Of a DNA stretch of 64,000 nt, positions 1 through 64,000 are shown piece by piece. The first letter of the stretch is position 1. The number at the start of each line of letters is the position of its first letter. The DNA lies in contig OZ020251.1 of NCBI GenBank assembly GCA_963971285.1, positions 5,580,001 through 5,644,000 of the forward strand, written 5' to 3'. The translations under genes were made by a program, and so were the position numbers. The DNA is from Astropecten irregularis. Taxonomy: Eukaryota > Echinodermata > Asteroidea > Paxillosida > Astropectinidae. The notes under the pieces are model-generated. The model worked only from the letters and a program-made list of their open reading frames with translations, made no database searches and was not told the DNA's origin.

Positions 1-230
1 TCACTCGAACCACCTGAACTCCATCGAGAATTCATGACCAAATAATTATCATATTACCTACGCTAGCTAGTTATATCACGAAGCATGGCTTTCGTATGCA
101 TTCAGTTATCTATCTGTGGGTGTCAATTATGTAGAAGAGAGATGTGAAATAAGATAGAACAATACCTTTTATTTTACCCGATGTTTTTGTGGACAAATAA
201 TTCTCTTCTAAATGAATGGACAGCTTAATA
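1..230. repeat. Left copy of a window-spanning direct repeat
   Basis: This stretch recurs, with a few substitutions and a short AT insertion, at the right edge of the window (63,748-64,000). It has no coding content. It lies downstream (3') of gene F on the minus strand, so the right copy is expected to lie downstream of a further gene beyond the window. The rest of 1-1,056 is AT-rich and I see no gene in it. Confidence 0.85.
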
Positions 231-1056
231 CTTGTATAGTTTCACAAAATGAACAATTCGAAACTGTTGTTATGCTAAAATCTAGATTTTTTGTTTTTGT
301 AAGACTAAGACGATAATTTTACAACAGAAACTAGACTCAACTTTGATTAATTTTTTACCTAAACAGAAAATATTATGCACTTCAAAACTAATAGTGAACG
401 ACGTAACCAAAATAGGTATAACCATTGATAAGGCATGTAAAAGCCGTTACGCATGCATGCTACAACGCTAAATACTTTGAATAAAACCCATCGACACTCT
501 ATATACTAAAAAAAAAGTGAACTTCAAATCACAATGTGGGGTAACTTGCTACCGCGTACGTGGTATTACTAAGGTGCCAAAAGTGTATTTTTAACGAAGG
601 TTGTGCTACAAAGTGGCCACCGTACCCCGAATTGATCACGTGCATTACGCATCGTATAACCTTAAAAAGCATAATATATCATGAATATGAATATATTATG
701 TGATTTTATATAGCATGTGATTTTTTCTCACGTGCTCTCACAAGCACTGAGTACACAGTGCTCATCCACGTCGGTAAAGAGCAAGCCTAATATGCATATT
801 AAGCATAATATAGTCATGTAAACTAACATGCAAAATATTCTTAGCATAAAGTGCACAGGGGTTCAAAAGAGGCAATTTTCTATTTCATTTACACCAGAAG
901 TTAACTGCTGTTGGTCAGCAACATTAAATAATTTTTGTCGTAAAGCATTGTAGGATTGACTGAATATTGCTTGAGCCTATTCTCACTAAGGCAAGCCTTT
1001 GTGTATAGTGGCCCACTGGCTGAGTTGAGCACGATCGAATTATCATTTTGTGTCAA

Positions 1057-1413
1057 AGGTAGTATCATGCTTCGGTTTTTGTCAAAGAAATACAGATTCA
1101 TGGCCAAAAATATCAAGCACGATACAGTAACAATCATCTGTGAAAAAATTTCAGTCCCATACGGTGCCAACTTTTTGAGAAAACAGTGAAAAACTGCCAC
1201 AGTATTTCTTACGTCTTTTCTCTTTTATTTTTGATCTTTTAAAAGATCAAAAAGATTTTCGGTCATTGTTTTACTAATTTCTGGATAAATACGCCATTTC
1301 AGGCGCAAACATTTTAACAGTGTATTTCTACCAGCACCATCTTCATACCATGTTAGTTATACGTAAATCTGTAAACATTTCTGTTTTGGTCGCTATACCA
1401 AAGTATGATACCT
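1057..1413. mobile_element. TTAA-flanked MITE, copy 1
   Basis: This is a member of the dispersed 330-365 bp family with termini close to AGGTAGTATCATACTTTGGT in inverted orientation and a central GATCTTTTAAAAGATC palindrome. The right side keeps the TTAA flank and the left flank is degenerate. It lies just 3' of the gene F stop codon. On the minus strand it contains AATAAA at 1,224-1,229, about 230 bases after the stop, so it may supply the gene's polyadenylation signal; that is inference. Confidence 0.8.
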
Positions 1414-1458
1414 TTAAGCTACAAAAGCAAACGTTCGGCTGAATTGGTTACCGAGAAG

Positions 1459-4400
1459 TTAACAGCCAAGCAACTCCAGACGCATTCTGACGTTTCCCTC
1501 GTGATCAGTCGGTATTATACGCACTATAGCAGCCATGATGCTCGGATCCAAAGTATTGGTGACGGCAGTGGTAGCATCGGTGTTGCCATCAAACTCCTGA
1601 AATGTGAAAAGTGTAATAAAACAGAAAACATTCAGTTGAGGATTATTCTCTTAATGTAAGCAAAACGATTCACGGGACCATTTATCATTTGGGCGTTGAC
1701 GAATGGAAAGGTTCATTACAGGATCGTTAATATAGCAACACAGAAATGTTCAGAAATGTACGTATAACTTGCAGGGTATGAAGATGATGCTGTTAGAAAC
1801 ATACCGTTACAAAAATTCCGCCTGAAATGGCTTCTTTTATTTATTTTTTTAATTAGTAAAACAAAGACTAAAACATTTTTGATCTTAGGGCAGGATAAAA
1901 ACCATTCTTTATGTGATTGCTGTTCTGTCACCTTTACCAATAATTTATTATACCTTTAAGACAACTGAATGGGAGACTTTTGGAATCGGTCTTGAGTCAA
2001 CAGCGCACGCGCAAACCATGCTTGCGCAATTGTGAGCTTGCGCGCGTTGTATTGCGCGTGCGTGCGCGTGCGTGCGCGTGCGTGCGCGTGCGCTGTTGAC
2101 TCAAGACCGACTCTCCAAAAGTCTCACATTCAAGGCATGACTGCAAGGAGGCTCGTGGTTTTCTTGAGCAAATTTCACATTGGCGAAATTTATTCAGTTT
2201 CAATGTCAATAATTCGAAGACGGTTAGGGTCTTTTGAAGAAACCCAGGCACACTGGTCAAAAATGTCGTTTCTCAAACTGGGCGAATCACGCGGGGCATC
2301 TTATTGTATTGCAAAACCTTAAAGGTAGTATCATACTTTGGTAAGAAACCAAAACAGAAATGTTCACAGATTTACGTATAATTTACTGGGTATGAAGATG
2401 TTGGTGATAGAAACATACCGTTAAAATTGTTCCGCCTGAAATGGTGTATTTATCCAGAAATTAGTAAATCAACAATCAAAATTCTTTTTGATCTTTTAAA
2501 AGAAATACTGTGGCGGTTTTTCACTGTTTTCTCAAAAAGTGGGCACCGTATGGGACTGAAATTTTCACAGATGACTGTTACTGTATCTTCCTTGATATTT
2601 TTGCCCACGAATCTGTATTTCTTTGACAAAAACCAAAGTATGATATTACCTTTAAGTAATGGAGGCTGATTACAATGCATACCTTGATGGATCCGGCTTC
2701 CTTCACGTATTCATCGCCAGAAGAGGGGGATTGCTTGAACATCACTTTATACTTCTTAACATACTTGCTTTCCCCATCACCTTGTGTGATGATACCGGTC
2801 ACCATGGTGATATCAACCAGGTCCACCTCAATCCAGGAGCCGGCCTCACTTTTAATGTACAAAGTAAAGTAAGAAAGTAAAGAAAATTGAAATAAAGGTG
2901 GCAATGAAATGTTCAATCAGTGAGCACAATATCCATATCTGATAATTACGCATAACGTTGCCATCACCCTATTTGGCACATTGTTATACATGTATATTGG
3001 GCAGAACAAAGGGCGCGAACTGAACGTGGAGAATGACGCCATTTTGTATTGATAAGCGCGAGGAGTGGCAAAAGAAACCTTACTGTTGATGACATTTTGT
3101 ATTTCAGGTAAAGTCACATCAAGCTGTCTTAAGCCCTTTTCACACGACGCCAAAAAAACTCTCAACCATTGAGAAATTCTCTCAAGGTTGCGAAATCTTA
3201 CAAAAGTGTACTCGTGTGAAAGGACACCAATGCTTGAGAGTGACCGACGTCCCTGGTGAATCCTTGAGAGATTTTGACCGAGGTCCAGACCTACGACAAA
3301 ATTTCTCAAGGGACCCTTGCGAAGTGCTTTGCACTGCGCATGCTTGTGTTTTCTATGTGTTTCATTGCCTTTGCCGACCGCGCGCACGCCCGCGTGCTTT
3401 ACGCGCAACCTCAGCGTCGTGTTGGTACTAGCAGCGTTTACATTCATAAAATGCATAGTCTATCGATTACCGGCGTTCCGTCTCAAGGGAGGCTTGAGAA
3501 ATGTTACACTGTGCCGTGTGAAAGGACGCAAAAGCAGCCAGCGTAAAACCGTTTTGTAAGATTTCGCAACCTTGAGAAAATGTCTCAATGGTTGAGAGTT
3601 TTTTTGGCGTCGTGTGAAAAGGGCTTTATTCGCAGCTCAGCTTGAGTTGCATGACAGTAATGGGCGCATACTGCAGGCTAAAAATTTAGTAAAAAACTTT
3701 ACTTACCTATTTCTAAACATCGTCCCAACCAATGAACTTGAAATTGACAATAATTTTCATGTTGAGAGCATTCTCTGTCTACTGTTAAAATATGGACAGC
3801 AAAAATATGTCTTTAAAAAGTAGCCGACTAGCCGGTATACCCTAAGTTCCGATGTCTCTCTAATGTTTACTTTGAGATGCTAACGTGTTTCCCTATTTGT
3901 AATTATAATGATAATACAAAAATACCTACGTGGCTGCCTCCCAGTAAGAGGGTCCGTTTAGACGCGCATTTCGGGCTATGAAGTCGTCTTTATAACCTGA
4001 AGAGGTCATACGACTATCAGGAATGGCGCCGCTCTCCAGGCCCAAAGGTCTAGGACACTCTACTGTTGGATCAAGGAAAATAAAACGCAATACCTGTAGC
4101 AAGCAAACGTTGTCTTTGCATTCCAATAAATCAAACGAATTATGTCAATAGTTTAAATAAACGAAATTTATAAATCACTTGTTGCAGTCTCACCTTCAGT
4201 ACTCGGTTTCTCAGTAGTTGGTTCCTCGGTAGTTTGTTCCTCGGTAGTTGGTTCCTCGGTAGTCGGTGCCTCGGTAGTCGGTGCCTCGGTAGTCGGTGCC
4301 TCGGTAGTCGGTTCCTCGGTAGTCGGTGCCTCGGTAGTCGGTGCCTCGGTAGTCTGTGCCTCGGTAGTCTGTGCCTCGGTAGTCGGTGCCTCGGTAGTCG

Positions 4401-5918
4401 GTGCCTCGGTAGTCGGTGCCTCGGTAGTCGGTGCCTCGGTAGTCGGTGCCTCGGTAGTCGGTGCCTCGGTAGTCGGTGCCTCGGTAGTCGGTGCCTCGGT
4501 AGTCGGTGCCTCGGTAGTCGGTTCCTCGGTAGCCGGTTCCTCGGTAGCCGGTTCCTCGGTAGCCGGTTCCTCGGTAGCCGGTTCCTCGGTAGCCGGTTCC
4601 TCGGTAGCCGGTTCCTCGGTAGCCGGTTCCTCGGTAGCCGGTTCCTCGGTAGTTGGTTCCTTGGTAGTTGGTTCCTTGGTAGGTACCTCTTGTGGTTGGT
4701 TCTGCGTTTGTGGTTTGTTAGGTAAATGGGTAGGTTAGTGGGCAGCCTTTATAATTATTTTAGTGAATAAATTAGTTTATAAGCTTTGTTCGGTTGCAAG
4801 TCAGAAGCCTCGGAAAGTAGCACTCTGTTATCAATACTATACCCAGGGCTCGTGTATGGGGCAGCGAACATTAGCAATGTTATCAAATCGGTAAAATAAA
4901 AATTACGAGGATAGCTCACAGAGAAGCAGATGGAAATTTCTAAAAGGCTGCAAAAAAGCACAAGAACCCCACTAAAATAATTCAGAGAATTATACTAACT
5001 TTAATAACAATATAAATGAAATCATCAAATAACCACAAGTGAAATTGGCTGAGTTAAAAGTCATTGAACATTGAACAAAGAAATATTGACTGAAGCGGGA
5101 TTCGAACGGTGACCTCCTGAATACCGTACAGGCGCTCTACCAACTGAGCTATCCAGCCCTACATCGGTGGTGTCCCTATAATAGTCAATTATGAAGTTAG
5201 ATATAGGTTTTCCCTGTCATTTTCGGCAAATAAGCGGACAATCTAAACGCTGCGTCATTCCATTTCGCGTGAAACTGCAAGGCACCTCAAAATACTCATT
5301 CGATTTCACTTGACATGCAATTGTAAACAAGCGTCAGGCTAATAAAAATAATCTCCTTTGAATTTAAAATTTTATTCCCACAGCATTCAAATTCGCGATG
5401 GCGTTTGGCAGCGTGCTTAATTGAATGCCGATTTCGCATGGCTAAACTGACTGACCCTAGAATTTAATTCTATGCTATAGAAATACATCAAAGTGAAATC
5501 GAGTGACGGTTTCAACCGCGAAGGCAAAATCACGTCAACACGAATGCGGGAAAATGAAATTGGCTGCTCATTTGCCGAAAATTACCGGGAAAATGTAAAT
5601 TTCAATATTCACCATGAATTCGTAGTACTTGAAGCGGGGATCTTCTTCCAGTTTGTCGGGATCAGTCTGGCCGGATTCCCGGTTCAACTCGCAGACCCCG
5701 GTCTCCTTACCGAAGTTGAACGACGCGCACTCGGAGTTACGAGAGCAGAGCGCCGAGCATCGCAGGGCCGAACTGACGGCGGATTTCTTGCTGAAGACGC
5801 TCCCAACCAGTCTACCGGCATCACGCTTCACGAAGTCATTTTGTCGTGTTTGCACCTGACAAACCACCAACGTGATCCCTAGAATAACGCAAAGAATCTT
5901 GAACAACGGCGACAGCAT
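1459..5918 (-). CDS. Gene F: secreted PAN-mucin-F5/8C protein, 5 exons
   Basis: Coding exons: 5918-5613, 4701-4179, 4062-3930, 2848-2683, 1596-1459 (stop TAA). Phases join as 0, 1, 2, 0 and give 421 aa. Exon 1 encodes a signal peptide (MLSPLFKILCVILGITLVVC) and a PAN/apple module with Cys spacing ALRCSALC..SEC..VCELN. Exon 2 is a Thr/Glu/Pro/Ala stalk of pentapeptides (TTEEP, TTEAP, ATEEP), expected to be O-glycosylated. Exons 3-5 form a full F5/8C (discoidin) domain: ECPRPLGLESGAIPDSR, GSWIEVDLV, VTGIITQGDG, EFDGNTD, and a final RLELLGC. No membrane segment follows, so secretion is likely. All donors are GT and acceptors AG. An alternative exon-2 donor at 4194/4193 is also in phase. Introns 3 and 4 carry MITEs. 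The ATG was chosen because it begins the hydrophobic leader. Ligand and role are unknown; F5/8C domains often bind sugars, lipids or collagen. Confidence 0.85.
1972..2126. mobile_element. Short CG-rich inverted-repeat element (MITE)
   Basis: Arms of about 40 bp (GAGACTTTTGGA..CGGTCTTGAGTCAAC and its reverse complement) enclose a CG-rich core with repeats of GCGTGCGCGT. It interrupts intron 4 of gene F: related introns of genes D and B read straight through the site without it. Confidence 0.75.
2323..2651. mobile_element. TTAA-flanked MITE, copy 2 (empty site known)
   Basis: The element is flanked by TTAA on both sides (2319-2322 and 2652-2655). The homologous intron of gene B at about 50,053 has GCAAAACCTTAAGTAATG with a single TTAA, so this is the unoccupied site. 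Termini are AGGTAGTATCATACTTTGGT and its near reverse complement. TTAA duplication is typical of piggyBac and Kolobok elements; no transposase is present. Confidence 0.9.
3132..3625. mobile_element. 494-bp MITE with TTA duplication, PIF/Harbinger-like
   Basis: Inverted termini of about 75 bp begin AGCCCTTTTCACACGAC and enclose a unique CG-containing centre. TTA flanks both ends (3129-3131 and 3626-3628). Related introns of genes D, G and B carry the uninterrupted site. The superfamily is suggested only by the 3-bp TWA-type duplication. Open frames seen across it are by-products of the inverted repeat. Confidence 0.85.
5088..5185 (-). mobile_element. tRNA-like SINE head
   Basis: Minus-strand Pol III A box (TAGCTCAGTTGGTAGAGC) and B box (GTTCGAATCCC) at tRNA spacing. 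The T stem and anticodon stem do not pair properly, so a working tRNA is unlikely. The same sequence recurs near 26.2, 45.4 and 52.1 kb, each time inside a duplicated unit. Confidence 0.75.
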
Positions 5919-6120
5919 CTTAAAGTCGAAGCCTGAAGTAGGCCTATCAGTGTTGAAATTGTATTGTTTTAATCTGTGGTCTGTCTTTTAATGAAATATT
6001 GTGCAAACTGAAGCCCTATTCTGAATACCGTAAAAAAACGAACCGTATCGCATCCACAATATGCGTAAACTGAATGGGCGAAGAGCCTGTGCGTCATTGT
6101 TAAGACAATAATAGTCGATC

Positions 6121-6260
6121 TCGTTTCTGACACCGGATTGGGCCGGTTATGATTTGCCGATGACGAGGCTTCTTCTGATTGGTCAGTCACACTTGGTGAC
6201 TGGCCAATCAGAAGAGGTCGATGCATGCACCCGATGCATGCACCGATCAAGCCCCTTGTT
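6121..6260 (-). promoter_or_regulatory. Probable promoter region of gene F with paired CCAAT boxes
   Basis: A near-perfect hairpin at 6,170-6,214 places an ATTGG and a CCAATCAG motif in opposite orientation, 200-300 bp upstream of the gene F ATG. Opposed CCAAT/ATTGG pairs also lie upstream of the first exons of genes A-D, which supports a shared NF-Y-type promoter design. No clear TATA box was seen. Confidence 0.4.
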
Positions 6261-6485
6261 TTGCCTCACCAGTTAGCCTCTCCTCAAAACTTAATTGCTC
6301 ATAATAATTATAACCATTGATTGTTTTTCTGGAGGGCCGGGAAAAATTTTCCTTCCATTGATCCGAGCAATTAAAACAATTAAGCCAGTCAGATGATGTA
6401 AACAATACAAACAGCGATTCCACCGTTTATAATGCGGCCTTCATCAGAATGGAATCGTTTGCGTGGAGGAGTATAACGAATTTGA

Positions 6486-6793
6486 GGTTTGGAGTAGTAT
6501 CATACTTTTGGAAGAAACCAAAACAGAAATGTTCACAGATTTAGGAATAACTTACAGGGTATCAAGATGGTACTGGTAGAAACATACCGTTAACATTTTT
6601 CCGCCGGAAATGATGTATTTATCTAGAAATTAGTCAAACAACGACCGAAAATCTTGTTGATCTTTTAAAAGCTTAAAAATAAAAGAGAAAAGACTTAAGA
6701 AATACAGAGGACTGTTACTGTATCTTCCTTGATATTTTTGCCAATGAATCTGTACCTCTTTCACAAAAACCAAAGTATGATATTACCTTTAAA
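6486..6793. mobile_element. TTAA-flanked MITE, degenerate copy
   Basis: Clear similarity to the TTAA family through the AAACAGAAATGTTCACAGAT block and the right terminus TATGATATTACCTTTAA. The left terminus is decayed and part of the interior is missing. Confidence 0.75.
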
Positions 6794-7004
6794 ACGCATT
6801 GGGAATTAGAGCGAGGGACACTGGTCCTTGGCGCAGAATTGGTTAAATGTACACGGCGGCCTCGTTGCGCTATTCTGGGCACTTTTTGGCGCCAACGCAT
6901 GGCTTTATCATGACTTGAAAGGTCTTCCAAAAGTAGAATAGAACATTCCACATGAATAAACGGTATAATTTAGCCGTTTTCATGAAAAAACGAAAAACCG
7001 TAAG

Positions 7005-7052
7005 TCACGTGGGTTTTCTGAGTCAAACTTTTGACTCAGAAAACCCACGTGA
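7005..7052. repeat. Perfect palindrome, 23-bp arms with 2-base loop
   Basis: The arm begins TCACGTGGGTTTTCTGAGTC and is followed after CT by its exact reverse complement. CACGTG E-box-like cores sit at both outer ends. I see no gene next to it. Confidence 0.9.
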
Positions 7053-7469
7053 TCATGTGTTAGTTTCACTTCCAGTCGTTTAAAAGCTTTTTTTACTATA
7101 CAAAATTTTGTTTAACTTTTTGTTTAATCGCTGGTTTTCTTTTAACCAAAGCTTAAATGTTCGACCTGAGTATTTCCTTTTTAAAATTAAGAATTTCCAA
7201 CGCGATAAAGCAACATTTACATGCCAAATTTAGAATTTTATAAAAGACCGGTAACTGCGGGTGCCCTACAACCTCTGCAGACACAGCGCGTGGGGGCCTG
7301 CGACGCATTCAGCCCGAGGCATGAGCCCGTGATAACCACCAGTGCGGTCCAGGCACCCCGGATACGTGTAGCATTTTTGATGCGAGACCGTGCGTTGAGT
7401 CACTCACCCGGTCCCCGTTGCAATTTTTTTGGGGGAGGGGGGATTTTCGAGCATCGGAGGCTTCGGAGC

Positions 7470-7880
7470 AAGAAAGTCTCGAGATAATTTCTTGTAATAC
7501 ATGAAAATCATTTTATGCCATCAAAACCTTTTTGTGTGATTCTCAAAATTATATTTTGTGTATTCATGTGGAAATCGTTTCGGTCGCTCGAAAATTATTT
7601 CAACGATCATGCCCTCAAAATACTTTGCGTCAACTCACAAACATTACGTCAATTTGCAATCGTTGCGTCAACTCGCAAACGTTGCGTCAACTCGCAAACA
7701 TTGCATCAACTCGCAAGCATTGCATCAACTCGCAAACATTACGTCAACTCGCAAACGTTGCGTCAACTCGCAAACATTGCATCAACTCGCAAGCATTGCG
7801 TCAACTCGCAAACATTACGTCAACTTTCAAACATTGCATCAACTGGCAAACATTTTGTGAATAATTCTGAAAAGTCTTAT
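7470..7880. repeat. Dispersed element with a 19-bp minisatellite, copy 1
   Basis: A shared leader starting CTCGAGATAATTTCTTGT is followed by about 12 copies of a 19-bp unit close to GCGTCAACTCGCAAACATT (7,627-7,858) and a shared tail TTTTGTGAATAATTCTG. The second copy is at 23,120-23,630. The long open frame across it (7,515-8,387) reflects the repeat and is not supported as a gene. Confidence 0.85.
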
Positions 7881-8389
7881 GTTTTCAACAGACAGACGTA
7901 TTCGCCTAATTCAGTAATAGCACTCCGCACTTGCGCTAAAAATATCACATCGGATCTCAGGCAAATTACATTGCAACCATGCAAACGTGTGGTATGTCTG
8001 CGTGCATGCATGGTGTACACTCCGTGCGTTAAACGCGTAGCGAATATCAGTATTTTCGTAATTCTCTGTTCATTTTTTGTCATGACATATCTGATTAAAA
8101 AGAAAGGATTTGCTCTAACGCGAATAATTATGTCATTTCTATGTATTTCAAAACTTACGAATAAAGACAAAATTTGCCTCAAAGTCGGGGACAAAAGTTG
8201 CAATATACAATCGCCGGCTCAATTTACGTTTGAAAAAAAAATTGATGAAACAATCTTTCAACAGAAAGGCCTACCTTTTAGTGCCAAGATCATCAAACTC
8301 AAGACCACTGCGGTGTCCATTTTACCCAACGATGACAAGCTGCAATGGCCACGAGAGCCAATCCGTACTACCACCAAGCAAGCATGAAA

Positions 8390-8500
8390 CCCACCACGCC
8401 ACCAGGCGGTCACAGGAACTGACCAATCGGAAAGCAGCACACGCGTCTGGTAAAGGAGAACGCTCTCCTGATTGGTCCATATTTTTGCTGCGCAATCGGG
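8390..8500. promoter_or_regulatory. Opposed CCAAT/ATTGG pair, possible relic promoter
   Basis: GACCAATCGG and CTGATTGGTCC face each other about 60 bp apart, as in the first-exon promoters of genes A-D. No recognisable first exon follows on the minus strand, so this may be a promoter left after loss of its gene. Confidence 0.25.
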
Positions 8501-9039
8501 GGAGTCGTATCCTCTAATTTAACAACAATAGCACCATTTGATTTCGAGCAAGAACGTGCTCCAAAAAGCTCGTTTTTAATCATATTAAGATCGATGTTGT
8601 CAGGGCTGTGGTGTGGAGAAACGGAAGTCCCTTCCAGCTCTCATGCTGTAGGAAGCGGTCCGTCGACTTTCATGAGCAATGTAATAATCAATAAAGCAGT
8701 ATAGCAACTTCAGCTTGTGCGTTACATCGGAACTGACTTTGCAGTTTCGTAAAAAGGGGCTACCTTGGCCGACTTCCTACTAGTCTCGATCGCTGTTTCA
8801 TTTAAACCAGTTCTGCAGGCCTAACGTGTCTCTGTATATGCATAATGAAGAAAGCCGCTTTTGTACATATTGTCTGGTATATGAGGTCTGCATAACATTA
8901 TTTCCAGACAGTTTGTTATTTTGCTGGTGCAAAAATAAGAGGAACTGTGCCCCTGCTATCGCCGGAAATCTGAGTGGAATTGTAGGGTTATTCAGCTCCT
9001 ACAAGACTATAGAATGCAGGGTTATTACTTAAAATACTC

Positions 9040-10120
9040 CACCCATGGGTAAATCATCACAAAGACATTTTGAATTATCTAATGTTTATAAGAGTATTTA
9101 TTCTTCTCTTTCATGGCTAAAACTTCGAAAATTGAAATATAATTGAATTATACTGAATTTAAACAATCATGATATACAACACGTTGAAATTTTTATCGAA
9201 TTTGATAGAATATAATTTTAGCAGCAAAACAAACGATAACCGTTAAACTTTGGCATGTACGCCTTATGCACATTATGACAAATTCTGAATCAATTTCAAT
9301 TTCTCTGCTTTGTTTGATTTGTTTAAATTTAAAGATGACATCTTGATTGGACAAGGTCATCTATAATGAAACTTATAATTATTTCAATCATATGACTATT
9401 AGATTCTTGTATATCAATTAAAAAGGTTTACTGTAATCAAAACTCATGTGAAGTTTAATACATGTACATTATGTATTGTTATAAAACTAAACCTATCTAT
9501 CAATTTTTGTGCTAAAATTGTAAATAGAATTGTAAATAGAAAAAACAGTATTTTAGACCCATAATTTATTTTAGCATCCCACTTTTTGCGACATCAAACC
9601 TTGCTTACGTCACATGCAGAACATCACGCAGTATACTGTAGTGCGAGCCTATACTAGTTCTGTAGGTGACGTCACACGCTTTTGTTGTGTGGATCGGTTC
9701 CAATTGGGACTTTTGGGGGGCGGGGCATACATGTACTGATTTTGCAACTTTTGGGTCAAAAATAAGCACTTACATAAACATATAAATTTATATATATTCA
9801 TCAATAATGTTTTGAGCAATAATATTAAAGCATTTTTCACCCCATTTCCAAATTTGATTACAGTGAACCTTTAACATAAATATTCTAGACAATTTCAATC
9901 ATAGGCAGTTGCCATTTGTCGAAAAAGTTCAGCAAGTTCTGAAAAATTACATTGCAGAGTAAAACGCAATATTTCTAGAACCCTTTCAAGAAGCTATTCG
10001 TGTAAAAAATAAATCATAAATAATGTCGTGTCATTAAAGTTCCCCGATATTGAAATTCAACTTGATCATGTGATAGTAACTGGCCCAAGTGATTTTGTTA
10101 TCAATGTAAACCTACATAAG
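9040..10120. other. AT-rich gene-less stretch
   Basis: Very AT-rich sequence with no open frame of interest, no recognisable repeat boundary and no splice-compatible exon similar to the local family. Confidence 0.6.
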
Positions 10121-10126
10121 TGTGGC

Positions 10127-10542
10127 ATAAATAAACCTCACTAACACACAGTGTTTCCAATTACTGAACTTGGACTTGATTGGTTTATGTGGGTCTTAAT
10201 TCTACAATAGAATGTACACAATAAATTCAAAAATAAAACATCAAAATAATAATAATGTGGCGGTCGCGGCGGGGGCAGAACATCTACCAGCGCCTCTTAT
10301 CCCTCACAAATATATTTATTAGCCTTGCGAAAGGGTGAGCGGCTACCCAGAACACAATAGGGGATATAACGAACGGTGGACAAAGCCTAGGGGCTGTTCA
10401 TTGGGTGGAAGTTTACCACCACTTGGATTATAATTGATAACAGCTTGAATCTGAGCAATTACAAAGTGTGACATAAATAAACCTCACTAACACACAGTGT
10501 TTCCAATTACTGAACTTGGACTTGATTGGTTTATGTGGGTCT
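10127..10542. repeat. Pair of 70-bp direct repeats around a 276-bp segment
   Basis: The 70-bp block at 10,127-10,196 (contains CACTAACACACAGTGTTTCC) recurs almost exactly at 10,473-10,542. The enclosed segment has a short GC-rich patch (CGGTCGCGGCGGGGGCAG). The spacing suggests a nested insertion or a local duplication; no terminal motif identifies a family. Confidence 0.75.
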
Positions 10543-10703
10543 AAAATACCTCCTTTTTTTCCCAAACACAAACAATGTTAGACAGTTAGGCCCCCTATGA
10601 GTTTTATAACAATACAGATGTATTTAATTTCATATGAGTTTTGATTACAGTAAAAAGTTTAACTTCTACGGTGGTTTGTCCAATGTCCATACAGCACCTG
10701 CAG

Positions 10704-10840
10704 ATGATGGCACCTTGCAGAGTGAGGGGTCTGGGTTTGATTCCAATCAGTCTTATCTTCTCTCTCCTTATTACCATCGGAATCTCCTACCTCATAGCCG
10801 TACTCAACGGAGATGTCGCTGTCCTGTTTCCTTACATCAG
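10704..10840 (+). CDS. Isolated first exon of a DRAM/TMEM150-like membrane protein
   Basis: The plus-strand frame reads MAPCRVRGLGLIPISLIF, then a hydrophobic segment SLLITIGISYLIAVLNGDV, and ends FPYI with AG before a GTTTGT donor, so the next codon would be Ser. DRAM-family proteins (autophagy modulators, Frag1/DRAM/Sfk1 fold) begin with this pattern: a short basic N-terminus, one transmembrane helix, an AV..H/DV motif and then PYIS-DTG. The downstream DTG exon was not found before 12 kb. The exon sits between a direct-repeat pair and a fold-back element inside relic H, so it may be a captured or duplicated fragment rather than a live gene. Confidence 0.45.
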
Positions 10841-10892
10841 GTTTGTAACTAAACACCCTCTTCATTAATGGTTTTAATACCACTCCATACTT

Positions 10893-11325
10893 ATTTTAGT
10901 GTTTTTAAAGAGGATGTTCAACACTCAACAAACCTCCCCTCATTGTTAAAACTATAATCCTTCAATTATTTGACATGAGAAAACAAAATATTTATCTGAC
11001 ACTGAACACATAAAGAGAGTCTTTTTGGATGATTTTTCTCTCAACAACCCGCAAGCTCCTCAAAAGTTTCTTTTGATGAAAAGGCTCCCATATCTAACAT
11101 CAAAAAATCACACAGATTTGCAAGCTGCCCCCATCGACTGCTGCCCCAGAGAATCTGAATTTTGGGGAGTTTGAGGGCTGAGAGAAAAATTATTAAAAGA
11201 AAACACTCTTTCAATGTGAGATAAATATTTCTTCTCATTTCAAGTAATTTAAGGATAATAGTTCTTACAAATAAAGCGAGGTTTGTTGATTGTTGAACAT
11301 CTTCTTTAATGGTGTTTTTTACATT
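10893..11325. mobile_element. Fold-back element with ~170-bp imperfect arms
   Basis: The left arm starts at TTAAAGAGGATGTTCAACAC and the right arm is its diverged reverse complement ending near 11,315. The short centre is unique. It lies directly against the broken end of the exon-2 relic of gene H. Confidence 0.8.
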
Positions 11326-11338
11326 TCCAAAGGCGATT

Positions 11339-12354
11339 TTACGATAATATCAACCATCGTGATCGTGGGTCGTACTCTGATCTGATGAAGCAATCTTGAT
11401 GACACGAAGCCAGTACTGCATGCATAAAATGTTAAAATAAATCGATTAAAGGTAGTTTCATACTTTGGTAAGAGTCCATAACAGAAATGTTCACAGATTT
11501 AAGTGGAATTGAATGGCACGGTACTCGTGAAATTATTTCATTTTATATATACTTAAACATAAATATGCATTCACTCAGTTATAGCACAATGGAATGCTCG
11601 TCACCATGTCGAGCATATTAATATGCTCGACATGGGAGTTTTGTCTTTAAATGTTAGTGTCAAAACTCCCACTAGTAAACCAGAGAGCAGAAGCATTGCT
11701 ATTTTTAGCAGTTCACATCGAACATTCAATGGTTACACTGTGCTTATAATAATATAACCGAGTATGGGTACTTAGGGAGACTTTCCTATAGGGCCAGCCG
11801 TGCACAAACTTTACTTACCTTTTTCTTAACATCCTCAAAACCAGAGAATTTGAAATTGACATACTAGTTCATATTGAGAGCATTCTCTGTATTCTATTTA
11901 AATATGGACAATAGAATATGTCTCTAAAAGGTATAGCTGGTACCTTAGGGTGACATCGGGGTCTCCCTAGGGTATCTCCCTAATTCCCGATGTCTCACAG
12001 TGTTCACTTTCCGAAGCTAACGGGTCCCCCTAATACCTTTTTTGTAAATATACGTGTAATGTTATATAGTTTGAAACTCGTCCAAAGGAATGCAGATGAT
12101 TTCTCTAACGATAGTATGTTAAAACACATTGTCATGTCTTAAAAAATAAACGTTGGTTAACGCAAGTGGATTGCCGTATAATCTAGTGCGATGAAGCACA
12201 TTAACCTTTAAATCATAGATAGTAAGACACATCCTATATATGGCATGGAACTCATTCCTGTCGCCCATACACTGAAGTATATCCATCCTAAGCAGTAATG
12301 CACCTTACCTGTGAGTGTTGATAGCAGCAGAGCACAAGCTACAGCCCCCTCCAT
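11339..12354 (-). pseudogene. Gene H: relic of a Cys-rich mucin-discoidin gene
   Basis: The signal-peptide exon (12354-12309, MEGAVACALLLSTLT, donor GTAAGG, phase 1) joins in frame to an exon-2 start (acceptor after 11,415) reading VLASCHQDCFIRSEYDPRS, then leaves the family sequence and stops at 11,339. The rest of the Cys-rich module and all downstream exons are absent; sequence beyond the break is transposon-rich. A spliced transcript could make only about 40 residues. Between the two exons lies a partial TTAA-MITE end (11,452-11,510). Confidence 0.8.
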
Positions 12355-12424
12355 ATCTCCTGACAGAATGAGAAGCATCTATCCGTGCCTTCTGGCTAAG
12401 TGACAGCCGGAATCACCAAGCCCC

Positions 12425-12520
12425 AGAGGTGACGTCATGGTTGACCAATCAGGAACGGGTACAAACTATCCGGCCGTTACTCAAACTATAGCGATTGGTT
12501 AGAAGTGTCTTTGTGGGCGT
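12425..12520 (-). promoter_or_regulatory. CRE and CCAAT promoter of the gene H first exon
   Basis: A perfect TGACGTCA (12,430-12,437) is followed by GACCAATCAGG and, about 50 bp on, by GCGATTGGTT. This lies 75-165 bp upstream of the ATG of the alternative-type signal-peptide exon. The motif order is read from sequence; function is inferred. Confidence 0.45.
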
Positions 12521-12799
12521 GGTTAGTCAAGCGCAGTTATGAATTTTGTTTCGGTTCACGTTTTGTATAATTGTTGTCCTTGAGGCGCAAACCTGAAAAC
12601 GTGAGGTGTGGTAGTTTGGGTACAAAGTGTGTACTCGTTGTTTATTGTTCCCTAGTAATAAATTGCACGGCTTGACAGATGAAGAGGTACCCATGTAAAC
12701 GCGCAAATAGCACGCTCTCATAGCGTTCAACCCGGTTGTCACGAAAACATAACATTAAATAACCAGGAGCAAAAGACCATCGGAGCCAGTGGTGCATGT

Positions 12800-15649
12800 T
12801 AGACTATGGGACGAGTCCGTTTTTTCGCTTCGTTCGTGGTCTCCGTCGGGGGAGGGCATGTAAACTTCACTGTCGACTGAAAATATTATTCCATACAAGA
12901 AAAGGGTTGTTCCCCCTGCAAATACTGGCACAATAACGAGAATTTCGAGAAAACATCCACCGTTTTCGAGAAAATACGATTCTTGGTCGAGCCAAAATTT
13001 GGACCAATTGACGGTTGGTTTTCATTTGAGAAAAATTTCCTCCAATCAGCACCCTCGTATTATAGCTCACACAGACTCCATCTCGCGCGGAATCCAACAT
13101 GGCGGGTAACGAAAAGGACGTCGGCGAAAAGCCTCGCAAACTTTTTGCATTGCGATCCGAGCGCAAAAGGCGTTGCAACACCCTTCTCAGAACATAGCTG
13201 GGCTCGTTTTCTGGAGTTTGTGGACAAAATAATGGAAGGTTCTGCGAGGCACACAGTCTGAAATACCGAGAGAGTTCGAGTCCAAAATGTAAACAAACAT
13301 GACGATCTGACCGGCATAGCATAGGCCATAGCCAAGGGCAGCCGGCGGCTCGAGGGGGACCGCGAGCAGGCCGCCGAACATGCCGAACATCGCTTGATAT
13401 CATCGTTCCTTTTACGCTCGCTTCACCAACAAGTACAAGCTGCAGAGGGAGAAGGCTGCCGAGGAGAGACGGCTAGAGAAATTCCCTGGAACTGGTATGA
13501 GATCACTTAAATAGTTTATTTTGTTGTTCAACACAATGATGCATGATGACCCGACAAAATTTAGCCAAGCATCGTTGACATTAACATTGATGTGAATTTG
13601 AGAGTTGTGCGTTTGTAAAAAAAAAGTTAATCATCATTCATGATCGTCATGTTTATCATCAATTAAGTTGTATTTGTTTATCATGTTAAGCATGGAATGT
13701 TGTGGATAGTCATAGCTTTGTTAAATTGTTGTTACCTAAAGTGGACTGCAACTGCAATGAAAATACATAATTTTATATTTAATGTTCATGGAGATAAATG
13801 ATCATGCCATTTGTTACCTGAATTGGAATATTGTAAGCTTTGTCCTTCCGAACTCCATCTACATAAATATTTGCGATCCATGTTAAAAAGCTAATCGGGA
13901 CCCACTTTATATATATATATTTATTTTTTTCTCCACTCACAGCACCGACTTCTCATGCAGTGGCTGATGATGACACAAGGCACGTGCAGTGATGAGGACA
14001 GTCCACCGAAGAATCGTGGGGGAACAAGAACAAATTAAGCTTAGAATTTGATGTGCTGTGTTGAAATATTGTATTTCAGTTCACTAAGTTTATGGAACTT
14101 TGAATGATGGCTTTATAATTTAAGTTATGCCACCATCACTCATTGGCAAATTGCAGAATTGAGTTTTACAGCCAACTGACAAGTATGGCTGTGGTGCATA
14201 TTATTTTGAAGCTACTTAAAATGGTACGGTTTAAAACTAATGTAAATTTTTGAATGAAAAGATTAAAAGACTTCACAGTTTCATCACAGAGAATGATTAC
14301 ACCCTTCAGCTCTGTGCACATATAATGCACATCTACCTTGGAAGTTTAGTTTGAACATATTTGTATTATTGTACACTCAAGCATACACAACTTGAATAAT
14401 GCCATCATACTCATAAAGGTTTTAATTTTGCTGTACATTGTTGTCTTGTACTTATCAATTGGACAATAATTATTTTACTAGAAATCAGTACAATAATTGG
14501 TTTGTTTGTTAAGTAAGGGGGATTATTTTGACACCTTATACCAAATTTCATTAAAGTGGGGTACATGTTTGAGACCTTGCACCATATGTACTGTCCATAC
14601 ATATTTTCTACCATTAATTATGTCAACGTTGAACATGTTTTGTTTGACTATGCTTGAGTACGTGTCATATAGAACTTGTGTTTCAATCAGATTATTTATG
14701 CTCGGTCACTCCTTAGCAGGTTGAAAAATTCTTTCATATTAGTGAACACAGGTATCATAAGACAAAATATAGGGCATCTAGGACAGTTACCTTCATTGCC
14801 ACTGTAAAGTATAGGCTTGATAGTTTGTTAATAGTGGTATTTTTAAGGTATAATGTTTAGTGTACTCAGTTCCTCAAAGAAAAAATAAATACATGCACAT
14901 TTATGTGTTACATGATGAGAAATAAAGATTTTGGTGACTATTCTTTGCTTGAATTTTTGTGTCAATATAATTATTATGAAAAAATAATTATTATTAAAAA
15001 ATCTTTTAGATTGCCTCGTCACACTATTTCAGAAAGTGGTACACTTTTAGAAAGATTATCAAGAAAAGAAGGCAGTATTTTCAAACATCTTCATCGATCT
15101 TTATTCAATAAGTAAACTCTTCAAATCATGTTAAAAACAATTTCACCAAAACTGGGGAGGCACTCATTAAAATATTCAGATGTTTTAATCAGCCAAAAGA
15201 CTGTACTAAAGTATTGGGAAGTGGGGTTTTGAGAAGGAAACTCGTATAAAACGTTCCTTCTCGATGACTCATGAATGTACATGTACATTACAATAGGATT
15301 TCTGTTGCTGTACTACATTAGGCTAACGTACAATGGGGCGAGTTTGTATGATACGCTATGAAATTGGTGGCGAAATTCACGGGGGCGAAGTGACTTGGGG
15401 GCGAAATTTTCATAGAGTGCACGCGAAAAAAAAAACAATTCGCCCCATATGACCGTACGTACAAGTGCTTTCGCCCCCCGACCTTTTTTACCGAATTTCT
15501 CCCAAACGTGCCACTTTTGCAAGGGGGAACAAGCAGATATGTGATCAGCATGTCCTAATGGTCATCTGGTGCAAAATTCAGCCCCTCCCTCGATGGTGGC
15601 CACGAAAATCATTTTCTAGAAGACTTTTTGTACTTCGTCCCATAGTCTA
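12800..15649. mobile_element. 2.85-kb inverted-repeat DNA element carrying gene fragments
   Basis: Termini TAGACTATGGGACGA and its reverse complement continue as ~60-bp imperfect arms (both contain GAGGGAGGG-like blocks). TGT flanks both sides (12797-12799, 15650-15652), and the homologous spacer at 27,732 holds the empty site with one TGT. Inside, on plus, are MAGNEKDVGEKPRKLFALRS (13,099, stops after 32 aa) and a charged segment ending NKYKLQREKAAEERRLEKFP with donor GTATGA near 13,495; a CAG acceptor near 13,943 continues APTSHAVADDDTRHVQ and a stop. No transposase was recognised. It resembles gene-capturing non-autonomous elements; the source gene is unknown. Confidence 0.8.
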
Positions 15650-15659
15650 TGTGCTGCTA

Positions 15660-17230
15660 CCAACAAATTAGAGGTGTTCGGTCTTTCGTTCGGTCTTTGT
15701 TTTATGTTTCTATCACCAGTTCTTCGCTCGTGGTAATTTCAAATTGTACGGCCGTATATAGACAAAGATATTCAGCACAGTAACGACCACGGCAACACTT
15801 TGGCTACTTGGAAAGAAATGACGTCGTGAGTAAAGCACACATGAAGCAAACATATTTATGTTCTGTTGACAGAGCTTTTATTATTCCACGTTAAGGCCAA
15901 TAACAGAATATTCTACGTGCAATAAAATAATTAACACACACTTTAAACATTATTCTGCAACAAAAAAGAATAAGTAACACTATAGCGTGCGTCAATGGCG
16001 GATGTTCCTCCCGTCCAGTAACTGTATACAAAAATGCTCGTATTAAATATAATTTGAGGTAAGTCTGAAATAACTCTCGAGTGCATCTTCGTGATATGAA
16101 AGCACGTCATCAGAGTTTTATCGAAAATTCATTCTGACGAAAGAACGAAAAACTATATACATCAGTCTGTGCTCATTATAACCTGTAAAAATATATTAGT
16201 GTTAACGTATAACTAACACTTATTGAACAAAAATCACAAAATTCCTAATCGATAATTTATTTAGTTTTGTATGTAGTTCTATACTTTCTCCAAAAATATG
16301 TTTAAAAACCGACATCAATGTTTGCTCAACTAGAGCCACCTCCAAAAAATACATCACTAGGCTGCATTTCACAAAGCACTAAGATTAACCTTAAGATGAG
16401 TTGTTAGTATCACCATAGTGGTTTGTATTTTGACATCACACCTTGCTTTATCAATTAGTGTTAACGATTAACTGATACTTATTGAACAAAAATCACATAA
16501 TTCTAAATCGATCATTTATTCCATGTTGCATGTCGCATTGCGCTGAAGCTCTACTATCTCAAAAACATAATTGAAAAACTAAAATTAATATTCCGCAGAA
16601 AAACAGCTAATTACTCACAAAACCAGGCGCGGTTCTAGAGGGCTGTAGCCCCCCCCCCCCCCCCCCCAAAAAAGAAAATTTGTCAAGCCCCCCCAAAAAA
16701 AATGCAAGTGAAATTTTGTTTTTTGAAAATACTGGACTTTTTCAGTTATTAAGCGCCAATTACATAAAAAACGCGCTGTGTGGCCTATAATGTGCATGTT
16801 TTTCGACCCCTAATAAGCCATAGCAGAAGCGAGTGTTAGAAGAACCCAAAATATTGGGTCTTCTAGCCCCCCCCCCCCCAAAAAAAAATAAAATAAAATA
16901 ATGGCTCTTCTAGCCCCCAAAAAATTTTGGCTCTAGAACCGCGCCTGCACAAAACAGCTTATTCATTTAGTTATATTGAAGTGTTAATTTAGATGAAAAG
17001 GCATTAGCATAATATCTTACATAAGCGGTTGAAGGTACTGATACTTTAATAATGAACTTGTAATAATAATAATAATTTTTAATTGCCAAAGATCACAAAA
17101 TTAAGCACGTTCCACGACAAAATATCTAATAATAGATGAACATTGATATAAACGTAAAGCCAATATCATAATATCTGCAAGGACGTCCTCAAATTCCATG
17201 GCGACACCTTTAATCTGGTAATGACATTCA
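15660..17230. repeat. Duplicated intergenic spacer, copy without the TTEEP exon
   Basis: Matches the spacers at 28.2-29.6, 47.4-48.8 and 54.9-56.2 kb over most of its length but lacks the TTEEP-coding block found in those three. The Cys-type relic H lies on its downstream side on the minus strand. No exon is recognised. Confidence 0.8.
16624..16947. mobile_element. hAT-like MITE, 324 bp, with 8-bp target duplication
   Basis: Termini CAGGCGCGGTTCTAGAG and its reverse complement; CACAAAAC is present on both sides (16616-16623, 16948-16955). The sister spacer at about 55,950 has the uninterrupted ACTCACAAAACAGAGC. It is therefore younger than the spacer duplication. It contains long C runs. A relative is at 63,098-63,576. 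Confidence 0.9.
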
Positions 17231-17297
17231 GGGTTTGATTTCACCAAACTCATCTTAACGTACTATAAATAGATAGCACTACTATACTCGAGATATG

Positions 17298-17729
17298 CCC
17301 CTTCTCCATACAGGCTACGAATCTCACGAATTGCAACGAATTGTTCACTTTTAGGATTCGTGAGGATTCGGTTCTATTCGGGTTAAATTGCAGGGATATT
17401 GTCAAGGATCTACTGACGAGTTACGAGACTCAATTACGAATGTTGTACGAACATTAAAAATCAGTTACGAATCAGCTAAGGAAATGCCGGATATTATACG
17501 AAATATGATTTACACCTGCTCTGGTGTGTATTCGTTTGATTCGTGATAGATTCGTATATGAGTCGTATATGATTCGTGTATTCGATCTTTCAATAATTAA
17601 AAAAAACTGAATATGAATGAATACGAAACAGTTGACAGCTTTGAGAACTGATAACGATTCAGATACGAATGCTTAAATCTGTCAATTCGTGGCAATTCGT
17701 TGCATTCGTAGCCTGTGTGGAGGTGGGGG
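17298..17729. mobile_element. MITE with TTCGT-rich arms
   Basis: Inverted ends of about 47 bp (TCCATACAGGCTACGAATCT and its relative on the right) hold many copies of ATTCGT. It is inserted in the small GATTTCAC hairpin element that lies downstream of several family genes, which splits that element here. Confidence 0.8.
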
Positions 17730-17899
17730 CATTACGATCGATCGTGGCGCTTCGTGAAACCGACCCCTGGTAAATAGGCAGAATAGCATTAATATTGCTA
17801 ATGACATCGGTATCACACAGGCAGCCGTCGTGTGCGACCCTCATTTTCATGTGTGCGTCATGCTGTCAACCACAAAGGTAAACGTTTCAGCTAAACAAG

Positions 17900-20800
17900 T
17901 TAGCAGCCAAGTAACTCCAGTCGCATTCTGTAATCTCCCTCCTTCTTAGTCGGCATTATACGCACTGCAATAGCCATGATGCTCGGATCAAACGTATTGG
18001 TGACTGCAGAACTAGGATCTGTGTTGCCATCAAACTCCTGAAATGTCAACATTTAAATGACTCTGATCAATCTAAGCCAAGGCGGTATTCTCTAGAGGGG
18101 ATTGAAATGATTCATCGAACAACTTTAATTGTTTGGGCTTTTTCCGCATGTATTAAGACATTTATGTTCAAGGCACGACTACAAAGGAGGATCGTAGTTT
18201 ACTTGAGCAAATTGGCGAAATCAATTCCGGTACAATGTTTTTATTGCGTTTTGGATCAATAATTCGAATAAAATTGAGAGTCTCCTGAAGAAACCACATG
18301 GGTCACAAAAATCGTTTTCCAACTGGGTGAATTACGCCTAGTTGAAAAGCCTCAACTATTAAATGAAGACTGATCATATCAGCGCCTTGCACGTTTTGGG
18401 GGCTACGGATTTACGAATGGGGTTGCTCAAAGCCCTAGGCCAATGGCGTTATAATTCTCTTTAAAAAAAGAAAAGAAAATCAAGTTCATTTTCAAGTCTA
18501 TTCAACTTAATTTGTGTCAAATATCGGCCACCAATGTTAAAGAAAATGAAAAAAAAAGAAAGATAAATTAAATATTCAAAGTTCGTGTTCATTCATCCAT
18601 TGTCCATATTCTGCCGTGGAGGGCGTTCTCGTTCCTTTCTGGGGATGTGACATGAGGTACTTCTGAAGGTCCTTCATCTTTTAAGTACTAGCCGTTGTTA
18701 TTTCGTACGTATACGTGCTGGCCGGGCCGTGTCATTGACGAAAATGCCTCGTAATTGTGTTGTAAGTGGCAACACACATATACATCCCGTCACCAGTTTT
18801 CTCAGTTTTCCGGGAGACAGAGGAATTTCTCACGAGAGCCTTAACTAATAGAGAAAGGTAAATGCATACCTTGGGGGTTCCGCCTTCCTCCACGTCTTCA
18901 TATTGATGAGAGGGGAATTGCTTATACTTGACTGTATACTTCTTTACGTACTTGGTATCGTTTGCATCACCCTGTGTGATGATACCAGTCACCATGGTGA
19001 TATCAACCAGGTCCACATCAATCCAACAACCAGCTTCACTTCAATTTGCGAAATAAAATAAGAAAGTAAGGACAAACTGATGGTGAGAATGCATGTTTAA
19101 CGTTACGGTTAGTATAATGTCCAATATGTCAATATCTGAGAAATACACGGAACGTTTCCAGAACTAGGCGTCTGTTAAGCTCCCTTTCATCGCAGCTCAG
19201 AAGGACCGAAATGAAAAGAGTGTTTGACGGGTTTTGTATTGATCATAATATTTATTTTGCTGTGCATGAGTTGTACATACGAGTTGCAAGGGACGTCATT
19301 TAGAAGACAAGACATTTTTTTGTTCCGGTTAATTCACATCAAGGTGTCCTATTCGCAGTTCAGCTTGAGTTGATTGACATGTAGTGGACGTATATTGGAC
19401 ACAAACAGAATAGTAAATGATACAAAATAATGATCATTGGAAGATACTTACTCGGATGGCTGCCAGTAATAGGGGCCGTTTAGACGAGCATATTTGGCTT
19501 CACGACCTGATACAGCAGATGACGCGGTTATACGACTATCAAGAATGGCGCCGCTCTCCAGGCCCAAAGGCCCAGGACTACACTCAGCTGTTGGATCAAG
19601 GAAATAAAGTACAATCATACCTGTAGCATGCAAACTTTACCGAAGCCTATTACTAAGACTATCACAAGAACTGTATTAAGCGACGTTGTCAATAAACAAG
19701 ATATACAATTTAGGCAAACAATGTTTTGCCCTTCAAAGACTTTTTGAGTGCACAAGACAAAATCATGCACTGGCTCAGGTGGGATTGGAACCTACGACCT
19801 CCTACTTAAGTAAGCAGGAAGTCGTTGCTTCCAATCCCACCTGAGCCAGCACATTATTTTTTCATGTGCGCTGAAAAGACACATAGTGAATTGCTTATCT
19901 ACGTCGTTGAAGGGCAATCCTCGACAAATCAATAATATATAATTTACTTGTTGTAATCGCCCCTTCAGTGCTTGGTTTCTCGGTAGTTGGTTCCTTGGTA
20001 GTTGGTTCCTTGGTAGTTGGTTCCTCGGTAGTTGGTTCCTCGGTAGTTGGTTCCTCGGTAGTTGGTTCCTCGGTAGTTGGTTCCTCGGTAATTCGTTTCT
20101 CGGTAGTTGGTTCCATGGTTGTCGGTTCCTCGGTAATTGGTTTCTCGGTAGTTGGTTCCATGGTAGTTGGTTCCTCGGTAATTCGTTTCTCGGTAGTTGG
20201 TTCCTCGGTAGTTGGTTCCTCGGTAGTTGGTTCCTCGGTAGTTGGTTCCTCGGTAGTTGGTTCCTCGGTAATTGGTTCCTCGGTAATTCGTTTCTCGGTA
20301 GTTGGTTCCATGGTTGTCGGTTCCTCGGTAATTGGTTTCTCGGTAGTTGGTTCCATGGTAGTTGGTTCCTCGGTAATTAGTTCCTCGGTAATTGGTTTCT
20401 CAGTAGTTGGCTCCTCGGTAGTTGGTTCCTCGGTAATTGGTTTCTCGGTAGTTGGTTCCCCGGTAGTTGGTTCCTCGGTAGTTGGTTCCATGGTAGTCGG
20501 TTCCTCGGTAGTTGGCTCCTCGGTAGTTGGTTCCTCTGCTGACTGTTCCTTGGTAGTTGGATCATCCGCAGGTGGCTCCACTTCATTTATGCAATAAATA
20601 AGCAGAATAAATCGACATATTACTAAATTGAAGCCTGGAACTTCAGCATAAACTAATGACGATTATATTAAAATTTGTAAAACCAAATTATTTAGGAACC
20701 AGTGAGTATTTCGATTATTGTTTTGAATCTATGCCATTGAATTTCCTCATTTCAAAGATTGACCATAAAGCCATACCTGCTGGACATGTAAATAATGTTC

Positions 20801-23800
20801 GTATTTCCTCATGATCCTCTGAAAGGAAGAGCCCATCCAGATAGAAGGGCGCCCCCTGAAGGCACGAGGATGCAGGGATGTTCATCCCACCAAGACGTAT
20901 GGCAGTGCATTTGCAGGGATCTTTGTACGGTAAGAACCAACGAGGTGGTTTACCATATCGTGGGTCGTACTCTGTTCCGATGAAGCAAACTTGATGACAC
21001 GATACCAACGCTGCATGGCCAAAATTGAAATGGGATTGTTACATTCATACCTTGAAACGTTATTTCAAATGCTTCATTATTGCAGAAACAGATAGATACT
21101 AGATGTGTTTGTTGACAAACACTGAAGCTGTTTCGCGTATGTTTTTATAAATAATATGAAAAACAAACCTGATCGCAATTGTCCCAGTACAGAGAAATTG
21201 CGGTGTTTTAATTGTCGTAAGCAACTATCAGGAGCGTCGTCACTCGTCTATTAATACACGCATACATATAGATACATGTACATACACACGACCATGAGAA
21301 ACACAGAAATGGCAGAGTCTACTATAGGCCAGCGCGCATAGTATATGTATGGTTGTGCATGGGCGGTGGAAACAGCAAAATGACTGATTGTCTAGCTCGT
21401 CGTACTACGTTTACATGTACACAATTGGCCCACTACTATGGATAGCCATATCAGCGGTCGAAGAATTTCCAAGGCCCGTGTTTTGTGTTATGTTTGACTC
21501 TAAATGGCAAAATTACTGATTATAAAAATTAATAAAAATTCAATCGATGACGTCATCGTGACGTCACTTCACATTAAGGATACTAGTACCATTTCCTACC
21601 TACCCACCAAGTTTCATTACGATCGGATATTCGCTTCTATGTGTTTCCGGGAAAATATGGCAAAATTAATTATTCAAAAATCAATAAAAAAAAATCAGGC
21701 GATGACGTCATCATGACGTCACTTCACATTTAAGATACTAGTACCATTCTCGGCCTACCCACCAAGTTTCATCACCATCGGATATTCCCTTATATATGAA
21801 TCTGAAAATTGGCTTTTTGATGACGTCAAACATTTTACCGAAAAAATTTCAAAAATACGATTTCTCGTTCAGGAGATATAAAGAAAAGGTCCAAAAATTG
21901 AATAATTCGTATAAAATCACATGATGACGTCATCAACACGTGACTGCTATTTTTGTCTCTAACACGTCACCATATACTTGCAAACCAAGTTTGAGTTGCA
22001 TCGGACCTGCAGTTCCGGAGATAAAGAGCCCTGAAATTTGCGCTTTTGTGATGGTCATCTTCATAAGATATACGTAAATCTTAAAAAAATTCCGTTTTGG
22101 TTTCTAACTAAAGTATGATACTACCTTTAAGATCGGCTGTTTAAAAGTGACCAAAGTGCCGCAGACAAAATTTGTGAACAAAGTCTACAGGAATTGAGGA
22201 GAAGAAGAAGAAAAAGAAGTGAAATCCGAACAAACTCAATAGCTTTTCCGTTCATCAGAAACAAAAAAAGAGGCTTTTCGATGACGCGAAAAAGCAAAAA
22301 AAAAATATAACTCGAACATTAACAATAGGTGTTCGGCATGAACCCGAACACCTAAAAAAGCCTTATCTTAATAAGTTCTTGCTCAAACTGTCTGTTAGTA
22401 GTTTTTTTTTCGTTTCAGTTCAGTTCGATGTGGTAGGGTTCTTTGGATCAACCAACAAGAAGAATTCGCTACATTATTGCCAGAAAACTATCAATTCAAA
22501 CATAATTTTCACGCGTCTTCATAGGCAATATAATCAGAATCGTAATAATGAAGCCCGCTTGGTGGTGTGGATTTTAATGCTGCATTTATTAAATAAATGA
22601 GTTCCATTCCTCACACATCGGCGAGCTAATACATGTCAGGAATAATATTCAGCTCATAAATTTCCCTTTGTGATGTTGAAGAGAGGAGTCATTAGGTTTT
22701 TTGTCATTTGTTTTCTATTGTTTTCTATATACTCCTCATGGCGCCTCTGCCTGTTTTCATATAGAATTTGTATTTCACAAGCCAGGAAGTGGGGGACATG
22801 TACCATGACAGAATACATTTTCCATGACGACTTTTGCATAATAATCGCATTATCTTGTACATATATCATACCTTTCATGAGAGTGCAACAATCATTTCAG
22901 CAAAAGCTTGGGTGGCATTTATCAATAATTCAAAATGCACTTTGGGCCCATCATAATTATGGCTTCAAATATGTTACTTTGGACAGCCATCAGCTACCAT
23001 GGATATTCTCTATGTGATGCAAGGTGATGTACAGTAATAAAACACAGACCCTACAACCTTGATTCAATTCCTCCCTGGAAGTTTCTTACTAGATTAATAA
23101 TTGTTTTGTGTTTAGTTAAAGTCTATAAAAAAGCCTCGAGATAATTTCTTGTACGTCATACATGAACATAATTTTTTGCCATCAAAATCTTTTTGTGTTA
23201 TTCTCGAAATTATGTTTTGTGTATTCATGTGGAAATCGTTTTGGTCCCTCGAAAATTGTTTCATTGATCATGCCCTCAAAATCCTTTTGTCGAAAACATA
23301 GCGTCAACTCGCAAACATTCCATCAACTTGCAAACATTGCATTAACTCGCAAACATTACATCAACTCGCAAACATTGCGTCAACTCGCAAACATTACGTC
23401 AACTCGCAAACATTACGTCAACTCGTAAACATTACATCAACTCGCAAACATTACGTCAACTCGCAAACATTGCGTCAACTCGTAAACATTACGTCAACTC
23501 GCAAACATTACATCAACTCGCAAACATTGCATCAACTCGCAAACATTGCGTCAACTCGTAAACATTACGTCAACTCGCAAACATTACGTCAACTCGCAAA
23601 CATTTTGTGAATAATTCTGGAAAGCCAACAGACATACGGATTCGACAATGAACATTACAGTTTTACATACTGTATACAATGTTTTACACATGTTTTGGGA
23701 AATTGAGTCAATCGAGCATCACATCGTATGTTTTACTATGATCATTATTTTCATGTCAATCGGGTAGCGGGAGAAAGATTGAAAAATTTATTTAAAATTA

Positions 23801-26654
23801 AGTGATGAAACTACCAATGAAACCTACCAATTTTCGAGGTGATCGGCCGTTCCTTCTATGTGTTATTAAAATTGTTTGAAAATGATATAAAAAAGACGTA
23901 CGTGCATTGTCTATGAGGGAAAATATAGTTTTGAGTCAACGGTCAATCGGACATCACGTCCCGGCCCAGTGCGCAAGCCACCGTCGGGCCGCCGGCGGTT
24001 CAGCAGCGGCTAAGCGGCATCGGCACGCCGCCCATCCAACGACCGTGGTCCGCCGGTGCATGGTGGTTGCCACTATGAAACGGCCGTGTAAATACCACCG
24101 TGTACTAACAATGGTCGTCCAGCCGAGGTCGGGCCGATTGGGGACCGATGGTGACTGTATTTTGCATTTAAATAGCCCTACAGAATAGAATATTTATACA
24201 AAATTACATCGAGAAAATAAAATCACTCTGATGACACTAAAGTCTTGGGGAAAGGGCGTGACATATTTAATTTGTTCATGTGTAAAATTACGGATTAGCT
24301 GGTATGGGAAATGGCTGCAGCACACCACCAAGCCAGTTTACCTAGGGGTGACACTTGACAGGTCCCTCACATACAAGGATCATACCATGAAGACCAAGGC
24401 AAAAGTGGGATCAAGGAATAATATCCTTAAGAAGCTCACCAACACTAAGTGGGGTGCCGATCCAAAGATAGTCCGTACGACAGCACTGGCCTTATGTTAC
24501 TCAGCTGCAGAGTATGCATCACCAGTCTGGAGTAGATCAGCCCATGCCATCAAGATCGACACTGCCTTGAATACCTCCTGCCGGGCAATTACTGGCTGCC
24601 TGAAGCCTACAAAGGTTGACGACCTGTACCTACTGAGCGGAATAGCCCCCCCTAACATCCGGAGGGCAGTTGCATCTCGGAAGGAAAGGCTGAAACAGGA
24701 AACTGACTGTCGCCACCCTCTCTTCAACTATGAGCCATCGAGAAAGAGACTGAAATCTAGGCACAGCTTCATGCACTCCGTAGAGGCCTTGAACAACAGC
24801 CCTGAAAGACAGTGTTCATCTCTGTGGGCTAAACATCTCTCCCATTCACCTCATATGGTCCCCATAACAAACCCCAAGGAGGCCCTACCCCCAGGTGCCA
24901 GTGAATCTTGGCCTTTCTGGTCATGCCTCAACCGACTTAGAACTGCTGTTGGCCGTTGCAAAACCAATCTTGCAAAATGGGGGTACAGCGACACTGAAGA
25001 CACCAGCTGCATGTGCGGAGAAGAGCAGACCATGCAACATCTTCTTGTCTGCTCACTTATGTCACAGCCATGCACACCTGAGGATCTGATGGCACTTACT
25101 CCCCCTGCCATGCTATGCATCCAACACTGGAGTGGACTTATCTAGTGACTCAGTAACTAGCGTAGTGACTCGAAAAGAAGAAGAAGATGTGTAAAATTGA
25201 TCATAATTATTGCCACGTACAAACAAACAAATTATGAATCATTGCACTTTTCAATACAACTCCATACAATGTATAGCTAATAACGCGACCCATAAAATGA
25301 CGTACAATACGGCAACCTACATCGATAGCATTTCGATATTTGGTGCTGGTATTTAACGATATATAAAAAGTCTTACATGAAAATGTCTATGGAAAGATTA
25401 TAAACGAAGTTTTGATCGAGTCACGCAATCCGTGGACATTATTATGAATGCCAAACACATACAGTGCAGTGAAATACGTACGTACAGTGCAGTGATTATG
25501 TATGGGGAGAGTTGAGTCATTCGAGCATCATATGTTTTGTACATGACCATATTGTCACGTAATCTGTGTACAAAGTTAACGGGCTGTGAGAAATATTTAA
25601 AAATTCATATAAAATCAAGTCATGACGTCATGATGTCGAAAAGTTTCGGGAGACAACTACTCTATATGGACTTCCTTCAGACCAAGTTTGGTTAAAATCG
25701 GCTGTCTAAAAATGACCAAAGTGGGGTCTAGAATGCCCCTGTGCTTTGTCTATGGGAATTTTGGCGACAAGAAGAGGAAGAGGAAGAAGAGGAAGAAAAA
25801 AGAAAAAAAAACAGAACAGAAATAAAGGCTTTTCGCTTGCGCGAAAAAGCCAAAAAATCTTAACAAAAAGAAAGACTTTCCGCAACTATGCGGAAAAGCC
25901 AAAAAATAAGAAAAACAAAAGCTGTTCCGCTGCATGCAAAACAGCTAATGATGCCAAATTGTTCTATTTTCATGATCTTCCAAATAAAACTGCATTAAAC
26001 GTTGGACCGTTTCATTGTGAGCAGCTTCTATTATTTGGTCCTAAGAAAAGAGACTGCATTTTGCGCTTTGTGCCGGGTTGTGGCATTATGTATTGTACTC
26101 ACTAATGATTCAAACATGTAGCACAATTTGACTTCTCCTGAAGACAGTCAGAGTAAACGCCAGTATTAAGAAAAATTGACCGTAGCGGAATTTGAACAAG
26201 CGATCTTCGGAGTTCCGTACCGGCGCTCTACCAACTGAGCTATCCAGCGCTATGTTGGTGGTGTCCCTAATAGTCAATCATCCTTGTGTGTTTGGCGGTC
26301 AGAAGCCATAGAACCACGCACACACCGCTATATCCAAAGGATCATCATTATTTTTGTATAGATCCTTGCAATAATGTGCAACCTGAGAAACAGTACATGG
26401 GGGATCACTCAAAGAGGATGCGGCTTTTTAATCAATGTGGATATTTAACTCCATACCCGGTCACGTTCATGTTAAAACACGCGCATATGAGACATGTAAA
26501 CACAGCCTACATCTGTTCTTATCCGTCTGGTTTGACAATACCTTAATAAAAAAAAACACCAATAAGAGTGTCTAATATTGAGACCTACATGTACAACAAG
26601 CTTACCTGTATAAAGTGTTGATACCAGCAAAGCGTAGGCCACAGCTCCGTCCAT
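17900..26654 (-). CDS. Gene D: secreted Cys-rich-mucin-F5/8C protein, 6 exons
   Basis: Coding exons: 26654-26606, 21010-20777, 20580-19948, 19587-19452, 19038-18870, 18037-17900 (TAA). Phases 1, 1, 1, 2, 0 all match, giving 452 aa. Exon 1 is MDGAVAYALLVSTLYT (signal peptide). Exon 2 is the unrecognised module: SCHQVCFIGTEYDPR, RWFLPYKDPCKC, SSCLQGAPFYLDGLFLS, LFTCPAG. Exon 3 is a TTEEP/ITEEP/TTMEP stalk of about 210 residues. Exons 4-6 are F5/8C: ECSPGPLGLESGAILDSR, GCWIDVDLVDITMVTG, EFDGNTDPSS and RLELLGC. Intron 1 is far longer than in A-C (5.6 kb) because of a 4.85-kb composite insertion; whether it still splices well is untested. No transmembrane segment. Function is inferred to be extracellular binding. 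Confidence 0.85.
18744..18848 (+). pseudogene. THAP-like zinc-finger N-terminal fragment
   Basis: A 34-residue frame starts MPRNCVVSGNTHIHPVTSFL and continues SFPGD. THAP domains start MP..CVV.GC and carry a later F.FP.D motif; here the second zinc Cys is replaced by Asn and the frame ends before the remaining ligands. It sits in intron 5 of gene D beside exon 5. A scrap of a P-element-like transposase or a THAP host gene are both possible. Confidence 0.4.
19770..19849. mobile_element. Hairpin/SINE-like insertion, shared with gene A
   Basis: 21-bp perfect arms (CTGGCTCAGGTGGGATTGGA plus A) enclose a 38-base centre; one arm also reads as a tRNA B box (GGTTCCAATCC) on the minus strand. The same insertion lies at 57,865-57,932 in the matching intron of gene A and is absent from genes B and C. 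The adjoining GTTGAAGGGCAATCC block recurs in both copies. Confidence 0.7.
21500..22060. repeat. GACGTC-rich repeat block, two tandem ~156-bp units
   Basis: Two units near 21,506 and 21,662 share GATGACGTCATC.TGACGTC, CACATT.AAGATACTAGTACC and CCACCAAGTTTCAT..ATCGG. More diverged GATGACGTCA blocks follow at about 21,818 and 21,924. A related block with ACCAAGTTTGGTTAAAATCGG is at 25,620-25,710. The family was not recognised. Confidence 0.75.
22270..22353. repeat. Stem-loop cassettes after a GA-rich tract, set 1
   Basis: A GAAGAAGAAG tract (22,200-22,220) is followed by GCTTTTCG..CGAAAAAGC (22,273-22,296) and AGGTGTTCGG..CCGAACACCT (22,327-22,353), each a hairpin of about 25 bases separated by an A-rich linker. 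A second set is at 25,827-25,946. Confidence 0.75.
23120..23630. repeat. Dispersed element with a 19-bp minisatellite, copy 2
   Basis: Same leader, 19-bp unit and tail as the element at 7,470-7,880, with about 16 units here (23,300-23,607). Unit number differs while the flanks stay similar, so the array changes length independently. Confidence 0.85.
23950..24155. other. GC- and CpG-rich patch
   Basis: About 200 bases rich in CCG/CGG (for example CGTCGGGCCGCCGGCGG) in otherwise AT-rich DNA. A short open frame crosses it but shows no recognisable domain. It may be a piece of a CpG island carried by a mobile element. Confidence 0.5.
24305..25190 (+). mobile_element. 5'-truncated LINE, C-terminal end of reverse transcriptase
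   Basis: The plus frame (to the stop at 25,143-25,145) reads KPVYLGVTLDRSLTYKDH, NNILKKLTNTKWG, ALALCYSAAEYASPVWSRSA, IAPPNIRRAVASRKERL and a Cys-rich end CMCGEEQTMQHLLVC. This is the thumb and C-terminal part of a non-LTR retrotransposon of the Jockey/CR1 group. The catalytic FADD-box region is missing, so the copy is 5' truncated near 24,305. The 3' end has a short tail with repeated GAA. Confidence 0.85.
25827..25946. repeat. Three stem-loop cassettes after a GA-rich tract, set 2
   Basis: After a GAAGAGGAAG-type tract (25,770-25,810) come three hairpins with A-rich linkers: GGCTTTTCGC..GCGAAAAAGCC (25,827-25,851), CTTTCCGCA..TGCGGAAAAG (about 25,875-25,897) and AGCTGTT..AAACAGCT (25,920-25,946). 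Stem sequences differ but lengths and spacing are alike. Confidence 0.75.
26170..26275 (-). mobile_element. tRNA-like SINE head, gene D unit
   Basis: A box TAGCTCAGTTGGTAGAGC and B box GTTCAAATTCC on the minus strand. Copies at matching places occur in gene C (45.4 kb) and gene B (52.1 kb) units. T-stem mismatches argue against a working tRNA. Confidence 0.7.
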
Positions 26655-26689
26655 ATCTCCTGACAGAATGAGCAGCAGTCGTTGATGCT

Positions 26690-26820
26690 CGCTGGTTTAA
26701 TCGCAGCCCGCATCATCTACCCAATGACGAAGGCATTGATAGCCAATCAGGAGAGTCTGCGAACTGCTTAAAGAGTACTCGGCCTTTTCTGATTGGTAGA
26801 ATATTACAAGGTGGGTGGAG
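26690..26820 (-). promoter_or_regulatory. Probable promoter of gene D first exon
   Basis: Upstream of the ATG at 26,654 are three CCAAT-type motifs: ACCAATCAGAAAAG, CTGATTGGCTATC and TCATTGGG. The same arrangement lies upstream of the first exons of genes A, B and C. No strong TATA box. Confidence 0.45.
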
Positions 26821-27345
26821 TTTATTAACCTAGATGTGTGATATGGTTGTATATTAGCTCAGTGGCTATATCAATATCCATCCCTCGTGAGCGGCCTCCG
26901 CTCTACTGGAGTGCTAATTCCACCTTTAGAATTCACTCGCTCAGTCGTGAATTTCTTCCGGTTTCGCGGCGCTGTAAATTAATAGTTGCACCGGTGAAAT
27001 ACAATGAAGACAAATTTACGACGCGGTTACCATGGGTACATAACAACAACCACACCGAGACAATGGATCGGTTGATAAAAGAAAGCCAGAAACGCAATAT
27101 TGTCAGGGTGTGCAATATTTTTCAAACCGCATTTTTTTGACCTTGACATTTAGTTTACCATAATATTTACAGAGAGGTTTGGATGCACGTTTTACGTGAA
27201 CGATACCGTATAATCTAGTGCAATATTTGCTATGAAGCACATACATTTTAAAATTCTAGACACATATTATTATTGGGCATGGAACTCATAATTCATGGCG
27301 CCCATAGACTTAAGTAATATCATCCTAAGCAATAATGCACCTTAC

Positions 27346-27391
27346 ATGTGAGTGTTGATAGCAGCAGAGCACAAGCTACAGCCCCCTACAT
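27346..27391 (-). pseudogene. Second signal-peptide exon of gene D, non-functional
   Basis: Homologous to the MEGAVACALLLSTLT exon of genes C and H, with an intact GTAAGG donor, but the codon after ATG is TAG. It lies about 0.7 kb upstream of the working first exon. Confidence 0.8.
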
Positions 27392-27748
27392 ATCTCCTGA
27401 CAGAATTAGAAGCATCTATAATTATATACGCGCCTTCTGGCCAAAGATTATATAGCGCTATGCGCGAGATGGAGAACTCTCCATTGAAACGCGTAATCGT
27501 CATGGGCGCCATTCTGGTGTGAGGGCGGGCGCTCGGTGTATTGAGTTTCGACGGCATGATGTCTGCGATGGTGATGTGCTGTTCTTGCAAGAGTAGGTCC
27601 AGAAAACAGATTAAGAGGTACCCCTTTAAACGCGCAAATAGCACGCTCTCATAATATTCAACCCGGTTGTCACGAAAACACAACAACAGTAAATAACTAG
27701 CAGCAATAGACCATTGGAGCCAGTGGTGCATGTGCTACTTCCAACAAA

Positions 27749-28222
27749 TTAGAGGTGTTCGGTCTTTTGTTCGGTCTTTGTTATATGTTTTTTCCACCAG
27801 TACTTCGCTCGTGGTAATTTCAAATTATTTGGTTCCTCGGTAGTTGGTTCCTCGGGAGTTGGTTCCTCGGGAGTTGGTTCCTCAGTAGTTGGTTCCTCGG
27901 TCGTCGGCTCCTCAGTAGTTGGTTCCTCGGTTCTTGGTTCTTCGGTAGTTGGTGCCTCTGTTGTTAGTTCATCGGTAGTTGGTTCCTCGGTAGTTGGTTC
28001 CTTGGTATTTGGTTTCACGGTAGTTGGCTCCTCAATAGTTGGTTTCACGGTAGTTGGCTCCTCAATAGTTGGTTTCTCGGTAGTTGGCTCCTCGGTAGTT
28101 GGTTCCTCGGTAGTTGGCTCCACGGTAGTTGGTTCCATGGTAGTTGGTTCCTTGGTAGTTGGTGCCTCTGTAGTCGGTTCATCGGTAGTTGGCTCCTTAG
28201 TTAAATGGTTCTTCGGTAATTG
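27749..28222 (-). other. Orphan TTEEP-coding block in the spacer, copy 1
   Basis: An open minus-strand frame follows a plausible acceptor (CATATTTCATTTAG before 28,222) and reads QLPKNHLTKEPTTDEPTTEA, then TTEEP/TIEEP/TTVKP repeats, ending KYWWKKHITKTEQKTEHL and a stop. The frame and tail are conserved in the copy at 46,952-47,425 but the tail is lost at 54,403. It lies between the last exon of one family member and the first exon of the next. It may be a relic stalk exon or an alternative 3' exon. Confidence 0.5.
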
Positions 28223-29620
28223 CTAAATGAAATATGTTCTAGTAAGGGCTCTATGTGTGTTCTCTTTTTTGGCATGCGAAAACTGACATGGGCCGTCATT
28301 TTCAAGAGACTTGTAAGACAAACAGCTTAATGCCTTAAATTTAAGAGCTTCTGACTTTCTCTGTTGAATTGTGTTTTCCAAAAAAACTTTTCACACAGGT
28401 TTATACACTTCGACGGCCGGATCCAAATACTGTGACGACTACGAAAACACTTAGGCTACTTCGATAGAAATATAAAAAAAAAACAGACGCCACGCGTGAG
28501 TAAAGCACACATTATGAAGCAAACATATTTATGTTCTGTTGACAGAGCATTTATTTTTCCACGTTAAGGCCATTAACAGAATATTATACAGTAGGCCTAA
28601 CAGTAAATTTACACACACTTTAAACATTATTCTGCAACAAGAAAGAATAAAAAATACTATAGCGTACGTCAATGGCGGATGTTCCTCCCGTCCAGTAACT
28701 GTATACATAAAACTCGTATTAAATATAATTTGAGGTAAGTCTGAAATAACTGTCGAGTGTATCTTCGTGATATGAAAGCACGTCATCAGAGGTTTACAGA
28801 AAATTCTTTCTGACGAAAGAACGAAAACCATATACATAAGTCTGTGCTAATTATAACCTGTAAAAATATATTAATGTTAACGTATAACTAATACTTATTG
28901 AACAAAAATCACAAAATTCCTAATCGATAATTTATTTAGTTTTGTATGTAGCTCTATACTTTCTCCAAAAATATGTTTAAAAACCGGAATCAATGTTTGC
29001 TCAACTAGAGCCACCTCCAAAAAATACATCACTAGGCTGCATTTCACAAAGCACTAAGATCAATCTTAAGATGAGTTGTTAGTATCACCATAGTGATTGT
29101 ATTTTGACATCACACCTTGCTTTATCAATTAGTGTTAACGTATAACTAATACTTATTGAACAAAAATCACACAATTCTTAATTGATCATTACTTGAATTT
29201 TACATGTCGCATTGCGCTGAAGCTCTACTATCTCAAAATAGAAATTTGAAAACTCACATCTATTTTTGCACAACCGAGCCACCTGCACAAATTACATCAC
29301 CGGGTCACGTATTAACACAATTTATTTCGCAGAAAAAAGCTTACCACAAAACAGAGCTTATTCATTCAGTTATATATTAAAGTCTTAATTTTGACGAAAA
29401 AGGCATTAGCGAAATACCATACGTAAGCGGGTGTATAAGTACTGATACTTTAATAATGAACTTGCTGTGTTATAATGACTTCAAATGCTCAAGAGCACAA
29501 AATATAGCGCATTCCACGACAAAAATATATAGGCCTAATAATAGATTAACATTTATATATAAAGTAATGCCAATATCATTACATCTACAATGATTTCGTC
29601 AAAATCATGGCGATAGTATG
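28223..29620. repeat. Duplicated intergenic spacer, copy 2
   Basis: Near-identical to 47,426-48,815 and similar to 54,895-56,230 and 15,660-17,230. Short frames here (around 28,530-28,840 on both strands) recur in copies but carry indels and no recognisable domain, so I do not call a gene. Confidence 0.8.
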
Positions 29621-29627
29621 GCTTTAA

Positions 29628-29984
29628 AGGTAATATCATACTTTGGTTTTTTCAAAGAAATCCAGATTCGTGGGCAAAATTATCAAGGACGATACAGTAA
29701 AAGTAATCTGTGGAAATTCCAGTCCCATACGGTGGCCACTTTTTGAGAAAACAGTGAAAAACGGCCACAATATTTCTGAAGTCTTTTTTCTTTTATTTTT
29801 GATCTTTTAAAAGATCAAAAAGATATTCTGTCGTTGTTTTACTAATTTCTGGATAAATACAGCATTTTAGGCGGAAAAATTTTAACGGTATGTTTCTACC
29901 ATCCACCAGCTTCATACCCTGTAAGTTAAATGTAAATCTGTGAACATTTCTGTTTTGGTCTCTTACCAAAGTATGATATTACCT
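29628..29984. mobile_element. TTAA-flanked MITE, copy in unit G
   Basis: Both TTAA flanks (29624-29627, 29985-29988) and both termini are present, plus the central GATCTTTTAAAAGATC palindrome. A sister copy is at the same place in the gene B unit (48,818-49,175), so it was inserted before that duplication. Confidence 0.85.
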
Positions 29985-30005
29985 TTAATCGGATAAGCAG
30001 ATTCA

Positions 30006-30153
30006 GGGGTCGATTTCACCAAACTCTTCGTAACTCTTCGTTACTATCAATCGTTGGACTTATGATGCATCCCAGCGCTACGTATAGGATACGATGCATG
30101 GTTATCCTTTCTAACTCGAGTTATGATAGATCGCGAGCTTAGTGAAATCGCCC
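30006..30153. mobile_element. GATTTCAC hairpin MITE downstream of unit G
   Basis: Inverted ends GGGGTCGATTTCACCAAACT and GAGCTTAGTGAAATCGCCC. Copies lie at the same place behind genes B (49,197-49,361), A (56,235-56,374) and D (split, 17,235-17,760), so it predates the duplications. Confidence 0.75.
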
Positions 30154-30250
30154 ATGGTATGATATATAAAAGGCTGATTAAAGTCAATATCAATATTGCT
30201 AATCACTACAAAAGCAAACGTTTCGCCATTTAAGACTAGTTACCAACAAG

Positions 30251-31771
30251 TTAGCAGCCAAGCAACTCCAGGCGCATAACGACGTTTCCCTCATATTCAG
30301 TAGGCAGTATACGCACTGCAGCAGCCATGATGCTCGGATTAAACATATTGGTGACGGCAGTGGTACCATCATTGTTGTCATCAAACTCCTGAAATGTCAC
30401 AAATATAATAACTCTCAGCTAAGGCGGTATTATATAAAGATTTGTTGTGGCTTTGACGCATGCATTAGGACATGAGAATTCAATGCATGACTGCAAAGGA
30501 GACAAATACATTCCTTGCGCAAATATCATACATGTATTGGCAAAAATAATGTAGTTAAAATTTTTATTATGGAGCCCGGGTGAATAATTCGAAGACGTTG
30601 AGAGTATCTTGAAGAAACCAAGAGCCTGTCGAAATGTCGTTTTCCCAGACAGGTGATTGTGATGCAAAACCTTAACTAATGGGGATAATGGATACCTTAA
30701 ATTCTCCAGATTCCGGCGGATCGTGGTTTACTTGAGCAAATTTCACATTAGCGAAATTCAATCAGGTAAAATGTCAATAATTCGAAGACGGTGAAAGTCT
30801 CCTGAAGAAACCCAGAGCCCACTGGTCAAAAATGTTGTTTTCTCAAACTGGGTGAATCACGCCAGGTAACTTATTGTGTTGCAAAACCTTAACTAATAGC
30901 TGATTAAAATGTATACCATGATATATCCGGATCCCTGCACGTATTCATAGCCAGAAGAGGGGGATTGCTTGAACATCACTTCATACTTCTTTACAAACTC
31001 GCTTTCCCCATTACCTTGTGTGATGATACCGGTCACCATGGTGATATCAACCAGGTCCACCTCAATCCAAGAGTTGTCCTTACTTCAAAGTAAAACGGGG
31101 GAAAAAGTACAGAAAAACTGATGGTGAGAATGCATATTGAAACAGTTAGTATGATGTGCAATATTGTCAAAATCAATACGCGGGACGTTGCTAGAACTAG
31201 GAGTCTGTTTAGCTCATGAGTAGCATTAATAAGATTTCAGGTTTATCCACATCAAGCTGTATACTTCGCAGCTCAGCTTGAGTTGTTTTACAGTAATGAA
31301 TTCATATTGTAGATTAACAAAAACAGTAGATGAAATGATAATTATAATGTAAAGGATAATTATAATATAAAGGATATTTATAATATAAAGGATACCTACA
31401 TGTCTGCCTGCCAATAAGAGTTGCCATTGAGACAAGCATAATGGGCTTCTCGACCTTCTACAGCCGTTGAAGCAGTCAGACGACTATCATGAATGTCACC
31501 GCTCTCCAGGCCCAAAGGCCCAGGACTACACTCAGCTGTTGGATCAAGGAAATAAAGTACAATCATACTGGTATCATGCAAACATTACCTAAGCCTGTCA
31601 CTGCGACACAAGAACTTTTTCCATCTAATGACGTCAAAGCGTTGTCAATAAACAAAATATATACACTGTAATTTACTTGTTGTAGTCGCCCCTTCAGTGC
31701 TTGGTTTCTCGGTAGTTGGTTTCTCGGTAGTTGGTTCCTCGGTAGTTGGTTCCTCGGTAGTTGGTTCCTCG
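30251..31771 (-). pseudogene. Gene G: 5'-deleted member, stalk remnant plus F5/8C exons
   Basis: Present are a stalk remnant (31771-31677, TTEEP then EKPSTEGATTTS) and three F5/8C exons: 31535-31400, 31082-30917, 30388-30251 (TAA). Phases 1, 2, 0 are intact and all frames are open: ECSPGPLGLESGDIHDSRL, NSWIEVDLVDITMVTG, EFDGNNDGTTAV and RLELLGC. The signal-peptide and Cys-rich exons and most of the stalk are missing; the array breaks at CCTCGATCAAAAAG where unrelated sequence begins. It could still serve as the 3' part of gene E by splicing from 34,443, since phases fit, but that would need a 3.4-kb intron and skipping of the exon at 31,535. Confidence 0.75.
30696..30719 (-). pseudogene. Relic tail of F5/8C exon 5 inside intron 5
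   Basis: Minus strand reads a GAATCTGGAGAATTTAAG-type end followed by a GTATCC donor, like the last residues of exon 5 (EAGSIK and GTATGC). The surrounding ~180-bp intron segment is duplicated. Same relic in gene B at 49,861-49,886. Confidence 0.45.
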
Positions 31772-31904
31772 ATCAAAAAGTACTCGGACTCGGCCCGTAT
31801 TCGGCACTGTGTGTACTCGGAAAACTTGGTACTCGACTACAACACTGGTGATGGCCCAATCTAAACAAATATATGACAAGTAACATAAAGATGCGCTATT
31901 AATA

Positions 31905-32135
31905 ATATTATATTACAATGCAAGTAATAAACTGCTGCAAACTGCTCTTCAGCCAAATAATGACCTGAAATGTATAAAATGCTTGGAATTTGTAGGGCCT
32001 TCGATACAGATTCTGCTAGGATCAAAATGCATCAGGCCCTCCAAATTCCAAGCATTTTATACATTTCAGGTCATTATTTTTTTTTCTGATGAGCAGTTTG
32101 CAGCAGAATATAATATTATATTACAAAATAATATC
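31905..32135. mobile_element. Long fold-back element near unit G
   Basis: Nearly complete inverted arms of about 90 bp include CTGCAAACTGCTC, AATGACCTGAAATGTATAAA and ATGCTTGGAATTTG, with CTAGGATC near the centre. A diverged relative lies at 42,070-42,235 beside gene C. Confidence 0.8.
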
Positions 32136-32139
32136 ACAA

Positions 32140-33310
32140 AGTCATTAATTTCACAATAGGCAAACTCACCAATATACTTATTAATGTAGCGAGTTTCAAA
32201 TCCCTCTTTGTCTTCCGCTCTGCGGCAGTATTTTCGTGCCTCCTCCTATGGTGTGGGTGTAAATAGGTACGCAATGGTCCGCCGTAATCTCATTTTATAT
32301 TCTGAAAAAAAAGATGGCAATAAATTACATGTATAATCAATCCTTTGAATTAATATCTTAATGAGTGAATACTCCTAGGTGACGCTATAAAGTAATCGAA
32401 CCACTACACTTCTTTTTTATACTTGAAAACTCTGGTTTCAAATCCTGGGGCGTGTTCCGATGGCTCAAACCATCAGCATGTTTCTACATTGGTTTTATTT
32501 ATCTAAACACAACAGCGGAAATAAAGCAGAAATGTCCAGCTGACATCAATAAATGCATTCAAATTAATTATTAGGTCTAGTTAAAAATCAAATGACAAGA
32601 AAAGACAACTGAAGAATATGGTTTGTCATATTGTGGAGTATAATGACACCCTTTTCGACTGGCATGACTTGGGCCCTAGTTTAAGGTTTAGACTTGTGGC
32701 CAATGGCCCTATTTATATAGGCTTAATAATGTTTAATGACACTGACACTAGTTACAGCTAGTCTGTGACAGCCGAGCAAAAGTGCATAGATTTAGTAGGC
32801 TAGGCCAACACACAAAGGCGTCTGTGGACTTTCCTAGTCTATTCTGGTGAGTCTGTCTGTCTGTCTGGTACGTACCCTGGCCAGCTTCTACAGCAACTTA
32901 CTCACCTAAATACGACTCTTCATTAGTATTGGGTCTGGGTTACGTACCAGACTAACCAGAATGGACTAATAATGTCAACAAACCGTGCCAAAAAAAAAAA
33001 AAAAAAAATAGTTGGAACTGGGTCCTAGGACTAACAGGCCTAGGCCTAGTCCTGTGTAATATTTCATTAGGCCCTAGGCTAAATGCATTTTTTTCAATCA
33101 TAATCCACGCCAGTACAACTACAACAATTTAAGAAGACATAATGCTCAACCACCGCAGCTAGGGCTATGGCAAGCCTACATTGTGGTTTGTGGTGGAAAC
33201 AAACAGGGCAATAATATTTCGGCACTGCCTATAACTTATAAGGCCATGCTAACGTAGTCGTAGCCTAGGCCTAGGCTAGTCCGAGTAACTTGGACCCTAA
33301 AAATCACCTT
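32140..33310. other. Gene-less stretch with simple repeats
   Basis: No family exon or recognisable frame. Contains a short CTGTCTGTCTGTCTGG microsatellite near 32,865, a 19-base A run near 33,000 and many CTAGG/CCTAG motifs. Confidence 0.6.
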
Positions 33311-33311
33311 T

Positions 33312-33862
33312 TTTAACATTTGGACATGGTCTGGATCGATAGTAGTAGGGTCCAAGTACCTTGTTTGCATTTGAGTGGCAAGAGCTCCTTTTTGCCTCTA
33401 CCCTGACTCAATATCCTGTGATTTCACCTCCAAAACGATCCTAAAATGTCTCATGCGGCCAGCTATGGACCAAGGGAAAATTGGTGATTCCAATAATGAC
33501 AAGGTTTACTCACATTTTTTTAAGAAAAGATTATTTTTCCCCTAAAAATGGGCACATAGACCTCCTAAGTCCTATTCATGAGCACAGTGTCAGTTGGGTC
33601 AGCCATCTTGGTTTTTCAAATTGTACACTTGTCTCTGTGCCCATTTAATAATTTATAGGGAAAAACTGATCTTTTCTTTAAAAAATGTGAGTAAACCTTC
33701 TCATTATTGGAATCTCCAATTCTCCCTTGTTCCATAGCTGGCCGCATGAGACATTTTAGAGAATCACAGGATTTTGAGTCAGGGTAGAGGCAAAAAGGAG
33801 CTCTTGCCACTCAAATGCAAACAAGGTACTTGGACCGCCAGATCATGTCCAAATGTTCAAAA
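33312..33862. mobile_element. Large fold-back element with ~230-bp arms
   Basis: The left arm (CATTTGGACATG, GGCAAGAGCTCCTTTTTGCC, CATGCGGCCAGCTATGGACC, TTACTCACATTTTTTTAAGA) returns as its reverse complement to 33,855. The centre of about 60 bases is unique. The 64-aa frame on it is a by-product. Confidence 0.85.
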
Positions 33863-34154
33863 ATGCTAGCTATCCTTGGAAGTTGGAATAAACTAGCTCA
33901 TCGTCTTTTCACTTCTCTCACTTTCTTATTCACAAATAATCTTGTTATAACGTTTAACTGATGGGATATTGACTGGGTTCTGAGTTATGAGGTGGTACAA
34001 ATTAATGCAAACGTGAGAGGACCGTAACGATTGGGCTAACATGTCCATGTAACTCAAGCCTGCGTTAACGATAAACAGTTTGCAGCCCAACTTCGGATTT
34101 AGGGCCTAGCCCTGGCCTAGTCATTTTAGAAATAGCCTAGGCCTAAAGGCTGTT

Positions 34155-34408
34155 ACACCTAACGTGCAGAGCGTCTGTGCGGACGGCCCTAAATGAAACG
34201 CGCATTTATCAGAGGTGCGTCAGATTTTGGGCGTATTTGGCTTCGATAACGCACCTGTATAGAACACAACGCAGATATGCAAATGAACGTACACGAAACG
34301 TACAAAATTGTGGGCTTTCCATAGGTTTGTGCACAAACATGGATGCGCCCAGCAGGCGCTTTCTACACGGAGCTAGCGCTCTAGTAATTTCAATATAGCT
34401 CTATGCTA
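34155..34408. mobile_element. Truncated copy of the 472-bp hAT-like MITE
   Basis: Shares TTTGTGCACAAACATG, GCATATCTGCGTTGTGTTCT (reverse) and the terminus GAGCTAGCGCTCTAGTAATT with the element at 38,773-39,244. Only part of the element is present. It abuts the donor of the gene E F5/8C exon. Confidence 0.75.
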
Positions 34409-34442
34409 ATACCCCATTTGTAATTTTAATAGAGAAACTTAC

Positions 34443-37400
34443 CCGTCTGCCTCCCAGAAAGTGTCGGCGTTTAGACGCGCCTTTGGGGCTTCTTGACCTT
34501 CTACAGCAGATGACGCGGTTATACGACTATCACGAATGGCGCCGCTCTCCAGGCTTAAAGGTCTAGGACACTCTACTGTTGGATAAAGCAAAATGAAACG
34601 CAATGCCTGTAGCAAGCAAATTTTGCCTGTCTTGCGAGACTGCGACACAAGAATATAATCTCATCTAATGACGTCAATATTCACAATATTAATGATTTGC
34701 GTCGGGGAGATAGTATTATGCTAATTAGGCTTGCCCTTCACCTACGTGCTTACTGTAGGGCAGAAGCCATACCGCTAGGTCACCGAGCCAGCTGCAGCAA
34801 GTCTACCCGACGCAAATCATTAATTTGTCTATGATTCCTCGGTAGTCGGTTCCTCTGAAGTCGGTTCCTCGGTAGTTGGTTCCTCGGTAGTTGACTCCTC
34901 TGTAGTCGGTTTCTCGGTAGTTGGTTCCTCTGTAGTTGGTTCCTCGGTAGTTGGCTCCTCGGTACTCGGTTCCTCGGTAGTTGGCTCCTCGGTAGTTGGT
35001 TCCTCGGTAGTTGGTTCCTCGGTAGTTGGTTCCTCGGTAGTTGGTTCCTCGGTGGTTGGTTCCTCTGTAGTTGGCTCCTCGGTAGTTGGTTCCTCGGTAG
35101 TTGGCTCCTCGGTAGTCAGTTCCTCGGTAGTTGGCTCCTCTGTAGTCGGTTCCTCGGTAGTTGGCTCCTCTGTAGTCGGTTCCTCGGTAGTTGGCTCCTC
35201 TGTAGTCGGTTCCTCGGTAGTTGGCTCCTCTGTAGTCGGTTTCTCTGTAGTTGGCTCCTCGGGAGTTGGCTCCTCGGTAGTTGGCTTTACGGTAGTTGGC
35301 TCCCCGGTAGTCGGCTCCTCGGTAGTTTGCGCCTCGGTAGTTGGCTCCTCTGTAGTCGGTTCCTCGGTAGTTGGCTCCTCTGTAGTCGGTTCCTCGGTAG
35401 TTGGCTCCTCTGTAGTCGGTTCCTCGGTAGTTGGCTCCTCTGTAGTCGGTTTCTCTGTAGTTGGCTCCTCGGGAGTTGGCTCCTCGGTAGTTGGCTTTAC
35501 GGTAGTTGGCTCCCCGGTAGTCGGCTCCTCGGTAGTTTGCGCCTCGGTAGTTGGCTCCTCGGTAGTTAGTTTCTCGGTAGTCGGTTCATCGGTAGTTGGT
35601 TCCTTGGTAGTCGGCTCCTTGGTAGTTTGCGCCTCGGTATTTGGCTCCTCGGTAGTTAGTTTCTCGGTAGTTGGTTCCTCGGTAGTTCGCTCCTCGGTAA
35701 TTGGTTCCTCGGTAGTTGGCTCCTCGGTAGTTGACTCCTCTGTAGTCGGTTTCTCGGTAGTTGGTTCCTCTGTAGTTGGTTCCTCGGTAGTTGGCTCCTC
35801 GGTAGTTGGTTCCTCGGTAGTCGGTTCCTCTGAAGTCGGTTCCTCGGTAGTTGGTTCCTCGGTAGTTGGCTCCTCGGTACTCGGTTTCTCGGTAGTTGGC
35901 TCCTCGGTAGTTGGTTCCTCGGTAGTTGGTTCCTCGGTAGTTGGTTCCTCGGTAGTTGGTTCCTCGGTAGTTGGTTCCTCTGAAGTTGGCTCCTCGGTAG
36001 TTGGTTCCTCGGTAGTTGGTTCCTCGGTAGTTGGTTCCTCTGAAGTTGGCTCCTCGGTAGTTGGTTCCTCGGTAGTTGGCTCCTCTGTAGTCGGTTCCTC
36101 GGTAGTTGGCTCCTCTGTAGTCGGTTCCTCGGTAGTTGGCTCCTCTGTAGTCGGTTCCTCGGTAGTTGGCTCCTCTGTAGTCGGTTTCTCTGTAGTTGGC
36201 TCCTCGGGAGTTGGCTCCTCGGTAGTTGGCTTTACGGTAGTTGGCTCCCCGGTAGTCGGCTCCTCGGTAGTTTGCGCCTCGGTAGTTGGCTCCTCGGTAG
36301 TTAGTTTCTCGGTAGTCGGTTCATCGGTAGTTGGTTCCTTGGTAGTCGGCTCCTTGGTAGTTTGCGCCTCGGTAGTTGGCTCCTCGGTAGTTAGTTTCTC
36401 GGTAGTTGGTTCCTCGGTAGTTCGCTCCTCGGTAATTGGTTCCTCGGTAGTCTGCTCCTCGGTAATTTGGTCCTCGGTAGATGATTCCTCGGCAGTAGGC
36501 TCATCGGGTACGACGGTAGCGGTTGGTTTCATGGTAGTAGAAGTAGTTGTTGTGATTGCACATGGCTCTTCATCTATTTTGATATCAGAACGCATCATCA
36601 GGCATTGATCAAAATCGATGTACCTATTAGATCAAAGTTTGGTTGCAAAATTAAGAGGAAGAAGTCTTTTCCATAATATTCTAAGAATTAACCTATCCAT
36701 GGAAAGTGGGGTCGGGTCGGGTCAGTTGAGTATTGCTTGGTTAATAGGCTCTCAAAAGTTTGGATTCCAGTTTTGTTTGGGTTCGCTGTTTGGTATAGGA
36801 GAGAGTCGTTTAAATGTTTTAACAATTGTTTTGCATTCGATTTATAGTAAAACAATACTAACCGAGGATTGGTACTTAGAAAAACATTCTCATAGGGTGT
36901 TGCGCCAAACTTAACCTATTTCTAAGCCTCCTTCAATCCAGTGAACTTGATATCGACCTACGTTCGTATTTCAGAGCATACCCTGAAAATATGTCTTTGA
37001 AGTGTGTACAACGTTGGTGAAGCTAACAGAACAGCACTCACACTTTTTTTAATCCAGCATGTACATGAAATAATAAGCCTGTGAAAATTTAAGCTCAATC
37101 GGACATCTGATTCCCGAAAGTCGAACTCAAATTTTGTTTTAAAACATGAAGAAGGATTTTTGATTTTGCCAAGATGTTGGTGTTTGGTTTCATTCTTTAT
37201 GAAAACCATCTCGGGCGGAAATATTTAAACGGTTATGTATTAGTACCCTGAAAGTTATACGTAAATTTGTGAACACCATTTTTTTATTTGGTATGTTACC
37301 AATGCTCTATATCCCTTTAAAAGGTAGCAGATACCTTAAGGAGATATGATGTCTCCCTAACTCCAGATGTCTCTACGATGTTCACTTTACAGACATATAA

Positions 37401-37756
37401 TTTGTAAATATAACATAAATATTGTTTCCTTCAGGCCGGCGACCATTTTCGTAGAAGAAGAGACAGCCAGCCGAGAATTGTAAGTCACTTTCATCCCCCG
37501 AGTAGCCCACTGAATTGAGTTCGCATCGGTTGTCCCCCTCGTAGAAGTTGAAGGATCTGCATTCGTAGTCCTGCAGGCAAATTCCCGCACACCCCATGGG
37601 GGACGGCGCCGATTTGGTGCTGTAGCTCCATCCGCTAAGGGCCCGATCAGCAAGATGGAAACGGCTGAAGTAGCCCCGTCGAACATAAGGGCTGTTTGAT
37701 GAACCAATTGATGTCGTAATCTTTGCAACAACCAGGACGATTTTTAGAATGAGCAT
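34443..37756 (-). CDS. Gene E: PAN-type member with the longest TTEEP stalk, probably damaged
   Basis: Exon 1 (37756-37444) encodes a leader MLILKIVLVVAKITTSIG and a PAN module (GCAGICLQDYECRSFNFYEG, CELNSVGYSG, FFYEN), donor GTCGCC, phase 1. The stalk exon (36573-34829) opens in phase with DEEPCAITTTTSTTMKP and runs about 110 pentapeptides, mostly TTEEP. In sister genes this exon ends EKPSTEGATTT before a GT donor; here that end is replaced and the frame meets TAG at 34,829-34,831. A small inverted-repeat insertion lies directly at this point. One F5/8C exon follows (34575-34443, ECPRPLSLESGAIRDSR, donor GTAAGT). No second or third F5/8C exon is found before relic G. Either a truncated secreted PAN-mucin is made, or the gene is dead. 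The upstream ATG at 37,813 is in frame but would bury the leader. Confidence 0.6.
34688..34824. mobile_element. Small inverted-repeat insertion at the gene E stalk exon end
   Basis: Termini ATTAATGATTTGCGTCGGG and its exact reverse complement. The minus strand interior has a tRNA-like GCTCGGTGACCTAGCGG stretch and GTAGGTGAAGGGCAAGCCTA, which is related to text near 19,900 and 770-820. It replaces the region where the exon donor should be. Confidence 0.75.
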
Positions 37757-38329
37757 GTTTGCGGCTACTCCGATGTGGCCGCGGTGTGAAAAGGCGAATT
37801 TGCACTGCTGCACGACTCCGCTCTTGGCTCCTTTTGTAACTATAATCCTGCACCATTGTGTTTATATGACATAAAACTTAAAAGATTCGTTCCGCATAAG
37901 GATTAATTGTCAATCCGTATAGAGTTTTGCCTGTATCTACGTCTCAGTCATCCAACATGTGTGTCAAACTTCGCCTAAACGAAGGAAAGTCTTGCATGCA
38001 CAATAGATCAAATGCCGACAAGAAAATTGCACACACGAGAGAAGACGTTTTGAAGTTTCTGTCGCAGCAATGATAGTATTGCAGTAAATGTCTGCTAGTA
38101 ACTCAATAATAATTGTCTCATTTAATTCTAGCGGTGTGGCAGTCGTTGCAGTCTTGGCGATAATAATAATGACGTAACTTGATAAAATAATCCTGGCGTT
38201 TAGGCCGTGTCCTAAACGGGCTTCCAGAGCTAGGACTATTGTCTTGGTGTATCCGCGTACTTCAAATGGAGCGAAGACCTAGACCTAGCGCTAGACAGCA
38301 GATTCTGATGTAGCCTACCCAAACTGACC

Positions 38330-38400
38330 GATCCATTAAGCCCCGCCCCCGTGGTCTCCCGACCAATGAAATCCGCAACTTACATCCGGCGTGCGTCCAC
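38330..38400 (-). promoter_or_regulatory. Possible promoter of gene E
   Basis: A GC-box-like CCCCGCCCCCG and a CCAAT motif (GACCAATGAAATCC) lie about 590 bp upstream of the gene E ATG. A 5' untranslated exon would be needed to link them. Weak support. Confidence 0.25.
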
Positions 38401-38772
38401 ATTCGTCGGACGGCGTGAATACGTGCGAACCATCACGCGCAAGCTGAAACAACCCAACGTGGCTTCTGATAGCAATACGTGTTTGTATCTCACGTGTGCA
38501 GTTGGAGTCCGTTACTTGTATAGTTAAAAACAAACAACGCAACATACAAGCAACAAAGAATGACACAAAAATTTGGTGACGAGGAAACCGCTACGGGAAA
38601 TGCGGGAAACCAACCATGCAACTGCAATTTCACTTGAGTTCACGAAATGAAAGAGCGATTCCTTTGAATGGTACGCGGCGTTGAAGCCTGCTAAATAGGT
38701 CAACAAGTCGTTTGTATATCACTCTATGTCTTTACCTTTATACGTACGTTTAAGGCTGTATTGGCCTACGGG

Positions 38773-39244
38773 CATAGAGCTATATTAAAATTTATACTAG
38801 AGCGCTAGCACCGTGTGCAAAGTGATGCCTGCTGGGCGCAACCATGTTTGTGCACAAACCTATGGAAAACACAAAATGTGTACGTTTTGTGTACGTTCAT
38901 TTGCATATCTGCGTTGTGTTCTATACAGGTGCGTTATCGAAATACGCCCGAAATCCGACACACCTTCGGTAAATGCGCGTTTCATTTAGCGCCGTGCGCG
39001 CACACGCTCTGCACTTCAGTCACGCAATGATTGCAAGCGTCATCAAGATGCTCTACCGGTACCGTTCGCGCATACTTGCGCGTTGCATACAGAGTACACT
39101 CTTCGAAAGGCATTCCAGTCAAAGTGTTCTTGTTCCACAGACACGCACACAAATTCAAAATGACTGCGCCCAGGACGGCTTCAAAGCGTCTACGCACGGA
39201 GAACGCGGAGCTAGCGCTCTAGTAATTTGAATATTATCTCTATG
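38773..39244. mobile_element. hAT-like MITE, 472 bp, with 8-bp target duplication
   Basis: Termini CATAGAGCTATATTAAAA and its relative on the right, with GAGCGCTAGC near both ends. CCTACGGG flanks both sides (38765-38772, 39245-39252). Short frames inside are not genes. Confidence 0.85.
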
Positions 39245-39252
39245 CCTACGGG

Positions 39253-40137
39253 CACTTGGAGTACAATTAGTTGTACCTGCATGGTAGGATGGTGGGTGTA
39301 TCCTGCGTACTTGCATTTGGTACAATTCAAGCTAATGTTTAAGAGCTGATATTCGCAAGATATGCCGTTTACAAAGTGTTACCACTAGAGAACCATGTTT
39401 TGTTTCAATGTATTACCAAAACAAAACCGCGGCCTGGAACTTGAGAATGCATTGATTTAAGAACAAATGGTTCTTACATGGTATACTACAAGAGAAACTA
39501 TAGCATAACACGTTATCAATACTGATGCTAAACAGCTGAACCGGGGAAAAATAGCGGGAAAAATTCCGCCCAATAGCCCAAATGTCCCCAACTGTCGAAT
39601 AAATATTCCGCCATTTCCCGCGTAATAAATTACGGTTTACATTTCAAGCGTACGAGGTAAACTCAAGTCTTCTTGTACTGAATACAAGGACATGAAATAT
39701 AATTTAATTGCGCGGAATAATTTGTGAACCTTTTGGGTCGACCTTGCAATTTGGCTACGCAAATGCCACTCTTTGCAAAATTATGTCATCATTTTGCCTC
39801 CTTTGTTCTCGGTCGGTCATAGAAGGAGCGTGTGGTAAATATTGAAGGGTAAATAAAATAACCAGTTGGTGTGCTATGAAACAAACCAATAGTGTTCGTG
39901 TAATTTTGCTTCATCACCCAAAATTAATGGCTGACTGATGACCCATTTCGCCAACCATTTTGGGGGCATTATAACTAGGACACAGTTTGCATTTGGTGCC
40001 GTTAGTGGCTTGTCCGTCAGAAATTATTTTGCAGAAACTTAAAGGTGTAGGCCTACTGATATTTTGTCCATTCGTGTATTCTCTGACCGTTTGAAATTTC
40101 GTCGACTTCAAAAACCTAAATCGAATTTTAATTATCA
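39253..40137. other. Gene-less AT-rich stretch
   Basis: No exon of the local family, no domain-bearing frame and no clear element ends. Confidence 0.6.
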
Positions 40138-40141
40138 TTAA

Positions 40142-40506
40142 AGGTAGTATCATATTTTGGTAAGAAACCATAACAGAAATGTTCACAGATTTACGTATAA
40201 CTTACAGGGTATGAAGATGTTGGTGGTAGAAACATACCGTTAAAATGTTTCCACCTGAGATGGTGAAATTTATCCAGAAATTAGTCAAACAACGACCGAA
40301 AATCTGTTTGATCTTTTAAAAGATCAAAAGTAAAAAAGAAAAGACTTAAGAAATACTGTGGCCGTTTCTCACGATTTTCTAAAAAAAGTGAGCACCGTAT
40401 GGGACTGAAATTTTCAATGATGACTTTTACTGAATTTTCCTTGATATTTGTGCCCACGAATCTGTACTAAGTCTTCTTTGATAATAAACAAAGTATGATA
40501 TTACCT
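40142..40506. mobile_element. TTAA-flanked MITE, complete copy
   Basis: Perfect TTAA on both sides (40138-40141, 40507-40510) and both termini present. Interior contains GATCTTTTAAAAGATC and the AAACAGAAATGTTCACAGAT-type block. Confidence 0.85.
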
Positions 40507-41034
40507 TTAATGATAGGGGCAATTCCAATTGGACCTCCAAGATTTTAGAACGCGTTGCCAGTGCCCGATTACAATACGCGGAATTTGGTTTAAGAAACGC
40601 GAGGCGGAGGCTCAGGCTCCATCTCTGTCATCCATGGTGAAAATGATGGGTTGTGATTTTTCACTTCTTTTTTTTCTAGAACTAAGGAAATAATTTCTTA
40701 CAAAACCAAGACACCATCCATAAAAGAAACGCACATGGAAATAGTGTTTCGATTTTCACAGGACAACCAAGAGGTTTATTTCTTTTAAAGATAATTATTT
40801 CAAAAAGATATACCGTGGCATTTATACGGAAACGTATTCGTCGTATTGTACATTGCACATAAATATACATGAAAACCTGCACATGTAAATCTATACTTTA
40901 ACTATTTATAATAGATAAGTATTGTTTGTTTATTTGGTTGTTAGTTATTGTATGTTGGTTGTTTGTTGGATTATATTAGGTTTGTTTGTTTTCTTAAATT
41001 TTGTAAATACCTAATGCATTTATATTCAGTTCAT

Positions 41035-41125
41035 TTTTCATGATGCCTGTAAATGGCTGATCTCAGCTGTTGGCTAACTCATAAATAAATACATTAATAA
41101 ATAAATGAATGAATAAATAAATATA
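41035..41125 (+). mobile_element. LINE-type 3' tail
   Basis: GATGCCTGTAAATGGCTGAT and AGCTGTTGGCTAACTC followed by (TAAA)n/(TGAA)n repeats, a typical CR1/L2-type 3' end. No coding part remains. Confidence 0.5.
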
Positions 41126-41319
41126 TTCTTGATTACCACTGATTACAATATAATTCACGAAATATTAACAGCAATGACACACACATTAAAGGGAAACGAA
41201 AAAGAGGCAGGTCCAAAGCATGGTACTTTCTCCTACACTGGATACGATTCATGACGATTTCCCTTTGTTAATTAACTATCAATATAATGCAGTCAATGTC
41301 TAACAGCATCCGTACTTAA

Positions 41320-41655
41320 GATCTTGTGGTCAATCTGCAGATTGTGGGTCCGAATCCAGCCATGGGTTAGTGGTGCTCGCATCCTTGGGCAAGATGCTTT
41401 GTCACTTATTGCTCTTCTTCACCCAGGAGTAAATTGGTACATGTGAGGGTAGAAATGGCTTTGTGCTTGATTAGCCTTTGTCCACTTTGTAGCAGTTGGG
41501 AATGTTTACTTCCCAGGGAGTAGAAATTGTTTCAGGGACGTAAGTGGGAACCAATGACCAGGGATAATAATGGCAAGCGCCATGATTTATACAGATGGAA
41601 TGGCGCGATATAAAAAATAATTTTTGCTATTATTATAATTATTATTATTACATGT
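41320..41655 (+). mobile_element. SINE with tRNA-like head and conserved body
   Basis: A B-box-like GGGTCCGAATCC near 41,350 is followed by CCTTGGGCAAGATGCTTTGT, CTCTTCTTCACCCAGGAG and the end AATGGCGCGATATAAA with an (ATT)n tail. The body and the GCGC-ATATAA ending resemble SINEs with LINE-derived tails of echinoderms and other deuterostomes, from general knowledge. Inserted on plus. Confidence 0.7.
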
Positions 41656-42069
41656 TATTGTAGTACATTATTACATTCTATATAATTATTCACTTTAATT
41701 TCAGTCAATTTCCCTTGAGGTTTTTTGATGATTACATTATTATTATTATTATATGCATTTCTGTATCACAATTCCAAAAGCAGACATTGGATTTATTCAA
41801 TTTTACACTTACTTCATTAAAAAACATATTCTATCATATTCTGTTGTGTACCCGAAGCATTGTCAATCTTGATTAGCTCGATTGGTATAGTTCGAAATTA
41901 CAACATAACTTGACGTATCAAAACTCGCATAAAGATTCATGTTACCATACCAAGCTCTGACACAACTAAAACAAAAAAGAATATACATCACAATCAATTA
42001 AGTACATCTTAAATGTTTAACATTCAGTATGATTAAAATATCTAGTTGGGATGTATTTACAATTGTTAA

Positions 42070-42235
42070 CTGCTCATCAGCCAAAATGACCTGAAATATA
42101 TCTAATGCTTGGGGTTAGGAGGGCCTGACGCGTTTCGATCCTAGAAGGATCTTTATCAAATTTAGCCCTTGTAAAAGATCCTGCTAGGATCGACACGCGT
42201 CAGGCCCACGCCTAACTCCAAGCATCGGATGTCAT
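42070..42235. mobile_element. Fold-back element beside gene C
   Basis: Inverted arms with TCTAATGCTTGGGGTTAGG, GGGCCTGACGCGT and GATCCTAG. Related to the fold-back at 31,905-32,135. It lies 50 bases from the gene C stop codon. Confidence 0.75.
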
Positions 42236-42284
42236 TATAATTCATTGTTGTGGGACATCGGTGCACCGTGTGATACGATGCGAA

Positions 42285-45200
42285 CTACGGACGACATCCG
42301 AGCAACTCGAGTCGCATCCGAGGTTCATTGTGCCAGGCAGTCGGTTCAATACGCACAGCGGTGGTCACGATGCACGAGTTAAACGTATTGGTAACAGGAG
42401 TGACAGCATCGGCAAGGTTTCCATCAAACACCTAAATTAAATTGTGCAACAAAATGCATAATTAGCCACACTGATTCAAATCTCGAATACAGGAATACGC
42501 CCCATCCCCTCCCCTCCAGCAATATGCTTGAATGTTTAATCGTACGGCAGGACAAGCAACAATTATCGAATTATTAATCGATTCCTTTTGTCGGCGCATT
42601 CAATATAAATTAATTGATACAGACTATACCGATGTTAGTTATTGATCATTAAGCATACCTTGGGAGCTCCACTAGCATATGTGACATATGTGTACTCTGA
42701 CGAGCCCTCCATCTTATAAGACACTTTGTACCGTTTGGCACGCTTGGTGTTATCGCCTTGTGTAACTATCCCAGTCACCACTGTACTTCCAACCAGGTCC
42801 ACCTCGATCCAGGAGCCTTCGGCACTAAACAATAAACGAATTTGATTGGATTTGAAATGGTTATTCAGTAAAAAATAAATGCATTTGCGGTCAAAGGCGG
42901 AATTTTTTGCATGGAAAGGATTGAACTTAAAATACAATAAAAGTACACTGGAAAATTTACAAAGAAAGAAAAGAGAAACAAAAGTTCATTAACGCATCCA
43001 ATTATAATTTTCGATAATACAATTTAAAAATAAGATTTCAGAAAATAGGAATTACAAGGTGGACTAAGACAGTGACTCAATGTGCATGATTGACACAAAC
43101 TAAGGCCTGCATCTCAAAGAAAGAACAAACTTTGAAAATACTGGCATTAAGCTTATTTTGGTTTTTAAAATACGAGTTATGTAGGGAATGGCGCTGTTTT
43201 TTTAACGCTGTGTTCTACATCCGAATTCAGGACAATATGAAGAGGATTATAACTACTGTATGTAACTTAGTTTGAGGGAGTAAATTTGGTTTATGCGGTA
43301 AGAGTCAAGTTCAATGGACTTAGCAAATAATAACATAATTGTTTACGTCTCGCTTCCTGAGAGACGAGTCCCAATTGATCTAGTGCATTCATGTATCCTG
43401 TATAGGCATCTCCAAGAATGATCTTACAAGCTCTCTTCTGTATTTTGTTCGATTGAATGGCAATAGATGCGGGTGTGTCCCCCAGACCACACTGGTGTGG
43501 CATACCCAAGTACTGGTCTAACAAACTAGTATAAATCGTGACCAGGTCATGTTTTGGTTGAATGGTTGAGCTAATCAGTAATCTTACTTGGGAATCAATA
43601 AGTAATAAAATGAATTAATGTTTAATTGCGACATGAGTTATTTTTGTTACCTACGTTTCAGGGCACCAATAAATGGCGGGGTTGTTAAGACGTGCATCTG
43701 AGGCAGGGTGTCCGCTTTTGGCACTCGATGCACTCATGAGTTCATCAGGGATGGTGTGGTCTTCAAGACCCAAGGGCGTTGGGTTGAAACACTCCACTGT
43801 TGGAACAAAGCAATCAAAAGATGGACACTAGTACCAGTATACCGGTGTGCTGAAAATAATTGAAGAACGGTGACGACGGAATTACGATCGTATTTCGGTA
43901 TCTGCCGCATTTAGAGGAAGAGCCGAATTTAATGCATGTATGGTGTTTATGTAAACATTTATAAGTTATCGAGGGCGATAGTATAAAACATACTTGTCGG
44001 CGCTCCAACTGTAATATCTTCGGTGGTTGGTTCCTCGGTAGTTGGTTCCTCGGTGGTAGTTGGTTCCTCGGTAGTTGGTTCCTCGGTAGTTGGTTCCTCG
44101 GTAGTTGGTTCCTCGGTAGTTGGTTCCTCGGTAGTTGGTTCCTCGGTAGTTGGTTCCTCAGTAGTTGGTTCCTCGGTAGTTGGTTCCTCGGTAGTTGGTT
44201 CCTCAGTAGTTGGTTCCTCGGTAGTTAGTTCCTCGGTAGTTGGTTCCTCGGTAGTTGGTTCCTCGGTAGTTGGTTCCTCGGTAGTTGGTTCCTCGGTAGT
44301 TGGTTCCTCGGTGGTAGTTGGTTCCTCGGTTGTTGGTTCCTCGGTAGTTGGTTCCTCGGTAGTTGGTTCCTCAGTAGTTGGTTCTTCGGTAGTTGGTTCC
44401 TCGGTAGTTGGTTCCTCGGTAGTTGGTTCCTCGGTAGATGGTTTCTCGGTAGTTGGTTTCTCGGTAGTTGGTTCTTCCTCTTTTGTATGTAATAAACGAG
44501 CAGAATAAATTGACGGATTACCGAATTGAAGCATGCAACGACGAGCTTAAACGTAGTTGCAGTGTATGAACCTTTATATGACCAATATTATGATATGAAC
44601 AATATTATGATGAATGAAAGTATTATTTTCGAATTTGGCTTTGAATCTTTGCAAATGGACTGATTAAATACCTGAAGCCTTGAATGTCAGCATAAACGTA
44701 TGTGACGAATATACTAAAATCGGTATGACCAAAATATTTATGAACCAAAGGAGTGTATTTCGAATTTCGTTTTGAATCTATATGCAATTTGATTTTCCAA
44801 AGTACATTTAAATGGTTTAACATGAAGTCATACCTGTGTAACATCCAAAGAATGTTCTAATTTCCTCAGGATCATCCGAAAGGAAAAGCCCATCCAGATA
44901 GTAGGGCGCTCCCTGGAGGTACGAGGAGGCAGGGATGTTCATCCCACCGAGACGTATGGCAGTGCATTTGCAGGGATCTTTGTACGGTAAGAACCAACGA
45001 GGTGGTTTACCAGATCGTGGGTCATACTCTGATCCGATGAAGCAAACTTGATGACAAGATACAAACGCTGCATGGCCAAAATTGAAATGGGAATGTTACA
45101 TTCATATATACCGTGAAATGTTATTTCAAATGCTTTAATATTGCAGAAACAGATGGAAATGATGCCAAATTGTTTTATTTTCAAGATCTTCCAAATAAAA

Positions 45201-45869
45201 CTGCATTTAACGTTGGACCGTTTCATTGTGAGCAGCTTCTATTATTTGGTCCTAAGAAAAGAGACTGCATTTTGCGCTTTGTGCCGGGGTGTGGCATTAT
45301 GTATTGTACTCACTCATAATTCAAATATGTAGCACAATTTCACTTCTCCTGAAGACAGTCAGAGTAAACGCCAGAATTAAGAAAAATTTACTGTAGCGGG
45401 ATTTGAACAAGCGATCTTCGGAGTTCCGTACCGGCGCTCTACCAACTGAGCTATCCAGCGCTATGTTGGTGGTGTCGCTAATAGTCAATCATCATTGAGC
45501 GTTAGGCAGTCAGAAGCCATAGAACCACGCACACACCGCTATATCCAAAGGATCATCATAATTTTTGTATAGATCCTTGCAATAATGTTGCAACCTGAGA
45601 AACAGTACATGGGGGATCACTCAAAGAGGATGCGGCTTTTTAATCAATGTGGATATTTAACTCCATACCCGGTCACGTTCATGTTAAAACACGCGCATAT
45701 GAGACATGTAAACACAGCCTACATCTGTTCGTATCCGTCTGGTTTGACAATACCTTAATTAAAAAAAAAAACACCAATAAGAGTGTCTAATATTGAGACC
45801 TACATGTACAACAAGCTTACCTGTATAAAGTGTTGATACCAGCAAAGCGTAGACCACAGCTCCGTCCAT
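42285..45869 (-). CDS. Gene C: divergent Cys-rich-mucin-F5/8C protein, 6 exons
   Basis: Coding exons: 45869-45821, 45067-44834, 44479-43994, 43796-43655, 42824-42659, 42431-42285 (TAG). All phases match; 407 aa. Leader MDGAVVYALLVSTLYT. Exon 2: FVSCHQVCFIGSEYDPR, PCKC, SSYLQGAPYYLDGLFLS, FFGCYTG. Exon 3 is an almost pure TTEEP stalk of about 30 units with two TTTEEP variants. Exons 4-6 form F5/8C but differ most from the other genes: ECFNPTPLGLEDHTIPDELM, GSWIEVDLVGSTVVTGIV, NSCIVTTAVRIEPTAWHN, and an end RLELLGCRP. The extra Cys and two extra C-terminal residues are unique here. Intron 4 holds a LINE fragment. The alternative first exon at 46,598-46,553 also joins in phase. Confidence 0.85.
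43291..43545 (-). mobile_element. LINE reverse-transcriptase fragment in gene C intron 4
   Basis: The minus frame reads SNKIQKRACKIILGDAYTGY, NALDQLGLVSQEARRKQLCY, the conserved post-catalytic C-terminal block of CR1/L2-type LINEs. No other part of the element is seen. Confidence 0.8.
45385..45480 (-). mobile_element. tRNA-like SINE head, gene C unit
   Basis: Same A box and B box arrangement as at 26.2 and 52.1 kb, within intron 1 of gene C. Stems mispair, so not a working tRNA. Confidence 0.7.
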
Positions 45870-45929
45870 ATCTCCTGACAGAATGAGCAGCAGTCGTTGA
45901 TGCTCGCTGGTTTAATCGCAGCCCGTATC

Positions 45930-46035
45930 ACCTACCTAATGACGAAGGCATTGGTAGCCAATCAGGAGAGTCTGCGAACTGCTTAAATAGTACTCGGCCT
46001 TTTCTGATTGGTAGAATATTACAAGGTGGGCGGAG
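45930..46035 (-). promoter_or_regulatory. Probable promoter of gene C first exon
   Basis: Two opposed CCAAT-type motifs (ACCAATCAGAAAAG and CTGATTGGCTACC) lie 90-150 bp upstream of the ATG at 45,869. The sequence matches the promoters of genes A, B and D. Confidence 0.45.
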
Positions 46036-46552
46036 TTTATTAACCTAGATGTGTGATATGGTTGTATATTAGCTCAGTGGCTATATCAATATCCATCCCT
46101 CGTCAGCGGCCTCCGCTCTACTGGAGCGCTAATTGCACCTTTAGAATTCACTCGCTCAGTCGTGAATTTCTTCCGGTTTCGCGGCGCTGTAAATTAATAG
46201 TTGCACCGGTGAAATACAATGAAGACAAATTTACGACGCGGTTACCATGGGTACATAACAACAACCACACCGAGACAATGGATCGGTTGATAAAAGAAAG
46301 CCAGGAACGCAATATTTTCAGGGTGTGCTATATTTTTCAAACCGTATTTTTTGACCTTGACATTTAGTTTACCATAATATTTACAGAGAGGTTTGGATGC
46401 ACGTTTACGATACCGTATAATCTAGTGCAATATTTGCTATGAAGCACATACATTTTAAAATTCTAGACACATCTTATTATTGGGCATGGAACTCATAATT
46501 CATGGCGCCCATAGACTTAAGTAATATCATCCTAAGCAATAATGCACCTTAC

Positions 46553-46598
46553 ATGTGAGTGTAGATAGCAGCAGAGCACAAGCTACAGCCCCCTCCAT
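46553..46598 (-). CDS. Alternative signal-peptide exon of gene C
   Basis: ATG to a GTAAGG donor encodes MEGAVACALLLSTLT in phase 1, the same phase as the first exon at 45,869, so either exon can splice to exon 2. This is the only intact copy next to an intact gene; sister copies in genes B and D are broken. Use as an alternative promoter and leader is inferred. Confidence 0.6.
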
Positions 46599-46951
46599 AT
46601 CTCCTGACAGAATGAGAAGCATCTATATATACGCGCCTTCTGGCCAAAGATTATATAGCGCTATGCGCGAGATGGAGAACTTTTCATTGAAACGCGTAAT
46701 CGTCATGGGCGCCATTCTGGTGTGAGGGCGGGCGCTCGGTGTATTGAGTTTCGACGGCATGATGTCTGCGATGGTGATGTGCTGTTCTTGCAAAAGTAGA
46801 TCCAGAAAACAGATTAAGAGGTACCCCTTTAAACGCGCAAATAGCACGCTCTCATAATATTCAACCCGGTTGTCACGAAAACACAACAACAGTAAATAAC
46901 TAGCAGCAATAGACCATTGGAGCCAGTGGTGCATGTGCTACTTCCAACAAA

Positions 46952-47425
46952 TTAGAGGTGTTCGGTCTTTTGTTCGGTCCTTGTTATATGTTTTTTCCAC
47001 CAGTACTTCGCTCGTGGTAATTTCAAATTATTTGGTTCCTCGGTAGTTGGTTCCTCGGGAGTTGGTTCCTCGGGAGTTGGTTCCTCAGTAGTTGGTTCCT
47101 CGGTCGTCGGCTCCTCAGTAGTTGGTTCCTCGGTTCTTGGTTCTTCGGTAGTTGGTGCCTCTGTTGTTAGTTCATCGGTAGTTGGTTCCTCGGTAGTTGG
47201 TTCCTTGGTAGTTGGTTTCACGGTAGTTGGCTCCTCAATAGTTGGTTTCACGGTAGTTGGCTCCTCAATAGTTGGTTTCTCGGTAGTTGGCTCCTCGGTA
47301 GTTGGTTCCTCGGTAGTTGGCTCCACGGTAGTTGGTTCCATGGTAGTTGGTTCCTTGGTAGTTGGTGCCTCTGTAGTCGGTTCATCGGTAGTTGGCTCCT
47401 TAGTTAAATGGTTCTTCGGTAATTG
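46952..47425 (-). other. Orphan TTEEP-coding block in the spacer, copy 2
   Basis: Same open frame, acceptor and C-terminal tail (KYWWKKHITRTEQKTEHL) as at 27,749-28,222, with few changes. No matching donor is seen at its end, so if used it would be a terminal exon. Confidence 0.5.
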
Positions 47426-48815
47426 CTAAATGAAATATGTTCTAGTAAGGGCTCTATGTGTGTTCTCTTTTTTGGCATGCGAAAACTGACATGGGCCGTC
47501 ATTTTCAAGAGACTTGTAAGACAAACAGCTTAATGCCTTAAATTTAAGAGCTTCTGACTTTCTCTGTTGAATTGTGTTTTCCAAAAAAACTTTTCACACA
47601 GGTTTATACACTTCGACGGCCGGATCCAAATACTGTGACGACTACGAAAACACTTAGGCTACTTCGATAGAAATATTTAAAAAAAACAGACGCCACGCGT
47701 GAGTAAAGCACACATTATGAAGCAAACATATTTATGTTCTGTTGACAGAGCATTTATTTTTCCACGTTAAGGCCATTAACAGAATATTATACAGTAGGCC
47801 TAACAGTAAATTTACACACACTTTAAACATTATTCTGCAACAAGAAAGAATAAGAAATACTATAGCGTACGTCAATGGCGGATTTTCCTCCCGTCCAGTA
47901 ACTGTATACATAAAACTCGTATTAAATATAATTTGAGGTAAGTCTGAAATAACTGTCGAGTGTATCTTCGTGATATGAAAGCACGTCATCAGAGGTTTAC
48001 AGAAAATTCTTTCTGACGAAAGAACGAAAACCATATACATAAGTCTGTGCTAATTATAACCTGTAAAAATATATTAATGTTAAAGTATAACTAATACTTA
48101 TTGAACAAAAATCACAAAATTCCTAATCGATAATTTATTTAGTTTTGTATGTAGCTCTATACTTTCTCCCAAAAATATATTGAAAAACTTGAATCAATGT
48201 TTGCACAACTAGAGCCACTTCCAAAAAATACATCACTAGGCTGCATTTCACAAAGCACTAAGATTAATCTTTAGATGAGTTGTTAGTATCATCATAGTGG
48301 TATGTATTTTGACATCACATCTTGCTTTATCAATTAGTGTTAACGTATAACTAATACTTATTGAACAAAAATTACAAAATTCTAAATTGATCATTACTTT
48401 AATTTTACATGTCGCATTGCGTTGAAGCTCTACTATCTCAAAATAGAAATTTGAAAACTTAGATCTATTTTTGCACAACTGAGCCACCTGCACAAATTAC
48501 ATCACCAGGTCACGTATTAACAAAAATTATTTCGCAGAAAAAAAGCTAACCACAAAACAGAGCTTATTCATTTAGTTATATTGAAATCTTAATTTTGACG
48601 AAAAAGGCATTAGCATACTACCATACGTAAGCGGGTGTATAAGTACTGATACTTTAATAATGAACTTGCTGTGTAATAATGACTTCAAATGCCCAAAATC
48701 ACAAAATATAGCTCATTCCACGACAAATATATAAAGGCCTAATAATATATAAAGTAATGCAAATATCATTACATCTGCAATGACGTCGTCAAACTCATGG
48801 TGATAGTATGGCTTC
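47426..48815. repeat. Duplicated intergenic spacer, copy 3
   Basis: Almost identical to 28,223-29,620. No exon or domain recognised. Confidence 0.8.
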
Positions 48816-48817
48816 AA

Positions 48818-49175
48818 AGGTAATATCTTACTTTGGTTTTTATCAAGGAAATACAGATTCGTGGGCAAAAATATCAAGGAAGATACAGTAAAAGTAATCT
48901 GTGAAAATTCCAGTCCCACACGGTGCCCACGTTTTGAGAAAACAGTGAGAAACGGCCACAGTATTTCTTAAGTCTTTTTTCTTGTCTTTTGATCTTTTAA
49001 AAGATCAAAAAGATATTCGGTCGCTGTTTTACTAATTTCTGGATAATACAGCATTTCAAGCGGAACAATTTTAACGGTATGTTTCTACCATCCACCATCT
49101 TCATACCCTGTATTAGTTATACGTAAATCTGTGAACATTTCTGTTTTGGTCTCTTACCGAAGTATGATACTACCT
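48818..49175. mobile_element. TTAA-flanked MITE, copy in gene B unit
   Basis: Orthologous in position to 29,628-29,984. The right TTAA is kept (49176-49179) and the left flank has changed to TTCA. Confidence 0.8.
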
Positions 49176-49196
49176 TTAATCGGATAAGCAGATTCA

Positions 49197-49361
49197 GGGG
49201 TCGATTTCACCAAACTCTTCGTAACTCTTCGTTACTATCAATCGTTGGACTTAAGATGCATTCCAGCGCTACGTAGGATACGATGCATGGTTATCCTTTG
49301 TAACTTTGTATCCTTTTTATCCTTTGAGTTATGATAGATCGCGAGCTTAGTGAAATCGCCC
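49197..49361. mobile_element. GATTTCAC hairpin MITE downstream of gene B
   Basis: Same ends as at 30,006-30,153. It starts about 100 bp 3' of the gene B stop codon. Confidence 0.75.
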
Positions 49362-49458
49362 ATGGTATGATAACATAAAAGGCTGAATAACGTCAATATC
49401 AATATTGCTAATCACTACAAAAGCAAACGTTTCGCCTATTAGACTAGTTACCAACAAG

Positions 49459-52400
49459 TTAGCAGCCAAGCAACTCCAGGCGCATAACGACGTTTCCCTC
49501 ATATTCAGTAGGCAGTATACGCACTGCAGCAGCCATGATGCTCGGATTAAACATATTGGTGACGGCAGTGATACCATCATTGTTGCCATCAAACTCCTGA
49601 AATGTCAACAATATAATAACTCTCAGCTAAGGCGGTATTATCTAAAGATTTGTTGTGGCTTTGACGCATGCATTAGGACATGGGAATTCAATGCATGACT
49701 GCAAAGGAGACAAATACATTCCTTCCTCAAATATCATACATGTATTGGCAAAAGTAATGTAGTTTTGTTTATGTTTATTATGGAGCCTGGGTGAATAACT
49801 CGAAGACGTTGAGAGTTTCCTGAAGTAACCAAGAGCCTGTCGAAATGGAGAAAATGGATACCTTAGGTTCTCCAGATTCCGGCGGCTCGTGGTTTACTTG
49901 AGCAAATTTCACATTGGCGAAAATAATTCATTCAGTTACAATGTCAATAACTCGAACACGGTGAAAGTTTCCTAAAGAAACCCAGAGCCCACTGGTCAAA
50001 AATGTCGTTTTCTCAAACTGGGGAATCACGCGGGGCATCTTGTATTGCAAAACCTTAAGTAATGCAGGCTGATTAAAATGCATACCTTGATGGATCCGGC
50101 TTCCTCCACGTATTCATAGTCAGAAGAGGGGGATTGCTTGAACATCACGTGATACTGCATTACCCACTTGTCATCCCCATCACCTTGTGTGATGACACCG
50201 GTCACCATGGTGATATCAACCAGGTCCACCTCAATCCAACAGTTGATCTTACTTCAAAGTAAAAAGGGGGAAAAAGTAAAGAAAACCTGATGGTGAGAAT
50301 GCATATTGAAACAGTTAGTATGATGTGCAATATTGTCAAAATCAATACGCGGGACGTTGCTAGAACTAGGAGTCTGTTTAGCTCATGAGTAGCATTAATA
50401 AGATTTTAGGTTTATCCACATCAAGCTGTATAATTCGCAGCTCAGCTTGTTTTATAGTAGTGAATTCATATTGTACATTAACAAAAACAGCAGATGAAAT
50501 GATAATTATAATGTAAAGGATAATTAAAATATAAAGGATAATTATAATATAAAAGATACCTACTCGTCTGCCTGCCAGTAAGAGTTGGTATTTAGACGAG
50601 CATAATTGGCTTCTCGACCGTCTACAGCCGTTGAAGCAGTCAGACGACTATCAGGAATGGCGCCGATCTCCAGGCCCGAAGGCCCAGGACTACACTCAGC
50701 TGTTGGATCAAGGAAATAAAGTACAATCATACTGGTATCATGCAAACTTTACCTAAGCCTGTCACTGCGACACAACAACATTTTTCCATCTAATGACGTC
50801 AAAGCGTTGTCAATAAACAAAGTTTATACACTGTAATTTACTTGTTGTAGTCGCCCCTTCAGTGCTTGGTTTCTCGGTAGTTGGTTTCTCGGTAGTTGGT
50901 TCCTCGGTAGTTGGTTCCTCGGTAGTTGGTTCCTCGGTAGTTGGTTCCTCGGTAGTTGGTTTCTCGGTAGTCGGTTCCTCGGTAGTTGGTTCCTCGGTAG
51001 TAGTTTTCTCGGTAGTTGGTTCCTCGGTAGTTGGCTCCTCGGTAGTTGGTTTCTCGGTAGTCGGTTCCTCGGTAGTTGGTTCCTCGGTAGTAGTTTTCTC
51101 GGTAGTTGGTTCCTCGGTAGTTGGCTCCTCGGTAGTTGGTTTCTCGGTAGTTGGCTCCTCGGTAGTTGGTTCCTCAGTAATTGGTTCATCGGTACTTGTC
51201 TCCTCGGTAGTTGCCTCTTCGGTAGTAGGTCCTTCGGTAGTTGGTTCCTTGGTAGATGGTTTCTCGGTAGTTGGTTCGTCTGCAGGTGGCTCCTCCACTT
51301 CATTTATGCAATAAATAAGCAGAACAAGTCGACTGATTTCAAAATTGATGCCTGGAACGTCGGCATAAACAGAATGACGATTATATTAAAATATATATGA
51401 CCAAAGTATTTATGAACCAGTCAGTTTTTCGAATATCGTTTTTAACCTTTGCCATTGAATTTTCCTCATTTCAAAGATTGAACATGAAGTCATACCTGTT
51501 GGACATGTAAAGAATTTTCGTATTTCTTCGGGTTCCTCTGAAAGGAAGAGTCCATCCAGATAGAAGGGCGCCCCCTGAAGGCACGAGGAGGCAGGGATGT
51601 TCATCCCACCGAGACGTATGGCAGTGCATTTGCAGGGATCTTTGTATGGTAAGAACCAACGGGGTGGTTTACCAGATCGTGGGTCATACTCTGTTCCGAT
51701 GAAGCAAACTTGATGACACGATACCAACGCTGCATGGCCAAAATTGAAATGGGATTGTTACATTCATACCGTGAAACGTTATTTCAGATGCTTCAATATT
51801 GCAGAAACAGATAGAAATGATGCCAAATTGTTCTATTTTCATGATATTCCAAATAAAACTGCATTAAACGTTGGACTGTTTCCTTGTGAGCAGCTTCTAT
51901 TATTTGGTCCTAAGAAAAGAGACTGCATTTTGCGCTTTGTGCCGGGGTGTGGCATTATGTATTGTACTCACTCATAATTCAAATATGTAGCACAATTTCA
52001 CTTCTCCTGAAGACAGTCAGAGTAAACGCCAGAATTAAGAAAAATTTACTGTAGCGGGATTTGAACAAGCGATCTTCGGAATACCATACCGGCGCTCTAC
52101 CAACTGAGCTATCCAGCGCTATGTTGGTGGTGTCCCTAATAGTCAATCATCCTTGTGTGTTTGGCGGTCAGAAGCCATAGAACCACGCACACACCGCTAT
52201 ATCCAGAGGATCATCATTATTTTTGTCTAGATCCTTGCAATAATGTTGCAACCTGAGAAACAGTACATGGGGGATCACTCAAAGAGGATGCGGCTTTTTA
52301 ATCAATGTGGATATTTAACTCCATACCCGGCCACGTTCATGTTAAAACACGCGCATATGAGACATGTAAACACAGCCTACATCTGTTCTTATCCGTCTGG

Positions 52401-52524
52401 TTTGACAATACCTTAATAAAAAAAAACACCAATAAGAGTGTCTAATATTGAGACCTACATGTACAACAAGCTTACCTGTATAAAGTGTTGATACCAGCAA
52501 AGCGTAGACCACAGCTCCGTCCAT
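49459..52524 (-). CDS. Gene B: secreted Cys-rich-mucin-F5/8C protein, 6 exons
   Basis: Coding exons: 52524-52476, 51729-51496, 51297-50842, 50699-50564, 50251-50086, 49596-49459 (TAA). Phases 1, 1, 1, 2, 0 match; 392 aa, the shortest member. Leader MDGAVVYALLVSTLYT then ALVSCHQVCFIGTEYDPR. The Cys-rich module has CHQVC, PCKC, SSCLQ and FFTCPTG. The stalk exon (152 codons) mixes TTEEP, TTEKP and TTEKT. The F5/8C domain reads ECSPGPSGLEIGAIPDSRL, NCWIEVDLVDITMVTG, EFDGNNDGITAV and RLELLGC. Exons 4-6 resemble relic G most. Intron 1 carries a tRNA-like SINE head. The promoter has paired CCAAT boxes. Confidence 0.87.
52045..52145 (-). mobile_element. tRNA-like SINE head, gene B unit
   Basis: A box TAGCTCAGTTGGTAGAGC and B box GTTCAAATCCC in intron 1 of gene B. 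Not foldable as a standard tRNA. Confidence 0.7.
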
Positions 52525-52589
52525 ATCTCCTGACAGAATGAGCAGCAGTCGTTGATGCTCGCTGGTTTAATCGCAGCCCGCATCATCTA

Positions 52590-52690
52590 CCCAATGACGA
52601 AGGCATTGATAGCCAATCAGGAGAGTCTGCGAACTGCTTAAAGAGTACTCGGCCTTTTCTGATTGGTAGAATATTACAAGGTGGGCGGAG
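52590..52690 (-). promoter_or_regulatory. Probable promoter of gene B first exon
   Basis: Opposed CCAAT motifs (ACCAATCAGAAAAG and CTGATTGGCTATC) plus TCATTGGG upstream of the ATG at 52,524, as in the other genes. Confidence 0.45.
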
Positions 52691-52934
52691 TTTATTAACC
52701 TAGATGTGTGATATGGTTGTATATTAGCTCAGTGGCTATATCAATATCCATCCCTCGTCAGCGGCCTCCGCTCTACTGGAGTGCTAATTGCACCTTAAGA
52801 ATTCACTCGCTCAGTCGTGAATTTGTTCCGGTTTCGCGGCGCGGTAAATTAATAGTTGCACCGGTGAAATACAATGAAGACAAATTTACGACGCGGTCAC
52901 CATGGGTACATAACAACAACCACACCGAGACAAT

Positions 52935-53678
52935 GGGCCGTATGCATAAAAAGTAGCAATTGCTTGCAAGCAATTGCTTCAAGTACAAGCAATTGCTTGT
53001 CAGGCAAAAGATCAAGCTTAAGCAATTGCTTAAATCCGTATGCATAAACTTTTGCTTCTGCTTAAATCTTTTGCTTGCTTTCAGCAGGCAATTGCTTGAG
53101 GTTTCAATAATAAGGACGCCACGCCAGTGCAAAAACCACTCATAGGAGTACAAAGGCGGATTACGTAATATGTAACGTGGGTGGGGAGGTGATCAGTACA
53201 AGATGCCTAACACTCATACGAGCTCTACAGCAGGCAAAGACCAAAAATCATGACCATTTTTGGCAAAAGGATGGATGAAAAACAAATGAAGACAAGAGCG
53301 AAAACAAAACACAAACAGAATTATTTGCTTGAGCTATTTCTTCTCGATTTATTCTACCCCTGTACAACTTCGGGGTTTCTCTTACGATCATGAACACGAT
53401 GAATGAACGCAAACATCATGATTAAGCAAGAGCTGAAGCTGGTATGACGGAGCTTCAAAAAACGTAAGCAATTGCTCATAAGAGCAAGCAAAAGGTTCGT
53501 TTTATGCATACGTTTTCTATAGCAATTGCTTATCTTTGAGCAATTGCTTGCTGTCCGCAAGTTATTGCTTGTGCGTGCTAGCAAAAGCTTTTGCTTGCAA
53601 GCAATGACTTATTTTTATGCATACGGATTCAAGTAAAAGGCTAGTACAAGCAATTGCTACTTTTTATGCATACGGCCC
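52935..53678. mobile_element. 744-bp MITE with repeated AGCAATTGCT motifs
   Basis: Termini GGGCCGTATGCATAAAAAGT and its reverse complement. AAT flanks both ends if the element starts at GGG; the target duplication is 3-5 bp depending on where the end is set. The gene C spacer at 46,272 has the empty site. The first ~110 and last ~230 bases hold many copies of AGCAATTGCTT, a likely transposase-binding repeat. Insertion lies between the two alternative first exons of gene B. Confidence 0.85.
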
Positions 53679-53939
53679 AATGGATCGGTTGAGAAAAGAA
53701 AGCAAGGAACGCAATATTTTCAGGGTGTGCTATATTTTTCAAACCGTATTTTTTTTACCTTGACATTTAGTATACCAGAGGTTTACATGCACGTTTTACG
53801 TGAACGATACCGTATAATCTAGTGCAATAATTATTTGTTATGAAGCACATACATTTTCAAATTCTAGACACATCTTAACTTCATGGAACTCATAATTCAT
53901 GGCGCCCATATAATCATCCTAAGCAATAATGCACCTTAC

Positions 53940-53984
53940 CTGTGAGTGTTGATAGAACATAGCACAAGAAACAGCCCCCTCCAT
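53940..53984 (-). pseudogene. Second signal-peptide exon of gene B, non-functional
   Basis: Homologous to MEGAVACALLLSTLT but one base shorter (45 instead of 46), so the frame shifts before the GTAAGG donor and no longer joins exon 2 correctly. Confidence 0.75.
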
Positions 53985-54402
53985 ATCTCCTGACAGAATA
54001 AGGGCATCTAGCCGTGCCTTTTGGCCAAAGATTATATAGCGCTATGCGCGAGATGGAGAACTCTCCATTGAAACGCGTAATCGTCTTGGGCGCCATTCAG
54101 GGTGAGGGCGGGCGCTCGGTGTATTGAGTTTCGACGGCATGATGTCTGCGATGGTGATGTGCTGTACTTGCAAAAGTAGGTCCAGAAAACAGATTAAGAG
54201 GTACCCCTTTAAACGCGCAAATAGCACGCTCTCATAATATTCAACCCGGTTGTCACGAAAACATAACAACAGTAAATAACCAGCAGCAATAGACCATTGG
54301 AGCCAGTGGTGCATGTGCTACTTCCAACAAATTAGAGGTGTTCGGTCTTTTGTTCGGTCTTTGTTTTATGTTTTTTCCACCTGTGCTTTGCTCGTGGTAA
54401 TT

Positions 54403-54894
54403 TCAAATATTTGGTTCCTCGGTAGTTGGTTCCTCGGGAGTTGGTTCCTCGGGAGTTGGTTCCTCAGTAGTTGGTTCCTCGGTCGTCGGCTCCTCAGTAG
54501 TTGGTTCCTCGGTTCTTGGTTTTTCGGTAGTTGGTGCCTCTGTAGTTAGTTCATCGGTAGTTGGTTCCACGGTAGTTGGTTTCTCGGTAGTTGGCTCCTC
54601 GGTAGTTAGCTCTTCGGTAGTTGGCTCCTCGGTAGTTGGTTCCTCGGTAGTTGGTTCCTTGGTAGGTGGTGCCTCTGTAGTTGGTTCATCAGTAGTTGTT
54701 TCATCGGTAGTTGGTTTCTCGGTAGTTGGCTCCTCAATAGTTGGTTTCTTGGTAGTTGGCTCCTCGGTAGTTGGTTCCTCGGTAGTTGGTTCCACGGTAG
54801 TTGGTTCCATGGTAGTTGGTTCCTTGGTAGTTGGTGCCTCTGTAGTCGGTTCATCGGTAGTTGGCTCCTTAGTTAAATGGTTCTTCGGTAATTG
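54403..54894 (-). other. Orphan TTEEP-coding block in the spacer, copy 3
   Basis: Open after a weak acceptor, QLPKNHLTKEPTTDEP then TTEEP-type repeats with more variants (TTDET, APPTKEP). The frame ends EEPNI and a stop, so the tail of copies 1 and 2 is not kept. Confidence 0.45.
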
Positions 54895-56230
54895 CTATTT
54901 GCAATATATTCTAGTAAGGGCTCTATGTGTGTTCTCTTTTTTGCCATGCGAAAACTTACATGGGCCGTCATTTTCAAGAGACTTGTAAAGACAAACAGCT
55001 TAATGCCTTCAATTAAGAGCTAGTGACTTTCTCTGTTGAATTGTGTTTTCCAAAAAACGTTGCACACAGGTTTATACACTTCGACGGCCGGATCCAAATA
55101 CTGTGACGACTACGAAAACACTCGATATAAATATAAAAAAAAAAACAGACGCCACGCGTGAGTAAAGCACACATGAAGCAAACAGATTTATGTTCTGTTG
55201 ACAGAGCATTTATTTTTCCACGTTAAGGCCATTAACAGAATATTCAACAGTAACAGTAAATTAATACACACTTTAAACATTATTCTCCAACAAGAAAGAA
55301 AAAGTAACACTATAGCGTACGTCAATGGCGGATGTTCCTCCCGTCCAGTAACTGTAAACATAAAACTCGTATTAAATATAATTTGAGGTAAGTCTGATAT
55401 AACTGTCGAGTGTATCTTCGTGATATGAAAGCACGTCATCAGAGGTTTACAGAAATTTCTTTCGGACGAAAGAACGAAAAACTATATACATCAGTCTGTG
55501 CTAATTATAACCTGTACAAATCTATTAGTGTTAACGTATAACTAATACTTATTGAACAAAAATCACAAAATTGTTCATCGATTATTTATTTAGTTTTGCA
55601 TGTAGCTCTGTACTTTCTCTTCAAAAATTTATTTAAAAAACTTGAATCAATTTTTGCACAACTTGAGCCACCTGCTGCACAAATTACATCACTGGGCTGG
55701 ATTTCACAAAGCACTAAGATTAATCTTAATATGAGTTGTCAATATCACCATAGTGATTGTATTTTGACATCACACTTTGCTTTAGCAATTAGTGTTAACG
55801 ATTAACTAATACTTGTTGAACAAAAATCACATAATTCTAAATCGATCATTTATTCCATTTTGCATGTCGCATTGCGCTGAAGCTCTACTATCTGAAAAAC
55901 ATAATTGAAAAACTTGGATTAATATTCCGCAGAAGAACAGCTAATTACTCACAAAACAGAGCTTATTCATTTAGTTATATTGAAGTGTTAATTTAGATGA
56001 AAAGGCATTTGCATAATATCTTACATAAGCGGGTGAAGGTACTGATACTTTAATAATGAACTTGTAATAATAATAATAATTTTTAATTGCCTAAGATCAC
56101 AACATTTAGCACGTTCCACGACAAAATATCTAATAATAGATAGACATTGATATAAAAGTAAAGCCAATATCATAATATCTGCAAGGACGTCCTTAAATTC
56201 CATGGCGACACCTTTAATCTGGTAATCACA
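54895..56230. repeat. Duplicated intergenic spacer, copy 4
   Basis: Similar to the other three spacers; its left part matches the 28.2 and 47.4 kb copies, whereas its right part (from about 55,800) is closer to the 16.4-17.2 kb copy. No exon recognised. Confidence 0.75.
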
Positions 56231-56234
56231 TTCA

Positions 56235-56374
56235 GGGTTTGATTTCACCAAACTCATCGTAACGTACTATCAATCGTATGACTTATGACGCATCTCAGCC
56301 CCATGTAGGATACGATGGGTTAGACCTTGTAACCCGAGTTGCAATCGATTGCGGGGCTTCGTGAAATCGCCCCC
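56235..56374. mobile_element. GATTTCAC hairpin MITE downstream of gene A
   Basis: Inverted ends around GATTTCACCAAACTC and CTTCGTGAAATCGCCC, in the same place behind gene A as in units B, D and G. Confidence 0.7.
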
Positions 56375-56384
56375 GGGTATAATA

Positions 56385-56390
56385 TTTATT
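56385..56390 (-). terminator. Polyadenylation signal candidate for gene A
   Basis: AATAAA on the minus strand 123 bases after the gene A stop codon, at the edge of the hairpin MITE. No equivalent was found this close behind genes B, C or D. Confidence 0.4.
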
Positions 56391-56512
56391 ATAATAGGCA
56401 CAATAGCATTAATATTAATATTGCTAAAAAAAACATTGCTGACGCCGGAATCATAGAGGCTTTGTGTGTTCACTTCAAAAGCAAACGTTTCGGCAAACGA
56501 GTTACAGAAAAG

Positions 56513-59500
56513 TTAGCAGCCATTCAATTCCAGGCGCATTCTGACGTCTCCCTCGTGGTTAATAGGCAGTATACGCACTACAGCAGCCATGATGCTCGGA
56601 TGAAACGTATTGGTGACGGCAGAGGTAGCATCGGTGTTGCCTTTAAACACCTACATTTTAAAATAATAATAACACTGATTACTCTTAGTTAAGGCGATAT
56701 TCTCTTAAGATAAGTGAACCAAGTCATCGAACTATTTTCGTTTGGGCTTTCACACACGTACATGCGAATTCAAGGCATGACTCCAAAGGAGGCTCGTTTA
56801 CTTGAGCAAATTTTATATATTGAAAAAAAATAATTTAGTGACAATGTGATCGAGAGTCTCCTGAGGAAACCCAGAGCACACTGGTTGAAATGTCGTTATC
56901 CAAAACTGTGTTGATCAGGCGAGGCATCATTGTGATGCAAAACCTTAACTAATAAAGACTGATCATATAAGTACATACTAGTCTGTTGTTGGCGTCATTC
57001 ACGTTTTCGAAGGTAGGAGTGTCCGGAGTTTTCTTAAACTGCACTTCATACTCTGTCACCCACTTGTCACCAAAGCCTTGTGTGATGATACCGGTCACTA
57101 TGGTGATACCATCCAGCTCCACCTCAATCCAGCAGTCCTGCTTGCTTCAATGTACAAAGTAAAAAGAAAGTCAAGAAAAACCTATGGCGCAGAATGGACC
57201 CATTAGTATGATGTCCATTGTGTCAATATCTGAGAAATACGTTAGACGTTGATAAAACTAGAAGGCTGTTTGGCTCAATGCTATGAGCTGCTAAAAAAAA
57301 AAGGCGGACTAAAAGTGTTGTTTGTGGGTTTTGTATTGATAATTACAGAAATGCATTAGTTGTACATACGAGTTATGATGAAGACAATTTAAAAGAAATT
57401 TTTACATTTTTAACATCATGGTGTCTTATTGGCAATTCGGCTTGAATTGATTGACAAAAATGGACGCATATTGGAGACCAAAACATGATAAAAAGATAAT
57501 AACAATAACTATGATCATGGGAAGATACATACTTGTCTGCCTTCCAGAAAGTGTTGGCGTTGAGACGACCCTTTGGGGCTTCGAAACCTTTTACAGCAGA
57601 TGACGCCTTTATACGACTATCAGGAATGACGCCATTCTCCAGGCCCAGAGGTCCAGGACTACACTCAGCTGTTGGATCAAGCAAAATGAAGAACATGTAC
57701 AATCATACCTGTAGCATGCAAACTTTACCTAAGCCTATCACTAAGACTATCACAAGAACTATATTCCATCAATTAAACGACGTTGTCAATAAACAAGATA
57801 TACAATTTATGTAAAAAAAATTTTGCCCATCAAAGACTTTTTGAGAGCACAAGAAAAATCATGCGCTGGCTCAGGTGGGATTGGAACCAACGACCTCCTA
57901 CTTAAGTAAGCAGGAAGTCGTTTCCAATCCCACCCAATTATGTTTTCATGTGCGCTAAAAAGACACATAGTGAATGGCTTATCTACGTCGTTGAAGGGCA
58001 ATCCTCGACGAATCAATAATAATTATATAATTTACTTGTTGTAATTGCCCCTTCAGTGCTTGGTTTTTCTGTAGTTGGTTCCTCGGTAGTTGGTTCCTCG
58101 GTAGTTGATTCCTCGGTAGTTGATTCCTCGGTAGTTGATTCCTCGGTAGTTGGTTCCTCGGTAGTTGGTTCCTCGGTAGTTGATTCCTCGGTAGTTGATT
58201 CCTCGGTAGTTGATTCCTCGGTAGTTGGTTCCTCGGTAGTTGGTTCCTCGGTAGTTGATTCCTTGGTAGTTGGTTCCTCGGTAGTTGGTTCCTCGGTAGT
58301 TGGCTCCTCGGTAGTTGGTTCCTCGGTAGTTGATTCCTCGGTAGTTGATTCCTCGGTAGTTGGCTCCTCGGTAGTTGGTTCCTCGGTAGTTGGCTCCTCG
58401 GTAGTTGGTTCCTCGGTAGTTGATTCCTCGGTAGTTGATTCCTCGGTAGTTGGCTCCTCGGTAGTTGATTCCTCGGTAGTTGGTTTCTCGGTAGTTGGTT
58501 TCTCGGTAGTTGGTTTCTCGGTAGTTGGTTCCTCGGTTATTGTTGGTTCCTCGGTAGTTGGTCTCTCGGTAGTTGGTTCCTCGGTAGTTCGTTCATCTGC
58601 TGACTGTTCCTTGGTAGTTTGATCATCCGCAGGTAGATCCACTTCATTTATGCAATAAATAAGCAAATTAAATCGACGTATTACTAAATTGAAGCCTGGA
58701 ACTTAAGCATAAACTAATGACGATTATATTAAAATTTGTAAAACCAAATTATTTATGAACCAGTGAGTATTTCGATTATTGTTTTGAGTGTATGCCATTG
58801 AATTCAGTCCTCATTTAAATTGAACCTAAAGCCATACCTGTTGGACATGTAAAGAATTTTCGTATTTCCTCAGGATTCTCTGAAAGGAAGAGTCCATCCA
58901 GATAGTAGGGCGCCCCCTGGAGGTACGAGGAGGCAGCGATGTTCATCCCACCGAGACGTATGGCAGTGCATTTGCAGGGATCTTTGTACGGTAAGAACCA
59001 ACGGGATGGTTTACCAGATCGTGGGTCATACTCTGTTCCGATGAAGCAAACTTGATGACACGATACCAACGCTGCATGGCCAAAATTGAAATGGGCATGT
59101 GAGACTCACAGCAAGAAACGACCCTTCAAAATCTTCGTTTGCAAAAACAAAACATAGATGGCAATGGTGCCTAAAATTATTCTTATGAACAGGAGTCAGG
59201 TTGGCGTAGCGGTTCTTCTTTCGCCTTTCACCTCTGTGGACCGGGTTCAAGTCCGGCTCGGTTCACAAGTAGATTGGGATTTTAGTCCCTGCCTGATTCC
59301 GTGGGTTTTACCCGGAATATAACTCTGGGGTTTTCCTCCCACCTCTAAAACTGTATCTTCTTCTCATCATCTTTCCATAACAGGTTTCATCAGGCTTGCG
59401 AGCTACAGTGCCTTGGTCACTTTTGATGAATCCTTGGTGTCATGACCAGAAATAAATAAAAATAATAATAAATAATTACATCCAAATAAAACACTGTTTA

Positions 59501-60669
59501 ATACATTGGAGTGTTTTCTTCCCTATTAGACATCTCTACATCAGCATATTCTATTACTTGGTCCTAAGAAAAGAGACTGCATTTTTGTACATTGTGTTGG
59601 GTTGTGGCATTATGTATTGTCCTCACTAAGGGTGCATTCGTTTAGCTCCCCCGGGTCGACACAAGTGAACCTCGTCCCCATTTTCTAGCTTGTTTTGTGC
59701 AGTAAAACACGATCATTCCCAGAAAGGGCTGACCAGGGGGAGCTAAACGAATGCACCCTAATATAGGTTGTGCAGTCACGTGATCAGGACGCCATTTTGG
59801 ACGGCAACGCTGTACACATGTATAATGCACGTACGTATAGTGTATGTAACCCACATGAGTTCGCGTAGCTTGCAAATCAACCGGACGCAGAAGTGCGTGC
59901 ATATGATGCTGTCTGGTACGTACGCGTACGCGTGCTGTCCAAAATGGCCGATAAGTGCAGACGTCACGTGCACGCTCTCTATAAGAGGATATAGCCAGAG
60001 ACAGCCAGAGTATACTGGCCAGAACAACTAAAATAACTGGAGCGGGATTCGAAACCTCTAAAATTTCGCACATACCGATAACTCCCAAGGATAATTTACA
60101 GATTCATGGGCAAAAATATCAAGGAAGATACAGTAGCAGTCATCTGTGAAAATTTCAGTCTCATACGGTGCCCACTTTTTGAGAAAACAGTGAAAAACGG
60201 CCACAGTATTTCTTAAGTCTTTTCTCTTTTATTTTTGATCTTTTAAAAGATTTTCGGTCGTTGTTTTTGTTAATTTTTCGATAAATACACCATTTCAGGC
60301 GGAAATATTTTAACGGTAGGTTTCTACCAGCATCATCTTCATACCTTGAAAGTTATATGTAAATCTGTGAACATTTCTGTTTTGGTCTCTTACCAAAGTA
60401 TGAAACAACCTTTAACTTGTTCAAAAAAAATAACGCTTTGCCATTTCATTCTATACCTGGCCACACTAGTATTAAAACACGCGTAAAATGAGACACATGC
60501 ATCATATCCTACATCTGGCTATAGCTTGATACATATCCGTCTGGTAAGTCAATACGTTAATTTAAAATAAAAAGCCGCACTAAGAGTGTGTAATATTGAG
60601 ACCAACATGTACAAGCTTACCTGTATAAAGTGTTGATACCAGCAAAGCGTAGACCACAGCTCCGTCCAT
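56513..60669 (-). CDS. Gene A: secreted Cys-rich-mucin-F5/8C protein, 6 exons
   Basis: Coding exons: 60669-60621, 59071-58838, 58641-58036, 57668-57533, 57144-56979, 56650-56513 (TAA). Phases 1, 1, 1, 2, 0 match; 442 aa. Leader MDGAVVYALLVSTLYT. Cys-rich module SCHQVCFIGTEYDPR, PSRWFLPYKDPCKC, SSYLQGAPYYLDGLFLS, FFTCPTG; the fifth Cys of genes B and D is Tyr here. The stalk mixes TTEEP and TTEES. The F5/8C domain reads ECSPGPLGLENGVIPDSR, DCWIEVELDGITIVTG, VFKGNTDATSAV and RLELNGC, with a distinct middle loop (FKKTPDTPTFENVNDANNRL). Exon 5 ends in an unusual CTA-GTATGT junction. Intron 1 holds SINE and MITE insertions. No second leader exon is seen, since family homology stops at a hAT-like insertion upstream. 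Confidence 0.86.
57865..57932. mobile_element. Hairpin/SINE-like insertion in gene A intron 3
   Basis: Same insertion as 19,770-19,849 in gene D; the right arm is shortened here. Confidence 0.65.
59200..59475 (+). mobile_element. tRNA-derived SINE with central domain
   Basis: Head AGGTTGGCGTAGCGGTTCTT with B box GGGTTCAAGTCCGG, a body with GTGGGTTTTACCCGGAATAT and GGGGTTTTCCTCCCACCTC, and an (AATAA)n tail. The body looks like one of the conserved central domains shared by metazoan SINE superfamilies, but I cannot say which. It lies on plus inside gene A intron 1. Confidence 0.75.
59630..59758. mobile_element. 129-bp PIF/Harbinger-like MITE
   Basis: Termini GGGTGCATTCGTTTAGCTCC and its reverse complement, with TAA on both sides (59627-59629, 59759-59761). 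The GGG start and TAA duplication fit PIF/Harbinger. Confidence 0.85.
59765..59990. mobile_element. CGCCATTTTGGAC MITE, copy 1
   Basis: Imperfect inverted ends carry CGCCATTTTGGAC on the left and GTCCAAAATGGCC on the right, around a core rich in GTACGTACGCG. An inverted copy lies at 62,627-62,852. Confidence 0.75.
60092..60411. mobile_element. TTAA-flanked MITE, left-truncated copy
   Basis: The right terminus with TTAA (60412-60415) and interior are present; the left terminus is missing. Contains GATCTTTTAAAAGAT. Confidence 0.75.
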
Positions 60670-60734
60670 ATCTCCTGACAGAATGAGCAGCAGTCGTTGA
60701 TGCTCGCTGGTTTAATCGCAGCCCGCATCACCTA

Positions 60735-60840
60735 CCTAATGACGAAGGCATTGATAGCCAATCAGGAGAGTCTGCAAACTGCTTAAAGAGTACTTGGCCT
60801 TTTCTGATTAGTCGAATGTTACAAGGTGGGCGGAGTTTAT
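60735..60840 (-). promoter_or_regulatory. Probable promoter of gene A first exon
   Basis: CTGATTGGCTATC and a weakened partner (ACTAATCAGAAAAG in place of ACCAATCAG) lie upstream of the ATG at 60,669. One CCAAT box is therefore altered compared with genes B-D. Confidence 0.4.
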
Positions 60841-61266
60841 TAACCTAGATGTGTGATATGGTTGTATTAGCTCAGAGGCTATATAGTAATATCTATCCGT
60901 CGTGAGCGGCCTCCACTGTACTGGAATGGTAATTCAACCTTACGAATCACTGGCTCAGTCGTGAATTGCTTCATTAATCTACTTCCGGTTTCGCGGCGCG
61001 GTAAATTAATAGGTGCACCGTTGGAATACAATCAAGGCCGTATCAACCAATTTACGAGACGCGGTTGCCATGGATACATAACAAAAACCATACCGAAACA
61101 CTAGATCGGTTGAAAAGGGAAAGGCTGAAGGGCAATTAACCTCATCATTTCATTTGCAGGGTGTGCTATAATATTTTTCAAACCGTATTTTTCTGGCCTT
61201 GACATTTACCATAATATTTACAGAGAGGTTTTCATGCACGTTTTACGTGAAAGATACCAAGAACGC

Positions 61267-61837
61267 ATAGTCTGGTTCCCGGACCAAAAAAGCGCCCGAC
61301 TATTGTCTGTCAAATATAGGGTCAGGTATCGGCTACGTGTACTGGAGGGTCACGTGACCAAAAAAGTCAATTTCTGACTTTTTACGGAAAAAAATCCGAA
61401 ACATTACGAACTCGTTCTCGTTCAACTTCGGATAGTAACGTTGACTTTCGGCTATTTCCGACAGGTCACGCGAGGTCGTACTTCAGGGAAAGACACGTCA
61501 TGTAAATATGTTTCATTCCGGCTACAGTTAGCCCAAATATAGCATAATTATTGTTCACATACAACAGGGCACTTTTCCTATTATGCACTTTTGAGGAGTT
61601 TGTTGTATGGTTTTTTGACTTTTTTCCCACTCTTTGATTTCTTATTCTGTCCAGATAAAATTGCATGTGCTTACAAAAATGAATGTTAAAATTGAATCTC
61701 GATAAACTCTAAAACTAGCTTCCGCGCCTGCGCAGACATGACAGCTGTGTCATGTTCTATTTTACACCGTAGCCGATACCTGACCTAAGATTTTTAATAA
61801 AAGTCGTCAGGGAATCTTTGGGCAGGGAGCCAGACTT
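61267..61837. mobile_element. hAT-like MITE, 571 bp, with 8-bp target duplication
   Basis: AAGAACGC flanks both sides (61259-61266, 61838-61845). Ends share AGTCTGG.TCCC and an inner inverted block GGTCAGGTATCGGCTACG. Homology to the other gene units ends at this point. Confidence 0.85.
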
Positions 61838-61845
61838 AAGAACGC

Positions 61846-62620
61846 GTACACAAGAGACCGGTTCGCACTATACATGATTTCAGATAGGCCCTAGATGGAC
61901 CCCGAACGCCGTGAGTAGTATAGGGGGTCACTTCGGGTGGATTTTAAATTTTAACTCAAGCGATGCCTGAATGCGACACCGAGTGGCACCACCTCGGATG
62001 GGTGGTGTTTTAGTTGGTTCGGCGTTAATCTAATACTCTAGTTTGAAGGATTGGAGTGCTTCTTGGAACTGGTCTACCAAATAATCATGTCGATTAGGCC
62101 ATGAGAAATAAAAAGTAGGTATCTCGTCAGCGCGCGCGTCGATTTTGAACCTGCGCGTCAATGTGGGTTTTTTTCTCAATATTTTCAAAATAAGGTGGAA
62201 GATACTTTTCAATTCCAACTATGCATGTACACAATGGTTTAATACTTGCTCTAAGTTGACCACATTTGCTAGAGGAAATGGGTGGTTCCGAAATAAAACA
62301 AATCATTTGGTAATTTTATCATTTTGTATTTATTTCTGAAAATATTTGTTTTCACTTATTACTATTATTATTAGTTTTTTGATATTTCAAAATGAGATAA
62401 TTACTTCTTTACTCCTTTATGAGTAGATGGTTTTAGTGAAGTACTATAGAGGCGGACGTCACACAAAATAGTAAACATGTGCAGAAAACATGAATGGTCT
62501 GTTAGATGTGCGTTTATTATACCAGACTACAGCTTTGCTCGTGTATTATAACAGTTCAATATAAATTAACACCCACACAATGCAAAACACTATTCTTCAG
62601 TAAGTAAAAAAAATAGCAGT
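61846..62620. other. Gene-less stretch
   Basis: No domain-bearing frame, family exon or element end recognised. Confidence 0.6.
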
Positions 62621-62626
62621 ACAAGA

Positions 62627-62852
62627 GAGAGCCTGCACGTGACGTCACTTGACAGCTTATCGGCCATTTTGGACGACACGCGTACGCGTACGTACCAGAC
62701 AGCATCATGCACGCAATTCTGCGTACGCGTCCGGTTGATTTGCACGCTACGCGAACACACGTGGGTTACATACACTGTACGTACGTGCATTATACATGTG
62801 TACAGCGTTGCCGTCCAAAATGGCGTCCTGATCACGCGGACTGCACAACCTC
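62627..62852. mobile_element. CGCCATTTTGGAC MITE, copy 2 (inverted)
   Basis: Reverse-orientation relative of 59,765-59,990 with the same GTACGTACGTGCATTATACA block and both TTTTGGAC ends. Confidence 0.75.
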
Positions 62853-63097
62853 CATAAGTATGTCTCCTTGTACGTAATACATTCACGTTTTGCGTGCATA
62901 AAGCTCGCATTAAACAGAGTTTGAGGAAAGTTCGTGTTTAACCGTCCAGTGCATGAACATTTGCAATGTTTGTGAAAAATTAATCCTTCGTGACATGATA
63001 TTTAATGTGTAAGGTTTTTTTTTTTTTTTGGTACAAATCAATTGTCTGAAAGCTCGAGCCTCATGAAAACACCATATCATTGTTTGAGATCACAAAC

Positions 63098-63576
63098 CAG
63101 GCGCGGTTCTACTGGGGGGCTGGGGGTGGTCTGTAGCCCCCCCAAATGCAAGTGAAAAAAAAAACAATTCTTGAAAAACTGGATTTTTTCTGTTATAAAG
63201 CGCCAATTACATTAAAAAAAACGCGTTGTGTGGGCTATAATGTGCATGTTTTTCGACCCCTAATAAGACACAGGACCTTTACGAAATGAGGCCTAAGGTT
63301 AGGCTTTGTTTTTGTACTGCCATTTTGTGTCCTAAATGAAAAGAAGGGCTTGAGATACATGACGAAGCTGGAGCCTTTCTTTGGCTTCATCATGTGGATC
63401 ATTTTGTGGGCTTCAAATGGCGGTAGTGAAATAAGTCCCAAACCTAGCCTCAAGCCTTGTTTCGTACAGGCCCACAGTACAAGCGAGTGTCAGAAGAACC
63501 CAAAATAATGGGTCTTCTAGCCCCTCAAAAACAATGGCTCTTCTATTCCCCCAAAAAATGTTGGCTCTAGAACCTG
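63098..63576. mobile_element. hAT-like MITE, older relative of 16,624-16,947
   Basis: Starts CAGGCGCGGTTCTA and shares AAGCGCCAATTACAT, GTGCATGTTTTTCGACCCCT and GGGTCTTCTAGCCCC with the 16.6-kb element. It has about 150 extra bases in the middle, and its right end is shortened to CTCTAGAACCTG. Confidence 0.8.
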
Positions 63577-63747
63577 TCACACTCGCAAGGTGCCAAAATG
63601 TTTTAAATTCTTAATGAATCATATCATTACTTAATGTTGTCTGCTTGCAGATACTTTTAAAGCACAATACTGTATATCAGGTTACCAATTTACAATTCTA
63701 GACTCTACTTTTAAAGACAAAAAATGAAAACTTATATCACTTTACAC

Positions 63748-64000
63748 ATCACTCGAACCACCTGAACTCCATCGAGAATTCATGAACAAATAATTATCAT
63801 GTTACCTACGCACAAGGTAGTTGTATCACGAAGCATGGCTTTCGGATGCATTCAGGTATCTATCTATGGGTGTCAATTATGTAGAAGAGAAAATTTCTCT
63901 ATTAATATTTCTTTATTATTAATTTCTTATTTCACATTTTCACATTTAATGTGAAATAAGATATAACAATACCTTTTATTTTACCCGATGTTTTTATGGA
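63748..64000. repeat. Right copy of the window-spanning direct repeat
   Basis: Matches 1-230, with an added AT-rich insert near 63,895-63,950. By analogy with the left copy, the region to the right should hold the 3' end of another family member. Confidence 0.85.

Follow-up and report, generated by a model that had tools for sequence, protein, structure and literature searches.

A run of genes in the starfish Astropecten irregularis pairs two kinds of N-terminal domain with one kind of repeat stalk and a C-terminal F5/8C (discoidin) domain, raising the question of what such proteins do and how their halves came together. Discoidin domains owe their chief fame to blood clotting and to the neuropilins. 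Here, we analyse a window of 64,000 nucleotides (contig OZ020251.1, positions 5,580,001 to 5,644,000) and confirm that it contains a real tandem cluster of secreted discoidin-family genes on the minus strand.

Gene models and architecture

Genes A to E (Table 1) each yield a spliced model with GT-AG introns and without an internal stop up to the stop codon of the F5/8C domain, in agreement with the five open multi-exon genes of the original prediction; the cluster limits that it gave, 1459 and 60669, coincide with the end of the last exon of E and the start codon of A. A to D encode, in order, a signal peptide, an unrecognised Cys-rich domain, a TTEEP stalk and an F5/8C domain, while in E a PAN domain takes the place of the Cys-rich domain ahead of the stalk and F5/8C domain. 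The signal peptide of A is identical in B and D and carries one change in C, in which intron 1 spans ~5.6 kb. Every intact gene has a hydrophobic leader, a stalk of Thr/Glu/Pro repeats and one C-terminal F5/8C domain, which ends 0 to 2 residues before the end of the protein, so that no membrane anchor follows it. The ten stalk arrays, nine of them large and the other small (4.7 units), are tandem repeats with a 15-bp base. The stalk joins the F5/8C domain in phase 1 in A to E. The front joins the stalk in phase 1 in A to D, whereas the best model for E has phase 0 and F is ambiguous; a phase-1 stalk acceptor is also present in E, but a phase-1 donor is absent after the PAN domain. Thus, the predicted compatibility of phases around the stalk holds on its 3' side only.

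Other copies in the window depart from this organization. The frame (34829-36631) of the 1.7-kb array of F closes at a stop codon (TTEES, stop), and only F5/8C exon 1 was found 3' of the array. F is probably broken; an unusual splice is conceivable because six GTA/GTG sites lie inside the array. H also looks broken. The original prediction had assigned a Cys-rich front to A to D and H, a PAN front to E and F, and the shared stalk and F5/8C back end to the relics. These fronts are borne out in A to F, but the H copy at 30.2-31.5 kb has no recognisable front (the earlier label possibly denoted another copy); in the relic arrays R1-R3, the stalk is present, but a search of the window found no F5/8C exon belonging to them. 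Differing flanks rule out R1-R3 as ordinary stalk exons of the A to E type, and Pfam returned nothing above cut-off for two open frames nearby. Substitution counts in R1-R3 and the open frames nearby are small.

Table 1. Features of the discoidin cluster, in window positions
Feature	Position	Strand	Basis
Gene A exon 1, signal peptide MDGAVVYALLVSTLYT, ends in phase 1	60621..60669	-	splice model; signal function judged by eye
Gene A exon 2, unrecognised Cys-rich domain, phase 1-1	58838..59071	-	splice model; no Pfam, NCBIfam or PDB match
Gene A exon 3, TTEEP stalk	58036..58641	-	tandem-repeat and splice model
Gene A F5/8C exon 1 (spike 1, first part of spike 2)	57533..57668	-	splice model, Pfam
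Gene A F5/8C exon 2 (end of spike 2, spike 3)	56979..57144	-	splice model, Pfam
Gene A F5/8C exon 3 and stop	56513..56650	-	splice model, Pfam
Relic stalk array R1, own flanks	54411..54890	-	repeats, flank comparison
Gene B exon 1, signal peptide	52476..52524	-	splice model
Gene B exon 2, Cys-rich domain	51496..51729	-	splice model
Gene B exon 3, TTEEP stalk	50842..51297	-	tandem-repeat and splice model
Gene B F5/8C exons	49459..50699: 50564-50699, 50086-50251, 49459-49596	-	splice model; Pfam 1.7e-16
Relic stalk array R2, own flanks	47032..47421	-	repeats, flank comparison
Second signal-peptide exon MEGAVACALLLSTL, upstream of D	46557..46598	-	sequence
Copies of the MEGAVACALLLSTL exon	12313-12354 (open), 27350-27391 (stop), about 53950 (frameshift)		sequence
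Gene D	42285..45869: signal peptide 45821-45869, Cys-rich 44834-45067, stalk 43994-44479	-	splice model
Gene D divergent F5/8C exons	43655-43796, 42659-42824, 42285-42431	-	splice model; Pfam 1e-19
F, PAN exon from 37756, giant array, single F5/8C exon 1 (34443-34575)	34443..37756	-	Pfam, frames, repeats
H, front not found; array remnant 31701-31771 and F5/8C exons	30251..31790	-	repeats, sequence comparison
H F5/8C exons, open, near B in sequence	31400-31535, 30917-31082, 30251-30388	-	sequence comparison
Relic stalk array R3, own flanks	27829..28218	-	repeats, flank comparison
Gene C	17900..26654: signal peptide 26606-26654, Cys-rich 20777-21010, stalk 19948-20580	-	splice model
Gene C F5/8C exons	19452-19587, 18870-19038, 17900-18037	-	splice model
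Truncated Cys-rich remnant	11348..11413	-	sequence comparison
Gene E exon 1, signal peptide and PAN/apple domain, ends in phase 0	5613..5918	-	Pfam PAN_1 5.1e-11
Gene E stalk	4179-4701	-	start at 4701, after CAG
Gene E F5/8C exons	3930-4062, 2683-2848, 1459-1596	-	splice model; Pfam 3.9e-18

Domain identities and closest known systems

Both profile searches proposed with the original prediction gave matches. In a scan that covered B, D, E and A, the Pfam family F5_F8_type_C (PF00754) was found in all four spliced sequences submitted (whole B, 1.7e-16; backs of D, E and A, 1e-19, 3.9e-18 and 2.3e-18), from profile position 2-4 to 126-127 of 127. PAN_1 (PF00024) matched both PAN exons, those of E (42.7 bits, 5.1e-11) and F (26.9 bits, 4.3e-6; gathering cut-off 21.4), and only these. 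The terminal Cys pair EC...GC is present in 6/6 aligned backs (A to E and H), and the three spike loops of E could be placed by alignment to factor V C2. The nearest PDB relatives of the E back are factor V/VIII-type C domains, followed by neuropilins. Together, the Pfam matches and PDB relatives rule out that the F5/8C exons are chance ORFs. An F-type lectin model was absent among the Pfam families reported up to E = 0.1 for the four sequences, in which the other matches were two of low complexity on the repeat and weak unrelated ones below cut-off. In gel-forming mucins, vWD/C8 or cystine-knot domains flank the repeats; by contrast, Pfam detected no vWD, C8 or cystine knot in the full B protein, where F5_F8_type_C_2, Extensin_1 and HC2 appeared below cut-off beside F5/8C.

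The Cys-rich front of A to D matched no Pfam or NCBIfam family with four members scanned and no PDB sequence at E up to 10, and no relative was confirmed in either of two contig collections (viral and prokaryotic). AlphaFold2 with the four paralogs gave no confident fold (pLDDT 46). This domain is a target for structure solution.

Factor V/VIII C domains, neuropilin b1 and lactadherin share with the cluster the same PF00754 domain over its full length, including all three loops. However, these are vertebrate multi-domain proteins, whereas each protein of the tandem family described here bears a single F5/8C domain, with divergent loops, on its repeat stalk. Similarly, the fronts of E and F score above cut-off as PAN but, unlike PAN/apple proteins, comprise one PAN domain that occupies a single exon together with its leader and precedes a repeat stalk. 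Tandemly expanded lectin-like families of bivalves, e.g., C1qDC, are also reported to be duplicates of secreted recognition-type domains (PMC6835236); their domain differs from F5/8C and the likeness is one of general pattern only. Among the matches listed in literature searches on architecture and pattern, none reported an F5/8C family with a stalk and a PAN or Cys-rich front.

Separate histories of fronts and backs

Two computed comparisons show that the two halves of these genes differ in history, with the change-over at or near the stalk array. First, we compared 700 bp on each side of 10 arrays (blastn, E ≤ 1e-4). Upstream, 6/6 pairs among A to D match, and none that includes E, F or H. 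Downstream, 15/15 pairs among A, B, C, E, F and H match, and none that includes D; the flanks of R1-R3 (27.8-, 47.0- and 54.4-kb arrays) match one another only. Flank homology switches around the array; fronts and backs have been re-paired. Second, D is close to A to C in front (92-98% identity over the 400 bp before the start codon, 98-100% in the signal exon, Ks 0.19-0.29 in the Cys-rich domain) but distant in the F5/8C domain (Ks 1.55-1.96). Thus, the module swapping of the original prediction is supported, by the flank-homology switch and the contrast in divergence rather than by phases. The identity before the start codon, and that of 83-99% in the first 150 bp of intron 1 of A to D, rule out coding constraint alone as the cause of the likeness of the fronts. 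The 3' 150 bp of this intron have 57-73% identity in 5/6 pairs, so that front homogeneity is uneven. Trees of the A to D quartet differ in depth between front and back, and their difference in topology is not decisive: the front favours A+D over C+D by 1.4 log units, and the back favours C+D over A+D by 5.3.

Where the halves were joined bears on mechanism. Recombination inside the 15-bp array could re-pair fronts and backs with the frame kept. Alternatively, and with a modest chance of being right, they were joined by recombination in introns, i.e., by exon shuffling with matching phases. Downstream homology begins at the array border in only 2/15 pairs (A-C and B-H); in the other 13, its start is offset into the intron 3' of the stalk (as much as ~310 bp in one member), and the switch may, therefore, lie in this intron. 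The phase 1 of this intron in A to E and the 1-1 phases of the Cys-rich exon fit such shuffling. By contrast, the PAN-to-stalk junction of E is best modelled in phase 0, upstream homology among A, B and C reaches the border of the stalk exon, and the B-H match begins right at that border.

Divergence of the discoidin loops and candidate roles

Differences between F5/8C copies are mostly amino-acid replacements and are focused in the three ligand-binding loops (spikes) and one further stretch. In factor Va (PMC11257402) and in neuropilins (PMC8945599), these loops form the face that contacts the membrane or ligand. Among A, B, C, E and H, omega is 2.18 in the spikes and 0.71 in the rest (2ΔlnL 42.4 over one omega); this comparison and the selection tests that follow draw on a single assembly, with five or six sequences that include a broken copy. 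Spike omega exceeds 1 (2ΔlnL 15.3, or 12.2 without the broken H), and 0/200 and 0/200 simulations at a spike omega of 1 reached these values. A, B and C alone gave a spike omega of 1.72 (p = 0.034). The spikes were delimited with the alignment already seen, a concern that is lessened, not removed, by two observations: 0/300 random placements of blocks of equal length fit as well as the spikes, and M2a, which needs no loop definition, is preferred over M1a (2ΔlnL 16.46, p = 2.7e-4; 6/9 sites with posterior above 0.8 in the spikes), although gene conversion among paralogs can inflate such site tests. In unguided windows, the second-strongest fast peak (2ΔlnL 10.3, columns 93-103) lies outside the spikes and ranks above spike 3 (7.0) and spike 2 (6.1). 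The Cys-rich front is under purifying selection (omega 0.41 for signal peptide and Cys-rich domain, below 1 at p = 0.0098).

On balance, and judging from sequence, we lean towards secreted recognition proteins on stalks, encoded by a tandem gene family, with halves of separate history and loops driven apart by selection. Loops that appear driven to differ suggest varied targets, and diversifying selection in ligand-binding loops supports a recognition role because such selection is not expected of a mucus protein whose role is purely structural. Among the roles originally proposed (mucus, adhesion or immune recognition), recognition thus gains support, while immune, gamete and mucus roles are not separable. 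In such proteins, the stalk would be O-glycosylated and keep the discoidin domain at a distance from the front, which may oligomerise or anchor the protein, and changing ligands, either glycans or lipids of microbes or molecules on gamete surfaces, may drive loop divergence by selection.

Gamete recognition, with loops shaped by sperm-egg conflict as suggested for oyster sperm bindin, would be a special case of this recognition family, and we consider it unlikely. In a review (PMC5712786), oyster sperm bindin is described as an F-type lectin with a discoidin-like fold, a positively selected binding pocket and domain-shuffling recombination that makes variants. The positive selection in the F5/8C loops agrees with this pattern, in that a recognition-type fold has selection clustered at its binding face, a likeness of pattern only, with one fast stretch here outside the loops. 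However, the same account describes one to five repeats per protein of an F-type lectin rather than an F5/8C domain, and recombination in an intron within the lectin domain rather than at a repeat stalk; moreover, the cluster has several paralogs and two kinds of front, and the pattern alone cannot tell a gamete role from immunity. Equally improbable in our view are structural proteins of mucus or adhesive secretions, with F5/8C as glue and divergence mostly due to relaxed constraint. The long Thr/Glu/Pro arrays, pairwise Ka/Ks near 1 over the whole domain in several pairs (e.g., A-B 0.94 and B-E 1.02) and an omega just marginally below 1 outside the spikes (2ΔlnL 3.67 and 4.05) fit this idea, but a spike omega above 1 and the preference for M2a speak against it because relaxed constraint predicts at most 1. 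Less likely still is a largely decaying array in which the apparent selection on loops stems from gene conversion between paralogs and the small number of sequences: F, H, R1-R3 and the 11.4-kb remnant appear broken and identity is mosaic along introns, but five genes are intact with GT-AG borders, the front is under purifying selection and the spike result holds without H and without E.

If the reading as a family of stalked recognition proteins is confirmed, selection has here diversified loops that bind membranes or peptides elsewhere, in tandem genes with a shared front and repeat stalk, and whole halves have been exchanged around that stalk. The locus is a concrete test case for the origin of modular secreted recognition repertoires. 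A bolder idea, which we regard as rather doubtful, is that the mucin-like repeat is both recombination joint and stalk: crossovers in the in-frame 15-bp array, which every copy carries, would swap fronts (unrecognised Cys-rich, PAN and others) and discoidin tips, generating a modular repertoire with tip loops under strong diversifying selection and plausibly variable between individuals. If true, this would make the cluster a combinatorial recognition locus built of discoidin domains.

The window also contains open frames that resemble reverse-transcriptase ends, with no Pfam match above cut-off, and tRNA-like SINEs.

Gene models and domain identity

All genes of the cluster lie on the minus strand, in a window that resembles animal DNA in its split genes, its dispersed repeats and its tRNA-like SINEs. 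The original prediction counted five open multi-exon genes, and this count holds. Once spliced at GT-AG borders, A-D (leader, Cys-rich front, TTEEP stalk, F5/8C back) and E (PAN front instead) are complete, with proteins of 442, 392, 452 and 407 aa for A, B, C and D in these models and of 421 aa for E by arithmetic (a draft of 427 aa minus 6 codons, i.e., 18 nt, with the stalk now starting at 4701). Tandem Repeats Finder detected nine large arrays in the window, TTEEP-like when read on the minus strand, with units of 15 bp (30 bp in the largest array), and an additional small array at 31.7 kb. Exon peptides run against the array-masked window detected F5/8C exon 1 seven times (A, B, C, D, E, F and H), exons 2 and 3 six times each (both missing from F), four full and one truncated Cys-rich exon, two PAN exons, and four leader exons of the main and three of a second type. 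In F, a stop closes the stalk frame and only F5/8C exon 1 follows downstream; an unusual splice is possible, given six GTA/GTG sites within its array. H retains three open F5/8C exons plus an array remnant.

With the exception of the Cys-rich front, the parts of the cluster are known domains. Pfam identified a complete F5/8C domain at the back end of 4/4 sequences submitted, and PAN_1 covers both PAN fronts (E, F). The nearest PDB relatives of the E back are factor V/VIII-type C domains and neuropilins (63 distinct sequences at E-values up to 1e-6). The Cys-rich exon, which spans 77 complete codons and encodes 5 or 6 Cys, had no match in Pfam (0/4 members, E-value up to 10), NCBIfam (0/4 members, up to 1) or PDB sequences (up to 10). 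Its pattern gave 45 matches in viral_contigs and 17 in genome_contigs, with no relative confirmed among them; because these collections are viral and prokaryotic, "unrecognised" here means unrecognised within these libraries. An AlphaFold2 model of the domain was unusable (pLDDT 46).

Separate histories of fronts and backs

The proposed exchange of modules is supported by array flanks whose homology switches sides, but not by intron phase on the 5' side. In a blastn comparison of 10 arrays (700 bp per side, E-value up to 1e-4), upstream flanks matched in 6/6 pairs among A, B, C and D, with no match for E, F or H, while downstream flanks matched in 15/15 pairs among A, B, C, E, F and H. In this comparison, the D downstream flank had no DNA-level match, its F5/8C exons being detectable by protein search, and three relic arrays (R1-R3) matched only one another. 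Upstream homology reaches the stalk exon in A/B/C and, with D, ends 172-193 bp before the D stalk, a weaker segment lying past that point. Downstream homology begins at the stalk border in two of the 15 pairs (A-C, B-H) and later in the other 13, the offset reaching some 310 bp in one member. These uneven borders therefore place the switch in the array or adjoining introns.

Identity among A-D is 92-98% in the 400 bp 5' of the start codon, 98-100% in the leader exon, 83-99% and 57-94% in the first and last 150 bp of intron 1, 90-96% in the Cys-rich exon and 52-83% in F5/8C. Ks of D versus A-C is 1.55-1.96 in F5/8C and 0.19-0.29 in the Cys-rich exon. Among trees for A-D as a quartet, the front favors A+D most (1.4 log units over C+D) and the back C+D (5.3 log units over A+D), the D branch being very long in the back tree; the conflict is mainly one of depth. 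On these alignments, re-pairing of fronts and backs by recombination or conversion in or beside the array would be the simplest account.

Compatible exon phases around the stalk had also been taken to favor swapping. A-D have phase 1 at the leader/Cys-rich, Cys-rich/stalk and stalk/F5/8C junctions, and the two introns within F5/8C are of phase 2 and then phase 0. However, both GT donors 3' of the PAN domain of E are phase 0, and CAG|AACC gives a stalk start in phase 0; a phase-1 acceptor (CAAG|AGGT) is also present, the matching phase-1 donor being absent. Because the E front joins best in phase 0, and F is compatible with phase 0 or 1, the argument is limited to the 3' side of the stalk. Since the units are 15 bp, recombination inside the array would keep the frame whatever the intron phase.

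Selection on the F5/8C spikes

Several results point to omega above 1 in the spikes, the ligand-binding loops of F5/8C. Custom-written maximum likelihood codon models (GY94-type, F3x4, no gene-conversion term) were fitted to the closely related backs of A, B, C, E and H, excluding D (Ks 1.3-2.0). First, a single omega was 0.95, and two classes, with spike limits (34 of 152 columns) set post hoc on an alignment already viewed, gave 2.18 in spikes and 0.71 outside (2dlnL 42.4); 0/300 random placements of three block lengths reached this fit (maximum 28.1). Omega in spikes exceeded 1 with 2dlnL 15.3 (without H, omega 2.15, 2dlnL 12.2), values reached by 0/200 and 0/200 simulations under a spike omega of 1, and omega outside was marginally below 1 (2dlnL 3.67 and 4.05). 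Second, spike omega was 2.00 for ABCH (p 0.0027), 1.72 for ABC (p 0.034), 2.19 for BCEH (p 0.0009) and 1.76 for ACEH (p 0.0076), and 2.87, 2.29 and 2.11 for the three spikes singly (p 0.0002, 0.006 and 0.017). Third, M2a was preferred over M1a (2dlnL 16.46, p 2.7e-4; omega 3.6 at 17.6% of sites), with 6/9 sites of posterior > 0.8 within spikes. The top fast window among unguided 11-codon windows was in spike 1 (2dlnL 15.3), with lower peaks at spike 3 (7.0) and spike 2 (6.1); the second peak (10.3), at columns 93-103, falls in none of the spikes and marks a fourth fast stretch where F5/8C exon 2 ends (around 2683-2720 in E, for example). Whole-domain pairwise Ka/Ks was 0.61-1.02 among A, B, C and E, and 2.37 for B-H (32 versus 4 changes). 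The front (signal peptide plus Cys-rich, A-D) had an omega of 0.41 (p 0.0098 versus 1).

The neuropilin b1 ligand site is described as formed by three loops, with contacts Y297, D320, S346, T349 and Y353 (PMC8945599), and the deepest-inserting residues of factor Va C2 as W2063/W2064 (spike 1), R2080 (spike 2) and L2116 (spike 3) (PMC11257402). Counted along the E alignment, these factor Va residues map to loops 1, 2 and 3. The neuropilin contacts presumably fall in the same three loops as the spikes. A front that is shared or replaced, a stalk, and tip loops pushed to differ would look like recognition proteins with different targets, for which immune, gamete and mucus functions are candidates. 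Among the systems compared here, the closest analogue is oyster bindin, in which the fucose pocket is reported to be positively selected and lectin domains to be shuffled by recombination (PMC5712786); its domain is different, making it an analogue rather than a family member. Among the matches listed in literature searches, neither this arrangement nor this selection pattern was described.

Second leader exon and neighboring elements

Coordinates of additional elements in the cluster
Feature	Positions	Strand
Second leader exon (MEGAVACALLLSTL)	46557-46598, 12313-12354, 27350-27391, about 53950	minus
TTEEP arrays flanked on each side by DNA that only they share	27829-28218, 47032-47421, 54411-54890	minus
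tRNA-derived SINE-like elements	5087-5158, 45388-45460, 52046-52118	minus
Dispersed repeat, up to about 370 bp	1053-1417, 2318-2653, 6494-6813, 29624-29988, 40138-40508, 48814-49179, 60097-60415	
19-bp minisatellites, one unit family	7625-7854, 23290-23604	
Open frames resembling non-LTR retrotransposon polymerase ends (by eye)	24189-25145	plus
	43291-43614	minus
Short open frame MHHWLQWSIAA..	27585-27733, 46788-46936, 54168-54316, 12640-12800	minus

The second leader exon shares its 5' context with the main leader, which in D, C and B follows 0.7-1.5 kb further downstream. The copy ahead of D and the one at 12.3 kb are open, the copy ahead of C is interrupted by a stop and the copy ahead of B by a frameshift; D could use this exon as an alternative first exon. 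The three separately flanked arrays keep an open frame, and the exon-peptide search of the array-masked window found no F5/8C exon with them. The two polymerase-like frames gave nothing above the Pfam cut-off. In E, D, B and C, intron 1 contains these SINE-like elements or, at 26168-26281, similar DNA, and the dispersed repeat occurs in both orientations across the cluster. One of the four copies of the short open frame has an in-frame 3-bp deletion.
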